Shown in pieces: positions 1-64,000 of a stretch of 64,000 nucleotides of DNA; the first letter of the stretch is position 1, and each line of letters starts with the position of its first letter. The stretch is from Synechococcus sp. ROS8604 (GTDB taxonomy: Bacteria; Cyanobacteriota; Cyanobacteriia; PCC-6307; Cyanobiaceae), in NCBI RefSeq assembly GCF_014279655.1, contig NZ_CP047946.1:2418001-2482000 (forward strand). Direction: 5' to 3'. The notes under the pieces were generated by a model, which saw only the letters and a program-made list of their open reading frames with translations, was not told the DNA's origin and made no database searches. Made by a program: the position numbers and the translations under genes.

Positions 1-1
1 T

Positions 2-295
2 GACAAATCCCACCCTCCAAATCCAACTGCTACACCCCCGGCTACGTATCAGGAGGCCATCTCGCGTGATTTAGTTATTGCACTTGAAGCAACGGAAAGA
101 CTCAACAAAAGCCTTGACGAACTGATTGAAGGGAATGGATGCAGCGAGTTTCTCGCCTCCCATAGACTGCTTGGAGAGAAGATAACGTCTAATCGCAATA
201 TTTTGCACATGCTGATTCGAAATACTATGGATATCAGCATCAAGATTGACAAGCCAGAGCTTAAAGCAAAATACCCCGACTATTTTACAAAATAA
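2..295 (+). CDS. C-terminal part of an unrecognised protein (5' end outside window)
   Basis: An open frame runs from the window edge to a TAA stop and encodes 97 residues. The N-terminal part is rich in Pro and Thr; the rest is charged and looks helical (LEATERLNKSLDELIEG). No start codon is visible, so the gene begins upstream of the window. No family is recognised. The amino-acid composition looks like real coding sequence, but no second line of support is available. Confidence 0.45.
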   Translation, partial: DKSHPPNPTATPPATYQEAISRDLVIALEATERLNKSLDELIEGNGCSEFLASHRLLGEKITSNRNILHMLIRNTMDISIKIDKPELKAKYPDYFTK

Positions 296-632
296 ATCGA
301 GTCCATCAACACATCATTCACCGAAGACAACCAAGTCTTCTGACTGTTTGGTCCTAAGATCAGCTTAGCAGTCAGCTCATCAAATTAATCTTGTAATCGC
401 AAGGATAAAATTTAGTCCCGCCACTAAGGAGGCTTTAATTGCCTACAGAACCCGTGAGTAACATTACAGCACCGCTTGATGTTGCTCGTGAACACAGCAA
501 TTAATTCAGGAGATGATGTTTTTAGCAAAGGAAATTCATTTGCTCATGATGAATCAAAACTCTATTTCCAATGATTAACTCTAAAGACAATGCACGTCTG
601 CATGGGCCAATCACCAGCGACGGTTGCCACTA
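296..632. other. Intergenic stretch with no convincing gene
   Basis: There is no long frame here. Two very short frames have plausible ribosome-binding sites: a 22-codon frame starting at TTG 439 after AAGGAGG, and a 21-codon frame starting at ATG 516 after AGGAG. Neither resembles a known peptide, and both may be chance. Confidence 0.4.
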
Positions 633-797
633 TCAACAGTAGGTTCCCGAATCGTGAAAAGGAGTGATCGGAATTGGCTCGTCGATGGCATTGGAGATAT
701 AGACCACATGTTGGGCACAAATTTCGCGCTTGGACTGGCAACTCGCCATCAGGAACGAGGCAACAGCAACGGCGGCGATGGGTGCGAGGGGTTTCAT
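633..797 (-). CDS. Small predicted lipoprotein
   Basis: This 54-residue protein begins with a typical lipoprotein signal (MKPLAPIAAVAVASFLMASC), a hydrophobic stretch ending in a lipobox-like LMASC with Cys at position 20. The mature part is about 34 residues with two more cysteines. The start at 797 is preferred over the upstream in-frame start because it places the signal peptide at the N-terminus. The family is unknown. A second small lipoprotein lies at 5947, but the mature parts are not obviously related. Confidence 0.5.
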   Translation of the reverse strand: MKPLAPIAAVAVASFLMASCQSKREICAQHVVYISNAIDEPIPITPFHDSGTYC

Positions 798-1118
798 CAG
801 TTGTAGCCGCTTGGTCAACGACAAACTTGCTCAAGCATGGCTAAGCAGGCTGATCAGGATGGGAGTGAAAACCAGTCAGCTGTTGTTCCATCACTGAAAT
901 GTTCCCTCGTTCGACCTGCATCACAGTCGACCACGACTTTCCAGACATTTCAATCAGACGATCGGATCTGAAAAAAAGACTGGTGAGATGACCCTCACAG
1001 AATCACAACGGTTCTCGTAAAAACTCACATCCACCCAGCGTTTCATAGTCCACGCTTCAGCAGGAAGGAGAGTGCACATTGGCAGAGCTAAAACACTGAA
1101 AACCAACGGATCGATTGG
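798..1118. other. Intergenic stretch, nothing recognised
   Basis: No long reading frame, RNA gene or strong hairpin was seen. It lies between the small lipoprotein gene and the remnant described next. Confidence 0.4.
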
Positions 1119-1178
1119 CTAATTGACTGCGAAGAGTGCAGCGACTGAAGCGAGGGCATTGAATGTGGTTCGAATCAT
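1119..1178 (-). pseudogene. 19-codon remnant resembling the start of the adjacent DUF1330-like gene
   Basis: The frame starts two bases after the stop of the 1180-1572 gene and reads MIRTTFNALASVAALFAVN before TAG. The neighbour starts MIRTTLTAVALATS. The nucleotide context GAnTGTGGTTCGnATCAT around the two start codons is also shared. This suggests a duplicated 5' end of the gene that has lost its body. It is too short to rule out a free-standing peptide. Confidence 0.3.
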
Positions 1179-1179
1179 G

Positions 1180-1572
1180 TCAAAGGAGCCTATAAAGCTC
1201 AATTGTGTAATCGCCTGCATTTTTCCTGAGAGGCTTGATTTTCTGCCGATAAACAGGAGAATTCCAGAAGTCAATTGCTGCACACTCTGAAGGGAAATTG
1301 ATCAACAACGTCACATGGTTTTGATCGCGATTTCCTTCAAGAATGCGAAGTGGTCTAGGGTCATTTAAGTAGTAAGAGCCGGCGTTTTGGTGGAGTCCAG
1401 ACTCCTTTAGTGCTTGCCCATAAATTGCCATCTGCTGGGGATCATTGGTCACCCCATCAACAACCATGACCACTGGCTTTTGACTGCAGCTCGTAGTGTT
1501 ATCTGACGCTATTACTGGTGTTGTTAAAGGGCTGGTAGCGAGTGCTACTGCGGTGAGTGTGGTTCGGATCAT
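1180..1572 (-). CDS. Exported DUF1330-like protein
   Basis: This 130-residue protein has an N-terminal signal peptide (about residues 1-22, ending near PVIA). It is followed by a small alpha/beta domain resembling the DUF1330 dimeric ferredoxin-like fold. Supporting features are VVDGVTNDPQQMAIYGQALK, the central ILEGNRDQNHVTLLINFPS and the late FWNSPVYRQKIKPLR, which match the usual order of that family. The family has no established reaction. The signal peptide is unusual for it and suggests a periplasmic location. The gene is monocistronic and is followed by the short remnant of its own 5' end. Confidence 0.7.
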   Translation of the reverse strand: MIRTTLTAVALATSPLTTPVIASDNTTSCSQKPVVMVVDGVTNDPQQMAIYGQALKESGLHQNAGSYYLNDPRPLRILEGNRDQNHVTLLINFPSECAAIDFWNSPVYRQKIKPLRKNAGDYTIELYRLL

Positions 1573-2113
1573 TAGTTCGCCCCCGTCAGGTGCTTAGTGC
1601 TGGAGTCTCCAGCCGTTTCGTCAACGTAGAGCGCCATCCTTCCTATCCCCCGCAAGGACTAGAGGCTGACTCCAAGTTGCCACGCCATAAACCTGTCTCT
1701 CTCTACTTCAACCAGCAAAGGCACCATCCACTCAGACTCAACTTCACTCGCTACATCCCTTCCAAGCTCTTCAATGCCAAGCGCAAGCCAAGACTTGTTC
1801 CATCAGCGTTGTTAGCTCTCAGCGCCAATAAAAAACCCCGCTCATGGCGGAACTGCAATGTCTGTAGCTGTCAACCTTATTTTAGCTAGCTTGTTTTTGG
1901 CTAAATCTTGTTCACTTTTGACGATGATACAATGTTGAAAGCTCACACTTCTTCCCGTTCAGACTTACTTTCATGGCTGGCAAAGCCCTAGTAAAACCTA
2001 AGGCTTGAGCTTGGACATGAGATCTAGACTTTGAAAGAATTTGCCCCGTCAAGGACACTTAAAAAAGTGAGGATAAGAAGACAGAGCAGACTACTAGATG
2101 GCATGATTAGCAC
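1573..2113. other. Intergenic stretch with one REP-like hairpin
   Basis: No gene is supported here. At 1828-1853 lies an imperfect member of the hairpin family with core CCCCGCTCGTGGCGGGG, here decayed to CCCCGCTCATGGCGGAA, with a run of A on its left side. Read on the minus strand it would act as a weak terminator, but no minus-strand gene precedes it, so it is more likely a scattered repeat copy. Confidence 0.4.
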
Positions 2114-2647
2114 ATGAGCATTCGAAGTGTCCTGCGACTTGGTGACCCGTCTTTACGAGGGCGCTCGGCGGAAATTCCTGATGATTGGTTCGGCAGTCAA
2201 CGCTTGCAGACGCTGATAGACGACTTATTCGATACCAAATCAGCATGCTCTGGTGCAGGGATAGCCGCACCTCAGATCAGTGAGCCGTGGAGGGTTTTTG
2301 TACTCGGAATGGAGCACAACCCTCGTTATCCCGAGGCTCCACCATTACCTGAACGTATAGTGATCAATCCTGTATTTAAGGCAATTGGCGAAGAATCGAC
2401 GACTTTCTGGGAGGGGTGTCTAAGTGTCCCTGGAATGCGTGGTGAGGTGAAAAGATCCAAATACATTCATTTGCAGTATCAAGACCAAGAAGGGTTTTCC
2501 CATCAGGAAGAATTGGAGGGGTTTCATGCACGAGCTGTTCAGCATGAAGTTGATCACTTAGATGGAGTATTTTTCACTGACCGCTTAACCAGCACAGTTG
2601 CCTTTGGCTTTATTGATGAGCTTCAGGCTCATGGGCTTATTCCTTGA
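2114..2647 (+). CDS. def: Peptide deformylase (accessory copy)
   Basis: The 177-residue enzyme removes the formyl group from the initiator methionine of new proteins. All three family motifs are present: GAGIAAPQ (about residues 47-54), EGCLSVPG (about 103-110) and the metal-binding QHEVDHLDG (about 143-151), so the active site (Gln, Cys, two His, Glu) is intact. No clear ribosome-binding site precedes the ATG. A second, longer deformylase lies at 46100-46708 in the core region. This copy sits in the accessory region between repeats and diverges strongly from the core copy, so it is probably island cargo. Cyanophages also carry deformylases, but nothing here shows a phage source. Confidence 0.92.
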   Translation: MSIRSVLRLGDPSLRGRSAEIPDDWFGSQRLQTLIDDLFDTKSACSGAGIAAPQISEPWRVFVLGMEHNPRYPEAPPLPERIVINPVFKAIGEESTTFWEGCLSVPGMRGEVKRSKYIHLQYQDQEGFSHQEELEGFHARAVQHEVDHLDGVFFTDRLTSTVAFGFIDELQAHGLIP

Positions 2648-2700
2648 TAAAGCACAATTGGCATGAGGACAACGAGTTCGCTGGTGGCGGGACTGGATAT

Positions 2701-2790
2701 TAACTAGTGCCAGGCATTGCAGGCTGACTCATGGGTTTTAGGGGTTATTTAAGCAATAAAAAACCCCTGCGATTGCAGAGTCTTTTGGTG
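2701..2790. repeat. Convergent-end repeat with bidirectional terminator, copy 1
   Basis: This is the first of five related elements of about 90 bp. They begin with GTGCCAGGYATTG and end in an AATAAAAA-hairpin. Here the hairpin has CTGC-GATT-GCAG as its centre, with A-rich sequence on the left and TCTTTT on the right, so it can end transcription in both directions. It lies between def (plus strand) and the Nif11-leader remnant (minus strand). The other copies are near 3899, 8168, 19733 and 24603, each between a RAYT gene and a facing outer-membrane protein gene. Confidence 0.65.
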
Positions 2791-2832
2791 AGCAAGCCAA
2801 ATCAAAGTTTTGTCTACCATAAACATTGACTT

Positions 2833-3057
2833 TCAAGTTCTGGCGCGTGCAACACCATAACAACGAAGCGTTAACAACGCATTTATCAGGTGATTAGTAA
2901 AAATATGTTGCCCACCAGCCACTCCTTCCAGTTCTTCATCTCAAAGTTCTGATTGAGCTTTAGTTAGGTCGTCGGCAGAAATCATAAATCCCGCCTCTTT
3001 GGCAACGGCAATAACAGAATTGGCAGCAGCAGCTCTTGCAGCAGAGCCAGTGTCATC
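2833..3057 (-). pseudogene. Nif11/ProcA-type leader peptide remnant with in-frame TGA
   Basis: Read on the minus strand, this frame encodes AKEAGFMISADDLTKAQSEL, then TGA (2941-2943), then DEELEGVAGG, followed by a 25-residue stretch to the next stop. This matches the C-terminal half of Nif11-type leaders of cyanobacterial lanthipeptide precursors (prochlorosin type), including the double-glycine cleavage site. The stop replaces the residue between L and D that is usually Ser in such leaders. The presumed core has one Cys and few Thr, so it is a poor lanthipeptide substrate. The first half of the leader is missing, and the frame runs instead into the 5' leader repeat at 3031-3111. No lanM gene is in the window. 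It is probably a broken, recombined precursor gene. Confidence 0.6.
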
Positions 3058-3111
3058 TGAGTGTCGAGGGTCGTGGGGAAAAAGCAGCTGCTTGAAGCAT
3101 TCCCCGCTGGA
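3031..3111 (-). repeat. Nif11-type gene 5' leader repeat, copy 1
   Basis: On the minus strand it reads from a CAGCGGGGAATGCTT-like box, through GACCCTCGACACTCAG, to an ATG that opens MTLALLQEL. The same arrangement occurs at about 3778-3857, 5770-5850 and 6190-6268. The unit looks like the untranslated leader and first codons of a small-peptide gene family, here joined out of frame to the ProcA-like remnant. Confidence 0.55.
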
Positions 3112-3196
3112 ATAAAAAACCCCGCTTGTGGCGAGGCTGGTGAATATTCTGTCGGGAGATCGTTAGCGACAATTCACCAATCTGGTTGTTGATTCA
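3111..3196. repeat. REP-like hairpin and RAYT upstream region, copy 1
   Basis: The hairpin CCCCGCTTGTGGCGAGG is followed by GCTGGTGAATATTC and GTCGGGAGAT, then the start of the RAYT gene. The same order precedes the RAYT gene at 7268. REP palindromes near RAYT genes are an established association; that these hairpins are the cognate substrate is inference. Confidence 0.5.
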
Positions 3197-3781
3197 ATGG
3201 GTCGATCATCTCGTCGGCTTCCTCCAGGACATTCATTTCATATCACGCTTAGATGCAATAGCCGTCAGTTTTTGATTGCCAAAGGATTGAGAAGGGATGT
3301 GCTGCTAGCTGTGCTCGCGAAAGCCAAACAAAAGGTGCCACACAAGTTGTATTCGGTGTGTCTGATGGCTAATCACCTGCATCTGCTTCTGCGTCCTGAT
3401 GATGCAAGTGAATTGCCAAAGCTGATGCATTGGATTGGCTGGTACTCAGCCATGGCACTGAATCGTCTTTCTGGTCGTTGCGGGCATTTTTGGGAGGCAA
3501 GGTATTACGCCACTGCGATTGCTCCAAAAGATCACAGGAGAGTGCTGAATACATTGCGGTATATCCACGCCAACCCAAAGGCAGCAGGAGTGCGAAAGGG
3601 TTTCTACGACCCCTATTCCAACTATGGGCACTACGGAAGGTTGGAATGTGATGGCATCAGCGAGTGGCACCCAAGCTTTCTGCAATTGGCATCAAGCCTA
3701 AAAGGCTGTTCCAGGCGATATGCACGGTTCTGCCAGTACTACCGACACAAAGGAAAAGGCGGTTCTAGGTGCCATAGGTAG
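3197..3781 (+). pseudogene. REP-associated tyrosine transposase (RAYT), 3'-truncated copy 1
   Basis: The 194 residues match the N-terminal three quarters of the 261-residue copy at 7268. The HUH motif (NHLHLL) and the Tyr of the RYIHANP helix are present, so the Y1 nuclease core is intact. The protein stops right after GGSRCH, where the other copies continue with WGSSMLKRLVEKG and about 65 more residues. The break is at the six bases TGCCAT, shared with the start region of the Nif11-type 5' leader repeat at 3778, which suggests recombination at short homology. The truncated protein might still be folded, but it lacks the conserved C-terminal domain. Confidence 0.75.
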
Positions 3782-3857
3782 CTGTTGCAGCAGGGCCAGC
3801 GTCATCTGTATATCGAGGGTCAAGGGTTTAGGTCAACTGGTCAAAGCATTCCCCGCT
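3778..3857 (-). repeat. Nif11-type gene 5' leader repeat, copy 2
   Basis: The minus strand encodes ATG-ACG-CTG-GCC-CTG-CTG-CAA (MTLALLQ) from 3800, preceded by the shared leader. The frame continues into the truncated RAYT gene, so the rest of the peptide gene has been replaced. Confidence 0.5.
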
Positions 3858-3859
3858 GC

Positions 3860-3886
3860 AACAAAAACTCCGCTCGTGGCGGGGCT
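3860..3886. repeat. REP-like hairpin
   Basis: AAAAACTCCGCTCGTGGCGGGGC is a copy of the CCCCGCTCGTGGCGGGG palindrome with one changed base. The A-run on its left would serve as a U-run for minus-strand transcription. Confidence 0.5.
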
Positions 3887-3895
3887 AAGTATTAA

Positions 3896-3985
3896 TTAGT
3901 GCCAGGTACTGGATGGCATTTAGCAATGGCTAGGCAGTAATTATAGAAATAAAAAGCTCTTGCTTTGACAAGGGTTTTGGAGGTT
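3896..3985. repeat. Convergent-end repeat with bidirectional terminator, copy 2
   Basis: It starts at GTGCCAGGTACTG and ends in AATAAAAAGCTCTTGCTTTGA with the complementary CAAGGGTTTT. It lies between the truncated RAYT and the facing outer-membrane gene at 4023, and can end transcripts from both sides. Confidence 0.6.
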
Positions 3986-4022
3986 AGGATGCGTTTAATT
4001 TTACATTTTAAAAACACAAAAG

Positions 4023-5099
4023 TCACACTTCCTCCGGATTTAAGCAGTTCCCCGCCTTCTCAAAACATTCCCCACCTTCTGAAACTGGAAGGGCCTTAAT
4101 GCATTGAACCAATTCTTCTCCACTATATAGCTCCTCACACACCGTCCGTGCATCTACACAGCCTGGAACTGTCGATCCAGTGCTGCACACCCTATCGTGC
4201 ACCCTCACATCCCGGTTGCTTGGTGTTGATGTTAAGGCATTGATTACAGGATGTTCTTGAACATCTTTGCGCTGCACTGTTGTACTCGGACCACCAAAGC
4301 GCACTTTAAGATCAGCTGAAACTCTTGTATCGAATGCTTCGTCGTAGGAGAGATTGACCCCTGCTGTGACTCCACTGGTCATTGCATAAGCAACTCTTCC
4401 AAGCACACCAGACCCATCAGCAGATCCAAGATCACCGCTTTGGTAGTAGTAACCAACAGAAGCATTCAGCTCAGGCGTGATGAAATAACCAACATCAAGC
4501 CCGTAGGTGTTAAGTGCACCGCCTTGGTAAAAGAAGTTGAGATCTTGCTCCGTATCACCAACAGGAATTAAGGCATAAGCGTTGAGGTTCCAGCCATTGG
4601 AGACCGCTTCTGCATTGACTGCCACCTGCTGGAAGAACGCACTCTCCTCTGTGCCGCTGACAATGATGCCGGTATCGGTTCCTCCTGTATTCATCGGGCG
4701 GCTGTCATAGCCAGCATTCAGCCCGTACATCCAAGAGCGGTCACCATTCAGCCAGCGATAACCAAGCCGTGATGAGGTGCTGATCGTTGTACCAGCCACA
4801 TCGGTATTGATGATGCTGCTGTTGTTTTCGTAATCAGCGAAATTAGCGTTAGCGAGGACATCAAGAAACCAGACGCTGTTGTCGCCAACAGACAGTGGCA
4901 AGAACCCGCCAATACCCGCCTGATTCGGTGTTCCTGCTCCTTGCAATGCACCTTGAAACCCAAAGGTGGGCTTGACCACATCCTTCAGGCTGATGCTCAT
5001 CACACCAAGATCATCAGCACTGCCCTCTTGCGCAATGGCAGGCAGGGAAGCAAGAGAGATGGCAGAAGCCAAAAGCCCCAGGGAGATACGACGCAGCAT
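4023..5099 (-). CDS. Outer-membrane beta-barrel protein with six-cysteine tail (OMP1)
   Basis: This 358-residue protein has a signal peptide (residues 1-24, SLPAIAQ) and a conserved LGVMSISLKDVVKP stretch. Residues about 48-270 form alternating hydrophobic beta strands ending in ADLKVRFGG. The order FLPLS, LGYRWL, GLNAGYD, LNAYALIPVG and TYGLDVGYF resembles the beta-domain of inverse autotransporters (intimin/invasin type); that assignment is inference. After a linker with NRDVRVHD comes a tail of 56 residues carrying six Cys. In inverse autotransporters the C-terminal part crosses the barrel to the outside, so the tail may be surface-exposed. The body is shared with the genes at 8275, 19904 and 24736, but the tail is unique. 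Confidence 0.75.
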   Translation of the reverse strand: MLRRISLGLLASAISLASLPAIAQEGSADDLGVMSISLKDVVKPTFGFQGALQGAGTPNQAGIGGFLPLSVGDNSVWFLDVLANANFADYENNSSIINTDVAGTTISTSSRLGYRWLNGDRSWMYGLNAGYDSRPMNTGGTDTGIIVSGTEESAFFQQVAVNAEAVSNGWNLNAYALIPVGDTEQDLNFFYQGGALNTYGLDVGYFITPELNASVGYYYQSGDLGSADGSGVLGRVAYAMTSGVTAGVNLSYDEAFDTRVSADLKVRFGGPSTTVQRKDVQEHPVINALTSTPSNRDVRVHDRVCSTGSTVPGCVDARTVCEELYSGEELVQCIKALPVSEGGECFEKAGNCLNPEEV

Positions 5100-5126
5100 G
5101 GGGAGCTGATAGATAAGGCAACGATG

Positions 5127-5192
5127 CCTTGCTTGTGCTGCTGCCGCACGCTGCAGTAGGCAGTTTCAGCTTTGCTGCTATTAAGTAGGCAA
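5127..5192 (-). promoter_or_regulatory. Conserved 5' element of the outer-membrane genes, copy 1
   Basis: The element reads CTGCAGTAGGCAGTTTCAGC then TTTGCTGCTATT on the plus strand and lies 30-90 bp upstream of the start codon. Related elements are at about 9262, 10068 (remnant), 20930 and 25757. CTGC/GCAG inverted repeats could fold in the mRNA leader. It may hold the promoter or an untranslated-region control element, or be a site of frequent recombination. Confidence 0.45.
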
Positions 5193-5220
5193 TAAAAAAC
5201 TCCCGCTGTTAAGCGAGAGC
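5191..5220 (-). terminator. Terminator of the DUF4278 gene
   Basis: On the minus strand it reads CTCTCGCT-TAAC-AGCGGGAG followed by TTTTTT, an 8-bp stem with one mismatch. It starts 23 bases after the stop of the small gene at 5243. Confidence 0.7.
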
Positions 5221-5242
5221 TGATTGATGTGAAATCCTTGGT

Positions 5243-5350
5243 TTACTTGGCGTATGACACGCCGCGATAGGTCAATGGTGCCTTCTTGGTTGCATCAAAA
5301 CCAACACCTTTGTGCTGGACATACTGCTTACCACGATAGGTGAGAGTCAT
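5243..5350 (-). CDS. DUF4278-type small protein
   Basis: The 35-residue protein opens with MTLTYRGKQY and closes with LTYRGVSYAK. The (L)TYRG-x-x-Y motif, here present twice, is the hallmark of the cyanobacterial DUF4278 family. A GAGG box lies 8 bases before the ATG and a clear terminator follows, so this is a complete monocistronic gene. No function is established for the family. Confidence 0.75.
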   Translation of the reverse strand: MTLTYRGKQYVQHKGVGFDATKKAPLTYRGVSYAK

Positions 5351-5566
5351 TTGAGGTTCCTCAGAAATCCAGGTCCCCGTTCCGTGGCCTGGCGAGTCTG
5401 CGCCTCACAGAAGTGAGGTGAACGTTCTTTGTAGTTGGTACTACTTTATTTTTATAGCAACAACGTCAACGTTTCTGTTGTTCGTGCTGTTACACAAGTG
5501 AATCCAATCTTTCTATTGGCAGCATATCTATACAGAAACGAAAAACCCCCAACAGTTAGGGCAGGG

Positions 5567-5800
5567 TTAGAAGGCTTTAGCGTTGGTTGCCAGAGCTTCA
5601 TCAGCAGTGCCACGCTTGCGCTTATCAGGCAGCTTGGTCGAAATGATGTCGTCATACAACTAATCCAAGTCCTCACCCGTTATGGGTACAACACCTCCAT
5701 AATTTCCCAACGGGACTGCAGACTCACGCCTAGCTGCCAAGCCATCAGCGTCATTCGCCCTCAGTGCCATCAGTAGCTCTTGCAGTAGAGCCAGCGTCAT
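5567..5800 (-). pseudogene. Nif11-family small peptide gene with in-frame TAG
   Basis: One frame of 78 codons runs from ATG 5800 to TAA, interrupted once by TAG at codon 47. It reads MTLALLQELLMALRANDADG, later ITGEDLD, then the stop, then LYDDIISTKLPDKRKRG and DEALATNAKAF. The A-N-D-A-D-G and ITGEDL elements resemble Nif11-type leader or bacteriocin-signal families of marine Synechococcus, but the middle is diverged. There is no double-glycine site. A G-rich hairpin followed by TTTTT lies just after the gene. The unbroken frame on both sides suggests a recent nonsense change. Confidence 0.5.
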
Positions 5801-5850
5801 CTGTGTGTTGAGTGTCATTTGTTTGGGTCAACTGGTTAAAGTATTTCCCT
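5770..5850 (-). repeat. Nif11-type gene 5' leader repeat, copy 3
   Basis: This copy is attached to its complete downstream frame (5567-5800) and so shows what the unit is: the leader and start of that small gene. It is directly followed on the left-to-right map by another REP-like hairpin at 5855-5877 (AACCCGCTCGTGGCAGC). Confidence 0.5.
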
Positions 5851-5946
5851 CTGCAATAAAAAACCCGCTCGTGGCAGCACGGAGGAGCTAATAGTGCCCG
5901 AAAACAAAAGCCTCACCTCATCGAGTTCCACAAGTAGAGTCATTGG

Positions 5947-6153
5947 ATGAAAAAGGCATTACTGCTGCTTCCTGTTCTTTTTCTGTTGGTGTCGTGTACC
6001 CCTAAGAAAAATACATGCACTCTTGTGGCTACTAAACAGATTGATTACCCAACTGCAATGAAAAGGTTGGGGCTAGAGCCAGATTTAAGTGGAAAGATGG
6101 ATGATGGCACGCTAGTAAAGGATTTCTGTGAGGCAGTTTGGGGTCCCCCTTAG
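5947..6153 (+). CDS. Small predicted lipoprotein
   Basis: This 68-residue protein has the signal MKKALLLLPVLFLLVSC with a lipobox LVSC. The mature part has two more Cys and a motif TKQIDYPTAMKRLGL. It is predicted to be lipid-anchored in the cell envelope. The family is not recognised. The ATG follows CATTGG with no strong ribosome-binding site. It lies alone between repeats of the accessory region. Confidence 0.6.
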   Translation: MKKALLLLPVLFLLVSCTPKKNTCTLVATKQIDYPTAMKRLGLEPDLSGKMDDGTLVKDFCEAVWGPP

Positions 6154-6983
6154 ATTTTGACTAAAAACAGTGAACCCTAATTTCGTAAACAGCTCCTGTA
6201 GAAGAACAAAGGTCATCTGAGTGTCGAGGGTCGTTGGGAAAAAGCAGCTGCTTGAAGCATTCCCCGCTGCCTGTAAGTCATTTCTTTCGTCAAGCCTGAT
6301 AGTCCAGGCCAAGGTAGCGATTCTAAGGGCATCAGTTAAATGCCAATTGAAATCAGTTTGCAGCGACTGAGAGTTGAGTGGTGCTTTTCATGCCTTTGGC
6401 GGAAAACAGTAGTGATTCGCACCACGGCTAGCCCAGACAATTTTCTAGAGCAAGTTCAGTGAAGCTTGTCCTCATGGAAATCCATACAGCCCATGGCGAA
6501 CCCATTTTCGCGCATTGGCTTGCCCAGTCGGCACCAGCTGTCGGCTCACAATCGCGAAAGAACTGACTCGGAAGACCTGAATCAGGATGATCAAGCCAGG
6601 AAGAACGTACTCCCCCCCCACTCCCGATAAACTCAAATATCATCTTCCCTATGAAGCTGGAAGATTTCTCTCTGCAAGTACGTGTTCTTGCTGGCTTCAT
6701 CAGAGAAATATGTTTGTGGCGAACCGACACAACATCTGATGTGCTCGATAGTAATTTTAGTTGCTCAAGTACCTATGTCTAGAAGCACTTGGCTCAAAAC
6801 ACCAACTCGTTGCTCGGCTGCCTCTACATGGCGCTTCTCTCACCAGCCGTCAATAAAGAAGCTGGCATCACCTTCTGAGATCACGTCGAAAGAGTCCTCT
6901 TCTGTTCTCAGGGTCGCCTCATGTTCTCCGATGTAATTCAGTGTGTCTTTATGGTTGTGTGTTGACGGGTGTTGATTTGGCTC
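6154..6983. other. Degenerate accessory stretch
   Basis: No complete gene is supported. At 6190-6268 is a fourth copy of the Nif11-type 5' leader (minus strand; ATG then MTFVLLQEL, after which similarity ends). At 6428-6646 a minus-strand frame of 72 residues starting MIFEFIGSGGG has a protein-like composition. Around 6770-6930 a minus-strand frame reads YIGEHEATLRTEEDSFDV up to IDGW, a TGA, then a further protein-like run. These look like fragments of lost genes. Confidence 0.35.
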
Positions 6984-7151
6984 ATGGCGAAAGCAGGTTG
7001 GAGCGTTGCTGTTGTCGGAGCACTGGTGCTTGGTATCTGGGTTGCCAATACCTCTTGGCGTCAAAGAAAGCAATTATGGAAGATACAAAGTGCACTTATT
7101 GGTGGCTCAGTTGGTTTCGTAGCAGGCAGATTCACCAGCAAAAAGAATTAA
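6984..7151 (+). CDS. Small membrane protein with glycine-rich second segment
   Basis: This 55-residue frame from ATG 6984 has a first hydrophobic segment (VAVVGALVLGIWVA), a basic loop (RQRKQLWK) and a second segment ALIGGSVGFVAG ending in RFTSKKN. Two short membrane helices are predicted, the second with glycine-zipper spacing. Function is unknown. A REP-like hairpin follows 30 bases downstream. The ATG at 6984 is preferred to an upstream start because it puts the first helix near the N-terminus. Confidence 0.45.
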   Translation: MAKAGWSVAVVGALVLGIWVANTSWRQRKQLWKIQSALIGGSVGFVAGRFTSKKN

Positions 7152-7181
7152 TCCCAAATACGGATTCTAGGCTGTGTAGAG

Positions 7182-7267
7182 CAACAAAAACCCCGCTCGT
7201 GGCGGGGCTGGTGAATATTCAGTCGGGAGATTGATAGCCACAATCAGTAAGCCTGATCGTTTATGGA
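7182..7267. repeat. REP-like hairpin and RAYT upstream region, copy 2
   Basis: The perfect palindrome CCCCGC-TCGTG-GCGGGG is followed by GCTGGTGAATATTC and AGTCGGGAGAT, then about 40 bases to the RAYT start. The layout matches 3111-3196. Confidence 0.55.
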
Positions 7268-8053
7268 ATGGGACGTACGCAACGCAAGCTTCCAGCAGGT
7301 CACGCCTTTCACATCACGCTCAGGTGCAATAGCCGACAGTTTCTAATTGCCAAAGGCTTGAGAAGGGATGTGCTTCTTGCTGTGCTCACTAAAGCCAAAC
7401 AAAAAGTGCCACACAAGTTGTATGCGGTGTGCCTGATGGCTAATCACCTGCACTTGCTAATCAGACCTGACGATGCATCACAGCTGCCAAAGCTGATGCA
7501 TTGGGTTGGCTGGTACTCAGCCATGGCACTGAATCGTCTTTCTGGACGTTGCGGGCATTTTTGGGAGGCAAGGTATTACGCCACTGCGATTGCTCCAAAA
7601 GATCACAGGAGAGTCCTGAATACCTTGCGGTATATCCACGCCAATCCCAAAGCAGCTGGAGTGCGAAAGGGTTTCTACGACCCCTATTCCAACTATGGGC
7701 ATTACGGAAGGTTGGAATGTGATGGCATCAGCGAGTGGCACCCAAGCTTTCTGCAACTGGCATCAAGCCTGAAAGGTTGCTCCAGGCGATATGCGCGGTT
7801 CTGCCAGAAGTATCGCCATCACGCCAAAGGAACACCTAAGTGCCATTGGGGCTCAAGCATGCTGAAACGACTGGTTGAGAAAGGCAGAAGCAGTCAAAGC
7901 AGGAAGAACCGGGTCTCACCAGGTCAGCAGAAATTACCCTTTGCATTTGACATTCGTCTTAATCAAATTCCAGAAGAGTGGCATCAAGTCGCGGTGAGAT
8001 TTAGAAGAGCAAATGGCATCCGTGATGGCGATCAAATCCTCAAGCTGTGGTGA
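7268..8053 (+). CDS. REP-associated tyrosine transposase (RAYT), complete copy
   Basis: This 261-residue Y1-type nuclease of the IS200-like/RAYT family has the HUH motif at residues 60-62 (NHLHLL) and the presumed catalytic Tyr122 in RYIHANPKAAG. A conserved C-terminal domain ends GIRDGDQILKLW. RAYTs are domesticated single-strand transposases that act on REP hairpins. The gene faces OMP2 across a conserved terminator element and is preceded by a REP-like hairpin. There are no terminal inverted repeats or target duplications of a normal insertion sequence. It serves as the full-length reference for the copies at 3197, 18820 and 23692. Confidence 0.85.
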   Translation: MGRTQRKLPAGHAFHITLRCNSRQFLIAKGLRRDVLLAVLTKAKQKVPHKLYAVCLMANHLHLLIRPDDASQLPKLMHWVGWYSAMALNRLSGRCGHFWEARYYATAIAPKDHRRVLNTLRYIHANPKAAGVRKGFYDPYSNYGHYGRLECDGISEWHPSFLQLASSLKGCSRRYARFCQKYRHHAKGTPKCHWGSSMLKRLVEKGRSSQSRKNRVSPGQQKLPFAFDIRLNQIPEEWHQVAVRFRRANGIRDGDQILKLW

Positions 8054-8167
8054 TTGAGCTAGGAAATATAGATAGAGTTAGGGCAAATTAGTCGAGGCAT
8101 ATTTGTCATGAATACACAGAAATAATTCTTATTGGCTCCTGCCAAATAAGCCATCAAGTCAACTTTC

Positions 8168-8262
8168 TAGGTTCCAATGGTGCCAGGCATCAAAGACTGA
8201 TTTAAGGGTTTATGGTGTTGATTGAAGAAATAAAAAGCCCCTGTCGATCGAGGTGCATTTAG
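8168..8262. repeat. Convergent-end repeat with decayed terminator, copy 3
   Basis: TGCCAGGCATC is followed by about 50 bases and AATAAAAAGCCCCTGTCGATCG. The right arm (AGGTGCATTT) is partly decayed compared with the copy at 24603. It separates the RAYT at 7268 from OMP2. Confidence 0.55.
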
Positions 8263-8274
8263 CCATAAACTCTA

Positions 8275-9228
8275 TCAATTAATCCCATCATTAATACAGT
8301 CTTGGAAGCTAAAAATAATCTCACAGTCATGCACTTTCACATCCCTGTTGGTTGGTGTTGACGTTAAGGCGTTGATTACAGGTAGTTGTTGAACTTCTTT
8401 GCGCTGGGTAGTTGTACTTGCACCGCCAAAGCGCACTTTAATATCAGCTGAAACTCTTGTATCAAATGCTTCGTCGTAGGAGATATTGACTCCTGCTGTA
8501 ACTCCACTGGTCATTTCATAAGCCAAGCGTCCGAGTACGCCAGAGCCATCAGCTGTTCCTAAATCACCATTTTGGTAGTAGTAACCAACAGACGCATTCA
8601 CCACTGGAGTGATGAAATAACCAACATCAAGCCCGTAGGTGTTGAGTGAACCGCCTTGATAAACGCTGTTGAGTTGAGCTTCTTTCTCACCAACAGGAAC
8701 CAAGGCATAGGCATTGAAATTCCAGCTATCAGAGACCGCTTCTGCATTGACTGCCACCTGCTGGAAGAAGACGCTGCTCTTATCTGTGACGGATACCCCT
8801 GTATCGGCATCACCTGTAGCCATCGGACGGCTGTCATAACCAGCATTCAGCCCATACATCCAGCTGCGATCGCTATTCAACCAGCGATAACCAAGCCTTG
8901 ATGAGGTGCTGATGGTGGTGCCAGCAACAGTGGTGTTGATGAGGCTGCTGTCATTGCCGTAATCAGCAAAGTTGGCATTGAGCAGCACATCAGCAAAGAA
9001 CACACTGTTATCGCCAACAGACAGTGGCAAGAACCCGCCAATGCCTGCTTGATTCGGTGTTCCAGCACCCTGCAGTGCGCCTTGAAAACCAAGGGTTGGC
9101 TTGACCACATCCTTAAGGCTGATGCTCATCACCCCAAGGTCATCAGCACTGCCCTCTTGCGCAATGGCAGGAAGGGAAGCAACAGAGATGGCAGAAGCCA
9201 GCAGCCCTAGGGAGAGACGACGCAGCAT
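8275..9228 (-). CDS. Outer-membrane beta-barrel protein with two-cysteine tail (OMP2)
   Basis: This 317-residue protein has a signal peptide like that of OMP1 (MLRRLSLGLLASAIS..AIAQ), the conserved LGVMSISLKDVVKP segment, the barrel ending ADIKVRFGG, the linker NRDVKVHD and a unique 16-residue tail CEIIFSFQDCINDGIN with two Cys eight residues apart. A 714-bp tract (8435-9148) is identical to OMP4 (24908-25621), while the signal peptide and the end of the gene differ. That is the pattern left by gene conversion. The same inverse-autotransporter-like barrel assignment applies, with the same uncertainty as OMP1. Confidence 0.75.
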   Translation of the reverse strand: MLRRLSLGLLASAISVASLPAIAQEGSADDLGVMSISLKDVVKPTLGFQGALQGAGTPNQAGIGGFLPLSVGDNSVFFADVLLNANFADYGNDSSLINTTVAGTTISTSSRLGYRWLNSDRSWMYGLNAGYDSRPMATGDADTGVSVTDKSSVFFQQVAVNAEAVSDSWNFNAYALVPVGEKEAQLNSVYQGGSLNTYGLDVGYFITPVVNASVGYYYQNGDLGTADGSGVLGRLAYEMTSGVTAGVNISYDEAFDTRVSADIKVRFGGASTTTQRKEVQQLPVINALTSTPTNRDVKVHDCEIIFSFQDCINDGIN

Positions 9229-9261
9229 GGGGCGTTAGTAGATGCCGTAACGATGCCTTGC

Positions 9262-9320
9262 CTTTACTGCTGCTGGCAGCTGCAGTAGGCAGTTTCAGCT
9301 TTGCTGCTATTCAGTAGGCA
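9262..9320 (-). promoter_or_regulatory. Conserved 5' element of the outer-membrane genes, copy 2
   Basis: CTGCAGTAGGCAGTTTCAGC followed by TTTGCTGCTATTCAGTAGGC lies at the same distance from the OMP2 start as in OMP1 and runs straight into the terminator of the next gene. Confidence 0.45.
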
Positions 9321-9345
9321 ATCAAAAACCCCGCTCGTGGCGAGG
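9321..9345 (-). terminator. Terminator of the cupin gene (REP-like hairpin)
   Basis: On the minus strand the hairpin CCTCGCCACGAGCGGGG is followed by TTTTTGATT. It lies 25 bases after the stop of the 9370 gene. It is one of the repeated hairpins, here in a position where it works as an ordinary terminator. Confidence 0.6.
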
Positions 9346-9369
9346 CTGGTGAATATTTAGCCTGTTATT

Positions 9370-9840
9370 TTACTTGGAAAGCTCAGACTCAATCACTTTC
9401 ATTGGCACCTCACCTGGGGGAAGCACGAAAATGTCAACAAGAATCACTGGCTCACTACCAAGATTAGCCGCCGACATTGGTGTACCGGCAGGCATGAAAT
9501 AGCAGTCTCCAGCTCCATAGATTCGATCTTTCTTACCTTCAATAAAATCTGTTATCTGTCCTGAAATAACGCATGTCAGACCCGAGTGATCGTGAACATG
9601 AATCGGAGTACGTGTACCAGGAAGTCGCGTGCCGCGAGCAGCCAAAACTCTTTGCCCATCGTGCCTTATATCATCAACAAGAGTTTTCTTGTCGCGTAAT
9701 CCTTTGATCAAACCGGGTAGATCCTTTCCGTTAATCTTTTCGATAGGTTCGACCTGAGCCATCACCGAACGAGAAACACTGCTGAGGCTCAATGCAGAGG
9801 AGAAGATGAGAAAACAGGTTAGGGCACGTAATAGCTTCAT
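9370..9840 (-). CDS. Exported cupin-domain protein
   Basis: This 156-residue protein has a signal peptide (about residues 1-28, ending SVMAQ) and a single cupin domain. Motif 1 is seen as TPIHVHDHSGLTCVISGQI (His residues at about 81, 83 and 85, the latter part of HDH) and motif 2 as GAGDCYFMPAGTPMSAANLG. The His of motif 2 is replaced (MSAAN), so metal binding, if any, differs from the standard set. It is probably periplasmic and the substrate is unknown. The gene is monocistronic with its own terminator. Confidence 0.75.
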   Translation of the reverse strand: MKLLRALTCFLIFSSALSLSSVSRSVMAQVEPIEKINGKDLPGLIKGLRDKKTLVDDIRHDGQRVLAARGTRLPGTRTPIHVHDHSGLTCVISGQITDFIEGKKDRIYGAGDCYFMPAGTPMSAANLGSEPVILVDIFVLPPGEVPMKVIESELSK

Positions 9841-9942
9841 CGATAAAGCGTCTATTTTCTATAAATATAAGATACTTGAAGTAGGCACAAAATCTATCGA
9901 ATTACCAATTGGCTCCATCGCGCGTAGAACACAACACTTCTC

Positions 9943-10020
9943 CTACCTTGTGAACTGCACCTGCAGTGCAGAATGAGATCTGGCAGAAGCCAATAGCCCC
10001 AGGGAGTGATGACGCAGCAT
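9943..10020 (-). pseudogene. Remnant of a fifth outer-membrane gene (5' end only)
   Basis: From 10020 the minus strand encodes MLRHHSLGLLASARS, matching the OMP1/OMP2 signal peptide MLRRISLGLLASAIS, and then runs into a stop after 25 codons. A partly decayed copy of the conserved 5' element (GCTGAAGTAGTCAGTTTCGG) is found at about 10068-10110. The barrel and tail are gone. Confidence 0.6.
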
Positions 10021-10119
10021 GCCTGAGAACTTGGTGAGAGGCTCACCTTGACTATTCCTAACGGTGATGCCCGCTGAAGTAGTCAGTTTCGGCTTTGTTG
10101 CTATTCCAAAATTGAAGAT

Positions 10120-10431
10120 TTAGTTAGGCAGCGTGCAGCGTTCCCAACCAATTTTCTGCAGGTTGATCCACATCTCGATGCCCAGGTGTCTGAGCATCCG
10201 CTGTTGTCTGATGGGTTTCCCAATGCGAGCTGACAAGCGGTAGTTGCTCACCAGAACGAACTGAGCATGTTGCGTTGCTGCATCGGGTTTGATCTGGATG
10301 AGCGTCCCTTCTTGCCTGTTGACCAGCCAGCCTTCACCGCCGGACTTCTCCTTATATCGGGAGTAATCAGGCTGTTGCTGCCATTTCAGAGCAGTTTGGC
10401 GAGATTGCCAATTGGGGTGAAACCCACTCAC
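10120..10431 (-). CDS. Unrecognised 103-residue protein (ORF103)
   Basis: The frame starts at GTG 10431 and encodes a basic, Gln/Trp-rich protein with ALKWQQQPDYSRYKEK, GEGWLVNRQEGTLIQIKPD and, near the end, RMLRHLGIEMWINLQKIGWE. It has no signal peptide or membrane segment, and the family is not recognised. A decayed second copy lies at 20986-21280. Both copies stand just upstream of an outer-membrane gene (or its remnant) on the same strand, so the gene seems to belong to that repeated unit. The start is chosen because similarity between the copies begins there. Confidence 0.55.
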   Translation of the reverse strand: MSGFHPNWQSRQTALKWQQQPDYSRYKEKSGGEGWLVNRQEGTLIQIKPDAATQHAQFVLVSNYRLSARIGKPIRQQRMLRHLGIEMWINLQKIGWERCTLPN

Positions 10432-10453
10432 TCGAAAGGATGAGTCAAGACAT

Positions 10454-10480
10454 AAAAAAAGAAGGCGACTAAGCCTTCTT
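10454..10480 (-). terminator. Minus-strand rho-independent terminator
   Basis: The minus strand reads AAGAAGGC-TTAGTC-GCCTTCTT followed by five T, a perfect 8-bp stem. It lies about 390 bases beyond the end of the frameshifted integrase, which is the nearest minus-strand gene upstream. Confidence 0.7.
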
Positions 10481-10868
10481 CGGGGGGTGTGAGGAGCCAA
10501 GCCTTGTGAGGAGTTGGCCGGTCACATGCTGAGGAAATTCCGCAGAACAGTCAACCAACTGATACGAAGGGACTTGCCCAGCCGGATTCCTGAGGCATGA
10601 TTCAAAGGTGAGGAGGGCTTCTTTACGGAGTGGAAACTAGGCAACACGCCCAACAAGAAGCCGAGAGACCCTGCCTTTGGCGGGGTTTTCTTTTCCCATT
10701 CATAAAAAAGGAGCGGTGTCCCACGCCGCCCCCATGTGATTTGTCCTTATGTGAGCAGCACGTCGCCGCTGCAACAAGAGCCATGTATCTTTTGGAACAT
10801 GTTTGCAGTGATACATGCAAAGTCGAAAATTGCTTGAGACAGGCTGTTATCAACTATTGAGTGTGCTC
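10481..10868. other. Stretch between ORF103 and the integrase, with a plus-strand terminator
   Basis: A plus-strand hairpin CCCTGCC-TTT-GGCGGGG followed by TTTTCTTTT at 10671-10697 is a good terminator, but no recognised plus-strand gene precedes it. A 24-codon basic frame (ATG 10526, MLRKFRRTVNQLIRRDLPSR) is the only candidate. A short RNA ending at this terminator is possible. The longer frames on both strands at 10623-10860 look like chance. Confidence 0.4.
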
Positions 10869-11935
10869 TTATCCCAGTCTCAACGAGCTGCTGTCCCGGG
10901 GGTTAGCAGCCACGTAATGCCCCGTAGTTGCACTTGATGAGTGGCCTAGCGTTACCTTCAGCGTGAACACATCCACCCCGCGGCGAATCGCCTGCGTGGC
11001 ATGACTGTGCCTCAGTTGATGGGGGTGAACATGGAATCCAGCGGCTCTCCCCCATTTACGGCAGACATCCCCGATTGCTTGACGCGTGAGATGCCCATCT
11101 CGCCTTGGACTTGGGAAAAAAACTCTTCATCAGCACCACGGCCTAGGCCCTCAAAGAGTTCGAGCGTTGCTGGAGATACTCGGACAGTGCGTCGCTTTGA
11201 TCCCTTGCCGAAGAGGTGAATTTGGCCTCCATCATTAAGAGCTTCAATATCTTTCCAGCGAACAATCGCGATCTCTGAAACTCTGCAACCCAACAAGTAG
11301 GCGCCCTTGATCAAGGTGTAATCCCTGACTGCATTGCGATCGAGATGAGCTGCCCTGGTGATGGCTGCGAACAACAGACCGATCTGCTCCTCATTCAGCG
11401 GTTTTGTGGTTTTCTCCGCTTGGAGAAGGGATCGTGGCGGCATCGGATTACGCGGCACACCAGTGACCGCTGAACGGCTTGGCTCAGCAGCCCATCGGTA
11501 CATGGAACTGATGGCAGCGATCCTGCGATTGAAAGTTCGAGGCTTCATCAAGCCGTCCTCGACTTGTTCCCGCAGCTGGGACACCCAGTCCTGACAGAAC
11601 GCAGGATTGATCTCCCGCAAATGCAGATGTGGATGGTTGCGATCACGCCAGCGGGTGAACTCGCGAATCTCGAAGCGATAGCCATCTTGAGTCGCCTTGC
11701 TGCCGGTACGGCTGCACTGACTGATGAAGCGTTTGATCAACAGCGCATCGCCCCAGAGGACAGCGCCTGCTTCTGCGGCATCAAATAGACGGCTGACGTA
11801 GGCCAATGCCTCAGCCTTATCCATGCCGTCCAAGACAGCTGGAAGCCGTTTGGATGACGATTTGGATGAGACAACTTTTAGTGTCTCCGTCACAACCTCG
11901 GAGACTTCAGTTGTGGATTGGTTCGAGGGGGGCAT
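10869..11935 (-). pseudogene. XerC-like tyrosine recombinase, frameshifted at a run of seven A
   Basis: The minus-strand frame from ATG 11935 encodes the N-terminal SAM-like domain and part of the catalytic domain with GAYLLGCRVSEIA (first catalytic Arg). At 11116-11122 the sequence has seven A (T on the coding strand) and the first frame ends at 11012. The other frame continues without a break as FFPSPRRDGHLTRQAIG, then HQLRHSHATQAIRRG (HxxR box), LGHSSSATTGHY (with the nucleophile Tyr) and ends at 10869. Eight or five T would restore the frame. The gene is therefore a recent pseudogene, a slippage product or a sequencing artefact. The first 18 codons of the longest frame cross the attL repeat, so the start at 11935 is preferred. 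It probably belonged to the island on its left. Confidence 0.75.
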
Positions 11936-11967
11936 TCCACCCCCACGAGTCACTTGGGTGATACGGA
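11928..11967. repeat. Left attachment-site-like repeat (attL)
   Basis: It contains GAGTCACTTGGGTGATA (11947-11963), identical to 26460-26476 beside the tmRNA. It also has a neighbouring G5/C5 hairpin (GGGGGCATTCCACCCCC) that matches the hairpin after the tmRNA with one change. Direct orientation and position next to an integrase gene fit an integration boundary. Confidence 0.65.
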
Positions 11968-12068
11968 GTACTTTTGGCATGACGTGCAAAGAGACTTAGG
12001 CCAAAACCAGTTGCTGTAACTGGCATTGAGGGTAACAACTCGGAAGTAAGCGGAATCGAAAGGCGGTA

Positions 12069-12091
12069 ATTTGTCCTGAGATTTGTCCTGA
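12069..12091 (+). repeat. Double ATTTGTCCTGA repeat, left end
   Basis: Two tandem copies of ATTTGTCCTGA form a 23-bp block that differs at one base from 26363-26385. It lies about 105 bp inside attL and immediately before the integrase start. It is a candidate for integrase arm-type or excisionase sites, or an operator controlling the integrase. Confidence 0.55.
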
Positions 12092-12095
12092 AATT

Positions 12096-13313
12096 TTGGG
12101 TGCGTTAGCTAAGTGGGAGGAAGGCTTCAGAGCAGCGGTCAAAACAGGGCGTCAAGGTTGGACCGTGGGCAACAACAGTGGACGAATGCGGCTCAAAATT
12201 CGAGCAAAAGATCTGCGTACCGATTCAGCCAACCTGCCTTTCCCCTGGACAGCAGAAGCAGTTGGAGACGCTCTTCTTCTGATCAATCGCCTCTATCCCA
12301 TTTGGATGAAGGGCGAGGTCAGCATGAAACAGGCAATCACAGAAGCCTCTGGCAAAAGTGACAACCTCGCTTCAACGGTCACAAAAACATGGCCACAAAT
12401 CATTGAAAGCTTTCGAATTTCACTTCAAGAAGGTCGAAACCAGATTCTCGACATGACTTATCGGGATAACTACGAGCCCTGCCTCAATGAAGCTCTCCGG
12501 CTATTGAGGAGCAGAACAGCTCCAGCCGATGGACACGTCTTACTTCAACGAACACTTCAACGTTGGAAGGGGAAGCCATCTAGCAGAGCTGCATGCTGCC
12601 TGGCCTTACGAAACCTGATGGACCATGCGGTTAGTCGTCACAAAATGCCCGCGGGATGGCAAATCAGCCAAACCAGTATTCGGGAACTAAGAGGTCGACC
12701 AGCAGAGAAGAAAACGAAAGCGACACTGACTGATCAAGAAGCTCTCGATTTGATCGAAGCAGTTGGCTCTCGCAACGAAGGCTGGGGAAACGTGCTGAGG
12801 CTGATGGTGCTTTATGGCTTACGACCGATAGAGCTGCAGTATTTGGCACCTCGTCTGACGGATCAGGGGGATCTGGGTTTGTGGTGCAGCTACAGAAAAA
12901 TTTCAGGCCCTAATCGCTGCGATCCTCGCTGGCTTCAGCCACTGCCACTAAGAGACAGCTTGGGTGAAACAGTCAATTGGAATCTCTGCCAAACACTGAA
13001 TGCTGGACTTCTAGAACTACCCGCTGGACGTGATGGTGACTTCAGGAAACTGAACGGCAGATACGTTCTCAATCACCTGAATCGCCAGCCTGAGTGGAAA
13101 CAGCTCAAGGACAAATACGAAGCCAGCGGAATGTGGCTACGCCCCTACTCATTCCGAGACGGATACAGCGTCCGTGCACATCGCCATGGCATTGAGACAG
13201 CTCAAATCTGCCGTGCAATGGGACATGGCCTCGCCGCACATAGCAGGGCCTATGAATCGGCTACAGATGCAACAACTAAAGATGCCTTTATTAGAGCTAC
13301 CGCCAACTCGTAA
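12096..13313 (+). CDS. Tyrosine integrase of the right-hand island
   Basis: This 405-residue integrase has an N-terminal part with NNSGRMRLKIRAKDL, typical of an arm-binding domain, followed by a core-binding helical domain (about 100-210). The catalytic domain has LMVLYGLRPIEL (Arg I), YSFRDGYSVRAHR (a variant of the HxxR box with Ser-Phe-Arg) and MGHGLAAHSRAY (His/Gly and nucleophile Tyr). The start is TTG 12096, directly after the double repeat; the next ATG would remove part of the presumed arm-binding domain. It lies about 130 bp inside attL and points inward, the usual place for an island integrase. Confidence 0.85.
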   Translation: MGALAKWEEGFRAAVKTGRQGWTVGNNSGRMRLKIRAKDLRTDSANLPFPWTAEAVGDALLLINRLYPIWMKGEVSMKQAITEASGKSDNLASTVTKTWPQIIESFRISLQEGRNQILDMTYRDNYEPCLNEALRLLRSRTAPADGHVLLQRTLQRWKGKPSSRAACCLALRNLMDHAVSRHKMPAGWQISQTSIRELRGRPAEKKTKATLTDQEALDLIEAVGSRNEGWGNVLRLMVLYGLRPIELQYLAPRLTDQGDLGLWCSYRKISGPNRCDPRWLQPLPLRDSLGETVNWNLCQTLNAGLLELPAGRDGDFRKLNGRYVLNHLNRQPEWKQLKDKYEASGMWLRPYSFRDGYSVRAHRHGIETAQICRAMGHGLAAHSRAYESATDATTKDAFIRATANS

Positions 13314-13716
13314 TGCTGCTGGCTTGCTCAATTACGAAATAAAAGCCATCCCACCACGAGGAGTTCTCTGATAGTTATGAGAGCTTTAAGGATGTCTTAG
13401 GGTTTCCTTGCGAACATCAAAACAAGGCGTTTTGGGGAGTTTTTGGGAATAAAGAGAGTTAAAACCTCGCGAAAGATCGTTAAAAAGCCTCTAAACCGCC
13501 TTTTTTTGCATTTTTCTGCCAAATAAGTGCTGCCTCTATTCCATTAGATGATGAGGAATAAACGGCTAGCTTTCTAGCAAGGACCAGGAACTCCTCAAAG
13601 AGGACCTATTTCTCTCTCCAATCCGATTCTTCCTCGAAAACTCGGAACGGAAACTTGCTTTTACCAGGAACTTTCACCAGAGGTCAGTCAGGAGATCAGG
13701 CTTTTTCCAAACACCT
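13314..13716. other. Intergenic region before the excisionase-like gene
   Basis: No gene is supported. The region is AT-rich around 13490-13560, including a C/T-rich stretch with TTTTTTT, and probably contains the promoter of the two following genes. A 115-codon plus frame starting at 13655 is out of frame with the better-supported gene at 13717. Confidence 0.4.
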
Positions 13717-13962
13717 ATGTGGATCTCTACAGAAGAGATGGCTGAAACCATTGGGATACATCCAAAGACGCTCCTTGGCTTACGCAGAAAGGACATCTGT
13801 CCATTTGAAGAAGGGACGCACTACCGCCGCAAGGGAGCTACTACCAAAAGTCCCTTGCAGTGGCAGCCAGAAAAAACTGAACAAGCCTTTACCTATTTTA
13901 AAAGGGCTGATCCAGCAGAGATTGAAATCTATGGAGGAAGTATCGGAGAGATTGATCGATGA
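13717..13962 (+). CDS. Small DNA-binding protein, excisionase-like
   Basis: This 81-residue protein begins with MWISTEEMAETIGIHPKTLLGLRR, a helix-turn-helix of the excisionase/MerR-like winged type. A basic loop (EEGTHYRRKG) with the pattern of a wing follows. Proteins of this kind next to tyrosine integrases direct excision or regulate the replication gene. It overlaps the primase-helicase start by four bases (ATGA), so the two are translationally coupled. The final acidic tail has no clear match. Confidence 0.6.
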   Translation: MWISTEEMAETIGIHPKTLLGLRRKDICPFEEGTHYRRKGATTKSPLQWQPEKTEQAFTYFKRADPAEIEIYGGSIGEIDR

Positions 13963-15770
13963 CCTTCAATATCCTTCAACACCTGGAGAAGCTCGAACCT
14001 GATGGGGGTAGCAATACTCCCCAAGGTGATCACAGCTTTAAATGTCCCAGCTGCGGATCGTCCAACTTCAAAGTCCATATCAAAAACGGGAAATATGCCG
14101 CCTTTGGTTGTGATTGCAGCAAGACAGAGGAAGGGAAACGTCGGATTCGTCATGCACTCTCGCCCTCCAGTCATAGATCTGGAGCCAACACACCTCCCAG
14201 CAAACCGATCCGCCCCAAAGCCAAGGCTCACTGGGATTACAACGACATTGATGGCAACGCCCTCATCAGGGTGAATCGAAGCGATGACGGAAACGGCAGA
14301 CGGAGGTTTTCGCAGTCATCGCGAGTGAATGGAAAATCCGTAAAAGAACTTGCAGCTCAAGTAATGCCATACCGCCTCAAAGAGGCACTTCAAGCATTGG
14401 AAGACGGTGCACCATTCATTGCACACGCAGAAGGTGAAGGATGCGTAGATGCCATATGGGCTCTTGGTTTACCTGCTATCACCAGCCTGGGTGGTTGCAA
14501 TGGCTTCAAAGCTGAAAGAGATAGCGGACACATTGATCCACAACGGTTAGTCATCGTTCCTGACCAAGACCAATGCGGCCTCACATACGCCAAAAAAGTG
14601 GCTGAGGCACACCCCGGTTGTAAGTGGCTATTGCCATTCCCAAATTCTCCGCACTGGGAAGGATCCATACCCCCAGATAGCGGACTGGACATAGCGGATT
14701 GGCTGGAACAAGGCGCAACCGCAGCAGATGTGATGGAGGGAATCCAAGAAAGCTGCCCTTTCCCAAGCAATGAAGCAATAGAGAAACCCTGTATCAACCA
14801 TGTAGGAAAAGTCCGATCAGCGGCGGAGCTTCTCAAAAACAGGAAACCCACTGATTGGTTAATTGATCAATTCGCAGCTCGTGGATGCATGACTCTTATC
14901 GGTGGTGCAACGGGTACTGGCAAAACGACATTTCTCTATGCAGCGGCGCAGGCCATCTCAACAGGCAGTTATTTCATGAATGAGTTAACTAGCAAGAGAG
15001 GCAAAGTCTTGGTAATTCAAGCTGATGAGTCTGAAACAAACTTCAGCGATAAGTTAGACCAAATGGGTATAAGTCCAAAATTTGAAATCAGCTTCGATCC
15101 AGCTTTATGGAACCTGGAACAACTCACAAGAATCCAGAAAGAGAAGAACTATGACGCGATCCTTGCAGACAGCCTGACAACACTCTTAAGCGGACAGGGC
15201 AGCAGATTTAATGATGCTGAGTTTGGTCTGCCTTGCTACGGGTACAACCACTGGGCCAGTGAGCACAATGTATGGCTTGGGGTTGCTAGTCACCTCAGGA
15301 AACAATTCAACGGGGCCGGTTCACCAACGGTGAATGACATCTATGGCGCTGGCACTCAAACATGGGCTGCATCAGATGTTTGGACACTCCACAAGCCCGA
15401 AAGGCCAGCGCATGACGATCATGTTGTCCTGCACTGCGTTAAAGCTCGCTGCTGCGAACAAGACACGATCTGGAATCTCCAGGGGAGCAAAGAAGACTTC
15501 AGTTACATCATTATGTCCGCCGGAAAAAGCAGTGACCTTTTGCCTAAGCAACAGCAAAGGTATGAACAGGAGGCTTACCAACTACTCAGCCAAAGCAATG
15601 GAAAGCATTGGCACTCTGACGATATAGCTGCGGCCATCGGTTGCAACAAGGAGCACAGCCGCAGAGTGATGAGAGGTCTCCGCAAACAGCAACGAGTTGA
15701 ACGGCATCAAATGGAGTCAACCGGAGGAAGACCACGTTGGATGTATTTCATCCCTTGGCCTTCCCCTTAA
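13959..15770 (+). CDS. Primase-helicase replication protein
   Basis: This 603-residue multidomain protein has an N-terminal zinc-binding domain (FKCPSCGSSNFK and FGCDCSK, about residues 27-55). A TOPRIM-like domain follows, with the acidic motif in HAEGEGCVDAIWALG and IVPDQDQCG (about 145-205). Next is a RecA-fold ATPase with Walker A GGATGTGKTT (about 314-323) and Walker B YDAILADSL (about 397-405). A C-terminal winged-helix segment (DDIAAAIGCNKEHSRRVMRG) ends the protein. This combination is typical of phage, plasmid and satellite replication proteins that prime and unwind DNA at their own origin. It is coupled to the excisionase-like gene and suggests that the element can replicate after excision. 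Confidence 0.85.
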   Translation: MTFNILQHLEKLEPDGGSNTPQGDHSFKCPSCGSSNFKVHIKNGKYAAFGCDCSKTEEGKRRIRHALSPSSHRSGANTPPSKPIRPKAKAHWDYNDIDGNALIRVNRSDDGNGRRRFSQSSRVNGKSVKELAAQVMPYRLKEALQALEDGAPFIAHAEGEGCVDAIWALGLPAITSLGGCNGFKAERDSGHIDPQRLVIVPDQDQCGLTYAKKVAEAHPGCKWLLPFPNSPHWEGSIPPDSGLDIADWLEQGATAADVMEGIQESCPFPSNEAIEKPCINHVGKVRSAAELLKNRKPTDWLIDQFAARGCMTLIGGATGTGKTTFLYAAAQAISTGSYFMNELTSKRGKVLVIQADESETNFSDKLDQMGISPKFEISFDPALWNLEQLTRIQKEKNYDAILADSLTTLLSGQGSRFNDAEFGLPCYGYNHWASEHNVWLGVASHLRKQFNGAGSPTVNDIYGAGTQTWAASDVWTLHKPERPAHDDHVVLHCVKARCCEQDTIWNLQGSKEDFSYIIMSAGKSSDLLPKQQQRYEQEAYQLLSQSNGKHWHSDDIAAAIGCNKEHSRRVMRGLRKQQRVERHQMESTGGRPRWMYFIPWPSP

Positions 15771-15840
15771 AGACTTTTCCTACATCCATGACACCAGGGT
15801 GAAAGTTCAATCATTCATCGATCCCCCTCACAGAAGAACT

Positions 15841-15871
15841 CTCCGCCACCTTTTCTGCGGAGGAACTCTTT
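15841..15871 (+). terminator. Possible terminator of the replication operon
   Basis: CTCCGC-(10 bases)-GCGGAG is followed by GAACTCTTTT about 70 bases after the primase-helicase stop. The loop is large and the U-run imperfect, so the call is weak. Confidence 0.35.
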
Positions 15872-16036
15872 TGCCATTGGCCGACATAACGCTTCCGCTG
15901 GAGTCTTGCTTAGTTCCACTGCCATTTGGGTAAGCGGTGCAAGAGAAGACTCTTCGCCTGGATCAAGAGGCATTTCAGTGAGTTCTTGCCAGCTCAGGCC
16001 TAATCACGAGAGACTCCATGAAACCTCACTATTTCG

Positions 16037-17047
16037 TTGATTAAACCTCATCGCTATTGCGCCCTTGGGGCAGAGATCAGCAGTGATTTGGTTTTACCTG
16101 AACTGACCGTCTCCGAATCGACCAGTAATGCGCTGGTGCAAATCCAACAGGGAGATCATGAGCAATGGCCCAGCCTTGAGCCGAGCCCTCACAGCACGCC
16201 AATACTGCAGTTAGCACCCCAGGATTGGCGCCTAGAACTTGAAGGCATTGGCTGGTTTCGTGCCACTGGTGGTGAGCGTTTGGAATGGCAGCGCTGGGAC
16301 GACAGCGTTAGCGACCGCGACATCCGCACGTTTGCTGTCACGAGTGGACTTGGAGCCCTAGCGATCCAGCGTGGTGCATTGGTTTTGCACGGAACAGCTC
16401 TGGAGCGTGACGGTGAGGCCATTCTGCTTTTGGGTCATCCAGCTGCAGGAAAGTCCACCCTGGCCTGGTGTTTAATCCAAGAAGGTTGGCACTTACTCAG
16501 TAGTGAGCTAGTTGCCGTTGGCAGTGATGGCATAGTTCAGCCAGGGATGCATCAACTCAAGCTCTGGTATGACGCTGCTATGACTTTGGAATTGGATTAT
16601 GCACAGCTACAACCTGTACGTAAGGGACTTAAGCGATATGCATTGCTAGCTGAAGAGTTAACTTGCATGCCACAGCCAACACCATTACGGCTGATCTATG
16701 CCTTAAATCGCGCCAAAGAAGATTCAGGTAAAGAGGAGGATGCCGATGAGGCAGGAGATGAAATGGAAAAAGTATCTCTTAAGGCTTCACGAATTTTCTC
16801 ACAAACAAATGCCTTAATGCGCCTGCGTAACCAAGCCTTTCACGCCAGGATGTATCGAGGCATGGACGCAGAAGCTCAATTATTTATGCAAGCAGCTGCA
16901 TTAGCTCGAACGGTGCCATTGCATGCCTTGATCGTTCCAGATGGAATCAAAGCAATGGCAGAAAGCCTCAAAGAGGTGGACCTGACGCAACCAGAATCGA
17001 TGCAACAGCGCAGAGAAGCTACAGAAGAGGACGCAAGCAATGACTGA
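16037..17047 (+). CDS. HprK-like P-loop kinase
   Basis: This 336-residue protein is related to the C-terminal ATPase domain of HPr kinase/phosphorylase. A Walker A motif GHPAAGKST is at about residues 133-141, preceded by the typical ALVLHGTALERDGEAILLLG strand-helix. The later part has an insert of acidic and Lys residues (KEDSGKEEDADEAGDE). Proteins of this type are often encoded with PqqD-like proteins in peptide-modification clusters, and a PqqD gene is nearby. The start is TTG 16037. The 3' half (from 16571) is inside the 3-kb duplication. It overlaps the sulfotransferase gene by 8 bases. Confidence 0.75.
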   Translation: MIKPHRYCALGAEISSDLVLPELTVSESTSNALVQIQQGDHEQWPSLEPSPHSTPILQLAPQDWRLELEGIGWFRATGGERLEWQRWDDSVSDRDIRTFAVTSGLGALAIQRGALVLHGTALERDGEAILLLGHPAAGKSTLAWCLIQEGWHLLSSELVAVGSDGIVQPGMHQLKLWYDAAMTLELDYAQLQPVRKGLKRYALLAEELTCMPQPTPLRLIYALNRAKEDSGKEEDADEAGDEMEKVSLKASRIFSQTNALMRLRNQAFHARMYRGMDAEAQLFMQAAALARTVPLHALIVPDGIKAMAESLKEVDLTQPESMQQRREATEEDASND

Positions 17048-17921
17048 AGATCACAGCTACTGGTATCTGGCCTCGTATCCAAAATCAGGCAACACCTGGT
17101 GCAGGGTTTTTATTACTGAATTGATGAGGCTGGCAGGAGACAATCCTGAAGAAGAATTAAATCTTAATCAAGATATTGAAACTGGAGCGATTGCCTCATC
17201 AAGACTTTGGCTGGACGATCAATTAGGAATTAATAGTTGTGATCTCAGTTTTAGCGAACTCGATCCCATGCGCGGACGTGCTGGTGCGAGTGCATGGCTA
17301 TTCGCAGAAGGAGAGCGATTTCATAAAGTGCATGATGCATTTAAATCTCCTGATTCGCGTGGGCGCCCGGTGGTGAGTACAACAGGTTGCTCTGGTGTTG
17401 TTTATATCCTGCGCCACCCGGAAGATGTGGCTGTATCACTTAGTCACTTCTTCTCATGGCCGCTGGATCGATGCGTTGATTCCCTACTGGATCCCAATGC
17501 AGCGCTGGTGCCAGGGGAACGCTTTGGCGGCCATCAAGTACGACAACACATGGGCCGCTGGGATCAACATGTGCGCTCATGGGCTGATCAAACTCAGCTT
17601 CCAGTCTTGATCATGCGCTATGAGGATATGTTGGCAAAAGGATCAGAAACATTCACTAAATTAGCAACCTTTTTGGGCCTCCCGAATGACGCTCATCTAA
17701 TTGATCAAGCACTCGAAAATACCTCCATTGATCGACTCAAGAAGCTGGAGGAAGATATTGATGGCTTTGCAGAAAAACCTGCCGGTTGTGAGCGGTTCTT
17801 TCGCTCAGGGCGAACCGGAGAAGGAGCAGAACAGCTTTCAATTGAGCAGCGAAAGCGACTAGCAAATGGGTTGTCTGAAGCGATGAATCGCTTTGAATAT
17901 GAGGGTCCAGAACTTGACTGA
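17040..17921 (+). CDS. Sulfotransferase (copy A)
   Basis: This 293-residue PAPS-dependent sulfotransferase has the 5'-phosphosulfate loop LASYPKSGNTW at about residues 10-20. The 3'-phosphate binding element is YILRHPEDVAVSLSH (about 121-135), with the family's Arg and Ser. A late FFRSGRTGEG segment corresponds to the usual RKGxxGDW-type region. It would transfer sulfate to a hydroxyl or amine of an unknown acceptor. Its overlap with the kinase gene and coupling to the next gene suggest one operon and a modification role. The sequence is identical to the copy at 21912. Confidence 0.88.
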   Translation: MTEDHSYWYLASYPKSGNTWCRVFITELMRLAGDNPEEELNLNQDIETGAIASSRLWLDDQLGINSCDLSFSELDPMRGRAGASAWLFAEGERFHKVHDAFKSPDSRGRPVVSTTGCSGVVYILRHPEDVAVSLSHFFSWPLDRCVDSLLDPNAALVPGERFGGHQVRQHMGRWDQHVRSWADQTQLPVLIMRYEDMLAKGSETFTKLATFLGLPNDAHLIDQALENTSIDRLKKLEEDIDGFAEKPAGCERFFRSGRTGEGAEQLSIEQRKRLANGLSEAMNRFEYEGPELD

Positions 17922-18480
17922 TCCTCGAATTGAATTTGTATTTGGAGAGGTGAATAATCAGCTAAAACGTGAGTTGAGAGCATTCTGGAGCCAGCATGGA
18001 AATGCATATCAAGAAGAATTGAAGTCGTTTCGAGCAACACTAAGCAATAATCAGAAGCGCATGGGTCTACTTAAAAAGCCTATATCGCGTCAGCCAGCCG
18101 CAATCTCACGTGATCAGTCAGGAGAAATTAACGGCATTGTATTTGTCGTATTACGAGAGTTAGAAGCCTCACTAGGGCTTGGAAGCCATGCCTACTTTCA
18201 ACGCATGTACATCACGCCAACAGCCCGGCATCTGACAATAAACCTAAGCTATCAACGTTTAGCAAATCAGCTCTTTAGAGCATTCCTTGAAGGATTTGAT
18301 CGTGAAGTAGAGAAACGTGATCATCGAGCAAAAGTATTACTAGCCGAAAACATTAATCCTGGATTGCAGAAAGCATCCATGCGCCGTTATTTTGCACGCC
18401 TTGGCTTCCAAATGCTTGGAGGGAATCAACTTGGCGGTGAAATTTGGGCAAGAAAGCTCAAAACACATTTCTCATTTTAG
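17899..18480 (+). CDS. Acetyltransferase-like protein (copy A)
   Basis: This protein of about 193 residues has alternating helices and strands. The order GEINGIVFVVLRELE, AYFQRMYITPTARHLTINL, QLFRAFLEGFDREVEK and, near the end, MRRYFARLGFQMLGG is like that of a GNAT N-acetyltransferase, in which a beta-bulge strand is followed by an acyl-CoA helix and a final YxxLGF element. The assignment is by pattern only. It overlaps the sulfotransferase by 23 bases when started at ATG 17899; TTG starts at 17893 or 17914 are also possible. It converges on the PqqD gene with a 4-base overlap. Confidence 0.5.
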   Translation: MRVQNLTDPRIEFVFGEVNNQLKRELRAFWSQHGNAYQEELKSFRATLSNNQKRMGLLKKPISRQPAAISRDQSGEINGIVFVVLRELEASLGLGSHAYFQRMYITPTARHLTINLSYQRLANQLFRAFLEGFDREVEKRDHRAKVLLAENINPGLQKASMRRYFARLGFQMLGGNQLGGEIWARKLKTHFSF

Positions 18481-18758
18481 TCCTCAACCACGGCAATCAC
18501 TTTCTTCTCCAAGGCAGCTTCCAGCCAAGTTTCGATAGCGGACTTGCATTCATCTGTAGTGACTTCATATTCCTCCTCCAAATACTTGCAAAGCTCAGGC
18601 AGTGTTGGCTGAGTCTTGAGTGCATTCCAAATAGCTGAGCCTGTCTCGTTAAGAACAAGATAGTCGCAGGTATTGCTTTGAAATAAAGCTACATCGCCGT
18701 CGAGTTCAGTGCAAACAGCTTGGTGATGCTGCTTAAAACGTTTGGTGCTATTAATCAT
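18477..18758 (-). CDS. PqqD-like peptide chaperone (copy A)
   Basis: This 93-residue PqqD-domain protein has DGDVALFQSNTCDYLVLNET in the first half, and GSAIWNALKTQPTLPELCKY then EEYEVTTDE in the second, the order of strands and winged helix found in PqqD. These proteins bind the leader of a ribosomal peptide and present it to a modifying enzyme. No precursor peptide or radical SAM/ATP-grasp partner is seen next to it. Together with the kinase-like and sulfotransferase genes it suggests a partial peptide-modification cassette. It is identical to the copy at 23349. Confidence 0.8.
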   Translation of the reverse strand: MINSTKRFKQHHQAVCTELDGDVALFQSNTCDYLVLNETGSAIWNALKTQPTLPELCKYLEEEYEVTTDECKSAIETWLEAALEKKVIAVVED

Positions 18759-18819
18759 CTAATGTTTCAAACCCATCATTAGCATCTTGTCAATAATGAC
18801 AGAGAACCTTGGTGAGGAT

Positions 18820-19605
18820 ATGGCACGTCAACCGCGCTATCTACCAGCAGGTCACTCCTTTCACATCACACTCAGGTGTAATAGCCGTAAGTTTCTGATT
18901 GCCAAAGGCTTGAGAAGGGATGTGCTGCTAGCTGTGCTCGCTAAAGCCAAGCAGAAGGTGCCACACAAGTTGTATGCAGTGTGCCTGATGGCTAATCACC
19001 TGCATCTGCTTCTGCGTCCTGATGATGCAAGTGAATTGCCAAAGCTGATGCATTGGATTGGCTGGTATTCAGCCATGGCACTAAACCGCCTTTCTGGTCG
19101 TTGCGGGCATTTTTGGGAGGCTCGGTATTACGCCACTGCGATTGCACCAAAAGATCACAGACGAGTGCTGAATACATTGCGCTACATCCACGCTAATCCA
19201 AAGGCAGCAGGAATCAGAAAAGGGTTTTATGACCCCTATTCCAATTACGGGCATTACGGAAGATTGGAGTGTGATGGCATCAGTGAGTGGCACCCCAGCT
19301 TTCTGCAACTGGCATCAAGCCTGAAGGGTTGTTCCAGGCGATATGCACGGTTCTGCCAGTACTACCGACACAAAGGGAAAGGCGGTTCTAGGTGCCATTG
19401 GGGCTCAAGCATGCTGAAACGACTGGTTGAAAAAGGCAGAAGCAGTCAAAGCAGGAAGAACCGGGTCTCACCAGGTCAGCAGAACTTACCCTTTGCATTT
19501 GATATTCGCCTCAATCAAATGCCAGAAGAGTGGCATCAAGTCGCGGTGAGATTTACACGAGCCAATGGCATCCGTGATGGTGATTCACGGCCATTGCTGT
19601 GGTGA
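18820..19605 (+). CDS. RAYT transposase, copy A with altered C-terminus
   Basis: This 261-residue protein starts at ATG 18820 (MARQPRYLPAGHSFHIT), chosen because it matches the start of the copies at 3197 and 7268 and is preceded by GGTGAGGAT. The HUH motif NHLHLL and RYIHANP Tyr are intact. The last six residues are SRPLLW instead of QILKLW, because the 3-kb duplication ends at base 19584 and a different sequence follows. It faces OMP3. Confidence 0.82.
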   Translation: MARQPRYLPAGHSFHITLRCNSRKFLIAKGLRRDVLLAVLAKAKQKVPHKLYAVCLMANHLHLLLRPDDASELPKLMHWIGWYSAMALNRLSGRCGHFWEARYYATAIAPKDHRRVLNTLRYIHANPKAAGIRKGFYDPYSNYGHYGRLECDGISEWHPSFLQLASSLKGCSRRYARFCQYYRHKGKGGSRCHWGSSMLKRLVEKGRSSQSRKNRVSPGQQNLPFAFDIRLNQMPEEWHQVAVRFTRANGIRDGDSRPLLW

Positions 19606-19732
19606 ATAAATTGAGGGGATAAGCGTATTGATAGAGATCTTGAATGCAGAGGTTGAGTTTACTTTGCCTAAATATTTAAAGTGGAATTAATTAATATAGA
19701 AATCATCAATGGAAGAAATGCTGGCACGATAT

Positions 19733-19816
19733 AGGTGCCAGGTATTGGAAGGCATTTATGCGTGATTAGGCAGTGATTAAAGAAATAAAAAGCCCTTGCA
19801 ATTGCAAGAGCTTTGG
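19733..19816. repeat. Convergent-end repeat with bidirectional terminator, copy 4
   Basis: It begins AGGTGCCAGGTATTGG and ends in AATAAAAAGCCCTTGCAATT followed by the complementary GCAAGAGCTTTGGG. The stem is nearly perfect and would work in both directions between RAYT copy A and OMP3. Confidence 0.65.
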
Positions 19817-19903
19817 GAGTTAGCCTCTAATTTCTTTCTTCAATTTTTTCTAATTAATTTTTTCTTTGCGTAGCTTGCTTCTGTGTCTGTGTGCCTGAAA
19901 CAG

Positions 19904-20884
19904 TTAGTACGTGCATGTCCCTAAGTAAAACGACTTGTCCTGACATCCCTGAATCGTGTCGTGCACCCGTACATCCCTGTTCTTGGGTGATGCTGTTAAC
20001 GCATTAATTGTTGGATTCTCCCACTTTTTCTTCTTCGCTGCTGTTGTACTTGGACCACCAAATCGCACTTTAAGATCAGCTGAAACTCTTGTATCGAATG
20101 CTTCGTCATAGGAGATATTCACTCCTGCTGTGACGCCACTTGTCATTTCATAGGCCAAGCGTCCGAGCACGCCAGAACCATCTGCTTCTCCTAGATCACC
20201 ACTTTGATAGTAATAACCAACAGACGCATTAACGGCTGGAGTGATCAAATAACCAACATCAAGCCCGTAGGTATCCAGCGAGCCGCCTTGATAAACGCTA
20301 TTCAGCTGTTGCTCTGTATCACCAACAGGAACTAAGGCATAGGCATTGAAGTTCCAGCTATCAGAGACTGCTTCTGCATTGACAGCGACCTGCTGGAAGA
20401 ACGCACTCTTCTCTGTGCCGCTGACATTGATGCCTGTATCTGCATCACCTGTATTCATCGGGCGGCTGTCATAGCCACCGTTGATGCCATACATCCAGCT
20501 GCGATCACCATTCAGCCAGCGATACCCCAATCGCGTTGAGGTACTGATCGTGGTGCCAGCAACAGTGGTGTTGATGATGCTGCTGTCATTGCCGTAATCA
20601 GCAAAGTTGGCATTGAGCAGCACATCAGCAAAGAAGACGCTGTTGTCACCAACAGAGAGGGGCAAGAAGCCACCGATGCCTGCTTGGTTCGGCGTTCCTG
20701 CTCCTTGCAATGCGCCTTGAAAACCAAGGGTTGGCTTGACCACATCCTTAAGGCTGATGCTCATCACCCCAAGGTCATCAGCATTGACGTCGTCTTGAGC
20801 AGCAGCAGGTAAGAGAGGAGCGTTGGCGAGGGCAAGAGCAGCAACACCGCTCAGCGATAACGACAGGCGCAAGGAACGCTGCAT
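19904..20884 (-). CDS. Outer-membrane beta-barrel protein with two-cysteine tail (OMP3)
   Basis: This 326-residue protein has a different signal peptide from OMP1 and OMP2 (MQRSLRLSLSLSGVAALALA, ending PAAAQ), then DDVNADDLGVMSISLKDVV and the shared barrel ending ADLKVRFGG. After the linker (AKKKKWENPTINAL, NRDVRVHD) the unique 17-residue tail TIQGCQDKSFYLGTCTY has two Cys nine residues apart. Signal peptide and linker are close to OMP4, but the barrel differs from OMP4 at scattered positions. The inverse-autotransporter-like assignment is inferred from strand order. Confidence 0.75.
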   Translation of the reverse strand: MQRSLRLSLSLSGVAALALANAPLLPAAAQDDVNADDLGVMSISLKDVVKPTLGFQGALQGAGTPNQAGIGGFLPLSVGDNSVFFADVLLNANFADYGNDSSIINTTVAGTTISTSTRLGYRWLNGDRSWMYGINGGYDSRPMNTGDADTGINVSGTEKSAFFQQVAVNAEAVSDSWNFNAYALVPVGDTEQQLNSVYQGGSLDTYGLDVGYLITPAVNASVGYYYQSGDLGEADGSGVLGRLAYEMTSGVTAGVNISYDEAFDTRVSADLKVRFGGPSTTAAKKKKWENPTINALTASPKNRDVRVHDTIQGCQDKSFYLGTCTY

Positions 20885-20929
20885 TGAAAAAAATCTATTG
20901 AGCGCAACATGACATGCAACGTGCCACTC

Positions 20930-20975
20930 TTTTACTGCTGCTGCGAGCTGCAGTAGGCAGTTTCAGCTGTGCAAC
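20930..20975 (-). promoter_or_regulatory. Conserved 5' element of the outer-membrane genes, copy 3
   Basis: CTGCTGCGAGCTGCAGTAGG followed by CAGTTTCAGCTGTGC lies about 50-90 bp upstream of the OMP3 start. The 3' half of the element (TTTGCTGCTATT) is lost here, where the ORF103 remnant begins. Confidence 0.4.
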
Positions 20976-20985
20976 AAGTCAATTG

Positions 20986-21280
20986 GGCGGTGTGCAGCGT
21001 TGCCAACCGATCTTCTGCAGGTTGATCCACATCTCGATGCCTAGGTGCAAGAAGCAAGAACGGGTTTCCCAAGCCGAGCTGACAAGCGGTAGTAGCTCAC
21101 CAGAACGAACTGAGCATGTTGGGTTGCTGCATCTGGCTTGATCTGTAGGAGCATCCCTTCCTGTCTGTTGACCAGCCAGCCTTCACCGTTGAGCTTCTCC
21201 TTGTATCTGGCGTAATCAGGCTGCTGCTGCCACATCAGAGCAGTTTGACGAAATTGCCCAGTGGGGTGAGACCCACTCAC
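20986..21280 (-). pseudogene. Second, deleted copy of ORF103
   Basis: From GTG 21280 the frame encodes SGSHPTGQFRQTALMWQQQP and so on, close to ORF103 at 10120-10431. A deletion near 21047 shifts the frame so that it ends early (GKPVLASCT). Beyond the deletion, nucleotide similarity resumes (CTGCAGGTTGATCCACATCT and flanks) up to about 20986. The gene therefore lost its last 25 or so residues. Confidence 0.6.
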
Positions 21281-21442
21281 TCGAAAGGATGAGTCCCATT
21301 CATCCTTCTAAATCACTGTTAGTTCGGTTGGTTTAGTAATTGTTTGATTCCGTAAGCCGCTTAGGACTGGAGTTCTCGTAGTCGGTTGAAACTGATGCTC
21401 CTCTGTCCGTTTGATTGCATTGCCCCAGCTGCTGCTCAAGAC

Positions 21443-21919
21443 GACGCTGCTATGACCTTGGAATTGGATTATGCACAGCTACAACCTGTACGTAAGGGAC
21501 TTAAGCGATATGCATTGCTAGCTGAAGAGTTAACTTGCATGCCACAGCCAACACCATTACGGCTGATCTATGCCTTAAATCGCGCCAAAGAAGATTCAGG
21601 TAAAGAGGAGGATGCCGATGAGGCAGGAGATGAAATGGAAAAAGTATCTCTTAAGGCTTCACGAATTTTCTCACAAACAAATGCCTTAATGCGCCTGCGT
21701 AACCAAGCCTTTCACGCCAGGATGTATCGAGGCATGGACGCAGAAGCTCAATTATTTATGCAAGCAGCTGCATTAGCTCGAACGGTGCCATTGCATGCCT
21801 TGATCGTTCCAGATGGAATCAAAGCAATGGCAGAAAGCCTCAAAGAGGTGGACCTGACGCAACCAGAATCGATGCAACAGCGCAGAGAAGCTACAGAAGA
21901 GGACGCAAGCAATGACTGA
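21443..21919 (+). pseudogene. 3' fragment of the HprK-like kinase gene
   Basis: The fragment begins at the duplication boundary and encodes the last 158 residues of the kinase, without the Walker A motif. An ATG at 21386 opens a continuous frame (MKLMLLCPFDCIAP fused to AAAQDD), so a hybrid protein of 177 residues could be made. It cannot be an active P-loop kinase. Confidence 0.8.
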
Positions 21920-22793
21920 AGATCACAGCTACTGGTATCTGGCCTCGTATCCAAAATCAGGCAACACCTGGTGCAGGGTTTTTATTACTGAATTGATGAG
22001 GCTGGCAGGAGACAATCCTGAAGAAGAATTAAATCTTAATCAAGATATTGAAACTGGAGCGATTGCCTCATCAAGACTTTGGCTGGACGATCAATTAGGA
22101 ATTAATAGTTGTGATCTCAGTTTTAGCGAACTCGATCCCATGCGCGGACGTGCTGGTGCGAGTGCATGGCTATTCGCAGAAGGAGAGCGATTTCATAAAG
22201 TGCATGATGCATTTAAATCTCCTGATTCGCGTGGGCGCCCGGTGGTGAGTACAACAGGTTGCTCTGGTGTTGTTTATATCCTGCGCCACCCGGAAGATGT
22301 GGCTGTATCACTTAGTCACTTCTTCTCATGGCCGCTGGATCGATGCGTTGATTCCCTACTGGATCCCAATGCAGCGCTGGTGCCAGGGGAACGCTTTGGC
22401 GGCCATCAAGTACGACAACACATGGGCCGCTGGGATCAACATGTGCGCTCATGGGCTGATCAAACTCAGCTTCCAGTCTTGATCATGCGCTATGAGGATA
22501 TGTTGGCAAAAGGATCAGAAACATTCACTAAATTAGCAACCTTTTTGGGCCTCCCGAATGACGCTCATCTAATTGATCAAGCACTCGAAAATACCTCCAT
22601 TGATCGACTCAAGAAGCTGGAGGAAGATATTGATGGCTTTGCAGAAAAACCTGCCGGTTGTGAGCGGTTCTTTCGCTCAGGGCGAACCGGAGAAGGAGCA
22701 GAACAGCTTTCAATTGAGCAGCGAAAGCGACTAGCAAATGGGTTGTCTGAAGCGATGAATCGCTTTGAATATGAGGGTCCAGAACTTGACTGA
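21912..22793 (+). CDS. Sulfotransferase (copy B)
   Basis: The encoded protein is identical to that of 17040-17921: 293 residues with YPKSGNTW and RHPEDVAVSLSH motifs. It overlaps the kinase fragment by 8 bases as in copy A. If transcription of copy A starts upstream of the full kinase gene, copy B must depend on read-through or a new promoter near 21300-21440. Confidence 0.88.
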   Translation: MTEDHSYWYLASYPKSGNTWCRVFITELMRLAGDNPEEELNLNQDIETGAIASSRLWLDDQLGINSCDLSFSELDPMRGRAGASAWLFAEGERFHKVHDAFKSPDSRGRPVVSTTGCSGVVYILRHPEDVAVSLSHFFSWPLDRCVDSLLDPNAALVPGERFGGHQVRQHMGRWDQHVRSWADQTQLPVLIMRYEDMLAKGSETFTKLATFLGLPNDAHLIDQALENTSIDRLKKLEEDIDGFAEKPAGCERFFRSGRTGEGAEQLSIEQRKRLANGLSEAMNRFEYEGPELD

Positions 22794-23352
22794 TCCTCGA
22801 ATTGAATTTGTATTTGGAGAGGTGAATAATCAGCTAAAACGTGAGTTGAGAGCATTCTGGAGCCAGCATGGAAATGCATATCAAGAAGAATTGAAGTCGT
22901 TTCGAGCAACACTAAGCAATAATCAGAAGCGCATGGGTCTACTTAAAAAGCCTATATCGCGTCAGCCAGCCGCAATCTCACGTGATCAGTCAGGAGAAAT
23001 TAACGGCATTGTATTTGTCGTATTACGAGAGTTAGAAGCCTCACTAGGGCTTGGAAGCCATGCCTACTTTCAACGCATGTACATCACGCCAACAGCCCGG
23101 CATCTGACAATAAACCTAAGCTATCAACGTTTAGCAAATCAGCTCTTTAGAGCATTCCTTGAAGGATTTGATCGTGAAGTAGAGAAACGTGATCATCGAG
23201 CAAAAGTATTACTAGCCGAAAACATTAATCCTGGATTGCAGAAAGCATCCATGCGCCGTTATTTTGCACGCCTTGGCTTCCAAATGCTTGGAGGGAATCA
23301 ACTTGGCGGTGAAATTTGGGCAAGAAAGCTCAAAACACATTTCTCATTTTAG
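22771..23352 (+). CDS. Acetyltransferase-like protein (copy B)
   Basis: The protein is identical to that of 17899-18480, with the same overlaps on both sides and the same uncertain assignment to the GNAT fold. Confidence 0.5.
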   Translation: MRVQNLTDPRIEFVFGEVNNQLKRELRAFWSQHGNAYQEELKSFRATLSNNQKRMGLLKKPISRQPAAISRDQSGEINGIVFVVLRELEASLGLGSHAYFQRMYITPTARHLTINLSYQRLANQLFRAFLEGFDREVEKRDHRAKVLLAENINPGLQKASMRRYFARLGFQMLGGNQLGGEIWARKLKTHFSF

Positions 23353-23630
23353 TCCTCAACCACGGCAATCACTTTCTTCTCCAAGGCAGCTTCCAGCCAA
23401 GTTTCGATAGCGGACTTGCATTCATCTGTAGTGACTTCATATTCCTCCTCCAAATACTTGCAAAGCTCAGGCAGTGTTGGCTGAGTCTTGAGTGCATTCC
23501 AAATAGCTGAGCCTGTCTCGTTAAGAACAAGATAGTCGCAGGTATTGCTTTGAAATAAAGCTACATCGCCGTCGAGTTCAGTGCAAACAGCTTGGTGATG
23601 CTGCTTAAAACGTTTGGTGCTATTAATCAT
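23349..23630 (-). CDS. PqqD-like peptide chaperone (copy B)
   Basis: This 93-residue protein is identical to the one at 18477-18758. It converges on the acetyltransferase-like gene with a 4-base overlap and is divergent from the following RAYT, leaving about 60 bases for both promoters. Confidence 0.8.
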   Translation of the reverse strand: MINSTKRFKQHHQAVCTELDGDVALFQSNTCDYLVLNETGSAIWNALKTQPTLPELCKYLEEEYEVTTDECKSAIETWLEAALEKKVIAVVED

Positions 23631-23691
23631 CTAATGTTTCAAACCCATCATTAGCATCTTGTCAATAATGACAGAGAACCTTGGTGAGGAT

Positions 23692-24477
23692 ATGGCACGT
23701 CAACCGCGCTATCTACCAGCAGGTCACTCCTTTCACATCACACTCAGGTGTAATAGCCGTAAGTTTCTGATTGCCAAAGGCTTGAGAAGGGATGTGCTGC
23801 TAGCTGTGCTCGCTAAAGCCAAGCAGAAGGTGCCACACAAGTTGTATGCAGTGTGCCTGATGGCTAATCACCTGCATCTGCTTCTGCGTCCTGATGATGC
23901 AAGTGAATTGCCAAAGCTGATGCATTGGATTGGCTGGTATTCAGCCATGGCACTAAACCGCCTTTCTGGTCGTTGCGGGCATTTTTGGGAGGCTCGGTAT
24001 TACGCCACTGCGATTGCACCAAAAGATCACAGACGAGTGCTGAATACATTGCGCTACATCCACGCTAATCCAAAGGCAGCAGGAATCAGAAAAGGGTTTT
24101 ATGACCCCTATTCCAATTACGGGCATTACGGAAGATTGGAGTGTGATGGCATCAGTGAGTGGCACCCCAGCTTTCTGCAACTGGCATCAAGCCTGAAGGG
24201 TTGTTCCAGGCGATATGCACGGTTCTGCCAGTACTACCGACACAAAGGGAAAGGCGGTTCTAGGTGCCATTGGGGCTCAAGCATGCTGAAACGACTGGTT
24301 GAAAAAGGCAGAAGCAGTCAAAGCAGGAAGAACCGGGTCTCACCAGGTCAGCAGAACTTACCCTTTGCATTTGATATTCGCCTCAATCAAATGCCAGAAG
24401 AGTGGCATCAAGTCGCGGTGAGATTTACACGAGCCAATGGCATCCGTGATGGTGATCAAATCCTCAAGCTGTGGTGA
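23692..24477 (+). CDS. RAYT transposase, copy B
   Basis: This 261-residue protein is identical to the copy at 18820 up to the duplication boundary (24456). It then ends QILKLW as in the 7268 copy, so this is the normal C-terminus. HUH and Tyr motifs are intact. It faces OMP4. Confidence 0.85.
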   Translation: MARQPRYLPAGHSFHITLRCNSRKFLIAKGLRRDVLLAVLAKAKQKVPHKLYAVCLMANHLHLLLRPDDASELPKLMHWIGWYSAMALNRLSGRCGHFWEARYYATAIAPKDHRRVLNTLRYIHANPKAAGIRKGFYDPYSNYGHYGRLECDGISEWHPSFLQLASSLKGCSRRYARFCQYYRHKGKGGSRCHWGSSMLKRLVEKGRSSQSRKNRVSPGQQNLPFAFDIRLNQMPEEWHQVAVRFTRANGIRDGDQILKLW

Positions 24478-24602
24478 TTTAAAGAAAATATGAACATATC
24501 CTTAGAGGCAACAAATAAAGACAGTGAGCTTATATTGCCTGATTTTTTTATATGAATTATTGAATACTGAACTCACGATGCAAGCTCCTTTAGGACTCTG
24601 AT

Positions 24603-24688
24603 CGTGCCAGGTATTGAAGGGCGATATGGACGGTTATTAGAGCTAATAAAGAAATAAAAAGCCCCAGCAATTGCAGGGGCTTTGGGGG
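24603..24688. repeat. Convergent-end repeat with bidirectional terminator, copy 5
   Basis: It begins CGTGCCAGGTATTGAAGG and ends in the palindrome AAGCCCCAGCAATTGCAGGG plus GCTTT, with AATAAA on the left. It is the best-preserved terminator of the family. Confidence 0.7.
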
Positions 24689-24735
24689 TTAGGGTCAATC
24701 AAAATAAAATAATGTGGCTAAGAAAAATAATGTGG

Positions 24736-25722
24736 CTAAGACGTGACCGTAAAGCCGGCATTTCCACCATAAAAAGTACACGACCCGCAGTACTGCGTGT
24801 CGTGCACCCGAACATCCCTGTTCTTGGGTGTTGCTGTTAACGCATTAATTGTTGGATTCTCCCACTTTTTCTTCTTAGATGCTGTTGTACTTGGACCACC
24901 AAAGCGAACTTTAATATCAGCTGAAACTCTTGTATCAAATGCTTCGTCGTAGGAGATATTGACTCCTGCTGTAACTCCACTGGTCATTTCATAAGCCAAG
25001 CGTCCGAGTACGCCAGAGCCATCAGCTGTTCCTAAATCACCATTTTGGTAGTAGTAACCAACAGACGCATTCACCACTGGAGTGATGAAATAACCAACAT
25101 CAAGCCCGTAGGTGTTGAGTGAACCGCCTTGATAAACGCTGTTGAGTTGAGCTTCTTTCTCACCAACAGGAACCAAGGCATAGGCATTGAAATTCCAGCT
25201 ATCAGAGACCGCTTCTGCATTGACTGCCACCTGCTGGAAGAAGACGCTGCTCTTATCTGTGACGGATACCCCTGTATCGGCATCACCTGTAGCCATCGGA
25301 CGGCTGTCATAACCAGCATTCAGCCCATACATCCAGCTGCGATCGCTATTCAACCAGCGATAACCAAGCCTTGATGAGGTGCTGATGGTGGTGCCAGCAA
25401 CAGTGGTGTTGATGAGGCTGCTGTCATTGCCGTAATCAGCAAAGTTGGCATTGAGCAGCACATCAGCAAAGAACACACTGTTATCGCCAACAGACAGTGG
25501 CAAGAACCCGCCAATGCCTGCTTGATTCGGTGTTCCAGCACCCTGCAGTGCGCCTTGAAAACCAAGGGTTGGCTTGACCACATCCTTAAGGCTGATGCTC
25601 ATCACCCCAAGGTCATCAGCATTGACGTCGTCTTGAGCAGCAGCAGGTAAGAGAGGAGCGTTGGCGAGGGCAAGAGCAGCAACACCGCTCATCGATAACG
25701 ACAGGCGCACGGAACGCTGCAT
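24736..25722 (-). CDS. Outer-membrane beta-barrel protein with two-cysteine tail (OMP4)
   Basis: This 328-residue protein has the OMP3-type signal peptide (MQRSVRLSLSMSGVAALALA, ending PAAAQ). Its barrel (residues about 40-275) is encoded by a 714-bp tract identical to OMP2. The linker is OMP3-type (SKKKKWENPTINAL, NRDVRVHD), and the unique 20-residue tail TQYCGSCTFYGGNAGFTVTS has two Cys two residues apart. The gene is thus a mosaic of the OMP2 barrel with OMP3 ends plus its own tail. Confidence 0.75.
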   Translation of the reverse strand: MQRSVRLSLSMSGVAALALANAPLLPAAAQDDVNADDLGVMSISLKDVVKPTLGFQGALQGAGTPNQAGIGGFLPLSVGDNSVFFADVLLNANFADYGNDSSLINTTVAGTTISTSSRLGYRWLNSDRSWMYGLNAGYDSRPMATGDADTGVSVTDKSSVFFQQVAVNAEAVSDSWNFNAYALVPVGEKEAQLNSVYQGGSLNTYGLDVGYFITPVVNASVGYYYQNGDLGTADGSGVLGRLAYEMTSGVTAGVNISYDEAFDTRVSADIKVRFGGPSTTASKKKKWENPTINALTATPKNRDVRVHDTQYCGSCTFYGGNAGFTVTS

Positions 25723-25756
25723 CTCAAAAAATCTATTGAGCGCAAGATGCCACTCT

Positions 25757-25802
25757 TTTACTGCTGCTGCCCGCTGCAGTAGCCAGTTTCAGCTTTGCTG
25801 CC
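25757..25802 (-). promoter_or_regulatory. Conserved 5' element of the outer-membrane genes, copy 4
   Basis: TACTGCTGCTGCCCGCTGCA followed by GTAGCCAGTTTCAGCTTTGC lies at the usual distance upstream of OMP4. Similarity stops right after TTTGCTGCC, where unrelated element DNA begins. Confidence 0.4.
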
Positions 25803-25854
25803 CTGCGCTCACAAACGGATTAAAAGCTCACGCCAAGCGTCCAAGCCATCAGCC

Positions 25855-26184
25855 TTATCTACGCGAAGCAGACAAACCACATAGCTTGTCCAGCTGAGAT
25901 ACAGCACCAACAACGGCACCAGGATTGTTTTGCGCCAAACCCATTCGCGCACTCTCCATCAATAAATGAATGGCCTGTGCAATTAAGTCAGTCCTTTCAA
26001 CATTGCATTGATCAATGTCCTCGCGAATCAAGGCATAAGCCTGTTGAACAGTTCTCTGCGCTGTGCGGCGACTAAGCCCCTTTGATTCCGCCAGCTGCGT
26101 CACCACTGCAGTACAGCTGTAACCCTCTAAAAGCTTGGCGTGCGCTTGCTTGACCCGATCAAAAATCTCTACTCGATGAGCCAT
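25855..26184 (-). CDS. Helix-turn-helix protein resembling a phage terminase small subunit
   Basis: This 109-residue all-helical protein has an N-terminal DNA-binding region with LLEGYSCTAVVTQLAESKGL and SRRTAQRTVQQAYA. A second helical part (AIHLLMESARMGLAQNNPGA, VVGAVSQLDKLCGL) resembles the oligomerisation segment of small terminase subunits, which often end in a similar A-L-x-x-L-x-K-L-x-G-L pattern. The assignment is by pattern, not by a known signature. It starts at ATG 26184, whose A overlaps the TGA of the 58-residue gene, so the two are coupled. In phage satellites a small terminase redirects packaging; that role here is inference. Confidence 0.45.
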   Translation of the reverse strand: MAHRVEIFDRVKQAHAKLLEGYSCTAVVTQLAESKGLSRRTAQRTVQQAYALIREDIDQCNVERTDLIAQAIHLLMESARMGLAQNNPGAVVGAVSQLDKLCGLSASRR

Positions 26185-26360
26185 CAAAGAAGCTCCCAGC
26201 GTTTCAAGGCTGCTTTCAGCTTTTTGCTTGTTGCTTGATCAAAGTCCAGCTCAATAAGAGCAGCCTGAAGACGATGCCGATAGTCCTTTTGATCAAGCCT
26301 GTTGATCGCGTAATCCAAAACGCTGATCTCAGACCGATAAGCCGCGGCCAAAGTACCCAT
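26184..26360 (-). CDS. 58-residue protein at the right end of the island
   Basis: The frame MGTLAAAYRSEISVLDYAIN to AALKRWELL is acidic/basic and helical, with no known family. It starts at ATG 26360, right after the double ATTTGTCCTGA block, and ends in TGATG shared with the next gene. The first residues (MGTLAAAY) resemble the start of the integrase (MGALAKWE), which also follows the double repeat, so the two ends of the element may share a control region. Confidence 0.6.
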   Translation of the reverse strand: MGTLAAAYRSEISVLDYAINRLDQKDYRHRLQAALIELDFDQATSKKLKAALKRWELL

Positions 26361-26362
26361 GC

Positions 26363-26385
26363 ATTTGTCCTGAAATTTGTCCTGA
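26363..26385 (+). repeat. Double ATTTGTCCTGA repeat, right end
   Basis: This 23-bp block is identical to 12069-12091 except for one base and is in the same orientation. It lies about 75 bp inside attR. Confidence 0.55.
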
Positions 26386-26430
26386 ACGCAACAAGCGAAA
26401 ATCTCAGTGTAGCGAGGATCCGTGTCCTGG

Positions 26431-26480
26431 AATGGTTAAGGGGGCTTTCCACCCCCAATGAGTCACTTGGGTGATAAGGC
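26431..26480. repeat. Right attachment-site-like repeat (attR) at the tmRNA 3' end
   Basis: It carries GAGTCACTTGGGTGATA (26460-26476) plus the hairpin GGGGGCTTTCCACCCCC (26440-26456). It is the direct repeat of attL and abuts the 3' end of the tmRNA coding piece. The hairpin, on the minus strand, may be the terminator of the tmRNA. Confidence 0.65.
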
Positions 26481-26835
26481 TGACTTCACCCCATCTCCCT
26501 TAATAGGGTCAGGCAGCAACAGGGGCTGTCTGACGGGAGAAACGTACGATGTTGTTCGCAGTTACGGGATTTGCTCTGACCGAGCAGGCTTCAGTCACCC
26601 TCCTTATGCCCCGTCGAAACCATTGCAGCCCCGAAGGGAGAATGGAGCTGAGCGGAATCGAACCGCTGTCCGAAACACCGGTGTGGACCACCTAGTCCGT
26701 TCAAGAACGGACTTTGTCATTCTGGCATCCAACACGAGAGATGGCATCGCCGCTGAATCAGCAGATGCACGGATGGAGCAACGCTCTGCCATAGCAAGCC
26801 CTGAAAGGCAATCACGCATCAAGATTGAACATACC
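26470..26835 (-). ncRNA. ssrA: Two-piece (circularly permuted) tmRNA
   Basis: The acceptor piece comes first on the minus strand. It ends at 26643 with a T-arm (GCGGTTCGATTCCGC) and CAGCTCCA. A short spacer of about 10 bases follows, then the coding piece begins GGGGCTGCAATGGTTTCGAC at 26632. GGGGCTG pairs with CAGCTCC and includes the G3-U70 pair needed for alanine charging. The tag frame (26559 to 26509) encodes ANNIVRFSRQTAPVAA and a TGA stop. The tmRNA rescues stalled ribosomes and marks the product for proteolysis. Permuted two-piece tmRNA is known from marine picocyanobacteria. The outer ends are approximate. Confidence 0.92.
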
Positions 26836-27172
26836 AAAAATTACTTACTTATCACATGAGCAAGCAATAAAGCCAATAAGCATAAAGATTTTATTACGAT
26901 TCACCACTTAGAAACTTTCTAGTTCGGGCATGAAGCCTTGGCACCTCTAGACTACCATTTCGAATTATAATAAGACAGCAATTAATATGCTAAATCCAAG
27001 ACTCCTGCAGGCCTTAAGCACAATCTAAGACTCCATTTAGAACACCTAATCGCATCTCTATTCCGCTTTTTCCTAAAAGTGGCTTTCGCAGAATGCCCTC
27101 GAACCACGTGATGGCGACAAGGGCTTAAGGTTCAGATACCTTACTAATCATTGGCAAAAGCGAGCGATCATA

Positions 27173-28327
27173 ATGAAGAAAACAAAAGCAAACTTTGAGC
27201 GCATTAAAGGTGTCTCCGTGCTACCTCAAGGATTGGAAGAAGCTGGCGTCACTGAGCTTCTTGCCTTAGGAGCGAAAGCGGTGAAACCACTGCGTAGGGC
27301 CGTCTCATTCGAGGCAGATATGGCTTGCTTCTATCGGCTTCATTTGCAATGCCGTCTTCCTTTTCGATTGCTCCGGGAAGTGGCCCGATTCCCGTGTGAT
27401 GGACGCGAGTCGCTGTATTCAGGGGTGCAGGAAGGACTGAACTGGGAACGCTGGCTGCATCCCTCGATGAGTTTTCGGGTGGATGTCACCGGGACAGCTC
27501 CCGGCCTTAATCACAGCCACTACTCCGCACTGCAAATCAAGAACGCGATCGTTGATCGACAATGCGACATCTGGGGACAACGGTCTTCGATCGATCTCGA
27601 CGAACCTGATGTTTGCCTGCACGTGCATCTCGATCGAGAAGGTGGCGTGCTGAGTCTCGATGGATCAGGCGGCAGTCTCCACCGCCGCGGCTATCGCGCA
27701 GAAATGGGGGATGCTCCCCTCAAAGAGAATCTCGCCGCTGGCTTAATCCGCCTGAGTGGATGGACAGGAACCACTCCGCTCGTGGATCCCCTCTGTGGCT
27801 CGGGAACGTTGCTCATCGAAGCGGCGTCACTGGCTGCAGGGCATGCCCCTGGCCTCAACCGCAGCTTTGCCCTCGAAGGTTGGGCTGATTTTGATGACGA
27901 CCTCTGGAGAGAGGAGAAAGAACGCGCGCTCAAGCGCCAAGAGCAGGGCCAATTCCAACCCCTCATCATTGGCTGCGAACAGGATCCATCGATCGCCAAA
28001 CAGGCTCGCAACAACGTTGAGGCCGCTGGTCTTTCCCACTTGATCTCGATCCAAACGGGAGATTTCCGAGATCTCCAGCTTCCAAAAGGACCGGGAACGA
28101 TCGTTTGCAATCCTCCCTATGGCTTACGCATCGGAGCCGATCAGGATCTCGAGGCGCTCTACGGAGATCTCGGAGCAATGGTGAAAAGCCAAGCCTCAGG
28201 ATGGGATTTTTGGTTGCTTAGCGGTAATGCTGGCGTCACAGGAGCCCTCCGAATGAGAGCGTCCCGACGGATCCCGATCAACAACGGAGGCATCGACTGC
28301 CGCTGGTTGCATTACCAAGTGCGCTGA
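27173..28327 (+). CDS. THUMP-domain 23S rRNA-type guanine methyltransferase (RlmL-like)
   Basis: This 384-residue protein has an N-terminal THUMP-containing region (about 1-170) and a Rossmann methyltransferase domain with PLVDPLCGSGTLLIEAA (SAM-binding motif) and IVCNPPYGLRI (NPPY catalytic motif). It matches the N-terminal half of RlmL/YcbY, which makes m2G in 23S rRNA. The exact target base cannot be read from the sequence. It is the first core gene after the tmRNA and converges on the membrane protein gene at 28338. Confidence 0.85.
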   Translation: MKKTKANFERIKGVSVLPQGLEEAGVTELLALGAKAVKPLRRAVSFEADMACFYRLHLQCRLPFRLLREVARFPCDGRESLYSGVQEGLNWERWLHPSMSFRVDVTGTAPGLNHSHYSALQIKNAIVDRQCDIWGQRSSIDLDEPDVCLHVHLDREGGVLSLDGSGGSLHRRGYRAEMGDAPLKENLAAGLIRLSGWTGTTPLVDPLCGSGTLLIEAASLAAGHAPGLNRSFALEGWADFDDDLWREEKERALKRQEQGQFQPLIIGCEQDPSIAKQARNNVEAAGLSHLISIQTGDFRDLQLPKGPGTIVCNPPYGLRIGADQDLEALYGDLGAMVKSQASGWDFWLLSGNAGVTGALRMRASRRIPINNGGIDCRWLHYQVR

Positions 28328-28337
28328 CCGCAATCGA

Positions 28338-28736
28338 TCAACGCCCCATCACGGCACGGGTGGTTTTGGACAACCCTTCGAGGGTCTGCGGCAGATAGGG
28401 CCCCTTGGCCAGCTGTCCTCCAATCCGCAAGCTCGCACCCGCAACCACCACATTCAACGACGCAAGGGTGAGCAACGACTGCAGCAACGTCCAACTGAAA
28501 GCGGTCAACGACCAGACCACAAAAGCCGTCTCAACAGCCACGAGAGCCAAGAGCATCAAGGTTCCGCCCATGGCCAAAAACACACCCCCGCCAATCAGGC
28601 GGCGCTTCTCTCGACCAACTTCCTGCAGAGCAATACGGACATGCAGGTCCATCACCGAAGCGGCTAGCGAGGTCACTCGACCCGCCGCGCCGAGACTTCT
28701 TGGGCGGCTCTCCTGAGATCCAGGTAGTTCACTCAT
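28338..28736 (-). CDS. Phage-holin-family (DUF1469-type) membrane protein
   Basis: This 132-residue protein has two adjacent membrane segments (GGGVFLAMGGTLMLLALVAV and TAFSWTLLQSLLTLASLNVV) preceded by an amphipathic helix (VMDLHVRIALQEVGREKRRL). This is the arrangement of the DUF1469/phage holin superfamily III proteins of bacteria, which are not true holins. It overlaps the upstream gene by 4 bases (ATGA), so the two are one unit. Confidence 0.65.
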   Translation of the reverse strand: MSELPGSQESRPRSLGAAGRVTSLAASVMDLHVRIALQEVGREKRRLIGGGVFLAMGGTLMLLALVAVETAFVVWSLTAFSWTLLQSLLTLASLNVVVAGASLRIGGQLAKGPYLPQTLEGLSKTTRAVMGR

Positions 28737-29161
28737 GAGGAACGACGACCTCCGGTGAGCAGGGCACCAACAAGAAGGCCAACCCCAGCAGCGATGGCGA
28801 TGGCCAGCAGCGGCCGCTCTCGCACGGGGCGTTCAATCTTGGGTCGCAAGGTGGCATTGAGATCATCAAGCAGCTGCTCGAGTTGCTCTTCAAGGGGTTC
28901 GAGGGTGTCGGCAAAACTGCGCACGCTCTCACCGGGCTGATGCATCAGATCTTCCAGCTGTTGCTGCACGGTTTGCACCGCTCGATCGCTTTGGGAAGCA
29001 ATCAAGTGCACAACCTCATCAAAACTGCCCCGGGTGGCCTCTAAGGCTTGATGCGTCACCTCGGGCCAACGACGCTGGATTTCAGGGACGAGAGACTCAA
29101 AATGATCCCGAAACCGCTGCGCAAAATCCTTGTCTTCCTCTTGGGATGGAGCTGAGTCCAT
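28733..29161 (-). CDS. DUF883-like (YqjD/ElaB-type) membrane-anchored protein
   Basis: This 142-residue protein has a long helical, acidic region (about 10-110) and a C-terminal membrane anchor with the glycine pattern LLAIAIAAGVGLLVGALLTG followed by GRRSS. This tail is typical of the DUF883 family, whose E. coli members bind ribosomes at the membrane in stationary phase. No such role is shown here. It is translationally coupled to the downstream holin-family gene. Confidence 0.65.
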   Translation of the reverse strand: MDSAPSQEEDKDFAQRFRDHFESLVPEIQRRWPEVTHQALEATRGSFDEVVHLIASQSDRAVQTVQQQLEDLMHQPGESVRSFADTLEPLEEQLEQLLDDLNATLRPKIERPVRERPLLAIAIAAGVGLLVGALLTGGRRSS

Positions 29162-29206
29162 GGGTAGGGGTAACGCCTTTTTCAGACTAGGGATGGTGTC
29201 GAGAAG

Positions 29207-29629
29207 ATGACACCCATCTCAGCGCAACTGTCTCGATACCTATTCCTAGAGCACACGAATGCTCCAGATGATCCGGCATGCAGGCATGTGGATTTACTGC
29301 TTGAAGATGGTGAAAGCTGCCGCACCTGGCGTCTGCGCAGTGTGCCACTTCCCAATGGCCCCAGCCTCAAAGCCACCCCATTGCCCAGTCACCGACTGAT
29401 CTGGCTGGAGCGAACATCAGCGGCCGTGTCTGGAGGGCGCGGTTGGGGACGGCGCATTGTGGGGGGCACGTTCCAGGGGGTCTTACCCGACAACCCAAGG
29501 GCGCTGATCAGGGTTGAACTCCGCGGCACTGCCGCCCTTCGCTTTCCAGACCCCTTGATCCTCGAACTAGCCGATAGCCAATGCCGGCTGCATTCATCGG
29601 CAGATCACAGACCGACGCCAAGCCCTTGA
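29207..29629 (+). CDS. Conserved-looking unrecognised protein
   Basis: This 140-residue protein contains RYLFLEHTNAPDDPACRHVD, LLLEDGESCRTWRL and a central GGRGWGRRIVGGTFQGVLP. It has no signal peptide or membrane segment. The first lines resemble proteins annotated only as hypothetical in cyanobacteria. It begins shortly after the divergent DUF883 gene and ends 50 bases before smc. Confidence 0.6.
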   Translation: MTPISAQLSRYLFLEHTNAPDDPACRHVDLLLEDGESCRTWRLRSVPLPNGPSLKATPLPSHRLIWLERTSAAVSGGRGWGRRIVGGTFQGVLPDNPRALIRVELRGTAALRFPDPLILELADSQCRLHSSADHRPTPSP

Positions 29630-29679
29630 GCTTTTCAGAAGCTTCGCTAGTTTTGATTTGCTGACAGCTGTGTCACCTG

Positions 29680-32600
29680 TTGGTCCATATCAATCAGGTC
29701 GGACTAACTCACTTCAAGTCCTTCGGCGGGGCGATGACCATCCCCCTCGAGACCGGGTTCACTGTGGTGACCGGTCCCAATGGGTCTGGAAAAAGCAATA
29801 TTCTAGATGGAATTCTTTTTTGCCTAGGCCTGGCCAACAGCCGGGGCATGCGTGCCGATCGCTTACCCGATCTGGTTAACAGCGGCATGCTCAAGGCAGG
29901 CAAGTCGGCTGAGACCACCGTCAGCGTGCGTTTTGATCTGAGCGACTGGCAGCCAGATGCCGCAGAGGAGGGGATTGACCCCCCTGAGGACGGTCCCTGG
30001 ATTCAGACTGATGCCAATGCGTGGACGGTGACGCGCAAGCTGCGCGTGATGCCGGGGGGGTCTTACAGCAGCACCTACAGCTCAGACGGGGAACCGTGCA
30101 ACCTGCAGCAGCTGCAAACCCAGCTGCGCCGATTGCGCATCGATCCGGAAGGCAGCAATGTCGTGATGCAAGGTGACGTGACGCGGATTGTCTCGATGAG
30201 CAATCGGGACCGCCGCGGCCTCATCGACGAGCTGGCAGGTGTCGCGCTCTTCGACACCCGCATTGAACAGAGCCGCCGAAAGCTCGACGACGTGCAAGAG
30301 CGGCAAGATCGCTGCCGCATCGTTGAACAAGAACTCCTAACCGCCCGCCAACGCCTGGAAAAGGACTGCGCAAAAGCACGGGCCTATCAAGACCTACGCG
30401 ATCAAGTGCAACGTGGCAGGCAGCAGGAGCTTGTGCTGGCCTTCGAAGCCGCTGAAGCGGAGCTGAAGCAGCTCAAAACCCGCCAACAGCAACTCAGCGA
30501 GCAGGAGATCCGCGACAGCGCAGCCATCAAGGAGAAGGAAACAACCTTGTCTGAGCAGGCCACACGCCTCCAAACCCTTCAGGAGAGCGTGAAGGCCTTA
30601 GGCGAAGACCAACTGCTCAGCGTGCAGGCGGAATTGGCCGGTCTCGATCCTCAGAACCGCGCTCTCGAACGTCAAGCCACGCAACATCAGCAGGAAGGCG
30701 AACGCCTGCAAGGACTGCGACAGACCCTCACCAGCCGCCGACAGCAACTTCAAGCAGACAGCGAAGGGCTCAAGCAAGCCAACAACCCAGAGGTGCTTCA
30801 GGCAGCAGAGCAAGCCTGCCGCGATGCCGAAGCTGCTGTTGAAATCTCGCGCAGGCGCCTCGGCGATGTCGCCGGGCGATCAGGAGCCTGGCTGGATGAG
30901 CAACGCCAAAGGGCCGCACGCCGCTCCGACTTACAAACCACGCTCACGCCTCTTCAGGAGGAACAACAGCAACTCCAAGAGCGTTTGCGTCAGGACGAAG
31001 CGCGTCAATCCGAGCTGCAGCTGGAACGGGACGAAGCCGGTGCCGAAGACCGTGAGGTCCAAGACCAGCTGGAAGCCCTGGAACAGGAGTGGCAAGCGCT
31101 TCTGGAAAGCCTGCGCAGCGGCAAAGAACAGCTGCAAGAACGCGCTGAAGCCGTTGCGATTCAACAACGCACACGCACAAGGCTGGAAGAGGAACAGACC
31201 CGCCTGGAACGGGAAATCGCCCGATTAGAAAGCCGACGGGAAGCCCTGCAGGAAACAAGGGGGACGGGGGCCTTGCGCCTCTTGCTGGAAGCGGGACTGG
31301 ATGGAATCCATGGAGCCGTTGCTCAACTAGGCGACGTGGAAGATCGCCATCGCCTAGCCCTAGAGGTCGCGGCTGGAGCACGCATGGCCCAGGTGGTAGT
31401 CGACGACGACCGGATTGCAGCCCGTGCCATCGATTTGCTGAAGAGCCGGCGGGCGGGCCGTTTGACGTTTTTACCTCTCAACAAAATTCGATCCCAAGCC
31501 GCTGGCGGTAGCGGTGGCGCAGCGATAGCCCGTGGCCGCCGACCGGATGGAGACCAGGGCGCCGGCCTGATCGCGCGAGCTGTGGAATTAATCCGCTACG
31601 AGCCGATCTATAGCGACGTGTTCGGGTACGTCTTTGGCGACACACAGGTGTTCAGCGACCTAGGCAGTGCTCGGCAACAAATCGGGCGTTTCCGCGCCGT
31701 TACCCTCGAAGGCGAACTGCTCGAAAAAAGTGGCGCGATGACCGGCGGCAGCTTCAGCCAGCGCAGCGGTGGGCTGAGTTTCGGGGTGAGCAGTGACAGC
31801 GACGAAGCCGAACCGCTTCGGCAGCGGCTGCTCGAGCTTGGCGAAACCCTGGCCGCCTGCAGACGCGAAGAAAGCCGACTGCTTCAAGCTCTCGAGCAAG
31901 AACGACCACGGCTGCGTCAGCTGGAACAAAGGCAAGCGGCCCTGGATGCGGAGAGAACTGCCGCCAAGCGAGCCCATGGCCCCCTGCTGGAGCGTTGCCG
32001 CCAACGCAGCGAGCGTCTCAACAGCCTTCAAGCCAACCGCACGCAACAGGAACAACGACTTCTCGTTCTCAAAACCACCATCAGTCCTCTGCTCGACGAA
32101 CTCGAGAGAATGTCCACTGAAGAGCGAAAGGTTCAAGCCGAGGCCGATGCCGGGAATTGGCAACAACTCCAGACTGAACTCGAACAGTCGGACACCGCCT
32201 TGGAGCTGGCCCGCCGCCATCGTGATGATCGCCTTCAGCATCAGCGTGAACGCGAGCTGGCGCAGACCCGAATCGCTGACCAACAACAGGCGATCGAAGA
32301 GGAAGAAAACACTCTCCAACGCGCCGTCACAGCGCTCGCTGAAGCGCATCAAAGCTGGCGTAACGAACAAAAGGAGCTGCAAGAACGTCGCCAGACGTTG
32401 GAAAGCCAGCAACAAATCCTCCAAACCAAATTTGGGGAGGAGCGTCGCGCTCGGGATGCAGCAGAGGCTTCAGTGGCCGAGCTGCGACAGAACCTCCAGC
32501 AAGCCCGCTGGGAACTTGAACGCTTGCAGGAGGAGCGTCAAGCGATTCAAGAGCAACTGCGCAGCGGTGGAATCCGCCTAGAGGAACTCAAGCCCACACT

Positions 32601-33291
32601 GCCCAACCCCCTTCCTGAAATCCCAGAAGAGATCCGCGATGCCGGCCTTGAGGCCCTGCAGGAACAGCTGCAGCAACTTCTGAAACGGATGGAAGCGCTC
32701 GAACCGGTCAACATGCTGGCCCTCGAAGAGCTAACGGCACTGGAAGAACGACTGGGGGACCTGGGCGAACGCCTCGACGTGCTCAGCCAGGAGCGCGAGG
32801 AACTGCTCCTGAGGATCGAAACGGTGGCCACCCTCCGGCAAGAGGCGTTTATGGAAGCCTTTCAAGCCGTGGATGGGCATTTCTCAGAGATCTTTGCAAG
32901 CCTGTCCGAGGGCGACGGCAAGCTGCAGCTGGACAATCCAGATGACCCCCTCGAGGGGGGGCTCACCCTGGTCGCTCATCCGAAAGGCAAGGCCGTACGC
33001 CGCTTGGCGGCCATGTCCGGTGGGGAGAAGTCACTGACCGCACTCAGTTTTCTGTTTGCACTGCAACGCTTCCGCCCCTCACCGTTTTATGCACTCGACG
33101 AGGTGGACAGCTTCCTCGATGGCGTGAATGTGGAGCGGCTTGCGGCCTTGATTGCCCGTCAGGCCGAAGAAGCCCAGTTCCTTGTCGTCAGCCACAGGCG
33201 ACCGATGATTGGCGCCTCACAGCGCACCATCGGTGTGACCCAGGCCCGTGGCGCTCACACCCAGGTGGTGGGATTACCCGATGCAGCCTGA
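29680..33291 (+). CDS. smc: Chromosome segregation ATPase SMC
   Basis: This 1203-residue protein has an N-terminal head with Walker A TGPNGSGKSNILD (about 31-43). Two long coiled coils rich in Gln, Glu and Arg are broken by a hinge (about 530-680, GLDGIHGAVAQLGDV and GAMTGGSFSQRSGG). The C-terminal head has the signature AMSGGEKSLTALSF and Walker B FYALDEVDSFLD. It condenses and segregates the chromosome with ScpA/ScpB. The start is TTG 29680; no ATG gives a complete head domain. Confidence 0.95.
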   Translation: MVHINQVGLTHFKSFGGAMTIPLETGFTVVTGPNGSGKSNILDGILFCLGLANSRGMRADRLPDLVNSGMLKAGKSAETTVSVRFDLSDWQPDAAEEGIDPPEDGPWIQTDANAWTVTRKLRVMPGGSYSSTYSSDGEPCNLQQLQTQLRRLRIDPEGSNVVMQGDVTRIVSMSNRDRRGLIDELAGVALFDTRIEQSRRKLDDVQERQDRCRIVEQELLTARQRLEKDCAKARAYQDLRDQVQRGRQQELVLAFEAAEAELKQLKTRQQQLSEQEIRDSAAIKEKETTLSEQATRLQTLQESVKALGEDQLLSVQAELAGLDPQNRALERQATQHQQEGERLQGLRQTLTSRRQQLQADSEGLKQANNPEVLQAAEQACRDAEAAVEISRRRLGDVAGRSGAWLDEQRQRAARRSDLQTTLTPLQEEQQQLQERLRQDEARQSELQLERDEAGAEDREVQDQLEALEQEWQALLESLRSGKEQLQERAEAVAIQQRTRTRLEEEQTRLEREIARLESRREALQETRGTGALRLLLEAGLDGIHGAVAQLGDVEDRHRLALEVAAGARMAQVVVDDDRIAARAIDLLKSRRAGRLTFLPLNKIRSQAAGGSGGAAIARGRRPDGDQGAGLIARAVELIRYEPIYSDVFGYVFGDTQVFSDLGSARQQIGRFRAVTLEGELLEKSGAMTGGSFSQRSGGLSFGVSSDSDEAEPLRQRLLELGETLAACRREESRLLQALEQERPRLRQLEQRQAALDAERTAAKRAHGPLLERCRQRSERLNSLQANRTQQEQRLLVLKTTISPLLDELERMSTEERKVQAEADAGNWQQLQTELEQSDTALELARRHRDDRLQHQRERELAQTRIADQQQAIEEEENTLQRAVTALAEAHQSWRNEQKELQERRQTLESQQQILQTKFGEERRARDAAEASVAELRQNLQQARWELERLQEERQAIQEQLRSGGIRLEELKPTLPNPLPEIPEEIRDAGLEALQEQLQQLLKRMEALEPVNMLALEELTALEERLGDLGERLDVLSQEREELLLRIETVATLRQEAFMEAFQAVDGHFSEIFASLSEGDGKLQLDNPDDPLEGGLTLVAHPKGKAVRRLAAMSGGEKSLTALSFLFALQRFRPSPFYALDEVDSFLDGVNVERLAALIARQAEEAQFLVVSHRRPMIGASQRTIGVTQARGAHTQVVGLPDAA

Positions 33292-33351
33292 ACAGCGAGC
33301 TCCCTGGTCTTGCGTCAAAATGAGTCGAATTGCTTCGGCTGAGGCCTGCGT

Positions 33352-34500
33352 TTGAGCTCGTCCCCGTCCCCCAACGACCCATTGGCAACCGTCCCCAGCG
33401 ACAGGCTGTGGCTTCGCTCGGAATTAATGGGGACCCAAGTGATCACCAGAGATTCCGGCAGACGCTTGGGCGTTGTTGGTGAAGTGGTTGTGGATATCGA
33501 CCGTCGCGAAGTGGTCGCCCTCGGCTTGAGAGACAACCCGCTCACCCGGTTCTTACCGGGACTCCCCCGTTGGATGCCCCTTGATCGCATACGGCAGGTG
33601 GGCGATGTGATCCTGGTTGACTCCGCAGACTCCCTCAGTGAGGGCTTTTCCCCGGACCGATACAGCCGGGTGATCAATTGCCAGGTGATCACAGAATCGG
33701 GTCAAACGCTCGGCCGCGTGTTGGGCTTCTCCTTCGACATCGAGACGGGCGAACTCACCACGCTTGTGATGGGAGCCGTTGGCGTTCCTCTCCTGGGGGA
33801 AGGCGTGCTGAGCACCTGGGAAATCCCTGTCGATGAAATCGTTAGCAGTGGCGCCGACCGAATCATTGTGTACGAGGGCGCCGAAGACAAACTCAAACAA
33901 CTGAGCAGCGGGGTTCTGGAAAAACTGGGCGTTGGAGGGCCGAGCTGGGAGGAACAGGAGCGGGAGCGTTACAGAGTGAACATCGTCCCCGTTGAAAACC
34001 AGCTCAGCTCAGGACAAGCGGTGGAAGAGGCACCCAGAATGCTGGAAGCCTCAGAATCACAGCGCTTCGAAACAGAACGCGAACTCGAGTACGTCGAACT
34101 CGAAGATCGGCGCAGTGAGAACACGCGTGAACGTCGCTACTTCGATGAAGCACCGATGCAGGGGCGAGAGAACTCCTATCGAGAGCCCTACCGAGAACCA
34201 GAGAATTACAACGAGCCCCCGTCGTATCGCGAACCGCAGCCGTTCAGGGAGCAACAGGAGTACAACAAACCCGAGCGTTTTCGCGAACCCGAGTCTTTTC
34301 AGGACGAAGACCGTTATCAAGCGCCTCAGCGCACATCAGTGCCACCTCAGGAACTCGATGCAGCTCCACGCTTCGAGCAACGACCCAGACCAGCGTCTCG
34401 TCGTCCAATCGAACGGCCGGGCGAACCTCTTGATGTCGAACCCATCGAGCGCCTCTCTCCCCAAAACCAAGAAAGCCAGCCTCTCGATGATCCCTGGTAA
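33352..34500 (+). CDS. PRC-barrel domain protein with disordered Glu/Pro-rich tail
   Basis: This 382-residue protein has two PRC-barrel-like halves in the first 190 residues: LGVVGEVVVDIDRREVVALG and LGRVLGFSFDIETGELTTLV. From about residue 230 it becomes disordered with imperfect YREP/FREP repeats (PYREPENYNEPPSYREPQPF). Its start is TTG 33352. It lies 60 bases after smc and may be co-transcribed with it. PRC-barrels in cyanobacteria occur in photosynthesis- and RNA-related proteins, but no role is assigned. Confidence 0.75.
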   Translation: MSSSPSPNDPLATVPSDRLWLRSELMGTQVITRDSGRRLGVVGEVVVDIDRREVVALGLRDNPLTRFLPGLPRWMPLDRIRQVGDVILVDSADSLSEGFSPDRYSRVINCQVITESGQTLGRVLGFSFDIETGELTTLVMGAVGVPLLGEGVLSTWEIPVDEIVSSGADRIIVYEGAEDKLKQLSSGVLEKLGVGGPSWEEQERERYRVNIVPVENQLSSGQAVEEAPRMLEASESQRFETERELEYVELEDRRSENTRERRYFDEAPMQGRENSYREPYREPENYNEPPSYREPQPFREQQEYNKPERFREPESFQDEDRYQAPQRTSVPPQELDAAPRFEQRPRPASRRPIERPGEPLDVEPIERLSPQNQESQPLDDPW

Positions 34501-34508
34501 GTCCAGGG
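34486..34508. terminator. Perfect hairpin between convergent genes
   Basis: GATCCCTGG-TAAGT-CCAGGGATC spans the stop codon of the PRC-barrel gene. No U-run follows, so it may act only weakly as a terminator. Confidence 0.35.
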
Positions 34509-34526
34509 ATCGATTCTCACCTCAAC

Positions 34527-34952
34527 TCAAGCGATGGCTTTCTTTTTGAAGTCGAGGGAAGCGCTGTTCGTGCAATAGCGCTGACCGGTGGGTGCGGGTC
34601 CGTCGTTGAACACATGCCCTAGATGGGCATCACAACGCGAGCAAAGGATCTCTGTTCGCACCATCCCGTGGCTGCGATCTTCATGGGTGCGAATCGCCCC
34701 CTGGGTCACACCATTCCAGAAGCTTGGCCAGCCAGTACCCGATTCAAATTTTGTGCTGGAGCTAAACAGAGGCGCATCACAACAGACGCAGTGATACGTG
34801 CCGTCTTCCTTGTGATCCCAATAGGCACCAGTAAATGCCGCTTCGGTGCCGCCCTGACGCGCAACTTGAAACTGGGTTGGGTTGAGTTTCGCCTTCCACT
34901 GCTCAGGAGTGCGTTCCACCCGATCTCCACCTGCTACTGGCGCACTCGTCAT
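34527..34952 (-). CDS. msrB: Peptide-methionine (R)-S-oxide reductase
   Basis: This 141-residue enzyme has two zinc-binding CxxC pairs (CVCCDAPLF and CSRCDAHLGHVF) and the catalytic Cys in GQRYCTNSASL. It reduces methionine-R-sulfoxide in oxidised proteins using thioredoxin. The family motif GWPSFW is present. The gene is monocistronic, between a convergent gene and the next minus-strand gene, which ends 28 bases upstream of its start. Confidence 0.95.
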   Translation of the reverse strand: MTSAPVAGGDRVERTPEQWKAKLNPTQFQVARQGGTEAAFTGAYWDHKEDGTYHCVCCDAPLFSSSTKFESGTGWPSFWNGVTQGAIRTHEDRSHGMVRTEILCSRCDAHLGHVFNDGPAPTGQRYCTNSASLDFKKKAIA

Positions 34953-34980
34953 GACTCAAATTTTTTCACTGGCGGGGACG

Positions 34981-36267
34981 CTAGTCGGAAAGAGCCAACG
35001 GCAAGAGTCCCTGAACCTCCTCTGCAAGTGCCCTAACGGCACCAGGATCACCGCGAAGACCGCGCAAATCATCGCGTTGACCCTGCAACCTGTCCGGTGT
35101 CGCGAGCCAGGACTCAGCCTCAAGTGCAATTTGCTCCGGAGTGATCGGACCCACCCGTTCAGGAACCACCATGCGACCAGCGCTGATATTCGGCCAAGCC
35201 ATGAATCCATGGTTCCGAAGACGCCAAGCGCTGAGCAACAAGCCGATCAGACGCCGCAGTCCTGGTAGACGAGCCAAGAGCCCGAGCCAACCATCCCAAG
35301 CCTGCATCACACCTAAATGCTGGGTGGGCACCAACACGATCATGGGGACACCAAGAGCGCCAAGTTCAGCCGTGTTCGCTCCCACGGTGGTGAGCGCCAG
35401 CTTGCACTGGCTCAAGGCACCATGGGCTGGAGGGTTTTCCTGCAAGTGAATCTCCGTGCCATTGCGCGTGATCAAGCGCCTCAATCCCTCGCCAGCACGG
35501 GCCTGTTCAATCGAGGCGACATCGGTGTCGTAAGAAGCAGCGATGGGATTCGAGCGACTTGCGTAACGTTCCAAGTCTTCAACGGTGGTGGTGGGTGCCA
35601 CCGGCAACAAAAAACGGCAGCCAGGGCGTTGAGCAGCCAAACGGTCTGCAGTGTCCAGCAGGAAAGGAACACCCACGCTGAGTTTGGCCGGTTTCGATCC
35701 GGGTAACAAAGCCACCCACTCACCGGATGGCAGCGGGGCCTCTTCTTTGGCATGGCTGGAAAGATCCGCCATCAAGTCACCCACGACGCGGCAGCGAGCT
35801 CGAAAGCGTCTGGGCAGCTCGTCCCGCACCGTTGGCGCCATAGCGGCGATTCGATCGTTCCAGCGCGGCCAACGCGCCACCCACTCCGCGTAAGTGATGT
35901 GGCGATAGCCCAGCCGAGCTGATAACAACACACTCCAAAACTGATCCCCACCCAAAAAGACCACCACACCCCGGTCTGGCCAAATCCCAAACCGAGAAGG
36001 CTTCAACAGCAGCAACCAAAACTGCCGGGCCAGGGTGATGCGATCAAACAATCCCCAACGGGAAGCAGCGGAGGCTTCCGTGCCCGTGGCATTGGGACAG
36101 GGGACCAAAACGAGTCGCAGGCTCAACAACGACCCAGGAGCTCGAGGCCGCATCAGTAGGCAGCGATGCAGCTGCTCCGCAAGGGGACGAACCCAAGTCG
36201 TGAGTTCACCAGGGCCGTTGGAAACGAACACCACAGCCAGGGCTTGGTCCTTGGTGCGTGACGTCAC
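34981..36267 (-). CDS. LpxB-related glycosyltransferase-like protein
   Basis: This 428-residue protein has two Rossmann-like halves: VVFVSNGPGELTTWVRPLAE near the N-terminus, VALLPGSKPAKL in the middle, and CKLALTTVGANTAELGALGV followed by PMIVLVPTQ. These elements are like those of lipid-A-disaccharide synthase and the wider GT-B fold, but the length and N-terminus fit a cyanobacterial side branch of unknown product. Marine Synechococcus is known to make simplified lipid A, so another sugar-transfer role is possible. The start is GTG. Confidence 0.65.
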   Translation of the reverse strand: MTSRTKDQALAVVFVSNGPGELTTWVRPLAEQLHRCLLMRPRAPGSLLSLRLVLVPCPNATGTEASAASRWGLFDRITLARQFWLLLLKPSRFGIWPDRGVVVFLGGDQFWSVLLSARLGYRHITYAEWVARWPRWNDRIAAMAPTVRDELPRRFRARCRVVGDLMADLSSHAKEEAPLPSGEWVALLPGSKPAKLSVGVPFLLDTADRLAAQRPGCRFLLPVAPTTTVEDLERYASRSNPIAASYDTDVASIEQARAGEGLRRLITRNGTEIHLQENPPAHGALSQCKLALTTVGANTAELGALGVPMIVLVPTQHLGVMQAWDGWLGLLARLPGLRRLIGLLLSAWRLRNHGFMAWPNISAGRMVVPERVGPITPEQIALEAESWLATPDRLQGQRDDLRGLRGDPGAVRALAEEVQGLLPLALSD

Positions 36268-36296
36268 TCAGTTCCGGTGGGGCTGGGAAAGAATGA

Positions 36297-36378
36297 TGCG
36301 GATGGCGAGACTTGAACTCGCAAGGCCGAAGCCACACGCTCCTTAGACGTGCGTGTCTACCAATTCCACCACATCCGC
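36297..36378 (-). tRNA. tRNA-Leu (anticodon read as AAG)
   Basis: The acceptor stem GCGGATG/CATCCGC, D-loop GAATTGGTAGA, anticodon arm CACGT-CTAAGGA-GCGTG, long variable arm TGGCTTCGGCCT and T-arm GCGAG-TTCAAGT-CTCGC are all present. The long variable arm and D-loop identify tRNA-Leu. The anticodon loop places AAG at positions 34-36. CCA is not encoded. Confidence 0.93.
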
Positions 36379-36478
36379 GTGGAGACGTAACCGAGATGGC
36401 TCGTCGATGGATGAGTATACCGACAGACCTAAAAAGCCCAACCGCTGATACGATCCGCGCTGGCTCGGATGCTGCGGA

Positions 36479-37822
36479 ATGCCCATCGGCAAGGTGCTGA
36501 TCGCCAACCGCGGCGAGATTGCCCTAAGAATCCTGAGGAGTTGCCGTGAACTCGGCATCAGCACAGTTGCGGTGTACAGCACCGTGGATCGCACGGCACT
36601 GCACGTGCAACTCGCTGACGAAGCGGTCTGCGTAGGCGAAGGCCCCAGCAACAAGAGCTACCTCAACATCCCCAACATTCTTGCGGCGGCCACCTCCCGC
36701 GGGGTGGATGCCATTCATCCCGGCTATGGGTTTTTGGCGGAAAACGACCGCTTCGCTGAGATGTGCCGTGATCACGGCATCACGTTTATCGGTCCGTCCC
36801 CCCATGCCATCCGATCGATGGGGGACAAGTCGACGGCAAAAGCCACCATGCAGGCTGTGGGCGTTCCAACGGTGCCTGGCAGCGAAGGCCTCCTACCCAC
36901 CCCAGAGGCCGCCGCTGAGCTCGCTGCTGCCATGGGCTATCCCGTGATGATCAAGGCCACCGCGGGCGGCGGCGGCCGTGGCATGCGGCTCGTGCCCAGT
37001 CCTGATCAGTTGGTCAAGCTCTACAAAGCGGCGCAGGGGGAGGCCGATGCAGCGTTTGGAAATCCAGGGCTGTACATGGAGAAATTCATCGACCGGCCCC
37101 GTCACGTCGAAGTCCAAATCCTGGCGGACCGTCACGGCAACGTGGTCCATCTCGGCGAACGGGACTGCTCGATCCAACGACGTCATCAGAAACTTCTCGA
37201 AGAAGCGCCAAGCCCGGCCCTGGACCCTGAGCTGCGTCGTCGCATGGGAGATGCAGCGGTCGCGGCGGCGCGCAGCATCAATTACGAGGGCGCCGGAACG
37301 GTGGAATTCCTCCTGGACCGAAGTGGTGGGTTCTATTTCATGGAAATGAACACCCGCATCCAGGTGGAGCATCCCGTGACGGAAATGGTGACGGGGATCG
37401 ACCTGATTGCGGAGCAGCTCCGCATCGCCGGCGGGGAGCCGATCAGCGTCCGGCAAGAAGATATCCAGATGAATGGGCATGCGATCGAATGCCGAATCAA
37501 TGCCGAAGATGCCCAACACAACTTCCGGCCCGCCCCCGGACGGATCACGGGGTGGTTACCGCCTGGAGGCCCTGGAGTCCGCGTCGATAGCCACGTGTAC
37601 ACCGGCTACGACATCCCCCCCTTCTATGACTCCCTGATCGGCAAGCTGATCATCTGGGCGCCCAATCGCCCTGCAGCCCTCGAACGCATGAAGCGAGCTC
37701 TCAACGAGTGCGCCATCACCGGCATTCCAACAACGGTGGACTTCCACCTGCGCATGCTCGACCGCCCTGAATTCCAAAGGGGCGACGTGCACACCAAATT
37801 CGTTGAAGAGGAGATGCTCTAA
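36479..37822 (+). CDS. accC: Biotin carboxylase subunit of acetyl-CoA carboxylase
   Basis: This 447-residue protein has the N-terminal [22 protein letters not shown], the ATP-binding glycine loop [10 protein letters not shown], and the catalytic [16 protein letters not shown] and INAEDA motifs. It carboxylates biotin on the carrier protein in the first step of fatty acid synthesis. Length and motifs are complete. The ATG at 36479 lies about 100 bases from the divergent tRNA. Confidence 0.95.
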
Positions 37823-37863
37823 GCGGGAGCAAAGGGGTTGCCAACGGAGCTCCCACCATCGAT

Positions 37864-38196
37864 TCAGGCCGTGATTTGGGCGAGGGACTGGGCGCGGAGC
37901 AGCACCAAGGAGAGCAAACCTTGCTGCCCAACCAGCAGTTCGCGCAGCAAGCTGAGCAGCCCAACCCAGATCACGGGGGTGACATCAACGCCCCCGATGG
38001 GAGAGACAACTCGGCGGGTCACCCCCAAGATCGACTCTGTGGGCCAGGCCAGCAGGGGCCAAAAGCCCTTGGATAGATCCACCTGAGGGTACCAAGTGAG
38101 CACGATGCGCGCCAGGAAGGTGAGGGTCCATGCTGCCAACAACAAACCCAGTGCCAAGTTGAGAAGAGGGAGGATGGCGACAAGCGTTGGCGTCAC
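37864..38196 (-). CDS. YggT-family membrane protein
   Basis: This 110-residue protein has two hydrophobic segments, the first ending in the family signature FLARIVLTWYPQVDLSKGF, followed by PTESILGVTRRVVSPIGGVD. YggT proteins are found in the inner or thylakoid membrane; in cyanobacteria and plastids relatives (Ycf19/CCB3) are linked to cytochrome assembly or nucleoid distribution. The GTG start is inferred. It is divergent from psbX. Confidence 0.85.
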   Translation of the reverse strand: MTPTLVAILPLLNLALGLLLAAWTLTFLARIVLTWYPQVDLSKGFWPLLAWPTESILGVTRRVVSPIGGVDVTPVIWVGLLSLLRELLVGQQGLLSLVLLRAQSLAQITA

Positions 38197-38296
38197 AAAG
38201 CCCTAAGCATTGGTGATGTCATCGTAGAAACTTGACCTTGATCCCTAAGATCGCAGCCAATCAGGCCTCGCTAAACGCATTCGGTCCTAATTCCTT

Positions 38297-38419
38297 ATGA
38301 CGCCCTCCCTCTCCAATTTTCTGACCAGCCTCGTTGCTGGTGTCGCGATCGTTGTGATCCCTGCTTCTATCGGGCTCTTTTTCCTCAGCCAAACCGATCA
38401 GGTTGATCGCAAACTTTGA
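38297..38419 (+). CDS. psbX: Photosystem II protein PsbX
   Basis: This 40-residue protein, MTPSLSNFLTSLVAGVAIVV followed by IPASIGLFFLSQTDQVDRKL, has one membrane helix and the typical PsbX end (LFFLSQxDQVxR). It is a peripheral photosystem II subunit near cytochrome b559 that affects quinone exchange. It lies 80 bases upstream of ycf66, an order common in this group. Confidence 0.93.
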   Translation: MTPSLSNFLTSLVAGVAIVVIPASIGLFFLSQTDQVDRKL

Positions 38420-38499
38420 AGACCCTTTCACGCTCCGTAGAATGGGCTCACTAGACCCGAGCTTCGGTTCCACGCAGGTCGTTATCAGAGAGCTTCACA

Positions 38500-39474
38500 G
38501 TGGTTAATGCCAGTCTGAATTGGGCCAGCATTGTTGGCATTGTGCTGGCTGTAGGTGGAGCACTGCTCTACTTCATGCGCAGTTTCAAGCCCGCTCTCGC
38601 TCGTGATTACGACGTGTTCTTCGCGGCGATCGGCCTTCTCTGCGGAGGAATTCTTTTCTTCCAGGGCTGGCGACTCGACCCAATCCTCCAGTTTGGACAG
38701 TTCCTGTTGGCGGGAACCACGGTGTTTTTTGCCTACGAGAGCGTTCGTCTTCGGGGGATTTCAGCGGAACAGGCAAAGCGCTCGGCCTATTTCGATGACG
38801 ATCCCGAAACCGCAAGCCCCGCTGGAGGTTTGCGGGGTGGTTACGACGATTCCTACGAGCGATTCGACGAACCTCAGCCGATACGACGCCGGTTTGGCGG
38901 CCAAGGCCCGGATAATGAAGAGAGGCCTGAACAAGATTTCTACCGCCCCCGTCGCACCTCCAGAGCTGCGATCCCAGAGCAGGCCGCGAGTCGGAGCCGT
39001 CAGCGGCCCGATCCCCCCTCGGATTGGTCAGACAGCAGCGAACGGGAGAGGCGCATGGCCCGATTCGGTCGCGGCGACGACTCTGCTGCGAGTGGTCCAA
39101 GCTTTGGAGAGCGCCGCGGCCAACGCCAGGATCAACGCCGAGGCTCTCGGCCAACTCCCGTCGCTTCTTCCAGGCCTGAACCGTCCAGGCCTGAACCCTC
39201 ATCCCGCGCCTCTGCTGGGCCAGCTGGCCGATCAGCGAGCGGATCAGCACGAAGCGGCTTAGACGGACAACCTGGCATCCCCCAAGGCACCCCGCTGCGT
39301 CGAGAACCCGAAGATGCCGCTTACTCCCCAAGCCCGCGGCAACCCTCTTCCAAACCCCCGGTGAGCAGACGCAATCCCGCCCCTGAGAACGGGCCTGCCA
39401 CGTCTAGGGACACCAATCGCACCCCTCCCCGCAGTTCCCGCCCCAGGGATAACAACTCCCGCTTCGACGACTGA
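38500..39474 (+). CDS. ycf66: Ycf66-family membrane protein
   Basis: This 324-residue protein has a conserved N-terminal Ycf66 domain (about 1-100) with three hydrophobic segments, including IVGIVLAVGGALLYFMRSFK and FFAAIGLLCGGILFFQGWRL. The remainder is a long disordered Arg/Ser/Pro-rich tail. The start is GTG 38500. The function is unknown; it is likely a thylakoid or inner-membrane protein. The tail is much longer than in plastid homologues. Confidence 0.88.
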   Translation: MVNASLNWASIVGIVLAVGGALLYFMRSFKPALARDYDVFFAAIGLLCGGILFFQGWRLDPILQFGQFLLAGTTVFFAYESVRLRGISAEQAKRSAYFDDDPETASPAGGLRGGYDDSYERFDEPQPIRRRFGGQGPDNEERPEQDFYRPRRTSRAAIPEQAASRSRQRPDPPSDWSDSSERERRMARFGRGDDSAASGPSFGERRGQRQDQRRGSRPTPVASSRPEPSRPEPSSRASAGPAGRSASGSARSGLDGQPGIPQGTPLRREPEDAAYSPSPRQPSSKPPVSRRNPAPENGPATSRDTNRTPPRSSRPRDNNSRFDD

Positions 39475-39497
39475 TCAGTCTGAGCATTCATTCCGGT

Positions 39498-40025
39498 ATG
39501 ACTCGACGCCTCCTCCTCGTGCTGCTCGCACTGGGAGTTGCTGCCTGTGAAGGTCGCTCGACCCGAGCACCATCCGGCTTTCTGGCGCCACAACAACAAG
39601 ACCCTGCCCTCAGCGGTGATGGGCGGTTGTTAGCCGTCATCGAAGACCAAAACGGCAGACCGACCGTCCAATTACGCAATGTGCAAGGTGGGGGTTCGTT
39701 GCGTTTACGCCACCTCTCTCGCCATCAGCCCCATAGCTCGCCGTCCTTGAGCTGGAACGGCCGATATTTGGCCGTCATTACCCAACGCGGCAACCACAGG
39801 CTGGTCTTGATTGAAGATCGCCTCAAGGGCAAAGCCCACCCCCTGCGCTTGCCCTCCGGACGAGATCCCGTGCAGGTCAGCCTCGCTCCTGATGCACGCA
39901 AGCTCGCCATTCAAACCGCGGACCAGGGACGTTGGCGTGTTGAAGTGATCGATCTGAGTGGCTTGCTGGAGCCCGACGGACCTGGAGGCCAGCGACGCAC
40001 GACGCCGAATGAAGCAAACCGATGA
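39498..40025 (+). CDS. TolB-like propeller lipoprotein, first of a tandem pair
   Basis: This 175-residue protein has a lipoprotein signal (MTRRLLLVLLALGVAAC) and three or four short beta-propeller repeats of the WD40-like/PD40 type, seen as SGDGRLLAVIEDQNGRPTVQ, SWNGRYLAVITQRGNHRLVL and APDARKLAIQ. With so few blades a complete propeller would require partners, perhaps the next protein. It overlaps the next gene by 4 bases (ATGA). The function is unknown. Confidence 0.75.
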   Translation: MTRRLLLVLLALGVAACEGRSTRAPSGFLAPQQQDPALSGDGRLLAVIEDQNGRPTVQLRNVQGGGSLRLRHLSRHQPHSSPSLSWNGRYLAVITQRGNHRLVLIEDRLKGKAHPLRLPSGRDPVQVSLAPDARKLAIQTADQGRWRVEVIDLSGLLEPDGPGGQRRTTPNEANR

Positions 40026-40507
40026 GACAGCGATTCCTGCCATCGGCCTTCCTGCTCTGTTTCCTCATTTTGGGCTGCGGTCAAAGCGGGATCCGTCCCA
40101 TGTCCAGGGTCGGGGCATCGCTGCGTCGAAGCGCCGAGAGCAGGCGCCTTCCCTCGATGGGACAACGTTGGCTCGCCACCCTGGCCAGTCGCAACGGAAG
40201 AGAGCGCGTGGAACTCATTGACCTGAGCAACGACACACCGGTGCCCTTGAATGGGATCAATCAGGCCGATTCCCAGACCATCAGCCTCAGCGTGAGTGGG
40301 GATGGGCAGAGGATCGCCCTTGTCCGCCAACGCGAAGAACGAACCGAACTCATGCTCTATCGACGCAATGCCAGCGCTTTGCAACGCCTACCCATTAATC
40401 CGCCGGGTGTCCCCCGTTCTGTGAGCCTGAATGGGAATGGTCGGCTTCTCGCCGTTCAGGTGAGCCGGAGAGGGCGTTGGGATGTGGACTTCGTTCGCCT
40501 GCCCTAG
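40022..40507 (+). CDS. TolB-like propeller lipoprotein, second of a tandem pair
   Basis: This 161-residue paralogue of the preceding protein has signal MRQRFLPSAFLLCFLILGC and repeats MGQRWLATLASRNGRERVEL, SGDGQRIALVRQREERTELM and NGNGRLLAVQVSRRGRWDVD. It is coupled to the first copy, so the pair probably works together at the cell envelope. It ends head-on, one base from the end of the HLIP gene. Confidence 0.75.
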   Translation: MRQRFLPSAFLLCFLILGCGQSGIRPMSRVGASLRRSAESRRLPSMGQRWLATLASRNGRERVELIDLSNDTPVPLNGINQADSQTISLSVSGDGQRIALVRQREERTELMLYRRNASALQRLPINPPGVPRSVSLNGNGRLLAVQVSRRGRWDVDFVRLP

Positions 40508-40744
40508 CTAGGGAATCAACCCTGCCCAATGCAAAAAGGTATCGCCGCTGAGGGCTTCCGTGAGCACGACAGCTAAGAATCCGATCATGGCGAAACGGCC
40601 ATTGATCCTCTCGGCGTAGGCACTCCAACCAAAGGCAGGCACATCTTTGGTGGTGGCACTGCTGGTGGGAAGGGGCTCTGGAGCAGCCGACGTAGAGGAG
40701 GGCTCCTCCGGAGTGCGATCGCTGACTTGATCAGGCTTGTTCAT
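40508..40744 (-). CDS. hli: High-light-inducible protein (HLIP)
   Basis: This 78-residue protein has a disordered Pro/Ser/Thr N-terminus and a single chlorophyll-binding helix with AERINGRFAMIGFLAVVLTE, the ExNGRxAMxGF signature of Hlip/SCP proteins. These bind chlorophyll and carotenoid and protect photosystem assembly under stress. It overlaps the ABC transporter gene upstream by 4 bases, an unusual operon partner. Confidence 0.93.
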   Translation of the reverse strand: MNKPDQVSDRTPEEPSSTSAAPEPLPTSSATTKDVPAFGWSAYAERINGRFAMIGFLAVVLTEALSGDTFLHWAGLIP

Positions 40745-42729
40745 GGTTGATAACTACTGGCGGGGATCAGGCTCCAATCGCCATCCCCACGCAGTTCAAG
40801 CACGTTGTCATGGAAGTGCTTGAGGGAAGGACGATGGCCAACACTAATAAAAGAGAGATCTCGATCCACGAGCAACTCATAAAGCTGCTTCTCTGTCTTC
40901 ACATCAAGGGCGCTGGTCGCCTCATCCAGAACCACAAAACTCGGAGAATTCAACAACAAGCGTCCAAAGGCCAGTCGTTGCTGTTCTCCAAGAGAAAGAA
41001 TTCGGGGCCAATCCTGCTTGATATCCAAGTCGGGATAACGCGTCACTAACTTCTCCAAGCTGACTTGCTCCAACACGCTTCTCAATTGCTCATCACTAAA
41101 GCGATTCTCATCTACTGGATAACAAAGCTGTTCTCTTAACGAGCCCAGCAACATATAAGGCTTCTGGGGGATGAAAAGGAGATCCCCCATCGAGGGCCTC
41201 TCAACACTTCCCCTGCTGGGTTCCCAAAGGCCGCTAATCATCCGCAGCAGGGAAGTCTTTCCACATCCTGATGGCCCCACAACCAAAAGTTTGTCGTGGT
41301 CACCGATATCAATCGTGAGATCTTCGATGACTGGATTCTTTCCATTCGGAGGATATAAGTCTGCAGACCGAATCACGATGCCGTTGCTTCCTGGGACCTC
41401 GCGACTGTTGCTGCTGGGAGCCTGCTGGCTCACCTGCTCAATTTTGGTTTGGAATCCTTCGAGACGACTAATGCCGGCAGCAAACTGAGCAAGCTGCTCA
41501 ATGCGAGCCACGATGAAGAACAACGATCCCTCAACCATATTGAAAGCAAAGTTGGCCTGATTGAACACACCAAAATCGATCTCTCCCGCAAAATACACAG
41601 GTGCCATAACCAAGAAGGGCAGAAAAACTCCCGCATACGACACCGATCGCCGCATGACATCGATGATCACCTGCCAAATAATGAGGAGATTGAAGTTTTT
41701 AACAACAGAACCCAGACGCCGATAGGACTCTTGCTTTTCCTGCCCCTCCCCCGAGTAAAAAGCGATGGATTCAGCATTGTCCCTGATATGAACCAGTCCG
41801 TAACGAAAATCAGCTTCATAGCGGAGCTGGTCATAATTAATGCGCACGAGGTTGCGCCCTGAAACAATCAGAAGCGTGGTGGCAACCGCCGAGTAGGCAA
41901 ACAGAGTGAACGTCAGCCTGGAGCTAATACTCCAGAGCACCAAGATGTTGAGTGAAAACGTTAAGAGCGCATCAAAAAGACCCAAAGCAAGACTCAGACT
42001 TTGTGCCGTAAAAGACTCCGTATCTTGGGTAATCCTCTGGTCAGGATTATCAATATCCGTTTCATCTTCACTATTAGGGTTGAGAACATAATAAGCCCTA
42101 TTTTTCATATAGTCGCCAATCAACGATTTAGACAGCCACTCCCTCCAAATAATTCCCAACTTTGCAGTAATATAAACTTGCGTCACCCGAATGGGAAGGG
42201 CTACCACAAAACAGGCGCCATAAATAGCCAGTCGTCCATAGAAGCCACCTTGGTCCTTATCCACCAAGGCATTCGTGATGTCTCGGTAGATAAATCCGAT
42301 CCCCGTATTAATGCCGTTAACAGCAAGCAACATGAACACAATCGTTGCCAATAAGCCCCAATTGAGCCAACGCCGCTGGCGCAATTGCTGACGGAAAGCA
42401 ATGAAACTGGCCAAACCAACCAGAAACAGCCCCACGAAAGCCACTCCCCACCAACTCGACCAAATCGTGGCGATCGTTCCCGAAACACCAGACAGATATT
42501 TCTCCGTTAAGTCTGGTTGAAGCCGATCCAGGCTTCGAATCAAGGCGGTAAGAACCGCAAGCACCAACCCGCCAACACAAAACAGAAGGCATAACAACAG
42601 CCAGATGAACTGCCATCCACTGGCCTGATCCAGGGGCAAGAAAAACGGTTGCGCCAGGTGCCGCAGCTTTCGGAGTTGATTGCGCAGGTTCTGCAGTGAT
42701 CCGGGGCCTGCGGTGGTGGTCGCTGTCAT
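40741..42729 (-). CDS. ABC transporter, fused permease and ATPase (SbmA/BacA-YddA type)
   Basis: This 662-residue protein has six predicted membrane helices (about 30-400) of the ABC_membrane_2 type (ITQDTESFTAQSLSLALGLF, ENAESIAFYSGEGQEKQESY with its first residue D in the protein). The nucleotide-binding domain has Walker A VVGPSGCGKTSLLR, signature LSLGEQQRLAFG, Walker B FVVLDEATSALD and a late His in SVGHRPSLKHFHD. Relatives move peptides, vitamin B12 or fatty acyl compounds. It is cotranslated with the HLIP. Confidence 0.88.
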   Translation of the reverse strand: MTATTTAGPGSLQNLRNQLRKLRHLAQPFFLPLDQASGWQFIWLLLCLLFCVGGLVLAVLTALIRSLDRLQPDLTEKYLSGVSGTIATIWSSWWGVAFVGLFLVGLASFIAFRQQLRQRRWLNWGLLATIVFMLLAVNGINTGIGFIYRDITNALVDKDQGGFYGRLAIYGACFVVALPIRVTQVYITAKLGIIWREWLSKSLIGDYMKNRAYYVLNPNSEDETDIDNPDQRITQDTESFTAQSLSLALGLFDALLTFSLNILVLWSISSRLTFTLFAYSAVATTLLIVSGRNLVRINYDQLRYEADFRYGLVHIRDNAESIAFYSGEGQEKQESYRRLGSVVKNFNLLIIWQVIIDVMRRSVSYAGVFLPFLVMAPVYFAGEIDFGVFNQANFAFNMVEGSLFFIVARIEQLAQFAAGISRLEGFQTKIEQVSQQAPSSNSREVPGSNGIVIRSADLYPPNGKNPVIEDLTIDIGDHDKLLVVGPSGCGKTSLLRMISGLWEPSRGSVERPSMGDLLFIPQKPYMLLGSLREQLCYPVDENRFSDEQLRSVLEQVSLEKLVTRYPDLDIKQDWPRILSLGEQQRLAFGRLLLNSPSFVVLDEATSALDVKTEKQLYELLVDRDLSFISVGHRPSLKHFHDNVLELRGDGDWSLIPASSYQP

Positions 42730-42754
42730 GACGTCATTCTCTCAAGCAAAACCT

Positions 42755-43096
42755 TCATCCGGGAGGCCAATCCAGGGAACGCCCACCGATCACATGCACG
42801 TGCAAGTGGAACACGGTCTGCCCGGCACCCTCTCCGCTGTTAATCACCGTTCGCCAATCACTTAACCCTTCTTGTTTGGCGACCTTCGCAGCCACCAACA
42901 GCAAATGCCCAAGCAGCTCCTCATCCCCTTTCTCCGCCTCGCGCAAGCTCTCGAGTGGTTTGCGCGGAATCACCAGCACATGCACAGGAGCGGCCGGAGC
43001 GACGTCGCGGAACGCCAAACAGCTGTCATCGCTGTACACCTCATCGCATGGAATGTCTCCACGCAAGATGCGGGCAAAAATCGTGTCACCAGCCAT
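42755..43096 (-). CDS. HIT-family nucleotide hydrolase (Hint-like)
   Basis: This protein of about 113 residues has the histidine triad FHLHVHVIGG at the C-terminus, and DTIFARILRGDIPCDEVY at the start. Hint proteins hydrolyse adenosine phosphoramidates and acyl-adenylates. The start at ATG 43096 is preferred over the upstream one because family members begin just before the DTIF motif. Confidence 0.92.
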   Translation of the reverse strand: MAGDTIFARILRGDIPCDEVYSDDSCLAFRDVAPAAPVHVLVIPRKPLESLREAEKGDEELLGHLLLVAAKVAKQEGLSDWRTVINSGEGAGQTVFHLHVHVIGGRSLDWPPG

Positions 43097-43165
43097 GGTC
43101 ACAACCCTGGGCAAAACAGTGCATGAGACGGGTGGGGCATCAGATGCTTACCCCGCAACCATTCA

Positions 43166-44739
43166 ATGCTGGCACGCTGCTCAAGTGCATCCCTTCAAGG
43201 GATGGAGGCGCTACCCGTCACGGTGGAAGTGGATCTGGCCCCAGGGCTTCCCGGCTTGCAGCTTGTAGGACTTCCAGATACGGCCATCCAAGAGTCGCGC
43301 GAACGCGTCCGGGCAGCGCTGCGCAACAGCGGGTTCCGCGGGCCCCTGGTTCGGGTCATCGTCAATCTGGCTCCAGCCGATCGACGCAAGGAGGGACCGG
43401 CCTTCGATCTGCCGATCGCGCTGGCCTTGCTCGTCGCCAGCGGTCAGCTTGATCCCCAAAAACTGGAAGGGCTCTGCTGCGCCGGAGAACTGGGCCTGGA
43501 CGGAAGCTTGAGGTCCTGCCGCGGCATCCTGGCCATGGCGTGCCAAGCGAAAACCCAGCAAGCCAAAGCCTTTGTGGTGCCATCAGCCAACGCAGCAGAG
43601 GCATCTCTCGTGGACGGACTCCCCATCGTGAGCGCCAAAACGCTTGGCGAGCTCGTTGAGCAGTTACGGCATGGAGGCCAGAACCACCGTTGTTCTCCTC
43701 CCGAACAGGAAGTGGCTACAACGACCACCATCCCAACCAGCGCATCAGAACCTCCGTCCGCAGCACCCCTCACGATTCAGCATTTCGCTCGAAAAGCCCT
43801 GGCGATTGCCGCCGCCGGTGGGCATCACCTTCTGATGGTGGGACCCCCTGGCTGTGGCAAAACGATGTTGGCGCGAGAGCTCCCCAGTCTGCTTCCGCCG
43901 TTGAGCGACTCAGAGGCCCTAGAGCTCACCCGTCTTCAATCCATTGCTGGCACGCTCGGCAGCGTGACAAGCCTGGTGAGGCAACGACCATTCCGAGCAC
44001 CGCATCACAGCACCACGGCAGCAGGGCTTCTCGGGGGGGGGGGATCAATCCCCGTCCCGGCGAATTGAGCCTGGCCCATGGAGGCGTGCTGTTTCTTGAT
44101 GAGCTCACTGAATTTCCGAGAGCCATCCTCGATCAGTTGCGTCAGCCTCTGGAGGAGGGCGTTCTCTGGATCAGCCGAGCCCGATTGCGCTGCTCGTTCC
44201 CCTGCAGGGTGACCCTGGTGGCGGCGACCAATCCATGCCCTTGCGGATGGCATGGTGATCCTTCCAATCGCTGCCGTTGTTCTGAACTTCAACGGCAGCG
44301 CTACTGGAATCGTTTGTCTGGGCCATTTTTAGATCGGCTCGATCTTCAATGCCGCCTCGAACCCGTGCCGACCAGCCAACTTCGCCGGTGCTTCAAGACA
44401 GCAGAAGAGCCAACAGAGACTCCAAGAAAAAGCAGCTTCTCTCCCAAAGCCATCCAAGCCGCGCGCATCAAAATGTGCCAACGCAACCCGGGCAAGCAGC
44501 TCAACAGCCAACTCAGCGCGCTGGAGCTCGGGCGTTACGGCCAGATCGCAGAGCGAGCCTTTCAATGCTGGGAGCAAGTGGTGTCGAAACGGCAGTTGAG
44601 CATGCGCAGCAGCTTGAGGCTTCTGCGCGTTGCCCGAACCATTGCCGACCTAGACGCTGTGCCAACGGTGGGCGAACAACACCTGGCGGAAGCGATCTGC
44701 TTCCGAAGTTATGACCACGCGCCCAGAGCAAACAGCTAA
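43166..44739 (+). pseudogene. comM: Mg-chelatase-like AAA ATPase ComM/YifB, frameshifted at a run of eleven G
   Basis: The first frame (43166-44068) encodes the N-terminal Lon-like domain and the AAA domain with Walker A VGPPGCGKTMLARE and AHHSTTAA-like PHHSTTAAGLLGGGG. At 44033-44043 there are eleven G. The first frame then ends after VPAN, while a second frame continues with GINPRPGELSLAHGGVLFLD (Walker B) and runs to 44739 with the normal C-terminal domain (SMRSSLRLLRVARTIADL). Nine or twelve G would join the two. ComM is a branch-migration helicase that helps natural transformation. The interruption could be real, phase-variable or a sequencing error. Confidence 0.85.
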
Positions 44740-44751
44740 ACGGACCGTCGC

Positions 44752-44898
44752 TTAACGCGCTCCATGGTGAGGAACGTCGCGATAGGGCTGGACTCCAATC
44801 GGAGGTGGAACCGTCTTCTTCTCTTCACTTGGATTTCCAACAGCATGCGACAGGGTTTCTGCAAACCATTCGCGCAGCGAACTAAACATGAATGCCAT
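44752..44898 (-). CDS. 48-residue protein of unknown function
   Basis: The frame MAFMFSSLREWFAETLSHAV to the end IGVQPYRDVPHHGAR is preceded by GGAGGAGATCCACC, a very strong ribosome-binding site. It has an amphipathic N-terminal helix and a basic, Pro-rich end. It is probably real given the ribosome-binding site and composition. It lies between convergent comM and rpsU. Confidence 0.6.
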   Translation of the reverse strand: MAFMFSSLREWFAETLSHAVGNPSEEKKTVPPPIGVQPYRDVPHHGAR

Positions 44899-45035
44899 GG
44901 TGGATCTCCTCCGAGATGCACCCAGTCTCGTCAGGCATGCAAGAAAAAGAAACAGTCGAAATACCGATCATTCGTCGTGCCACAGGAATCAATCCGTCAT
45001 GGCACGCCGATCTAAAAGCCAAAACTACGAACGAA

Positions 45036-45206
45036 TCAACGACGGCGACGACGCTGCTGAGCTTTGCGCTTGTACTTCTCGATTGGGGTTTCGTGATGGC
45101 GCAGGCGCTTGAGATCCGCAAAGATGCCGGCCTTGGAGACCTGACGCTTAAAGCGACGTAGGGCAGATTCGATGCCTTCGTTTTCTCCAACCGTGACCTG
45201 AGTCAT
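45036..45206 (-). CDS. rpsU: Ribosomal protein bS21
   Basis: This 56-residue protein starts [20 protein letters not shown] and contains [20 protein letters not shown], ending in the Arg-rich tail KAQQRRRRR. This matches bS21, which binds near the platform of the 30S subunit and takes part in initiation. The gene stands alone on the minus strand. Confidence 0.95.
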
Positions 45207-45259
45207 TCAACAAGCGAGGATTTCCAGCTCAGCAATGTAGCAAGCGATCGGCAAATGGC

Positions 45260-45841
45260 TCAAAGAGCGCCTGGTGATCCAGGCATGTCATCCCGGTAAA
45301 CATAAAGATGTCCCAGCGTGCGCTTGCCGTATTGACGCCTCATCAGCTTCCAGCCCGGTTCAAGATTCAGCTTGAGGAAACCGTTTCCAGGCCCTCCTGA
45401 GCGAGCCACCACCATGGTGGGACGGGACGGATCACGCGTCGGGACGGCCAAGAGCTCGATATCGGAACCGGTTTTGATCACGGAGAGTCGATAACGCGTT
45501 CCAAGGTCATCGCCGCCAATGCGCAGGGAATAGCCATTGCCATCGATATAGCGGTTACAGATTCCGGTGAAGTCAAAACTGGCCAACAGGGGATCAACCA
45601 CTGCAGGGGAAGCTCCTGACACCGCAAAACACGGCCGGGCGCTGGTCCGTTGCTCATAAATGTTCAGCTGAGAGCTCTCACCCTTACCGATGGGAGCCGA
45701 CACCATCACAAATTGACTTTCGTCAACGTCTGCAGCAGTGAAGACGGATCCTTGAGCTCTCGCTGCTTGCGGCAGACCTGTGGCGACAGCTGCCGTAAAC
45801 ACAGCACAAGCAACACCAGCGTTCCAAGGACGGCCCATCAA
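45260..45841 (-). CDS. Exported DUF3747-type protein
   Basis: This 193-residue protein has a signal peptide (about 1-29, ending ARAQ), then GSVFTAADVDESQFVMVSAP and GLYEQR-like NIYEQRTSARPCFAVSG, FDFTGICNRYIDGNGYSLRI and a late GRTLGHLYVY-like KRTLGHLYVY. These are characteristic of the cyanobacterial DUF3747 family. It is probably periplasmic or surface-exposed. Function is unknown. Confidence 0.8.
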   Translation of the reverse strand: MMGRPWNAGVACAVFTAAVATGLPQAARAQGSVFTAADVDESQFVMVSAPIGKGESSQLNIYEQRTSARPCFAVSGASPAVVDPLLASFDFTGICNRYIDGNGYSLRIGGDDLGTRYRLSVIKTGSDIELLAVPTRDPSRPTMVVARSGGPGNGFLKLNLEPGWKLMRRQYGKRTLGHLYVYRDDMPGSPGAL

Positions 45842-45897
45842 TCAAATCCGTTCATTAAGGGGATCGTATTAGTCCCTTTGCGTCTGAGCACGTGCCA

Positions 45898-46095
45898 TCA
45901 GGCCGGTTTGTTGAGACGAATCGCGACTAAAAGTGACCCAAGCGTTGCCGGAAGACTCAAACCAAGGATCCATCGCGTTGGATTCACGCCCAGATCAGGG
46001 TCCCCATATGCCAATTCAAAAACACAGCCTGTAGCTGCGATTCCGAGCACACATGCCAGGGCCAGGAACAGGCCAGAAAGGGGTTTCATCGGCAT
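45898..46095 (-). CDS. Small membrane protein
   Basis: This 65-residue protein has two hydrophobic segments (LSGLFLALACVLGIAATGCV and WILGLSLPATLGSLLVAIRL) separated by a short loop with YGDPDLGVNPTR. It begins 4 bases after the stop of the deformylase gene, so it is likely in the same transcript. Function unknown. Confidence 0.65.
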   Translation of the reverse strand: MPMKPLSGLFLALACVLGIAATGCVFELAYGDPDLGVNPTRWILGLSLPATLGSLLVAIRLNKPA

Positions 46096-46099
46096 CGGT

Positions 46100-46708
46100 T
46101 TAAGGCGTCATGGGGCGGACGTCCTTGGCGAGGAAGCCATGATCTTTTAGCTCCTTGTTAAGGCCAGTGGCATCGGTCACGCGATCCACAAACAGCACCC
46201 CACGGAGATGATCCATCTCGTGCTGAATACAACGCGCCATCAGGCCGTCGGCCTTCATCGTGCGGGGTCGCCCCATCTCATCCCTGAAACTCAACTGAAT
46301 GGCCGTCGGACGGACCACATCGAGATACACCCCTGGGATGCTGAGGCAGCCCTCCTCATAGGTATCCACCGATGCGCTGCAGGTGGTGATTTCAGGGTTG
46401 ATCAGGACAAGGGGTGGGGTGCTTGGCGTCTCAAGGTCGAGGTCGATCACCAGCAATTGCTGATGCACCCCAACCTGAGGTGCCGCCAAGCCGATGCCAC
46501 GGGCCGTGTACATGCTGCGCAACATGTCACGGGCCAAGTCGCGCACACGCTCGTCCACCTTGCCAATCCTGCGCGCATCACCCCGTAGCGCGTCGTCGCC
46601 AAGGGTATAGATATTGAGCGGAGCACTCTCTAAGGGCTCCTTAGGCACGGCAATGGAGGAGCTGCTCTTCTCAGCCGATCGTGCCAACTGGGCGAAGCTC
46701 CTAGCCAA
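46100..46708 (-). CDS. def: Peptide deformylase (core copy)
   Basis: This 202-residue enzyme has GIGLAAPQVG, EEGCLSIPGV and QHEMDHLRGVLFVDR, the three active-site motifs, after an N-terminal extension of about 30 residues. It removes formyl groups from nascent proteins. It is probably the housekeeping copy; the accessory one is at 2114. It is divergent from the peptidase gene at 46774. Confidence 0.95.
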   Translation of the reverse strand: MARSFAQLARSAEKSSSSIAVPKEPLESAPLNIYTLGDDALRGDARRIGKVDERVRDLARDMLRSMYTARGIGLAAPQVGVHQQLLVIDLDLETPSTPPLVLINPEITTCSASVDTYEEGCLSIPGVYLDVVRPTAIQLSFRDEMGRPRTMKADGLMARCIQHEMDHLRGVLFVDRVTDATGLNKELKDHGFLAKDVRPMTP

Positions 46709-46773
46709 AACCCCTCCTACCTTGAAATTGTTCTGATCTTAGGCAGACCTGATCTCTGCTTGATCCGTTCGAC

Positions 46774-48687
46774 ATGTCTCTGCAACAGCCCCTACCCGCC
46801 ACAACCGCTCTCGGACGGACTTCGCTGCTGCGAGCTCCGCAGCTGCTGGGGGATTGGCTGCTCTGGCTCGAGCAGCGTCCCCACGAGAAAGGCCGCACCA
46901 CAGCATGCATCCGGCGCTGGGGGGAGCCAGAAGCCACACCTCTGGAGCTCACACCAGCCCCCATCAATTTGCGCAGCAGAGTGCACGACTACGGCGGCGC
47001 GCCGCTCACGGCGGCGCTAACGGAAGGAACACTCCAGCTGGTTTGGGTTGATGACGACGACGGTTGCCTCTGGTTCCAAGCCTGGACAGGTCTTGATGGA
47101 GATAACCCCCAAGCGCTAGACGCCCTCGACAGCCCCCAACGGCTGACCGCCCCCCGTGACAGCGCGCTGGGGGGCGGCGTGATTGACCCTCTCCGCTCAC
47201 GATGGTTGGGCGTGATCGAGGAGTCCGGTTGTGATCGCTTGGTGAGCGTGGCCCTCGATCAACGGGATCAAACCCCTGTTGTCGTCCATCAGCCTGCTGA
47301 TTTCGCGGGCTATCTCGCCCTCAATGCCGACGGAACCCATCTGGCTTGGGTGGAGTGGCAACAACCCTCCATGCCTTGGGATTGCTCCCAGCTCGTCTTG
47401 GCGCGACTGACGGCCTCTGGCTCCATAGAAGCTTGCCGTGGGATCGCGGGCGCTGAACCATCCCAGGCCCAGGGGATCTCCGTGTTTCAGCCCCAATGGC
47501 TGCCGGATGGAAGCCTCGTCGTGGCAGAGGACAGCAGTGGCTGGTGGAATCTGATGCGCCATCCCAACGCCGACAGCATGAACACCCACTGGCAACGCCT
47601 TTGGCCCATGGCCAAGGAGACCGCAATGCCCCAGTGGGTGTTTGGGATGAGTACCACCGCTTGGGATGGGGAGAAGCTGTTAGCCGCCGTCTGTGATCAA
47701 GGTGAATGGCAGTTGCAACGGCTCGGTCTCGATGGCTCGGCAGAGAGGGTGGAACAACCCTTCAACGATCTGGCCGATCTGCACGCATCCCATGGCCGGG
47801 CTGTCGCCATCGCCAGCAACAGCACCACAGGCCATGGACTGCTCGAGCTCGATTTGGGCGCAGGAACCTGGCGACACACTCCAGCCGCCTCCGCCGCCAT
47901 GGAGGTCAACGCAATCAGCGTGGGGCAATCGCTGTGGTTTGACGGATCCGGTGGGCAACGCACCCATGCCTGGTATTACCCCCCTGTTGGGGGAGCCGAT
48001 GCCTCGTCGCCACTGCTGGTGAAGAGTCACAGCGGGCCTTCATCCATGGCTCGCCGCGGCCTCAACCTCGCAATTCAGTTCTGGACCTCCAGGGGCTGGG
48101 GCGTGGTGGACGTGAATTACGGTGGCTCCACAGGCTTTGGCCGGACCTACCGCGACCGGCTTCAGGGGGGCTGGGGCGTGGTGGATGTCAACGATTGCGC
48201 CGCAGCCGCCAAAACCTTGATTGCCACGAACCGCGCAGATCCGAGCCGCGTCGCCATCGAAGGGGGCAGCGCCGGTGGCTTCACCACGCTGGCCTGCCTC
48301 TGCTTCACCGATGTGTTCCGCGCCGGTGCCTGCCGCTATGCCGTAAGCGATCCCAGTGCCTTAGCCACCGAGACGCATCGCTTTGAAGCCCGCTATCTGG
48401 ATGGCCTCATCGGCCGTTGGCCCGAAGAGCGGGATCTCTATGAGCAGCGCTCGCCGCTGGGCCATGCGGACCAGATTCGCTGTCCTGTGATCTTTTTCCA
48501 GGGTCTCAAAGACAAGGTCGTCCTGCCGCAGCAAACCGAACGCATGGCCGAGGCCCTACGCCGCAATGCCATCCCAGTGGAGGTGCACACCTTCCCAGAA
48601 GAAGGCCATGGCTTCCGAGATAGCGCCGTGCAAATAGCTGTTCTGGAATCGACTGAGCGTTTTTTCCGCCAACACCTCAATTTTTAG
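46774..48687 (+). CDS. Prolyl-oligopeptidase-family serine peptidase (S9)
   Basis: This 637-residue protein has an N-terminal beta-propeller region (about 1-380) and a C-terminal alpha/beta-hydrolase. The nucleophile is in AIEGGSAGGFTTLACL, the Asp is near FFQGLKDKVVLP, and the His is in FPEEGHGFRD. It resembles acylaminoacyl-peptidase/dipeptidyl aminopeptidases that clear short peptides. Its end overlaps the end of the convergent aldolase gene by 11 bases. Confidence 0.9.
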   Translation: MSLQQPLPATTALGRTSLLRAPQLLGDWLLWLEQRPHEKGRTTACIRRWGEPEATPLELTPAPINLRSRVHDYGGAPLTAALTEGTLQLVWVDDDDGCLWFQAWTGLDGDNPQALDALDSPQRLTAPRDSALGGGVIDPLRSRWLGVIEESGCDRLVSVALDQRDQTPVVVHQPADFAGYLALNADGTHLAWVEWQQPSMPWDCSQLVLARLTASGSIEACRGIAGAEPSQAQGISVFQPQWLPDGSLVVAEDSSGWWNLMRHPNADSMNTHWQRLWPMAKETAMPQWVFGMSTTAWDGEKLLAAVCDQGEWQLQRLGLDGSAERVEQPFNDLADLHASHGRAVAIASNSTTGHGLLELDLGAGTWRHTPAASAAMEVNAISVGQSLWFDGSGGQRTHAWYYPPVGGADASSPLLVKSHSGPSSMARRGLNLAIQFWTSRGWGVVDVNYGGSTGFGRTYRDRLQGGWGVVDVNDCAAAAKTLIATNRADPSRVAIEGGSAGGFTTLACLCFTDVFRAGACRYAVSDPSALATETHRFEARYLDGLIGRWPEERDLYEQRSPLGHADQIRCPVIFFQGLKDKVVLPQQTERMAEALRRNAIPVEVHTFPEEGHGFRDSAVQIAVLESTERFFRQHLNF

Positions 48688-49351
48688 AGGCTTGGCCATA
48701 TCCCAACCCACGGAACTGCCGATGCACCTCTTCCATTTGTGATGCGGACAACAGCGGAGGCTCCCCCAGCTGCAGCGCTTGCAAATACATCTGTGCCAGC
48801 GTCTCCACCTCAACGGCAATCTTCAGAGCCTGATCAAGATCCCGTCCCAAACTGACCAATCCGTGGTGAGACAGCAGGCAGGCCTGCCGGTCCTGCAGCG
48901 CCTGCACCGTGTGGGCTGATAGCGCAGCGGTCCCGAAGGTGGCGTAGGGAGCACAGCGAATGTCATCACCACCAGCCACCGCTGTCATGTAGTGGAACGG
49001 CGGAATCCCCCGGTCATGGCAGGCCAGCGCCGTTGCATGAATGGGATGGCAATGAAACACCGCCATGGCATCGGGACGATCCGCCAAAACATCGGCATGC
49101 AAGCGCCACTCGGACGAGGGTCTCCGCTCACGGCGAGGGAGTCCGCTTGGCAAAGGTTGACCGTCAAAATCGATCGCCACCAGATCCTCCGGCTCCATCT
49201 GGTCGTAGGCCAAGGAGCTGGGAGTCACCAACAATCCCCCCTCAATCCGCAACGACAGGTTGCCGGATGTGCCCTGATTCAAGCCGGTGCTGTTCATGGC
49301 GCGGGCCACGTCCACGAGCTCGCAGCGCAAGGCCCGCTCGTTCTCGTTCAT
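48677..49351 (-). CDS. Class II aldolase-family protein
   Basis: This 224-residue protein has GTSGNLSLR (phosphate binding), FHCHPIHATALAC (zinc His pair), the Glu-containing PSSEWRLHADVL and a late LSHHGLVSLG (third His). Such enzymes act as fuculose-phosphate aldolases or as methylthioribulose-1-phosphate dehydratase/aldolase. Its place directly after mtnA suggests that it acts on methylthioribulose-1-phosphate. Start ATG 49351 is preferred because GGGAGAGGG precedes it; a GTG start at 49372 would overlap mtnA. Confidence 0.8.
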   Translation of the reverse strand: MNENERALRCELVDVARAMNSTGLNQGTSGNLSLRIEGGLLVTPSSLAYDQMEPEDLVAIDFDGQPLPSGLPRRERRPSSEWRLHADVLADRPDAMAVFHCHPIHATALACHDRGIPPFHYMTAVAGGDDIRCAPYATFGTAALSAHTVQALQDRQACLLSHHGLVSLGRDLDQALKIAVEVETLAQMYLQALQLGEPPLLSASQMEEVHRQFRGLGYGQASKN

Positions 49352-49364
49352 CCCTCTCCCTGAA

Positions 49365-50477
49365 TCAGCCACGGTTGTAAAGCTCCTTCAGGCCAACTTC
49401 AGTGGCTGGCGCCACACCACGGTCGGTGATCAGAGCCGTGACAAGCCGCGCGGGGGTGACGTCGAACGCCGGATTAAACCCAGCACAACCATCAGGCGTG
49501 AGCTGCACGCTCACAATTTCACCGGCCGCCCCCCCCGCAATCACTCGCCCCTGAATGGACGTCACCTCCTCAGCAGAACGCGCTTCAATCGGGATCTCTG
49601 CCACCCCATCCGCAAGACGCCAGTCGATCGTGGACGTCGGCAGGGCGACATAAAAAGGCACGTTGTTGTCGTGAGCCGCCAGGGCCTTGAGATAGGTGCC
49701 AACTTTGTTGCAGACATCGCCGCAGCGCGTGGTGCGATCGGTCCCAACGATCACAGCATCCACCTGTCCATGCTGCATGAGGTGACCACCTGCGTTATCC
49801 ACAATCACGGTGTGCGGAACCCCCTCCCGCGCCAACTCATAGGCCGTGAGCGAGGCCCCTTGATTGCGCGGCCGGGTTTCATCCACCCACACATGAATGT
49901 TCAACCCAGCGCGATGGGCCTTATAAATCGGTGCCAAAGCCGTTCCCCAGTCAACGGTCGCCAGCCAGCCCGCATTGCAGTGGGTGAGCACCTGAAACGG
50001 CTCGTTCTGTCGTGCGCTAGGTCGCTGCTCTGCCAGCGCTTGGAATAGATCGAACCCATGCGCCCCAATCGACTCGCACATCGCCACGTCTTCATCGGCA
50101 ATCAGCGCCGCCTCCCGCCGTGCTGCCGCCGCACGCTCCGCTTCAGGCAAGGGATGCACCAGATCACGAACCCTTTCTAAGGCCCAACGCAGATTCACCG
50201 CTGTAGGGCGACTGGCGTTGAGCTGATCGAAGGCTTGGCCCAAGCCCGCATCGCTGGCGTCGTCTTGCAGGGCGAGCATCAAGCCGTAGGCGCCGGTCAC
50301 ACCGATCAATGGTGCGCCCCGCACCACCATCGTGCTGATCGCCTCTGCGGCTTGATCACAACTCGTCAGGGTTCGGGTGATCAAGCGATGGGGCAACAGG
50401 GTTTGATCGATCACACCCACGGAGCGCTGATCGGCTTCCAGCCAAATCGTCCGCCAAGCCTGGCCATCAATGTTCAT
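49365..50477 (-). CDS. mtnA: S-methyl-5-thioribose-1-phosphate isomerase
   Basis: This 370-residue protein has VVRGAPLIGVTGAYG, FQVLTHCNAGWLATVDWGTA (catalytic Cys), VDAVIVGTDRTTRCGDVCNK (catalytic Asp) and NVPFYVALPTSTIDW. All are typical of MtnA. It converts methylthioribose-1-phosphate to methylthioribulose-1-phosphate in salvage of the methylthioadenosine left by polyamine synthesis. No mtnP, mtnC or mtnD is in the window. Confidence 0.95.
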   Translation of the reverse strand: MNIDGQAWRTIWLEADQRSVGVIDQTLLPHRLITRTLTSCDQAAEAISTMVVRGAPLIGVTGAYGLMLALQDDASDAGLGQAFDQLNASRPTAVNLRWALERVRDLVHPLPEAERAAAARREAALIADEDVAMCESIGAHGFDLFQALAEQRPSARQNEPFQVLTHCNAGWLATVDWGTALAPIYKAHRAGLNIHVWVDETRPRNQGASLTAYELAREGVPHTVIVDNAGGHLMQHGQVDAVIVGTDRTTRCGDVCNKVGTYLKALAAHDNNVPFYVALPTSTIDWRLADGVAEIPIEARSAEEVTSIQGRVIAGGAAGEIVSVQLTPDGCAGFNPAFDVTPARLVTALITDRGVAPATEVGLKELYNRG

Positions 50478-50592
50478 GGTCGAATCAACGGCAAGAGCCG
50501 CATGGCTTCTTCCATTCTCTGATGAGCACGATCCAGGAAGTGAATCGGCCAGATCGCGCCTTTTTCCCTGTTGGAGCGCTCAGATCGGCTGA

Positions 50593-51144
50593 TTAAATCG
50601 GGCGATATCCAAACCAATCAGGCACCTGATTCTGACTTTCCCCATCGAGCTGGCGATGGAGATGCACATAGACACTGTTGTTCTCTGTCAACGACAACTG
50701 CTCAATCAGCAAGCAATCATCCACGGCGCTGAGATCATCCTTGTGCTGCTGAATCGCATCCAACAACCAGCGCTTCTTGGCTGTTGCTTTGGCCGCTTGC
50801 CGCGAGGGGGCCACCACGAGTCCAAAGCGATGCAGTTCTGCAAGGGAGTCGGGCTGATAGGCCCCAAGGTTGACGAACCACAGCCGCTGCTTCTCTGAAG
50901 AAGGCTCCGGCTCAAGAGTGACGCGCCAACCGTCAATGCAATGCACGGCCATGTAGCTATCGAGATGCAAGCCACGACGGCGACCGAACCACTGACGACG
51001 AAGCTCGGGATAGGTGTCTTCGATGCAGCCACCGACGACAAATCGCACATCGTGAAGCTCGATCAAGCTTTGATCCGTACGACCTCCCAGGACCACCAAA
51101 AACAAAGTTGGGAGTTGCAAACGCGAGGGGTGGAAAGGGCTCAT
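50593..51144 (-). CDS. DUF1543-type protein
   Basis: This 183-residue protein contains LFLVVLGGRTDQSLIELHDV, VVGGCIEDTYPELRRQWFG and LWFVNLGAYQPDSLAELH, the layout of the DUF1543 family, in which two similar halves are often present. Function is unknown. It is divergent from the methyltransferase at 51158, with 13 bases between the starts. Confidence 0.8.
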   Translation of the reverse strand: MSPFHPSRLQLPTLFLVVLGGRTDQSLIELHDVRFVVGGCIEDTYPELRRQWFGRRRGLHLDSYMAVHCIDGWRVTLEPEPSSEKQRLWFVNLGAYQPDSLAELHRFGLVVAPSRQAAKATAKKRWLLDAIQQHKDDLSAVDDCLLIEQLSLTENNSVYVHLHRQLDGESQNQVPDWFGYRPI

Positions 51145-51157
51145 TCAAGGTGCCATC

Positions 51158-51883
51158 GTGTGGCCCAGATGTGAACCATGCGTGGATCTCTTTGAAAGGC
51201 AATGGGCCACCTACCGAATCCTGGTTGAACACAACCTGATGGAGCATTGTGAAATCAGTGAGGCCACAACCGCTGGGATCCATCAATGGCTGGCCCAACG
51301 AGAGGACCAGACTCAAGCCGTTGCCATGGTTGATCTGGGCTGTGGAGACCTCGGGCAGTTAGCGCCGCTACTCCGCACCCTTCCACTCAAAAAGTACGTC
51401 GGTTTAGACCTTACCCAAGCCGTTCTGCCGCTCGCCCAACGCAATCTTGGTTCCGTTCCCTACCCCTGTGTCTGGGAGCAGGGCGATCTCTTGAACTGGG
51501 CCTGTTCCAGCCAAAACAATCGTGTAGACCTCATCCACTCATCCTTCGCCTTACACCATCTCAATCAAGGCCAAAAGCTGCTGTTTCTCGAGGGTGCCAG
51601 GAAGCACATCGAACCCAATGGACTGTTCATCTGGGCGGATGTCTTCCGTCCTAATCAAGAGTCACGATTGGACTACCTCAGAAGATATTGCCAACGAATC
51701 AACCAATGGCCTGGCCTCTCTCAGAGTCAACGACACTCCATCTCCCAACACATCCAAACCCATGACTTTCCCGCCAATCGTGATTGGCTCGAGCAGCACG
51801 CCAAAACCAAGGGTTGGTCAATCCGCTGGGCTTGGATCGGTCAACACAATGCTGAGGCCGTAGCTCTGCTTCAACCCGTTTAG
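51158..51883 (+). CDS. Class I SAM-dependent methyltransferase
   Basis: This 241-residue protein has the SAM-binding motif VDLGCGDLGQLAPLL, then YVGLDLTQAVLPLAQ and IHSSFALHHL, followed by a GLFIWADVF strand. The substrate is unknown. It starts at GTG 51158 and ends 8 bases before the end of the convergent sufS. Confidence 0.85.
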   Translation: MWPRCEPCVDLFERQWATYRILVEHNLMEHCEISEATTAGIHQWLAQREDQTQAVAMVDLGCGDLGQLAPLLRTLPLKKYVGLDLTQAVLPLAQRNLGSVPYPCVWEQGDLLNWACSSQNNRVDLIHSSFALHHLNQGQKLLFLEGARKHIEPNGLFIWADVFRPNQESRLDYLRRYCQRINQWPGLSQSQRHSISQHIQTHDFPANRDWLEQHAKTKGWSIRWAWIGQHNAEAVALLQPV

Positions 51884-51890
51884 GGAATCG

Positions 51891-53159
51891 CTAGCTGTTT
51901 TCACGGAAAAACGCGATCACACTCACCAGCTCATCAGCAAAGCGATCGATTTCAGCATGGGTCGTACAAAAACTGAGGCTCGCGCGAGCGGAGCCTGTGA
52001 CTCCGTACAAGCGATGCAGCGGCTGGCAGCAATGGTGACCACTACGAATACAGACACCGGCTAGATCAAGCATGGCGGCGATGTCGTTGGCATGAACACC
52101 CTCCACCACAAACGTGGCAAGGGCACCACGATCAGGCTGCTGCTCAGGCGTAGGGCCAAGAATGCGCAGACCATCAATCGATTGAAGCCGGCCAAACAGA
52201 TGGGTGGTGAGCTCCGCCTCCCACGCCTGAATCGCATCGAATCCAAGCGTTTGCAGGTAGGTGATCGCAGCACCCATGCCGATCGCTTCACCAATGGCTG
52301 GCGTACCCGCCTCAAACTTATGGGGAAGGTCCGCCCAGGTGCTGTGATCCAAGAACACCTCTTGAATCATTTCGCCACCACCAAGGAAGGGCGGCATCGC
52401 CATCAACGTTTCTTCCGCAGCCCATAGAAAGCCCATTCCAGTGGGGCCACACAGCTTGTGAGAAGAGCCCACGAGGAAATCAGCGCCAAGGCTCTGCACC
52501 GAAATGGGTTTATGAGCCAGGCTCTGACAGGCATCCACCAACACCTTGGCCCCAACAGCATGGGCAAGGGCTGCAATCTCTTCGATCGGATTGCAGCACC
52601 CCAGGGTGTTGCTGATGTGTACCAAGCTCACCAGGCGTGTCCTCTCAGTGAGCTGATCCCGCAGGTCCGCTAGGTCAAGCGTGCCCTCAGGGGTCACCCC
52701 CACATGCCGAAGCACACAACCCGTCCGCTCAGCGAGCAATTGCCAAGGCACCAAATTGCTGTGGTGCTCCATCACGGTGAGCAGCACCTCATCACCAGCC
52801 TTCAACTGGGCATCACCCCAACTGCGAGCCACCAGGTTGATGGCTTCGGTGGCATTGCGCGTAAACACGATTTCTTTCGCGCTGGATGCAGCGATCAAGC
52901 CAGCGGTAATCGAACGAGCCCCCTCAAACGACTCTGTGGCACGGGCACTGAGCTGGTGAGCTCCGCGATGGACATTGGCGTTGTCGCAGGCGTAGTAGTG
53001 CTGAACCGCATCGAGCACGACACGGGGCTTCTGACTGGTCGCCGCATGATCCAGGTAGATCAGGGGCTGACCAGATCCTGAGACCTGGTCAATAATCGGG
53101 AAATCGGCACGAACTCGTTCCACAATAGACACGCAGGTGTTACGGGGAAGTGTTGTCAT
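51891..53159 (-). CDS. sufS: Cysteine desulfurase SufS
   Basis: This 422-residue PLP enzyme has YLDHAATSQKP, FTRNATEAINLVA, a Lys in GSSHKLCGPTGMGFLW (Schiff base) and the flexible-loop Cys in CIRSGHHCCQPL. It takes sulfur from cysteine for Fe-S assembly with SufE or SufBCD. The start at ATG 53159 overlaps the stop of sufD by 4 bases (ATGA); a longer frame upstream reads into sufD and is not used. Confidence 0.95.
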   Translation of the reverse strand: MTTLPRNTCVSIVERVRADFPIIDQVSGSGQPLIYLDHAATSQKPRVVLDAVQHYYACDNANVHRGAHQLSARATESFEGARSITAGLIAASSAKEIVFTRNATEAINLVARSWGDAQLKAGDEVLLTVMEHHSNLVPWQLLAERTGCVLRHVGVTPEGTLDLADLRDQLTERTRLVSLVHISNTLGCCNPIEEIAALAHAVGAKVLVDACQSLAHKPISVQSLGADFLVGSSHKLCGPTGMGFLWAAEETLMAMPPFLGGGEMIQEVFLDHSTWADLPHKFEAGTPAIGEAIGMGAAITYLQTLGFDAIQAWEAELTTHLFGRLQSIDGLRILGPTPEQQPDRGALATFVVEGVHANDIAAMLDLAGVCIRSGHHCCQPLHRLYGVTGSARASLSFCTTHAEIDRFADELVSVIAFFRENS

Positions 53160-54388
53160 GGGGTCATCCCTCCGACCTGCAAGCTGCCGCCCAACCAGCG
53201 CTGCGAGGCACTGAGAGGCAAGCGGTCCAACACCTCCTTGCAGTAACCACGCAGCAGCAAGGTTGCGGCCGAAGACTGCGTAATGCCGCGACTGCGCAAG
53301 TAAAAAAGCTGATCCTCCTGAAGCTGACTCACGGTGGCCCCGTGGGTACAACGAACATCGTCGGCCACGATTTCCAACTCGGGCTTGGCATCCACGCGGG
53401 CGCGCCCAGAGAGCAACAAGTTTCTGCTGAGCTGGGAGGCATTGGTGCGCTGCGCCGGCCTGGGCACTTGAATGGCTCCGTTGAAGATGCTGTGAGAGCG
53501 ATCGGCCGCGATCGTTTTTTGCACTTGGTCAAGCGTGCCCTCAGGCCCCTCAAAGCGCACAGCGGTATGAACCGCAAACTGCTCGTCAGCAGCGGTGACG
53601 GAAAGACCATGAATGGAAGCAGAAGCCTGGCCATCCACCTGCACAACACTCGGTTCCAGTCGCCCGAACGACCAGCCCTGAGACACGGAAACCAGGGAGT
53701 AATGACTGCGCGTCTCTTGCTCCACAGCCAGGTTGGCGAGCAAAGACTCGCCACCATCCCCTAAAGCAAGCAAACCGTGGTTCACCTTGGATTCCTGGCC
53801 GAGATGAATTTCGAGCAGATGACTATGGGCAGCCTGGCCCTTCGCGCTCACAACCTGAAGAAACTCGAGCTCGGCTTTTTCTCCAACCAGCAACAAAACC
53901 CTGGTTGGAACCAACATGGCGTCGGACGCGACCATCACCAGCTCAACGGGTGGAACTTTTCCGCGGATGCGCAACGCCAAAATCTGCTGACTCACTCCGT
54001 GATTCAGCTCCACCGGCCAATCCGACGCGCAGTGGCAGCGAGACAGGGTATGGCCGAGGGCCTGCTCCAACTCAGCCCCTTCGAGCAACGAAATTCCTTC
54101 CGGCAATGCCACCCCCTGCAGGGGATCCTGGCTGCCATCAATCACAAGCCTCAGGGCCTGCTCAGGAACAGGCGGCCAGCTATCTGCACTGGAGGAATCA
54201 CTCCTTTGATCAGCGAGTGACAACTGAAACAGGGCCTCTAGGCGAGTGAGGTCCGTGAGCCTCCAGGCCTCTTGTCTCCTACTGGGAAACCTCTGCTCTG
54301 ACAGCGCCAATCGTCCTCGGCGCTGAACTGGCTCGAGTGTCCCCGCTGGTGCAGGGAGCTGTGTCAACCAACCCTCGGGCATCACCAT
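53156..54388 (-). CDS. sufD: Fe-S assembly scaffold protein SufD
   Basis: This 410-residue protein ends with the beta-helix core shared with SufB. Typical parts are FNGAIQVPRPAQRTNASQLS, LLLSGRARVDAKPELEIVAD, CTHGATVSQLQEDQLFYLRS and RGITQSSAATLLLRGY. It forms the SufBCD complex with SufB and SufC. It is in the operon order ftrC-sufB-sufC-sufD-sufS, 2 bases after sufC. Confidence 0.95.
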   Translation of the reverse strand: MVMPEGWLTQLPAPAGTLEPVQRRGRLALSEQRFPSRRQEAWRLTDLTRLEALFQLSLADQRSDSSSADSWPPVPEQALRLVIDGSQDPLQGVALPEGISLLEGAELEQALGHTLSRCHCASDWPVELNHGVSQQILALRIRGKVPPVELVMVASDAMLVPTRVLLLVGEKAELEFLQVVSAKGQAAHSHLLEIHLGQESKVNHGLLALGDGGESLLANLAVEQETRSHYSLVSVSQGWSFGRLEPSVVQVDGQASASIHGLSVTAADEQFAVHTAVRFEGPEGTLDQVQKTIAADRSHSIFNGAIQVPRPAQRTNASQLSRNLLLSGRARVDAKPELEIVADDVRCTHGATVSQLQEDQLFYLRSRGITQSSAATLLLRGYCKEVLDRLPLSASQRWLGGSLQVGGMTP

Positions 54389-54390
54389 CG

Positions 54391-55179
54391 TTAGGCCACC
54401 CCCTCGGCCGCGAGCTGCTGATCCACCCAGTCGTAACCGATCTCTTCTAACTCAAGAGCCAACTCACGCCCGCCCGTACGCAAGATGCGGCCAGCCCCCA
54501 TCACGTGCACGTAGTCCGGAGTGATCTCATCCAAAAGCCTTTGGTAATGGGTGATCAGCAACGTGCAGTTGTCCTGACTTGCCAACTGATTCACACCGCC
54601 AGCAACGATGCGTAAGGCATCAATATCCAAACCAGAGTCGGTTTCGTCGAGGATCGCGACCACTGGATCCAACAGGGCCATCTGAAGAATCTCGTTGCGC
54701 TTTTTCTCGCCACCAGAAAAGCCTTCATTCACGCTGCGTTCCAGGAATGCAGGGTCCATTTGCACCACTTGCAAGCGCTCACGCACGTGATCGTCAAAAT
54801 CAAACGTGTCGAATTCCTCCTTACCTTGCTTTTCGCGCCGGGCATTCGTGGAGACCCGCAGAAACTCCAGGTTGCTCACTCCAGGGATCTCAATCGGATA
54901 TTGGAATCCCAAAAACACACCAAGACGCGAACGCTCCTCAGGCTCCAGCGCAAGAAGGTCACGGCCTAAGTAGCGCACGGAACCCGATGTCACCTTGTAA
55001 GCGGGGTGACCGGCCAAAATCTTGGACAACGTGCTCTTGCCGCTGCCATTCCGCCCCATCACGGCATGAATCTCGCCGGCTTTCACCGTCAGGGTCACCC
55101 CATTCAGGATCGGCTTGCCCTCAACGGACGCATGCAAATCATTGATTTCAAGGAGAGGCTCGGCGTCAGGACGGATCAC
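54391..55179 (-). CDS. sufC: Fe-S assembly ATPase SufC
   Basis: This 262-residue ABC-type ATPase has Walker A VMGRNGSGKSTLSKIL, the Suf-specific signature GFSGGEKKRNEILQ and Walker B VAILDETDSGLD. It powers the SufBCD scaffold. It lies 51 bases after sufB. Confidence 0.96.
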   Translation of the reverse strand: MIRPDAEPLLEINDLHASVEGKPILNGVTLTVKAGEIHAVMGRNGSGKSTLSKILAGHPAYKVTSGSVRYLGRDLLALEPEERSRLGVFLGFQYPIEIPGVSNLEFLRVSTNARREKQGKEEFDTFDFDDHVRERLQVVQMDPAFLERSVNEGFSGGEKKRNEILQMALLDPVVAILDETDSGLDIDALRIVAGGVNQLASQDNCTLLITHYQRLLDEITPDYVHVMGAGRILRTGGRELALELEEIGYDWVDQQLAAEGVA

Positions 55180-55230
55180 GTCAGAAGAGAAGGAAGAGGG
55201 AAACGAGTATTCGGAAACTTGGTGCTGGGA

Positions 55231-56670
55231 TTAGCCCACCGAACCCTCAAGCTTGAGGGCGAGAAGTTTGTCGGCCTCAGCCGCAAACTCCATGGGAAGT
55301 TGATTAAACACATCCCTACAGAAACCGCTCACCATCATCGACACAGCTTCTTCAAAGCCAATGCCTCGACTTTGGAGATAAAACAATTGATCTTCCGACA
55401 TGCGACAGGTACTGGCCTCATGTTCAATCGCAGCTTGAGGCTGTTGGGAGCGAATGTAGGGGTACGTGTTGGCGGCAGCTTGATCTCCAATCAGCATCGA
55501 ATCGCATTGGCTGTAGTTACGAGCACCCTTGGCATTTGGACCAACTTGCACAAGGCCTCGATAACTGTTGCTTGACCGACCAGCACTAATCCCTTTGCTA
55601 ACAATTGTGGAACGGGTTCGTGGTCCTACATGAACCATTTTTGTTCCCGTGTCTGCTTGTTGACAATTATTCGTAAGAGCAACGGAATAAAACTCACCAA
55701 CCGAATCAGCACCCTGCAACACACAACTTGGGTATTTCCAAGTGATCGCTGATCCCGTTTCCACCTGCGTCCAGCTAATACGACTTCGATCACCGCGGCA
55801 CTGACCGCGCTTGGTCACAAAATTATAAATACCACCAACACCATTCTCATCGCCAGCGTACCAATTTTGAACCGTGGAATACTTAATCGAAGCATCATCT
55901 AGAACAACCAATTCCACAACAGCTGCGTGAAGCTGATTGGTATCAAACATCGGAGCAGTGCACCCTTCCAGGTAGCTCACCGACGCACCTTCTTCCGCAA
56001 CAATCAACGTGCGTTCAAACTGGCCAGTATCGCCAGAGTTGATCCGGAAATAGGTGGATAGCTCCATAGGACATTCCACACCCTTAGGAATGAACACGAA
56101 CGACCCATCACTAAAGACAGCAGAATTTAATGCCGCAAAATAATTATCACTGCTAGGAACAACTGAACCAAGATATTTCTCGATCAGTTCCGGATGTTCA
56201 ATAACAGCTTCACTAAAGGAGCAAAACACTACTCCATGCTCTGCAAGCTTTTCCTTGTAGGTAGTGGCAATCGAAACGCTATCAAAAACAGCATCGACAG
56301 CCACATTGCTCAGTATTTTTTGCTCGCTCAGAGGAATCCCTAATTTCTCAAATGTTTCAAGAAGCTTGGGATCAACTTCATCAAGACTTTGCTTTTTCTC
56401 TTGTTGCTTTGGCGCTGCGTAATAGACAATATCCTGGTAATCGATTGCTTTATAACCCAACGCAGCCCAATCAGGCTCTTCCAACTTCAACCAATGGCGA
56501 TAAGCCTTGAGCCGAAAATCAAGGAGGAACTTCGGCTCATTTTTCTTAGAAGAAATCAATTTCACCACCTCCTCGCTTAGACCTTTAGCGATCTTCTCGG
56601 TTTCAATGTCAGTGACAAACCCGTACTTGTACGGCTGACTAACGAGATCGCGTGTGGAGGTACTGGTCAT
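55231..56670 (-). CDS. sufB: Fe-S assembly scaffold protein SufB
   Basis: This 479-residue protein contains [60 protein letters not shown] and, at the end, [15 protein letters not shown]. It is the main scaffold of SufBCD. ATG 56670 ([10 protein letters not shown]) is preferred to the upstream TTG. It follows ftrC after 5 bases. Confidence 0.96.
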
Positions 56671-56675
56671 GGACT

Positions 56676-57035
56676 TCAACCTGCCGTGGCGTGAATCGTT
56701 TCAGTATTAATGGTCTGTTCCTCGCAGCGGAAGGGATTGTCTTCTGTGAGAAACAACATGCAGTGGCAGTCCTTCCGCTCGCGCATCGGCACGCAGGGAC
56801 AATTCCAAAAGGCTTGAGACACCTCAGCTTGCTTATCTTCGTAATGACGACAAGGGCAAAGCGCTCCACCTAAATCATCTTTGTGCTTGGCAAGACCCTT
56901 TAAGACAACTGCCGTCACTCCGGGATCACTACAAAAATAAGTACCGGTTCGTTGGGCGTACGTTTCGGCAAATTTGCGAATGACCTCAAGGCTTTCAGCT
57001 GTCGGCTCTGTGCTGCCAGCGGACGCATCGGACAT
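56676..57035 (-). CDS. ftrC: Ferredoxin-thioredoxin reductase catalytic chain
   Basis: This 119-residue protein has the family's cysteines in [35 protein letters not shown], which hold the 4Fe-4S cluster and redox disulfide. It passes electrons from ferredoxin to thioredoxin to switch Calvin-cycle enzymes. The start at ATG 57035 gives the usual length; a 5' extension to 57089 is unlikely. It leads the suf operon here, coupling a Fe-S enzyme with the Fe-S assembly genes. Confidence 0.93.
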
Positions 57036-57119
57036 TGGGCTCAAGGGGGGAAAGGAGAGGACGTAGTCAGAAGCGAAGTCTGAATACACCCCGGCCGAGG
57101 GTCAGGCCAGGACCGAGAT

Positions 57120-57139
57120 ACGAAACAAAAAGGTTTCGT
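57120..57139. promoter_or_regulatory. Candidate SufR operator
   Basis: The perfect inverted repeat ACGAAAC-AAAAAG-GTTTCGT lies between ftrC-sufBCDS and sufR, 85 bases before the ftrC start. The known SufR site of other cyanobacteria is CAAC-N6-GTTG; spacing and outline (AAC-N6-GTT) agree. Binding has not been shown. Confidence 0.5.
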
Positions 57140-57312
57140 TTCTAGGAGACTAGGGCACTGATCCATCGTCCGGAGACCCCATCATTCTGAAGGGGCGAAC
57201 ACCCGCTGAGCAGAGATCGGTCCAATCGTCGTTAACCCTGTCGAAGGCGACGGCGGATTCACACGCCGATTCCAGCCTTCCCGTGGCATGGTGAGTTCAA
57301 CAGCTTCATCCC

Positions 57313-57954
57313 ATGGGAGCTCAGGCTCAGGCCCCGACCCGCGAGACCACACTCACCTTGCTTCTCCGGCAGGGCGAAACCAGTGCGGCGAAATTGGCAC
57401 AGACGTTGGGAATTTCTGTGCAAGCCATGCGCCGGCATCTGCGCAGTCTTGAGGACGAAGAACTCGTGGAGGCCAGTCCCACGCCAGCCGGCCCTGGGCG
57501 TCCATCCAACCTGTGGAGACTCACAGCGAAAGGGCACCAGCACTTCCCTGACGGCAGCGAGAACTTCGCCTTAGGTCTGCTGGAGTCCATGGCAGCGACC
57601 TTGTCACCGGAGGTGATGGCTGATCTCCTCCGCCAGCAAGCTCTGGAGAAAGCCACCCTCTATCGCAAACAGCTGGGGAATGCACCGCTCGAAGAGAGAG
57701 TCCGCGCGCTGGTGAATCTCCGCCTCAAGGAGGGTTACGTCAGCGACATTCAGCCAGCCCCCACGGGTCCAGGTTGGTGCATCAGTGAATTTCACTGCTC
57801 AGTTCAAAGAATTGCCGAGGAGTATCCAGCGGTCTGTGATCAAGAGCTGCAGCTGATCAGGCACACCTTTCCCGACTGTCTCGTCGAGCGCGTGCACTGG
57901 CGCCTGGAATCAGGACATTCCTGTGGATTCAGCATCGCCCCCAAGCAGGACTAA
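57313..57954 (+). CDS. sufR: Fe-S-responsive repressor SufR
   Basis: This 213-residue protein has a DeoR/winged-helix N-terminus (SAAKLAQTLGISVQAMRRHL, RSLEDEELVE) and a C-terminal domain with the cysteines in GPGWCISEFHCSVQRIAEEY, AVCDQE and HSCGF that can hold a 4Fe-4S cluster. In cyanobacteria SufR represses the divergent suf operon and itself. It is divergent from ftrC-suf here too. It is followed after 3 bases by the next gene. Confidence 0.93.
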   Translation: MGAQAQAPTRETTLTLLLRQGETSAAKLAQTLGISVQAMRRHLRSLEDEELVEASPTPAGPGRPSNLWRLTAKGHQHFPDGSENFALGLLESMAATLSPEVMADLLRQQALEKATLYRKQLGNAPLEERVRALVNLRLKEGYVSDIQPAPTGPGWCISEFHCSVQRIAEEYPAVCDQELQLIRHTFPDCLVERVHWRLESGHSCGFSIAPKQD

Positions 57955-57957
57955 CCC

Positions 57958-58389
57958 ATGCCTGAACAGCCGACCTTTAGTGCAGGCCCCTTGTCTCGAT
58001 CTGATGCCGAGCGGATTGAAGCCACGTTGCTTCCCAACCTCGATCGCCACCACCTTCGCCTCTTGGCCCACTGCCTACGCAGCTTTCAAGCCATCGCAGA
58101 TCCGCGTCAATCAGGCCCCCTTCCAGACCGACGCACGCTCGAGCAATGGCTGTTGCAGCAGCCACAATTTTTGGACGAACCCCAGTTTCGCGACTTACTT
58201 CTCAACCAATTTTTAGCGGCAGCGCAGCAGCTCGAAGATCTCGCCAAACAACAAGATCTCTCTCCGCTGGAACTCAACCTGGAAGCGCTCATTGAGGCCA
58301 GCACCAGGGCGAGCAAAGCCAGGCTCGAGGGGCCGCACAACCACCCTTCGAACTGCGATCATCCAATACAGGTGTCATCCCCCTCATGA
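57958..58389 (+). CDS. Unrecognised helical protein downstream of sufR
   Basis: This 143-residue protein has helical segments HHLRLLAHCLRSFQAIAD, TLEQWLLQQPQFLDEPQFRD and LAAAQQLEDLAKQQDLSPLE. It has no cysteine motif or membrane segment. It lies between sufR and the bilin lyase gene, overlapping the latter by 4 bases, so it belongs to that operon. Its function is unknown. Confidence 0.75.
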   Translation: MPEQPTFSAGPLSRSDAERIEATLLPNLDRHHLRLLAHCLRSFQAIADPRQSGPLPDRRTLEQWLLQQPQFLDEPQFRDLLLNQFLAAAQQLEDLAKQQDLSPLELNLEALIEASTRASKARLEGPHNHPSNCDHPIQVSSPS

Positions 58390-58997
58390 CCTCGGCCATT
58401 CCCAACGCTGTCCATTTCTTTCAACAGAGTTGCGGTCGTTGGCGATCGCAACGCAGTGTTCATCACCTGTTGCACCGACGAGCAGAGGCGGGTGGATCCC
58501 TCATCGTTGTGGAAGATCTCGATCAGGACGACCAACGCCTGCAAACACTGGCTGAACAACACGGCCACTCCCCGGGGAGCATTGCAGGAGGCAGCTTTGT
58601 GCGTTGGAGCGCCTCGATGGCCTGGGATCAAAACGGCGACGCCCATGACGGCGAAACAATCTTTGGTCTCATCCCAGATGGCGATGACGGACGCAGCGGC
58701 ACCCTGCTTCGAGATTTGGGCTACGCCGAAAAAGCACCGGCCACCTCGACCTTCCAAATGGATCAACAGGACGGTCTCATCCTGTGCACCAGCTACGAGA
58801 CCATGAACGTCTGGGAGCGCTTCTGGTTCACCAGCCCGAACGTAAGGCTGCGATCCAGCACGGTGGAAGGGCTTTCCAACAACGCCTCCTTTTGCATGGA
58901 AACGCGCTTAAGCGACGACAGCGTGGACATTACAGAGGCACCAGCAGGGGCCAAGGACGCGTCATTGCGACCCCTTTCAGCCCCATTCGGCTGGTAA
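58386..58997 (+). CDS. cpcS: Phycobiliprotein lyase, CpcS/CpeS type
   Basis: This 203-residue protein has FFQQSCGRWRSQRSVHHLLH at the N-terminus, then WDQNGDAHDGETIFGLIPDG, LILCTSYETMNVWERFWFTS and NVRLRSSTVEGLSNNASF. This order is typical of S-type lyases with a lipocalin fold, which attach phycocyanobilin or phycoerythrobilin to Cys-82 sites. Whether it is CpcS or CpeS cannot be decided from this alone. It is placed near cpcG. Confidence 0.88.
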   Translation: MTSAIPNAVHFFQQSCGRWRSQRSVHHLLHRRAEAGGSLIVVEDLDQDDQRLQTLAEQHGHSPGSIAGGSFVRWSASMAWDQNGDAHDGETIFGLIPDGDDGRSGTLLRDLGYAEKAPATSTFQMDQQDGLILCTSYETMNVWERFWFTSPNVRLRSSTVEGLSNNASFCMETRLSDDSVDITEAPAGAKDASLRPLSAPFGW

Positions 58998-59101
58998 AAA
59001 CAGACCGCGGTAACTATTACGGACTGTGAGTGCTGACCGGAGAGGAAGAGGTGCACCGGACTCTTCTTCTACGATCACAAACGAAGGATGTTGAAGTTTG
59101 C

Positions 59102-59860
59102 GTGGCCATTCCTCTGTTGCAGTACGCACCGATCACCCAAAATTCAAGGGTGGCGGCGCTACGGGTCGCATCCGAAGAGGTGCCACGGGCCTATTCCATG
59201 GACATCGCCATGGATGCGGACAATTTGAAGTCCGTGATTGAAGGGGCTTACAGGCAGATTTATTTCCACGCCTTCAAGTCCGATCGGGACGTGAATCTGG
59301 AATCCCAGCTCCGAGACGGTCAGATCACTGTCCGCGATTTCGTTCGTGGCCTCTGCCTCTCAGACACCTTCCAGAGAAGTTTTTATGGCTTCAACAGCAA
59401 CTACAAGGTGGTTCGCCATCTCGTAGAAAAGCTTTTGGGCCGGAAGACAAGCGGCAAATCAGAAGAGATCGCCTGGTCGATCGTGATTGCCACCAAAGGC
59501 GTGACCGGGATGGTTGATGCGCTGCTCGACAGTGAGGAATATCTCGACTCCTTTGGCTACGACACAGTCCCTTATCAGCGCAACCGCGTGCTCCCCGGAC
59601 GAGAGCTAGGAGACACACCGTTCAACATCACCAGTCCTCGCTACGACGAGTACTACCGCGGAATTCTTGGGTTCCCCCAATTCATCTACACCGGCACGGT
59701 CAAATCGATCCCGGCCCGCGCCAAGATCAAGCGCGGCGGCTTCCCCGAGGACTACCTGCCTTGGGTCCGTGGTCTTTCTGGCGCTCGCGGGGCCGCTCCC
59801 AGCGGGAGTGCCGATATCGATTACATCTCCAAGGTTCCTTACCGCAGCATCGGTCGCTGA
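59102..59860 (+). CDS. cpcG: Phycobilisome rod-core linker
   Basis: This 252-residue protein starts at GTG 59102 (VAIPLLQYAPITQNSRV), the usual CpcG start, although the frame is open further upstream. It has the PBS linker domain with YRQIYFHAFKSDRDVNLESQ, DGQITVRDFVRGLCLSDTF, then LLDSEEYLDSFGYDTVPYQR and a conserved C-terminal region LGFPQFIYTGTVKSIPAR. It attaches the phycocyanin rod to the allophycocyanin core. A terminator follows. Confidence 0.93.
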   Translation: MAIPLLQYAPITQNSRVAALRVASEEVPRAYSMDIAMDADNLKSVIEGAYRQIYFHAFKSDRDVNLESQLRDGQITVRDFVRGLCLSDTFQRSFYGFNSNYKVVRHLVEKLLGRKTSGKSEEIAWSIVIATKGVTGMVDALLDSEEYLDSFGYDTVPYQRNRVLPGRELGDTPFNITSPRYDEYYRGILGFPQFIYTGTVKSIPARAKIKRGGFPEDYLPWVRGLSGARGAAPSGSADIDYISKVPYRSIGR

Positions 59861-59895
59861 ATCACGCAAAAGCATTGCGAAAACTAAGAAAGTCG

Positions 59896-59920
59896 AGGGG
59901 GCCATCAGGCCCCTTTTTTG
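59896..59920 (+). terminator. Terminator of cpcG
   Basis: GGGGCC-ATCA-GGCCCC followed by TTTTTT is a perfect GC-rich stem 35 bases after the cpcG stop. Confidence 0.85.
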
Positions 59921-60014
59921 TGAGTCCAGTGCGTGGGAGCAGCCAACTGAGACCTTAAGAGCAGGGGTCTGGAGTCAGAAGATGCTGACCACAGCAATGA
60001 AAGATGTCTGAAAA

Positions 60015-61148
60015 ATGGAAGTTGGCTGCAAACTGATCCCGAAGAAACTCGGTTGGTTGTCCGTGACGCAAGCCCTCTCATCTCTAGCTCGCCTGACGCT
60101 GCGTCAGCTCCGCCAGATGGCAAGTGATCTGGGGGTCACCCTCTACAGCCGAAAGAGCAAGGAGGATCTTGTTGGCGCTATCGCCGAGCGCCAGGATCGC
60201 CGCGATGGCGACCTCGAAGCCATGGAGGCAGAGCTGCATGCTCCCTCCATGCCCGAAGCAACGACCCGGGTCGTTTTCCTGCCGAGAGATCCCCAGTGGG
60301 CCTACGTTTTTTGGGAAATATCCGATAGCGATCGACGGCAAGCTCAATCAGAAGGAGCCGCCTTCCTATGCCTGCGTCTCGCCGATGTAACCGGACTCGC
60401 GAACGGTTCATCTCACCCCCATACGCTCCAAGAAGTGCCGGTTGATAGCCACAGCACTGAGTGGTATTTGCCCGTACCTCTTTGCGATCGCGACTACCGC
60501 GTTGAACTTGGATACAAGTCTGAGAACAAGTGGATCTCCCTGGCCTTCTCTTCTGTGGCAAGGGTTCCAGCCCTCCACCCAAGCGATCAAATTCTTGATC
60601 AGTTTGTCCCCTTCAGCCTGGATGCCACACCCGCTGCAGCTCCCGTGCAGCCGATGACCATGCCTGGGGCTGATCCAGAACCAACGGACAGCAAGTTGCA
60701 CGAACGTCTATATCAAAGCGCCACGACCCACTTCCGCAGTCGCCGCGTTGGCTCCGAGATCCTTCACGAAAGCGATTCGATGGGTTCCGATCAGCGTGGA
60801 CTCAACGATTCGGGAGTTGGCCTGTGGGCCAGCGGACGCAATGAGTCCGGCCTGGGTGGAGTCGCTCCCCGTCAGCGCTCGTTTTGGCTCGTTGCCGATG
60901 CGGAACTAATCGTTTACGGCGCAACAGATCCATCGGCACGCCTCACCATTGGCAAAGAAGATGTGCCCCTTTCGAGCGACGGCACCTTCCGCATTCAGGT
61001 GCCATTCCGCGATGGTGAGCAGGTCTATGCCATCGAAGCCACGGCTGCTGATGGCGAACAGAAGCGCAATATCACCCTCAATTTTGAGCGTGTAACACCG
61101 GAAGACAACAGCAATCCCGCTAGCGAAGCACGCGCTGAGTGGTTCTGA
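60015..61148 (+). CDS. DUF4912-type protein with SAP/Rho-N-like N-terminus
   Basis: This 377-residue protein has an N-terminal SAP/Rho-N-like segment (ARLTLRQLRQMASDLGVTLY, SRKSKEDLVGAI) that may bind nucleic acid. The DUF4912 core (about 80-200) contains RDPQWAYVFWEISDSDRR. A later repeat-like domain (RSFWLVADAELIVYGATDPS, ARLTIGKEDVPLSSDGTFRI) resembles the C-terminal domain of other DUF4912 proteins. The true start may be later than ATG 60015, for example GTG at about 60063. Function is unknown. Confidence 0.75.
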   Translation: MEVGCKLIPKKLGWLSVTQALSSLARLTLRQLRQMASDLGVTLYSRKSKEDLVGAIAERQDRRDGDLEAMEAELHAPSMPEATTRVVFLPRDPQWAYVFWEISDSDRRQAQSEGAAFLCLRLADVTGLANGSSHPHTLQEVPVDSHSTEWYLPVPLCDRDYRVELGYKSENKWISLAFSSVARVPALHPSDQILDQFVPFSLDATPAAAPVQPMTMPGADPEPTDSKLHERLYQSATTHFRSRRVGSEILHESDSMGSDQRGLNDSGVGLWASGRNESGLGGVAPRQRSFWLVADAELIVYGATDPSARLTIGKEDVPLSSDGTFRIQVPFRDGEQVYAIEATAADGEQKRNITLNFERVTPEDNSNPASEARAEWF

Positions 61149-61162
61149 TTCTGAACTCCTCA

Positions 61163-61333
61163 ATGCTGCGTTGGTTTGTTGCGATCACTCCCCTAGCAGG
61201 GGCCATGGCTTTCCCAATCCTTGTGCCGATCACCATGGCGAAAGTGGGGATCGGCGCCGGTGTAGGTGTCGCGCTCGTTTTGAGCACTCTTTGGTTTGTC
61301 GCCATGTTGCGGACATCTGAGATGCCGCACTGA
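61163..61333 (+). CDS. Small membrane protein
   Basis: This 56-residue protein has two hydrophobic segments (VAITPLAGAMAFPILVPITM and GAGVGVALVLSTLWFVAMLR) with Gly-rich turn KVGIGAGVGV. It starts at ATG 61163, 14 bases after the DUF4912 gene. Unknown function. Confidence 0.65.
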   Translation: MLRWFVAITPLAGAMAFPILVPITMAKVGIGAGVGVALVLSTLWFVAMLRTSEMPH

Positions 61334-61370
61334 GGGTGGAACCCTCAGTCTGAGAAGCGAACATTCCCTT

Positions 61371-62807
61371 TTGAATCGATCACAACACAGGCTTCCTGTA
61401 CGTAAGCTGATCGTATCGATTGCTTTTGGCCTCCTAGCAAGTGGTTGCAGCCGAGCTGGTGTTGTGCTCGGACAGAGGCCCATCGATCTGGCCTTACCCA
61501 ATGGGATCGATGTCGGGTTTAACCACCGCGGGGGCCGTCGCTATCGAAGTCCCTTAAGCGGAGAATGGAGAAATGGCGACAATCTCGAGCAGATGCTGAT
61601 TAATGCGATTCAGTCTGCAGACGAAGAAATTTTAGTGGCGGTCCAAGAGCTCTCCCTACCGCAGATTGCCCAGAGTCTTGTTGCCGCAGCCCGCCGAGGG
61701 GTGAACATCAAAGTCATTTTAGAAAACAACTACAGCACCCCATGGAGCCAAGCTCATGAGCTCGATCTCAGTCGTCATGGACGCCAAAGACTCAGGCGCT
61801 TAAAAGCTCTGGCTGATCGAGACCAAAACGGTGTTGTGAGTCCACAAGAAGAACGAGAGAGCGACGCGCTACTCATCCTTCGAAACGGACGAATTGCTTG
61901 GATTGATGACACCGAAGACGGCAGCAAAGGCAGTGGTCTGATGCACCACAAGTTTGTCATCATCGATGCTGAACGCGTGATCACTGGCAGCGCCAACTTC
62001 ACCAATTCCGGAATCCATGGTGATGCTGGAGCCACACAAACTCGCGGCAATGTAAATCACCTGATCAACATTCAAAGTCCAGCTCTGGCATCTATTTTTA
62101 AAGAAGAGTTTGCTCAGATGTGGGGAGATGGCCCTGGCGGCTCGAAAAATAGTCGCTTTGGACGCAATAAAACTTCCCAGCCTCTGCGGACCGTCAAGGT
62201 GGGCTCCATGAACATCAAAGTGCTGTTTCCACCCCATGCAAAAACACATCCAGGACATGGCCTTGATCTGATTGCGGGTCAACTAGGCAGCGCCAAACAA
62301 ACGATTGACCTTGCCTTATTCGTGTTCTCCGCGCAGCAGCTCACCAACAAACTTGCCGACAGGGTCTCCGCTGGCGTGAAGCTGCGGCTGCTTGCTGACC
62401 CTGGATTTGCCAGCCGGTCCTTTTCAGAAGTGCTTGATCTTCTCGGAGTGGCCCTGCCCGATCGCTTCTGCAAATTAGAGGCAGGCAATCAACCCTTAAC
62501 CAAACCACTCCAAGGCGTCGGCACCCCTGGCCTTGCCCGTGGCGACAAACTCCACCACAAGTTCGCGGTGATCGATAACAAAACCGTGATCACCGGCAGC
62601 TTCAACTGGTCTCCATCTGCTGCCCATACCAATGACGAAACCTTGATAGTCATTCATTCACCCCTGCTCGCCAAACACTTCACGCGCGAGATGGATCGGA
62701 TGTGGAGAGGTGCAGAACTTGGGATCACCGCTCGGATGCAGCGCAAGCTCGATCGACAAACAAGAAAATGCGGGAGCGGAATGGCTACGGGAGTGGCTTC
62801 TGGGTAA
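61371..62807 (+). CDS. Phospholipase D-superfamily lipoprotein with two HKD motifs
   Basis: This protein of about 478 residues has both catalytic HKD motifs, LMHHKFVIIDAERVITGSAN and LHHKFAVIDNKTVITGSFNW, each followed by GSxNxS/T. The signal LIVSIAFGLLASGC has a lipobox. A DxDxNG-like segment (DRDQNGVVSPQEE) resembling a single EF-hand lies between the two halves. The start is unclear; TTG 61371 gives the best signal peptide. Members of this family cleave phosphodiesters of lipids or nucleic acids. The end overlaps the next gene by 98 bases in another frame. Confidence 0.85.
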   Translation: MNRSQHRLPVRKLIVSIAFGLLASGCSRAGVVLGQRPIDLALPNGIDVGFNHRGGRRYRSPLSGEWRNGDNLEQMLINAIQSADEEILVAVQELSLPQIAQSLVAAARRGVNIKVILENNYSTPWSQAHELDLSRHGRQRLRRLKALADRDQNGVVSPQEERESDALLILRNGRIAWIDDTEDGSKGSGLMHHKFVIIDAERVITGSANFTNSGIHGDAGATQTRGNVNHLINIQSPALASIFKEEFAQMWGDGPGGSKNSRFGRNKTSQPLRTVKVGSMNIKVLFPPHAKTHPGHGLDLIAGQLGSAKQTIDLALFVFSAQQLTNKLADRVSAGVKLRLLADPGFASRSFSEVLDLLGVALPDRFCKLEAGNQPLTKPLQGVGTPGLARGDKLHHKFAVIDNKTVITGSFNWSPSAAHTNDETLIVIHSPLLAKHFTREMDRMWRGAELGITARMQRKLDRQTRKCGSGMATGVASG

Positions 62808-63828
62808 TTATCCACAAAATCTTGCAAACCTGGATGCCCGACTGCCTGAAGTGAATCACAACAAAAAGCGATACACACTCGAAGATGCGGTGATGATAAA
62901 ATTCCTAGAAAATAGAAATCAAAAGATGAACATCTCGCCTCAAATGCAAAAGAAGATAGACAAGATAAGCGAGTATCTCAAAGCGAACGAATGCACCCTT
63001 GAAAAGGGGGCCGGTGGTTTTATATACATAAAGAACAAGAATGACAGGAAACTAATAAGCAAGGTTTACTTGTGGACCGGAAAACTATCGGAAGTGTCGT
63101 GGGTGGCTTTCTTCTTTGCGCCAATCGTAGCCGCACAGATCAAGTGTTGGGCATACTTTTATGCCTGCACTATTGGGTATTTTATTATCTCATTAATTGG
63201 AGCAGTAATTAAATTAGCCCCAGAAGAAACTCGCATAACAGTCGTGTCATCCTTCAGCTTTCTGGACCTAGCAATTCCATTGATCTGGGCGCGATCCTTT
63301 CCCTTCTACCGCCTAAGTGCAATTAAAGAGGGCGTGAAGGAGAACTCTAGATTTTTGTCGATCCTTATCGGACTATTGCTGACATTAATAGCAGCCATTC
63401 CGTCATACGCAGTCAACTTTGCTTTCGATGAATACAGAATGCACTCCTCTGTAATATCTTGCGAACACAAGGCAAACAGTGAAGATGGTTGGACACTATT
63501 TTGCACAGACCATCAAAGTAATTCTTCGATGCAATGTGACCCTAATCCTGCCAGTGCAAAGCCAGGTATTTGCAAAGATGCACAAAAGCTCAATCTTCTG
63601 AAGCCTCATACATGGGGAGTGCTTATTGCACCATCTACGGATACTTTTGGCAAGACTCCCAATACACAAGAAACTTGCATTATCAAAAAAAATCAACCAA
63701 ATATTTACGTTACTGGGACATATATTGGCTTAAATTCAAAGACTTATGTCATGGGAACAAGCGCGGTAGGGGACCATTGCTCAGCGGATTGGGAGATAAG
63801 CAAAGTCAAACCTGATCCCTATCATTAA
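62710..63828 (+). CDS. AT-richer membrane protein of unknown function
   Basis: This frame of up to 372 residues (start uncertain; ATG 62893 also possible) has predicted membrane segments at VAFFFAPIVAAQIKCWAYFY, ACTIGYFIISLIGAVIKL, FLDLAIPLIWA and FLSILIGLLLTLIAAIPSYA. A C-terminal part with six or more Cys (ISCEHKANSEDGWTLFCTDH, MQCDPNP, CKDAQK, ETCIIKK) is perhaps exposed outside the cytoplasm. The base composition is clearly more AT-rich than the core genes, with many AAA/AAT/ATA codons, which suggests transfer. No family is recognised. Confidence 0.6.
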   Translation: MQNLGSPLGCSASSIDKQENAGAEWLREWLLGNYPQNLANLDARLPEVNHNKKRYTLEDAVMIKFLENRNQKMNISPQMQKKIDKISEYLKANECTLEKGAGGFIYIKNKNDRKLISKVYLWTGKLSEVSWVAFFFAPIVAAQIKCWAYFYACTIGYFIISLIGAVIKLAPEETRITVVSSFSFLDLAIPLIWARSFPFYRLSAIKEGVKENSRFLSILIGLLLTLIAAIPSYAVNFAFDEYRMHSSVISCEHKANSEDGWTLFCTDHQSNSSMQCDPNPASAKPGICKDAQKLNLLKPHTWGVLIAPSTDTFGKTPNTQETCIIKKNQPNIYVTGTYIGLNSKTYVMGTSAVGDHCSADWEISKVKPDPYH

Positions 63829-64000
63829 TTAAGGCCGTTTATATTTTTTTTGTATCTCAATGAAAGCGCTTTGACAGTCCAAGAGCGTCACCACCTGGGC
63901 TGAAAACGCTGCAAGAACGGATTAATCAGGTCCTGGAAAGCAGTTGAAAGTTCACTGATCAATCAGGGGCAACAGATCCCTTACAACGCTCCTATCGAAA

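Follow-up and report, generated by a model that had tools for sequence, protein, structure and literature searches.

A tmRNA-specific, probably phage-satellite-like element of marine picocyanobacteria

Introduction

Tycheposons, which Hackl et al. are said to have described in 2023 from Prochlorococcus, are reportedly integrative elements with a tyrosine recombinase, a stable-RNA insertion site and cargo. They appear in PMC11389934 among the proposed satellite families, and PMC10872708 places their insertion at seven tRNA genes. PICIs, as outlined in PMC6092414, carry int, xis, a primase or rep gene, att sites and sometimes terS, with structural genes absent. PMC10803314 describes PICMI from Vibrionaceae, a small int-AlpA-primase satellite without capsid-remodelling genes, and PMC10187409 reports that the integrase of a picocyanobacterial island is a divergent tyrosine recombinase missed by the usual models.

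Here we analyze a locus in Synechococcus sp. ROS8604 within a stretch of 64,000 nucleotides (the window; contig NZ_CP047946.1, positions 2,418,001 to 2,482,000). With a probability of roughly 0.73, we read it as an integrative element, specific to the tmRNA gene and carried by marine picocyanobacteria, that would work like a phage satellite.

The element and its insertion site

The mobile element covers window positions 11914-26476 approximately (11.91-26.48 kb), about 14.5 kb, and has a copy of the tmRNA 3' end at either border. Its borders and surroundings are:

11914-11963, plus strand: attL, the displaced tmRNA 3' end copy (aligns with 26428-26476 at 86% in 51 columns)
12070-12091, plus strand: left tandem repeat TTTGTCCTGAGATTTGTCCTGA, the same repeat as in sister elements
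26364-26385, plus strand: right tandem repeat TTTGTCCTGAAATTTGTCCTGA, in the same orientation as the left one
26428-26476, plus strand: attR inside the intact tmRNA 3' end, from self-comparison with attL
26441-26728, minus strand: permuted cyanobacterial tmRNA gene, the insertion target (RF01851, 303.6 bits)
11012-11989, minus strand: remnant of an older, different integrase, outside the element (Phage_integrase E 3e-7, phrog_1 E 3e-23)

An earlier note had drawn the interval as 12096-26360; it placed the integrase, excisionase-like, primase-helicase and TerS-like genes correctly and missed the boundaries formed by the tmRNA-end copies and tandem repeats, the element being slightly longer. The sequence shows the element inserted at the tmRNA 3' end (the gene called by ARAGORN at 26418-26732); a displaced copy, some 50 bp long, remains at the far end. 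When the flanks are joined in silico they give one alignment of 796 columns, at 80%, to the unoccupied site of another genome (L077:17683-18460). At L077 a homologue of the integrase remnant (E 1e-107) abuts an intact tmRNA, an arrangement from which we conclude that the remnant once adjoined the tmRNA. The whole low-GC island, which extends very roughly 25 kb further leftward, was also considered as one unit and rejected because its left part holds this older truncated integrase, outside the att copies.

Just inside each tmRNA-end copy lies a tandem repeat, two copies of ATTTGTCCTGA, absent elsewhere in the window. Allowing up to three mismatches, the repeat has two matches in the window against 0.00 expected. 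The pattern is present in 8 of 300 family genomes, with none for the reversed-pattern control among the matches listed; the right repeat sequence is identical in genomes G032, G276 and G293. These end repeats are probable arm-type sites of the recombinase. Close relatives of the integrase have clade-specific tandem repeats just 5' of the integrase gene, and two elements (L059, L089) carry different motifs whose closely spaced pairs occur only at both element ends. Upstream of the integrase, a tmRNA-end copy is found in ten of the 12 closest integrase loci, the window's own counted, and tRNA-Thr or tRNA-Arg takes that place in five of eight less related loci (L013, L015-L018).

The same tmRNA site is occupied in another genus by an 8.3-kb sister element (G293, L147), which keeps the integrase, the excisionase-like gene, the primase-helicase, the 110-aa and 58-aa proteins discussed below and both repeats. 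Another genome (G032) holds a sister element end, and G276 a scar. Comparing the window with L147, the integrase matches at 80%, TerS at 79%, the 58-aa protein at 69%, the HTH protein at 58% and the primase at 42%, and the cargo is different. TerS and the 58-aa protein are thus about as conserved as the integrase and more so than the primase.

Integration and replication genes

The left end of the element encodes:

12096-13313, plus strand: tyrosine recombinase (integrase), TTG start (phrog_1 E 2e-5)
13717-13962, plus strand: excisionase/AlpA-like HTH protein of 81 aa, overlapping the primase start
13959-15770, plus strand: primase-helicase, TOPRIM-like plus AAA_25 (AAA_25 E 1.8e-14, phrog_239 E 3e-16)

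The integrase has no Pfam match and has homologues in 73 of 149 genomes (E <= 0.001). R243, K268, R354, H377 and Y386 are invariant across 14 aligned homologues; we take them to be the catalytic residues, and Tyr351 presumably stands where the box-II His is usual. The HTH protein reaches HTH_17 (E 0.006) and DUF1233 (E 0.02), both below cut-off, and its homologues adjoin related integrases; its assignment as excisionase (xis) is weak. The primase-helicase is 26% identical to a protein of Synechococcus phage S-CBS4 (E 3e-39), and its TOPRIM-like part was presumptively named by inspection and recall.

All seven relatives scanned have a VapE, D5 or AAA_25 replication gene in the same element as TerS. 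The integrase and HTH protein recur together with TerS and a replication gene, the latter differing between elements. This recurrence and the sister element in another genus, also at the tmRNA, support the satellite-like plan that had been proposed.

A probable terminase small subunit without a large subunit

The opposite end of the element carries two genes:

25855-26184, minus strand: terminase-small-subunit-like protein (TerS), homologous to genes preceding phage TerL
26184-26360, minus strand: 58-aa protein upstream of TerS, its stop overlapping the TerS start

The TerS-like protein has 109 aa from the ATG at 26184 or 110 aa from the TTG at 26187. Homologues of the 58-aa protein in G032 (67%) and G293 (69%) likewise lie upstream of TerS at the tmRNA.

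Gene neighbourhood in phages carries the TerS assignment. A profile of 12 near members recovered exactly eight of 509 phage-contig ORFs, and all eight precede TerL, seven with a 4-nt overlap and one (L098) with a 1.1-kb gap; L099 and L100 count as one because their TerS and TerL are identical. Pfam Terminase_6N/6C was found on three of the downstream TerL. In P-HS2 and MED4-117, too, the gene of this family (phrog_34910) overlaps TerL by 4 nt. A Terminase_6N TerL is absent from the host genome and from 31 of 34 TerS-bearing genomes. On these grounds, and in line with the earlier note, the 110-aa protein can be called a very probable terminase small subunit. The same neighbourhoods suggest a TerS function for phrog_34910, a phage family so far without an assigned role, to which the hypothetical protein preceding TerL in P-HS2 and MED4-117 belongs.

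The profile search that had been proposed as a check returned no such match: none of the TerS-named profiles in Pfam, PHROGs and NCBIfam hit the window protein. It came closest to HTH_36 (E 0.007) and to the 'transcriptional regulator' family phrog_3887 (E 0.047), with nothing in NCBIfam or PADLOC. Across the family, phrog_34910 'unknown function' matches 13 of 22 members (E up to 0.5) and phrog_836 'late transcriptional activator' three of 22 (best E 0.004); regulator and ParB-like families appear in one to three of the 22, and DNA-packaging gp3 in one (E 0.13). A profile search of PDB sequences gave 15 matches up to E 10, the best at E 0.1 and none a terminase. The AF2 model, of middling quality (pLDDT 77.9, pTM 0.50), consists of an HTH and a two-helix hairpin. 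Among the 597 chains of a second look, small terminases stand at ranks 1 and 6 (Z 7.2 and 6.1, below Z 8, over the HTH only), the first being 6ejq with an rmsd of 1.9 over 51 residues; this lends the assignment weak support. A Foldseek search with the model yielded nothing at E < 0.001; a small terminase came at rank 35 in the PDB (E 4.7), and three of the 50 BFVD matches listed were named terminase small subunit (E 0.65-0.91).

Alternatively, the island could be genuine and the TerS-like protein a DNA-binding regulator or directionality factor acting at attR, recruited from a phage TerS and not used in packaging. Such a role would agree with the frequent position of the gene near the insertion site (in 9 of 35 TerS loci a tRNA or tmRNA lies no more than 500 bp away, with 25 such RNA genes across the 665 kb of these loci), with the integrase-like conservation of TerS and the 58-aa protein and with the weak assignment of the separate Xis-like protein. 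It is opposed by the position of all eight phage-contig homologues before TerL and by the Xis-like gene that already adjoins the integrase. We regard this role as unlikely. No confident match to a non-packaging regulator, which the earlier note had named as a counter-indication, was obtained.

The family is under purifying selection, as judged from a dN/dS of 0.04-0.13 in all 10 pairs, of 11, for which it is computable; window TerS gives 0.05-0.06 against L073 and L147, with synonymous sites near saturation. In closed genomes, 10 of 23 TerS lie within 20 kb of an integrase, compared with 0.73 expected and a maximum of five in 2000 draws. Of the 55 TerS places in this comparison, 32 lack a listed integrase on their contig at a distance of 20 kb or less, in part because contigs are short. 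At five related loci (L059, L060, L062, L065, L089) TerS is co-oriented with the integrase and does not point inwards, and beside integrases L090, L091 and L092 none was found in the 20 kb examined.

A prophage that lost TerL, capsid and tail genes, so that its int, rep and TerS now adjoin host cargo, could also produce such a locus, and at L064 TerS does have a TerL-like fragment of 74 aa (E 3e-4 to 5e-4) beside it. Decay of this kind is hard to reconcile with a reduced gene set that is found in many genomes and is subject to purifying selection, with replication genes that are unrelated among elements, with ends that are intact in another genus and with TerS types that are mixed among integrases. 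We consider this explanation largely refuted and very improbable.

Cargo

Between the replication genes and TerS lie:

16037-17047, plus strand: HprK-related kinase (TIGR04352 E 2.5e-12, below cut-off)
17040-17921, plus strand: sulfotransferase (PF00685 E 1.6e-16)
17893-18480, plus strand: 195-aa protein (weak PADLOC match, CorA-like, E 5e-4; no Pfam family at E <= 0.1)
18477-18758, minus strand: PqqD-like protein (PF05402 E 1.8e-13)
18787-19605, plus strand: REP-associated tyrosine transposase, RAYT (PF01797 E 5e-14; NF047646 E 6e-18, below that profile's cut-off)
19904-20884, minus strand: porin-like beta-barrel protein (IAT_beta E 0.02, below cut-off)
21443-24456, plus strand: second copy of 16571-19584 (99.97% over 3014 bp), with truncated kinase, sulfotransferase, 195-aa protein, PqqD and RAYT
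24736-25722, minus strand: second porin-like protein (88% to the first at the DNA level)

Further porin-like copies occur in other islands of the host genome. Over the element, PADLOC returned only mads_8 (E 0.008) and the CorA-like match. In agreement with the earlier note, no capsid or tail family rose above chance among the element proteins scanned, and packaging-category matches appeared only at E 0.13-0.19. The scan took in the element proteins apart from small unassigned ORFs and the second copies of duplicated genes; of these copies it did cover the truncated kinase and the second porin. No capsid-size or interference genes were recognised in the element.

The element might instead be a cargo carrier of the tycheposon type that moves mainly in vesicles or by generalised transduction, with TerS giving a marginal benefit or interfering with phages. 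The large exchangeable cargo zone speaks for this, as does another integrase-TerS locus of this genome, near tRNA-Pro, which has 3.8 kb of cargo in common with the element (94%); tycheposons themselves are cargo carriers of 4-200 kb according to PMC10872708. Retention of TerS without TerL, under purifying selection, is left unexplained by this alternative, to which we give a rather low probability, somewhat above that of a regulatory role for TerS.

Searches in phage and virion DNA

A tblastn search of 50,697 phage records with window TerS found nothing; the link of TerS to phages runs through its family members; the window integrase was likewise unmatched in these records. Among the TerS types tried against phages only the L085 type matched: the L062 and L057 types gave nothing, and the L055 type gave a single 47-aa match at E 0.7. 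In IMG/VR, searches with window TerS, an alignment of the nearest TerS, L085-type TerS, the window integrase and the repeat found no relative, and relatives were retrieved with L062-type TerS and with an integrase alignment. The TerS family members found there share 26-29% identity with window TerS. Of ten integrase relatives, two (L116, L123) carry TerS, and none has a phage-like TerL in the stretches examined. Neither a helper phage nor virion DNA of the element, for which the earlier note had proposed a search, was found in the phage-record and IMG/VR searches.

A possible satellite life cycle

An integrase, a replication gene and an orphan TerS together suggest that the satellite-like element probably travels between cells in phage particles made by others. 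The integrase and the HTH protein would excise a circle, with the end repeats serving as arm-type sites, and the primase-helicase would replicate it. The satellite TerS would recognise a site on the element DNA and deliver this DNA to the TerL and capsids that a siphovirus-like cyanophage supplies on infection. Cargo would be carried along, and in a new host cell integration would again take place at the tmRNA.

A bolder and more tentative extension, which we hold to be possible and somewhat less than even in probability, is a widespread, modular satellite lineage in marine picocyanobacteria, in which attL-repeat-integrase and TerS-58-aa gene-repeat-attR form one conserved mobility-and-packaging unit, the replication gene and cargo are swapped, and cyanophage capsids ship cargo between genera. 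If so, host-fitness genes such as porins and surface-glycan genes would move between genera via a tmRNA docking site. The satellite reading itself names a concrete vector, open to testing, by which genes could enter the genomic islands of marine cyanobacteria of the Synechococcus type. The exact ends, the natural unoccupied site, the minimal 8.3-kb sister and the short end repeat make excision, the circle and virion DNA readily assayed by PCR or read mapping.

Comparison with known systems

VapE is a trait of PICIs, and relatives of the element use VapE-type replication genes. Like PICIs and SaPIs, the element combines int, a weakly assigned xis, a primase/rep gene, terS and att sites with no recognised structural genes. 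Unlike in PICIs, int, the xis-like gene and the primase all lie on the plus strand, with TerS on the other, and no repressor of the divergent pair typical of PICIs was recognised among the element proteins scanned. The small int-AlpA-primase plan is shared with PICMI, which in contrast is defined by insertion at fis, and the word 'terminase' is absent from the main text of PMC10803314.

Within picocyanobacteria, the island element of PMC10187409 resembles ours in its divergent tyrosine recombinase; it uses tRNA-Phe and tRNA-Cys sites, often with a small serine recombinase, whereas the window element has tmRNA and TerS. The gene before TerL in P-HS2, MED4-184 and MED4-117 (phrog_34910) belongs to the same family by profile, but it is phage-borne with TerL, and window TerS stands without one. 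The literature found, including PMC2784084 and PMC12416821, describes no tmRNA satellite of Synechococcus, and none since 2022 was found that joins cyanophage, terminase small subunit, satellite and Synechococcus. Novelty is provisional, the distinction from tycheposons being drawn from descriptions in citing papers.

The element shares with tycheposons a picocyanobacterial host, a tyrosine recombinase, a stable-RNA site and cargo, and its 14.5 kb falls within 4-200 kb; it differs in having tmRNA and not a tRNA gene at its border. On the best reading of its gene content and insertion site, the element would be PICI-like in function and near the tycheposons, departing from each in one defining feature.

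Site-specific insertion at the tmRNA gene

The host genome is a single contig of 2.88 Mb, of which the window covers 2418001-2482000. Near a tmRNA gene the GC content changes from about 0.48 to 0.57-0.60, and the element lies inside the low-GC part. Its boundaries are marked by the following features:

11012-11989: truncated, different integrase, left of the element
11914-11963: imperfect copy of the tmRNA 3' end in direct orientation, 86% over 51 columns against the intact end
12070-12091 and 26364-26385: tandem repeat TTTGTCCTGA(A/G)ATTTGTCCTGA, just inside each tmRNA-end copy
26418-26732, minus strand: tmRNA gene, cyanobacterial
26428-26476: intact tmRNA 3' end, the reference for the displaced copy

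The tandem repeat has no further occurrence in the 64-kb window with up to 3 mismatches allowed. Joined without the element, the window flanks form one continuous alignment of 796 columns at 80% identity with the unoccupied site of genome G023 (L077:17683-18460); aligned separately, both fall on the same 44 bp. In G023 a homologue of the truncated integrase adjoins an intact tmRNA. The continuous alignment thus argues that this element inserted next to the tmRNA and separated it from an older integrase already residing there. Judged from sequence, the insertion is site-specific.

The resident gene belongs to a second, unrelated integrase lineage at the tmRNA. The reading frame of this lineage at L077:17112-18197 overlaps the tmRNA 3' end; its window member is a truncated gene that the younger element has displaced. 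The low-GC DNA farther left looks like an older island; matches to the Glutamine-II riboswitch (5368-5427, minus strand) and Cyano-1 RNA (10602-10666, plus strand) lie in this low-GC DNA left of the element.

The 12 closest integrase loci include the window's own; L002-L004 are near-copies, and L002 and L005 are weak (E 0.001). A tmRNA-end copy stands upstream of the integrase in ten of them, and the other two (L006, L012) carry copies that are degenerate by eye. Eight less related loci have tRNA-Thr or tRNA-Arg at the same place in five cases (L013, L015-L018) and a tmRNA end in L014; neither is found there in L019 and L020. Just before the integrase gene, 11 of 13 upstream regions examined hold two or three copies of a 7-12-bp motif, with a diverged pair by eye in L005 and none convincing in L006. 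The motifs of L059 (TGTCACG) and L089 (TGCCCAC) are found again, with unchanged orientation, at the tmRNA end. Stray single copies make up 2/8 in L059 and 5/9 in L089, and closely spaced copies occur only at the two ends. The layout of these repeats is that expected for recombinase arm-type sites flanking an attP core, which is the role we infer; less probably, they may be operators.

Core genes and identity of the small protein

The integrase matches phrog_1 (E 2e-5) and no Pfam family; R, K, R, H and Y are invariant among 14 homologues, with the box-II His changed to Tyr. An 81-aa HTH protein is weakly assigned as excisionase/AlpA-like, and its gene overlaps that of the primase-helicase, which matches AAA_25 and phrog_239. 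Homologues of the latter occur in 27 of 149 genomes (E 1e-10), the best phage relative being in Synechococcus phage S-CBS4 (26%, E 3e-39). At the far end, on the opposite strand, a gene resembling the terminase small subunit (TerS) is overlapped by a 58-aa ORF. The earlier note had described integration and replication genes at one end, a terminase-like gene at the other and no capsid or tail genes. This description holds: the scanned element proteins gave no above-chance hit to a capsid, tail or large-subunit (TerL) family.

For the TerS-like protein, Pfam, PHROGs, NCBIfam and PADLOC returned nothing confident, and tblastn gave no match among phages. Its family is present in 34 of 149 relatives (E <= 0.01), and the named genome loci with a member are titled Synechococcus in nine of ten cases and gammaproteobacterial MAG in one. 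The type found at L085 matches Prochlorococcus phages P-HS2, MED4-184 and MED4-117 (E 3e-15) as well as phrog_34910, 'unknown function' (8e-19), and the L062 type matches six IMG/VR contigs. TerL follows the family gene in all eight phage loci (the six contigs, P-HS2 and MED4-117), with a 4-nt overlap in seven and a 1.1-kb gap in L098; all three TerLs checked carry Pfam Terminase_6N/6C. Since TerS and TerL are identical in P-HS2 and MED4-117, these two phages count as one. To avoid circularity, the phage-finding types were left out of a profile built from 12 of the 22 members in set A1, those closer to the window protein. Among 509 ORFs of the eight phage loci this profile found the eight genes that precede TerL and no others (E 5e-11 to 2e-12).

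AlphaFold, run on 13 sequences, predicted an HTH followed by a two-helix hairpin (pLDDT 77.9, pTM 0.50; five models range 51-78). Compared with 597 chains, the model came closest to the phage G20c small terminase (Z 7.2, rmsd 1.9, 51 residues), a match below trust level that covers the HTH alone; Foldseek gave no match at E<0.001. Gene context and profile, not fold, identify the small protein as a TerS homologue. The terminase-like call is thereby upheld; the near-member profile and gene context were positive, and the library and fold searches gave no confident match.

The hypothetical genes directly before TerL in P-HS2 and MED4-117 (L099:8983-9306 and L100:8983-9306) are covered by phrog_34910, for which we tentatively suggest the annotation terminase small subunit.

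In a search for Terminase_6N TerLs, one of several TerL Pfam families, the host genome had none, and only three of the 34 TerS-bearing genomes, some of them incomplete, had one (G026, G076, G078). Across 40 loci (L053-L092), the window and L021, a TerL-like sequence appeared once, as a 74-aa fragment beside the L064 TerS. Also beside these two lies a run of small ORFs with a common leader ending in a GG motif (L064:1228-4233), which we take to be Nif11/prochlorosin-like. TerS dN/dS is 0.04-0.13 in 10 of 11 comparisons, with synonymous sites saturated in the eleventh, and the family is under purifying selection. Against the sister element L147, dN/dS is 0.06 for TerS (dS 2.9) and 0.31 for the 58-aa gene (dS 1.0); dS is saturated for int, the HTH gene and the primase.

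A family of integrase-TerS elements

Of the 23 TerS genes in closed genomes, 10 have an integrase homologue no more than 20 kb away (expected 0.73, maximum 5 in 2000 random placements). With all 55 TerS places used, 23 are this near, 15 pointing inward, seven the same way and one outward. TerS points inward in the window, L147, L054 and L056, and runs with the integrase in L059, L060, L062, L065 and L089. The replication protein is VapE-like in L054, L056, L059 and L060, DUF3854 + D5 in L062 and L089, DUF3854 + AAA_25 in L053, and AAA_25 in the window element. TerS type does not track integrase target, L060 (tmRNA clade) and L062 (beside tRNA-Thr), for example, having close TerS proteins, which suggests that modules are exchanged between elements, many forks of the TerS tree being weak. 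In 20 kb around integrases L090, L091 and L092 no TerS was seen, so it is not universal in these elements. The 4.2-kb contig L116 (IMG/VR 3300042306_001894) holds a partial integrase relative, a Mu F-like minor head protein and TerS without TerL; it resembles a satellite that has kept or gained a head gene, IMG/VR membership being no proof of a virion.

The end-repeat pattern occurs in eight of 300 family genomes, against 0 for a reversed-pattern control among the matches listed. In G293, from another genus, it appears twice, 8.0 kb apart on a 2.51-Mb contig, around a complete sister element at the tmRNA (identities: Int 80%, HTH 58%, primase 42%, TerS 79%, 58-aa protein 69%). Its cargo differs, with a protein of cytidylyltransferase + RraA-like domains among others. 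G032, from a third genus, has TerS, 58-aa gene, repeat and tmRNA end at a contig edge, and in G276 a 20-kb stretch shows only a scar (L148:10503-10871), in which the repeat and the opening codons of the 58-aa gene lie next to the tmRNA. The element ends are more conserved than the middle. By sequence comparison, one element type, patchily distributed, occupies the same site in three genera, and a conserved core is combined with different cargo.

Cargo

Between the core ends lie genes for an HprK-related kinase, a sulfotransferase, a 195-aa unknown protein, a PqqD-like protein, a RAYT (REP-associated) transposase and porin-like proteins. The first four, side by side at 16037-18758, suggest a peptide-modifying cassette. 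A 3,014-bp block occurs twice at 99.97% (16571-19584 and 21443-24456), between porin genes differing by 12%, and may be a very recent copy or conversion, or an assembly effect. A 3.8-kb cargo stretch recurs at 94%, in opposite orientation, in a second integrase-TerS locus near tRNA-Pro of the same genome. Porin-like and RAYT genes have many copies across several islands of the host genome, mostly at about 80-97% DNA identity, as if RAYT-flanked porin cassettes were being shuffled among islands. Such copies are seen at window 1-9400, L053, L072 and L083.

Proposed mechanism and comparison with known systems

We propose that the element would be excised by the integrase and HTH protein, replicated by the primase-helicase, and packaged under the guidance of TerS with the TerL and capsid of a helper phage, and would so spread horizontally between cells. 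Where PMC6092414 treats SaPI-type TerS, it describes a protein that directs packaging with the helper's TerL and capsid. The general plan of phage-inducible satellites and picocyanobacterial mobile elements, as suggested in the earlier note, is recognizable. The element may work like PICIs, through a putative helper, induction and packaging; unlike them, it shows no divergent regulator pair, and its int does not run opposite to xis/rep. Compared on host group, recombinase type, cargo and insertion site, tycheposons resemble it in the first three, but use a tRNA site where the present element uses tmRNA.
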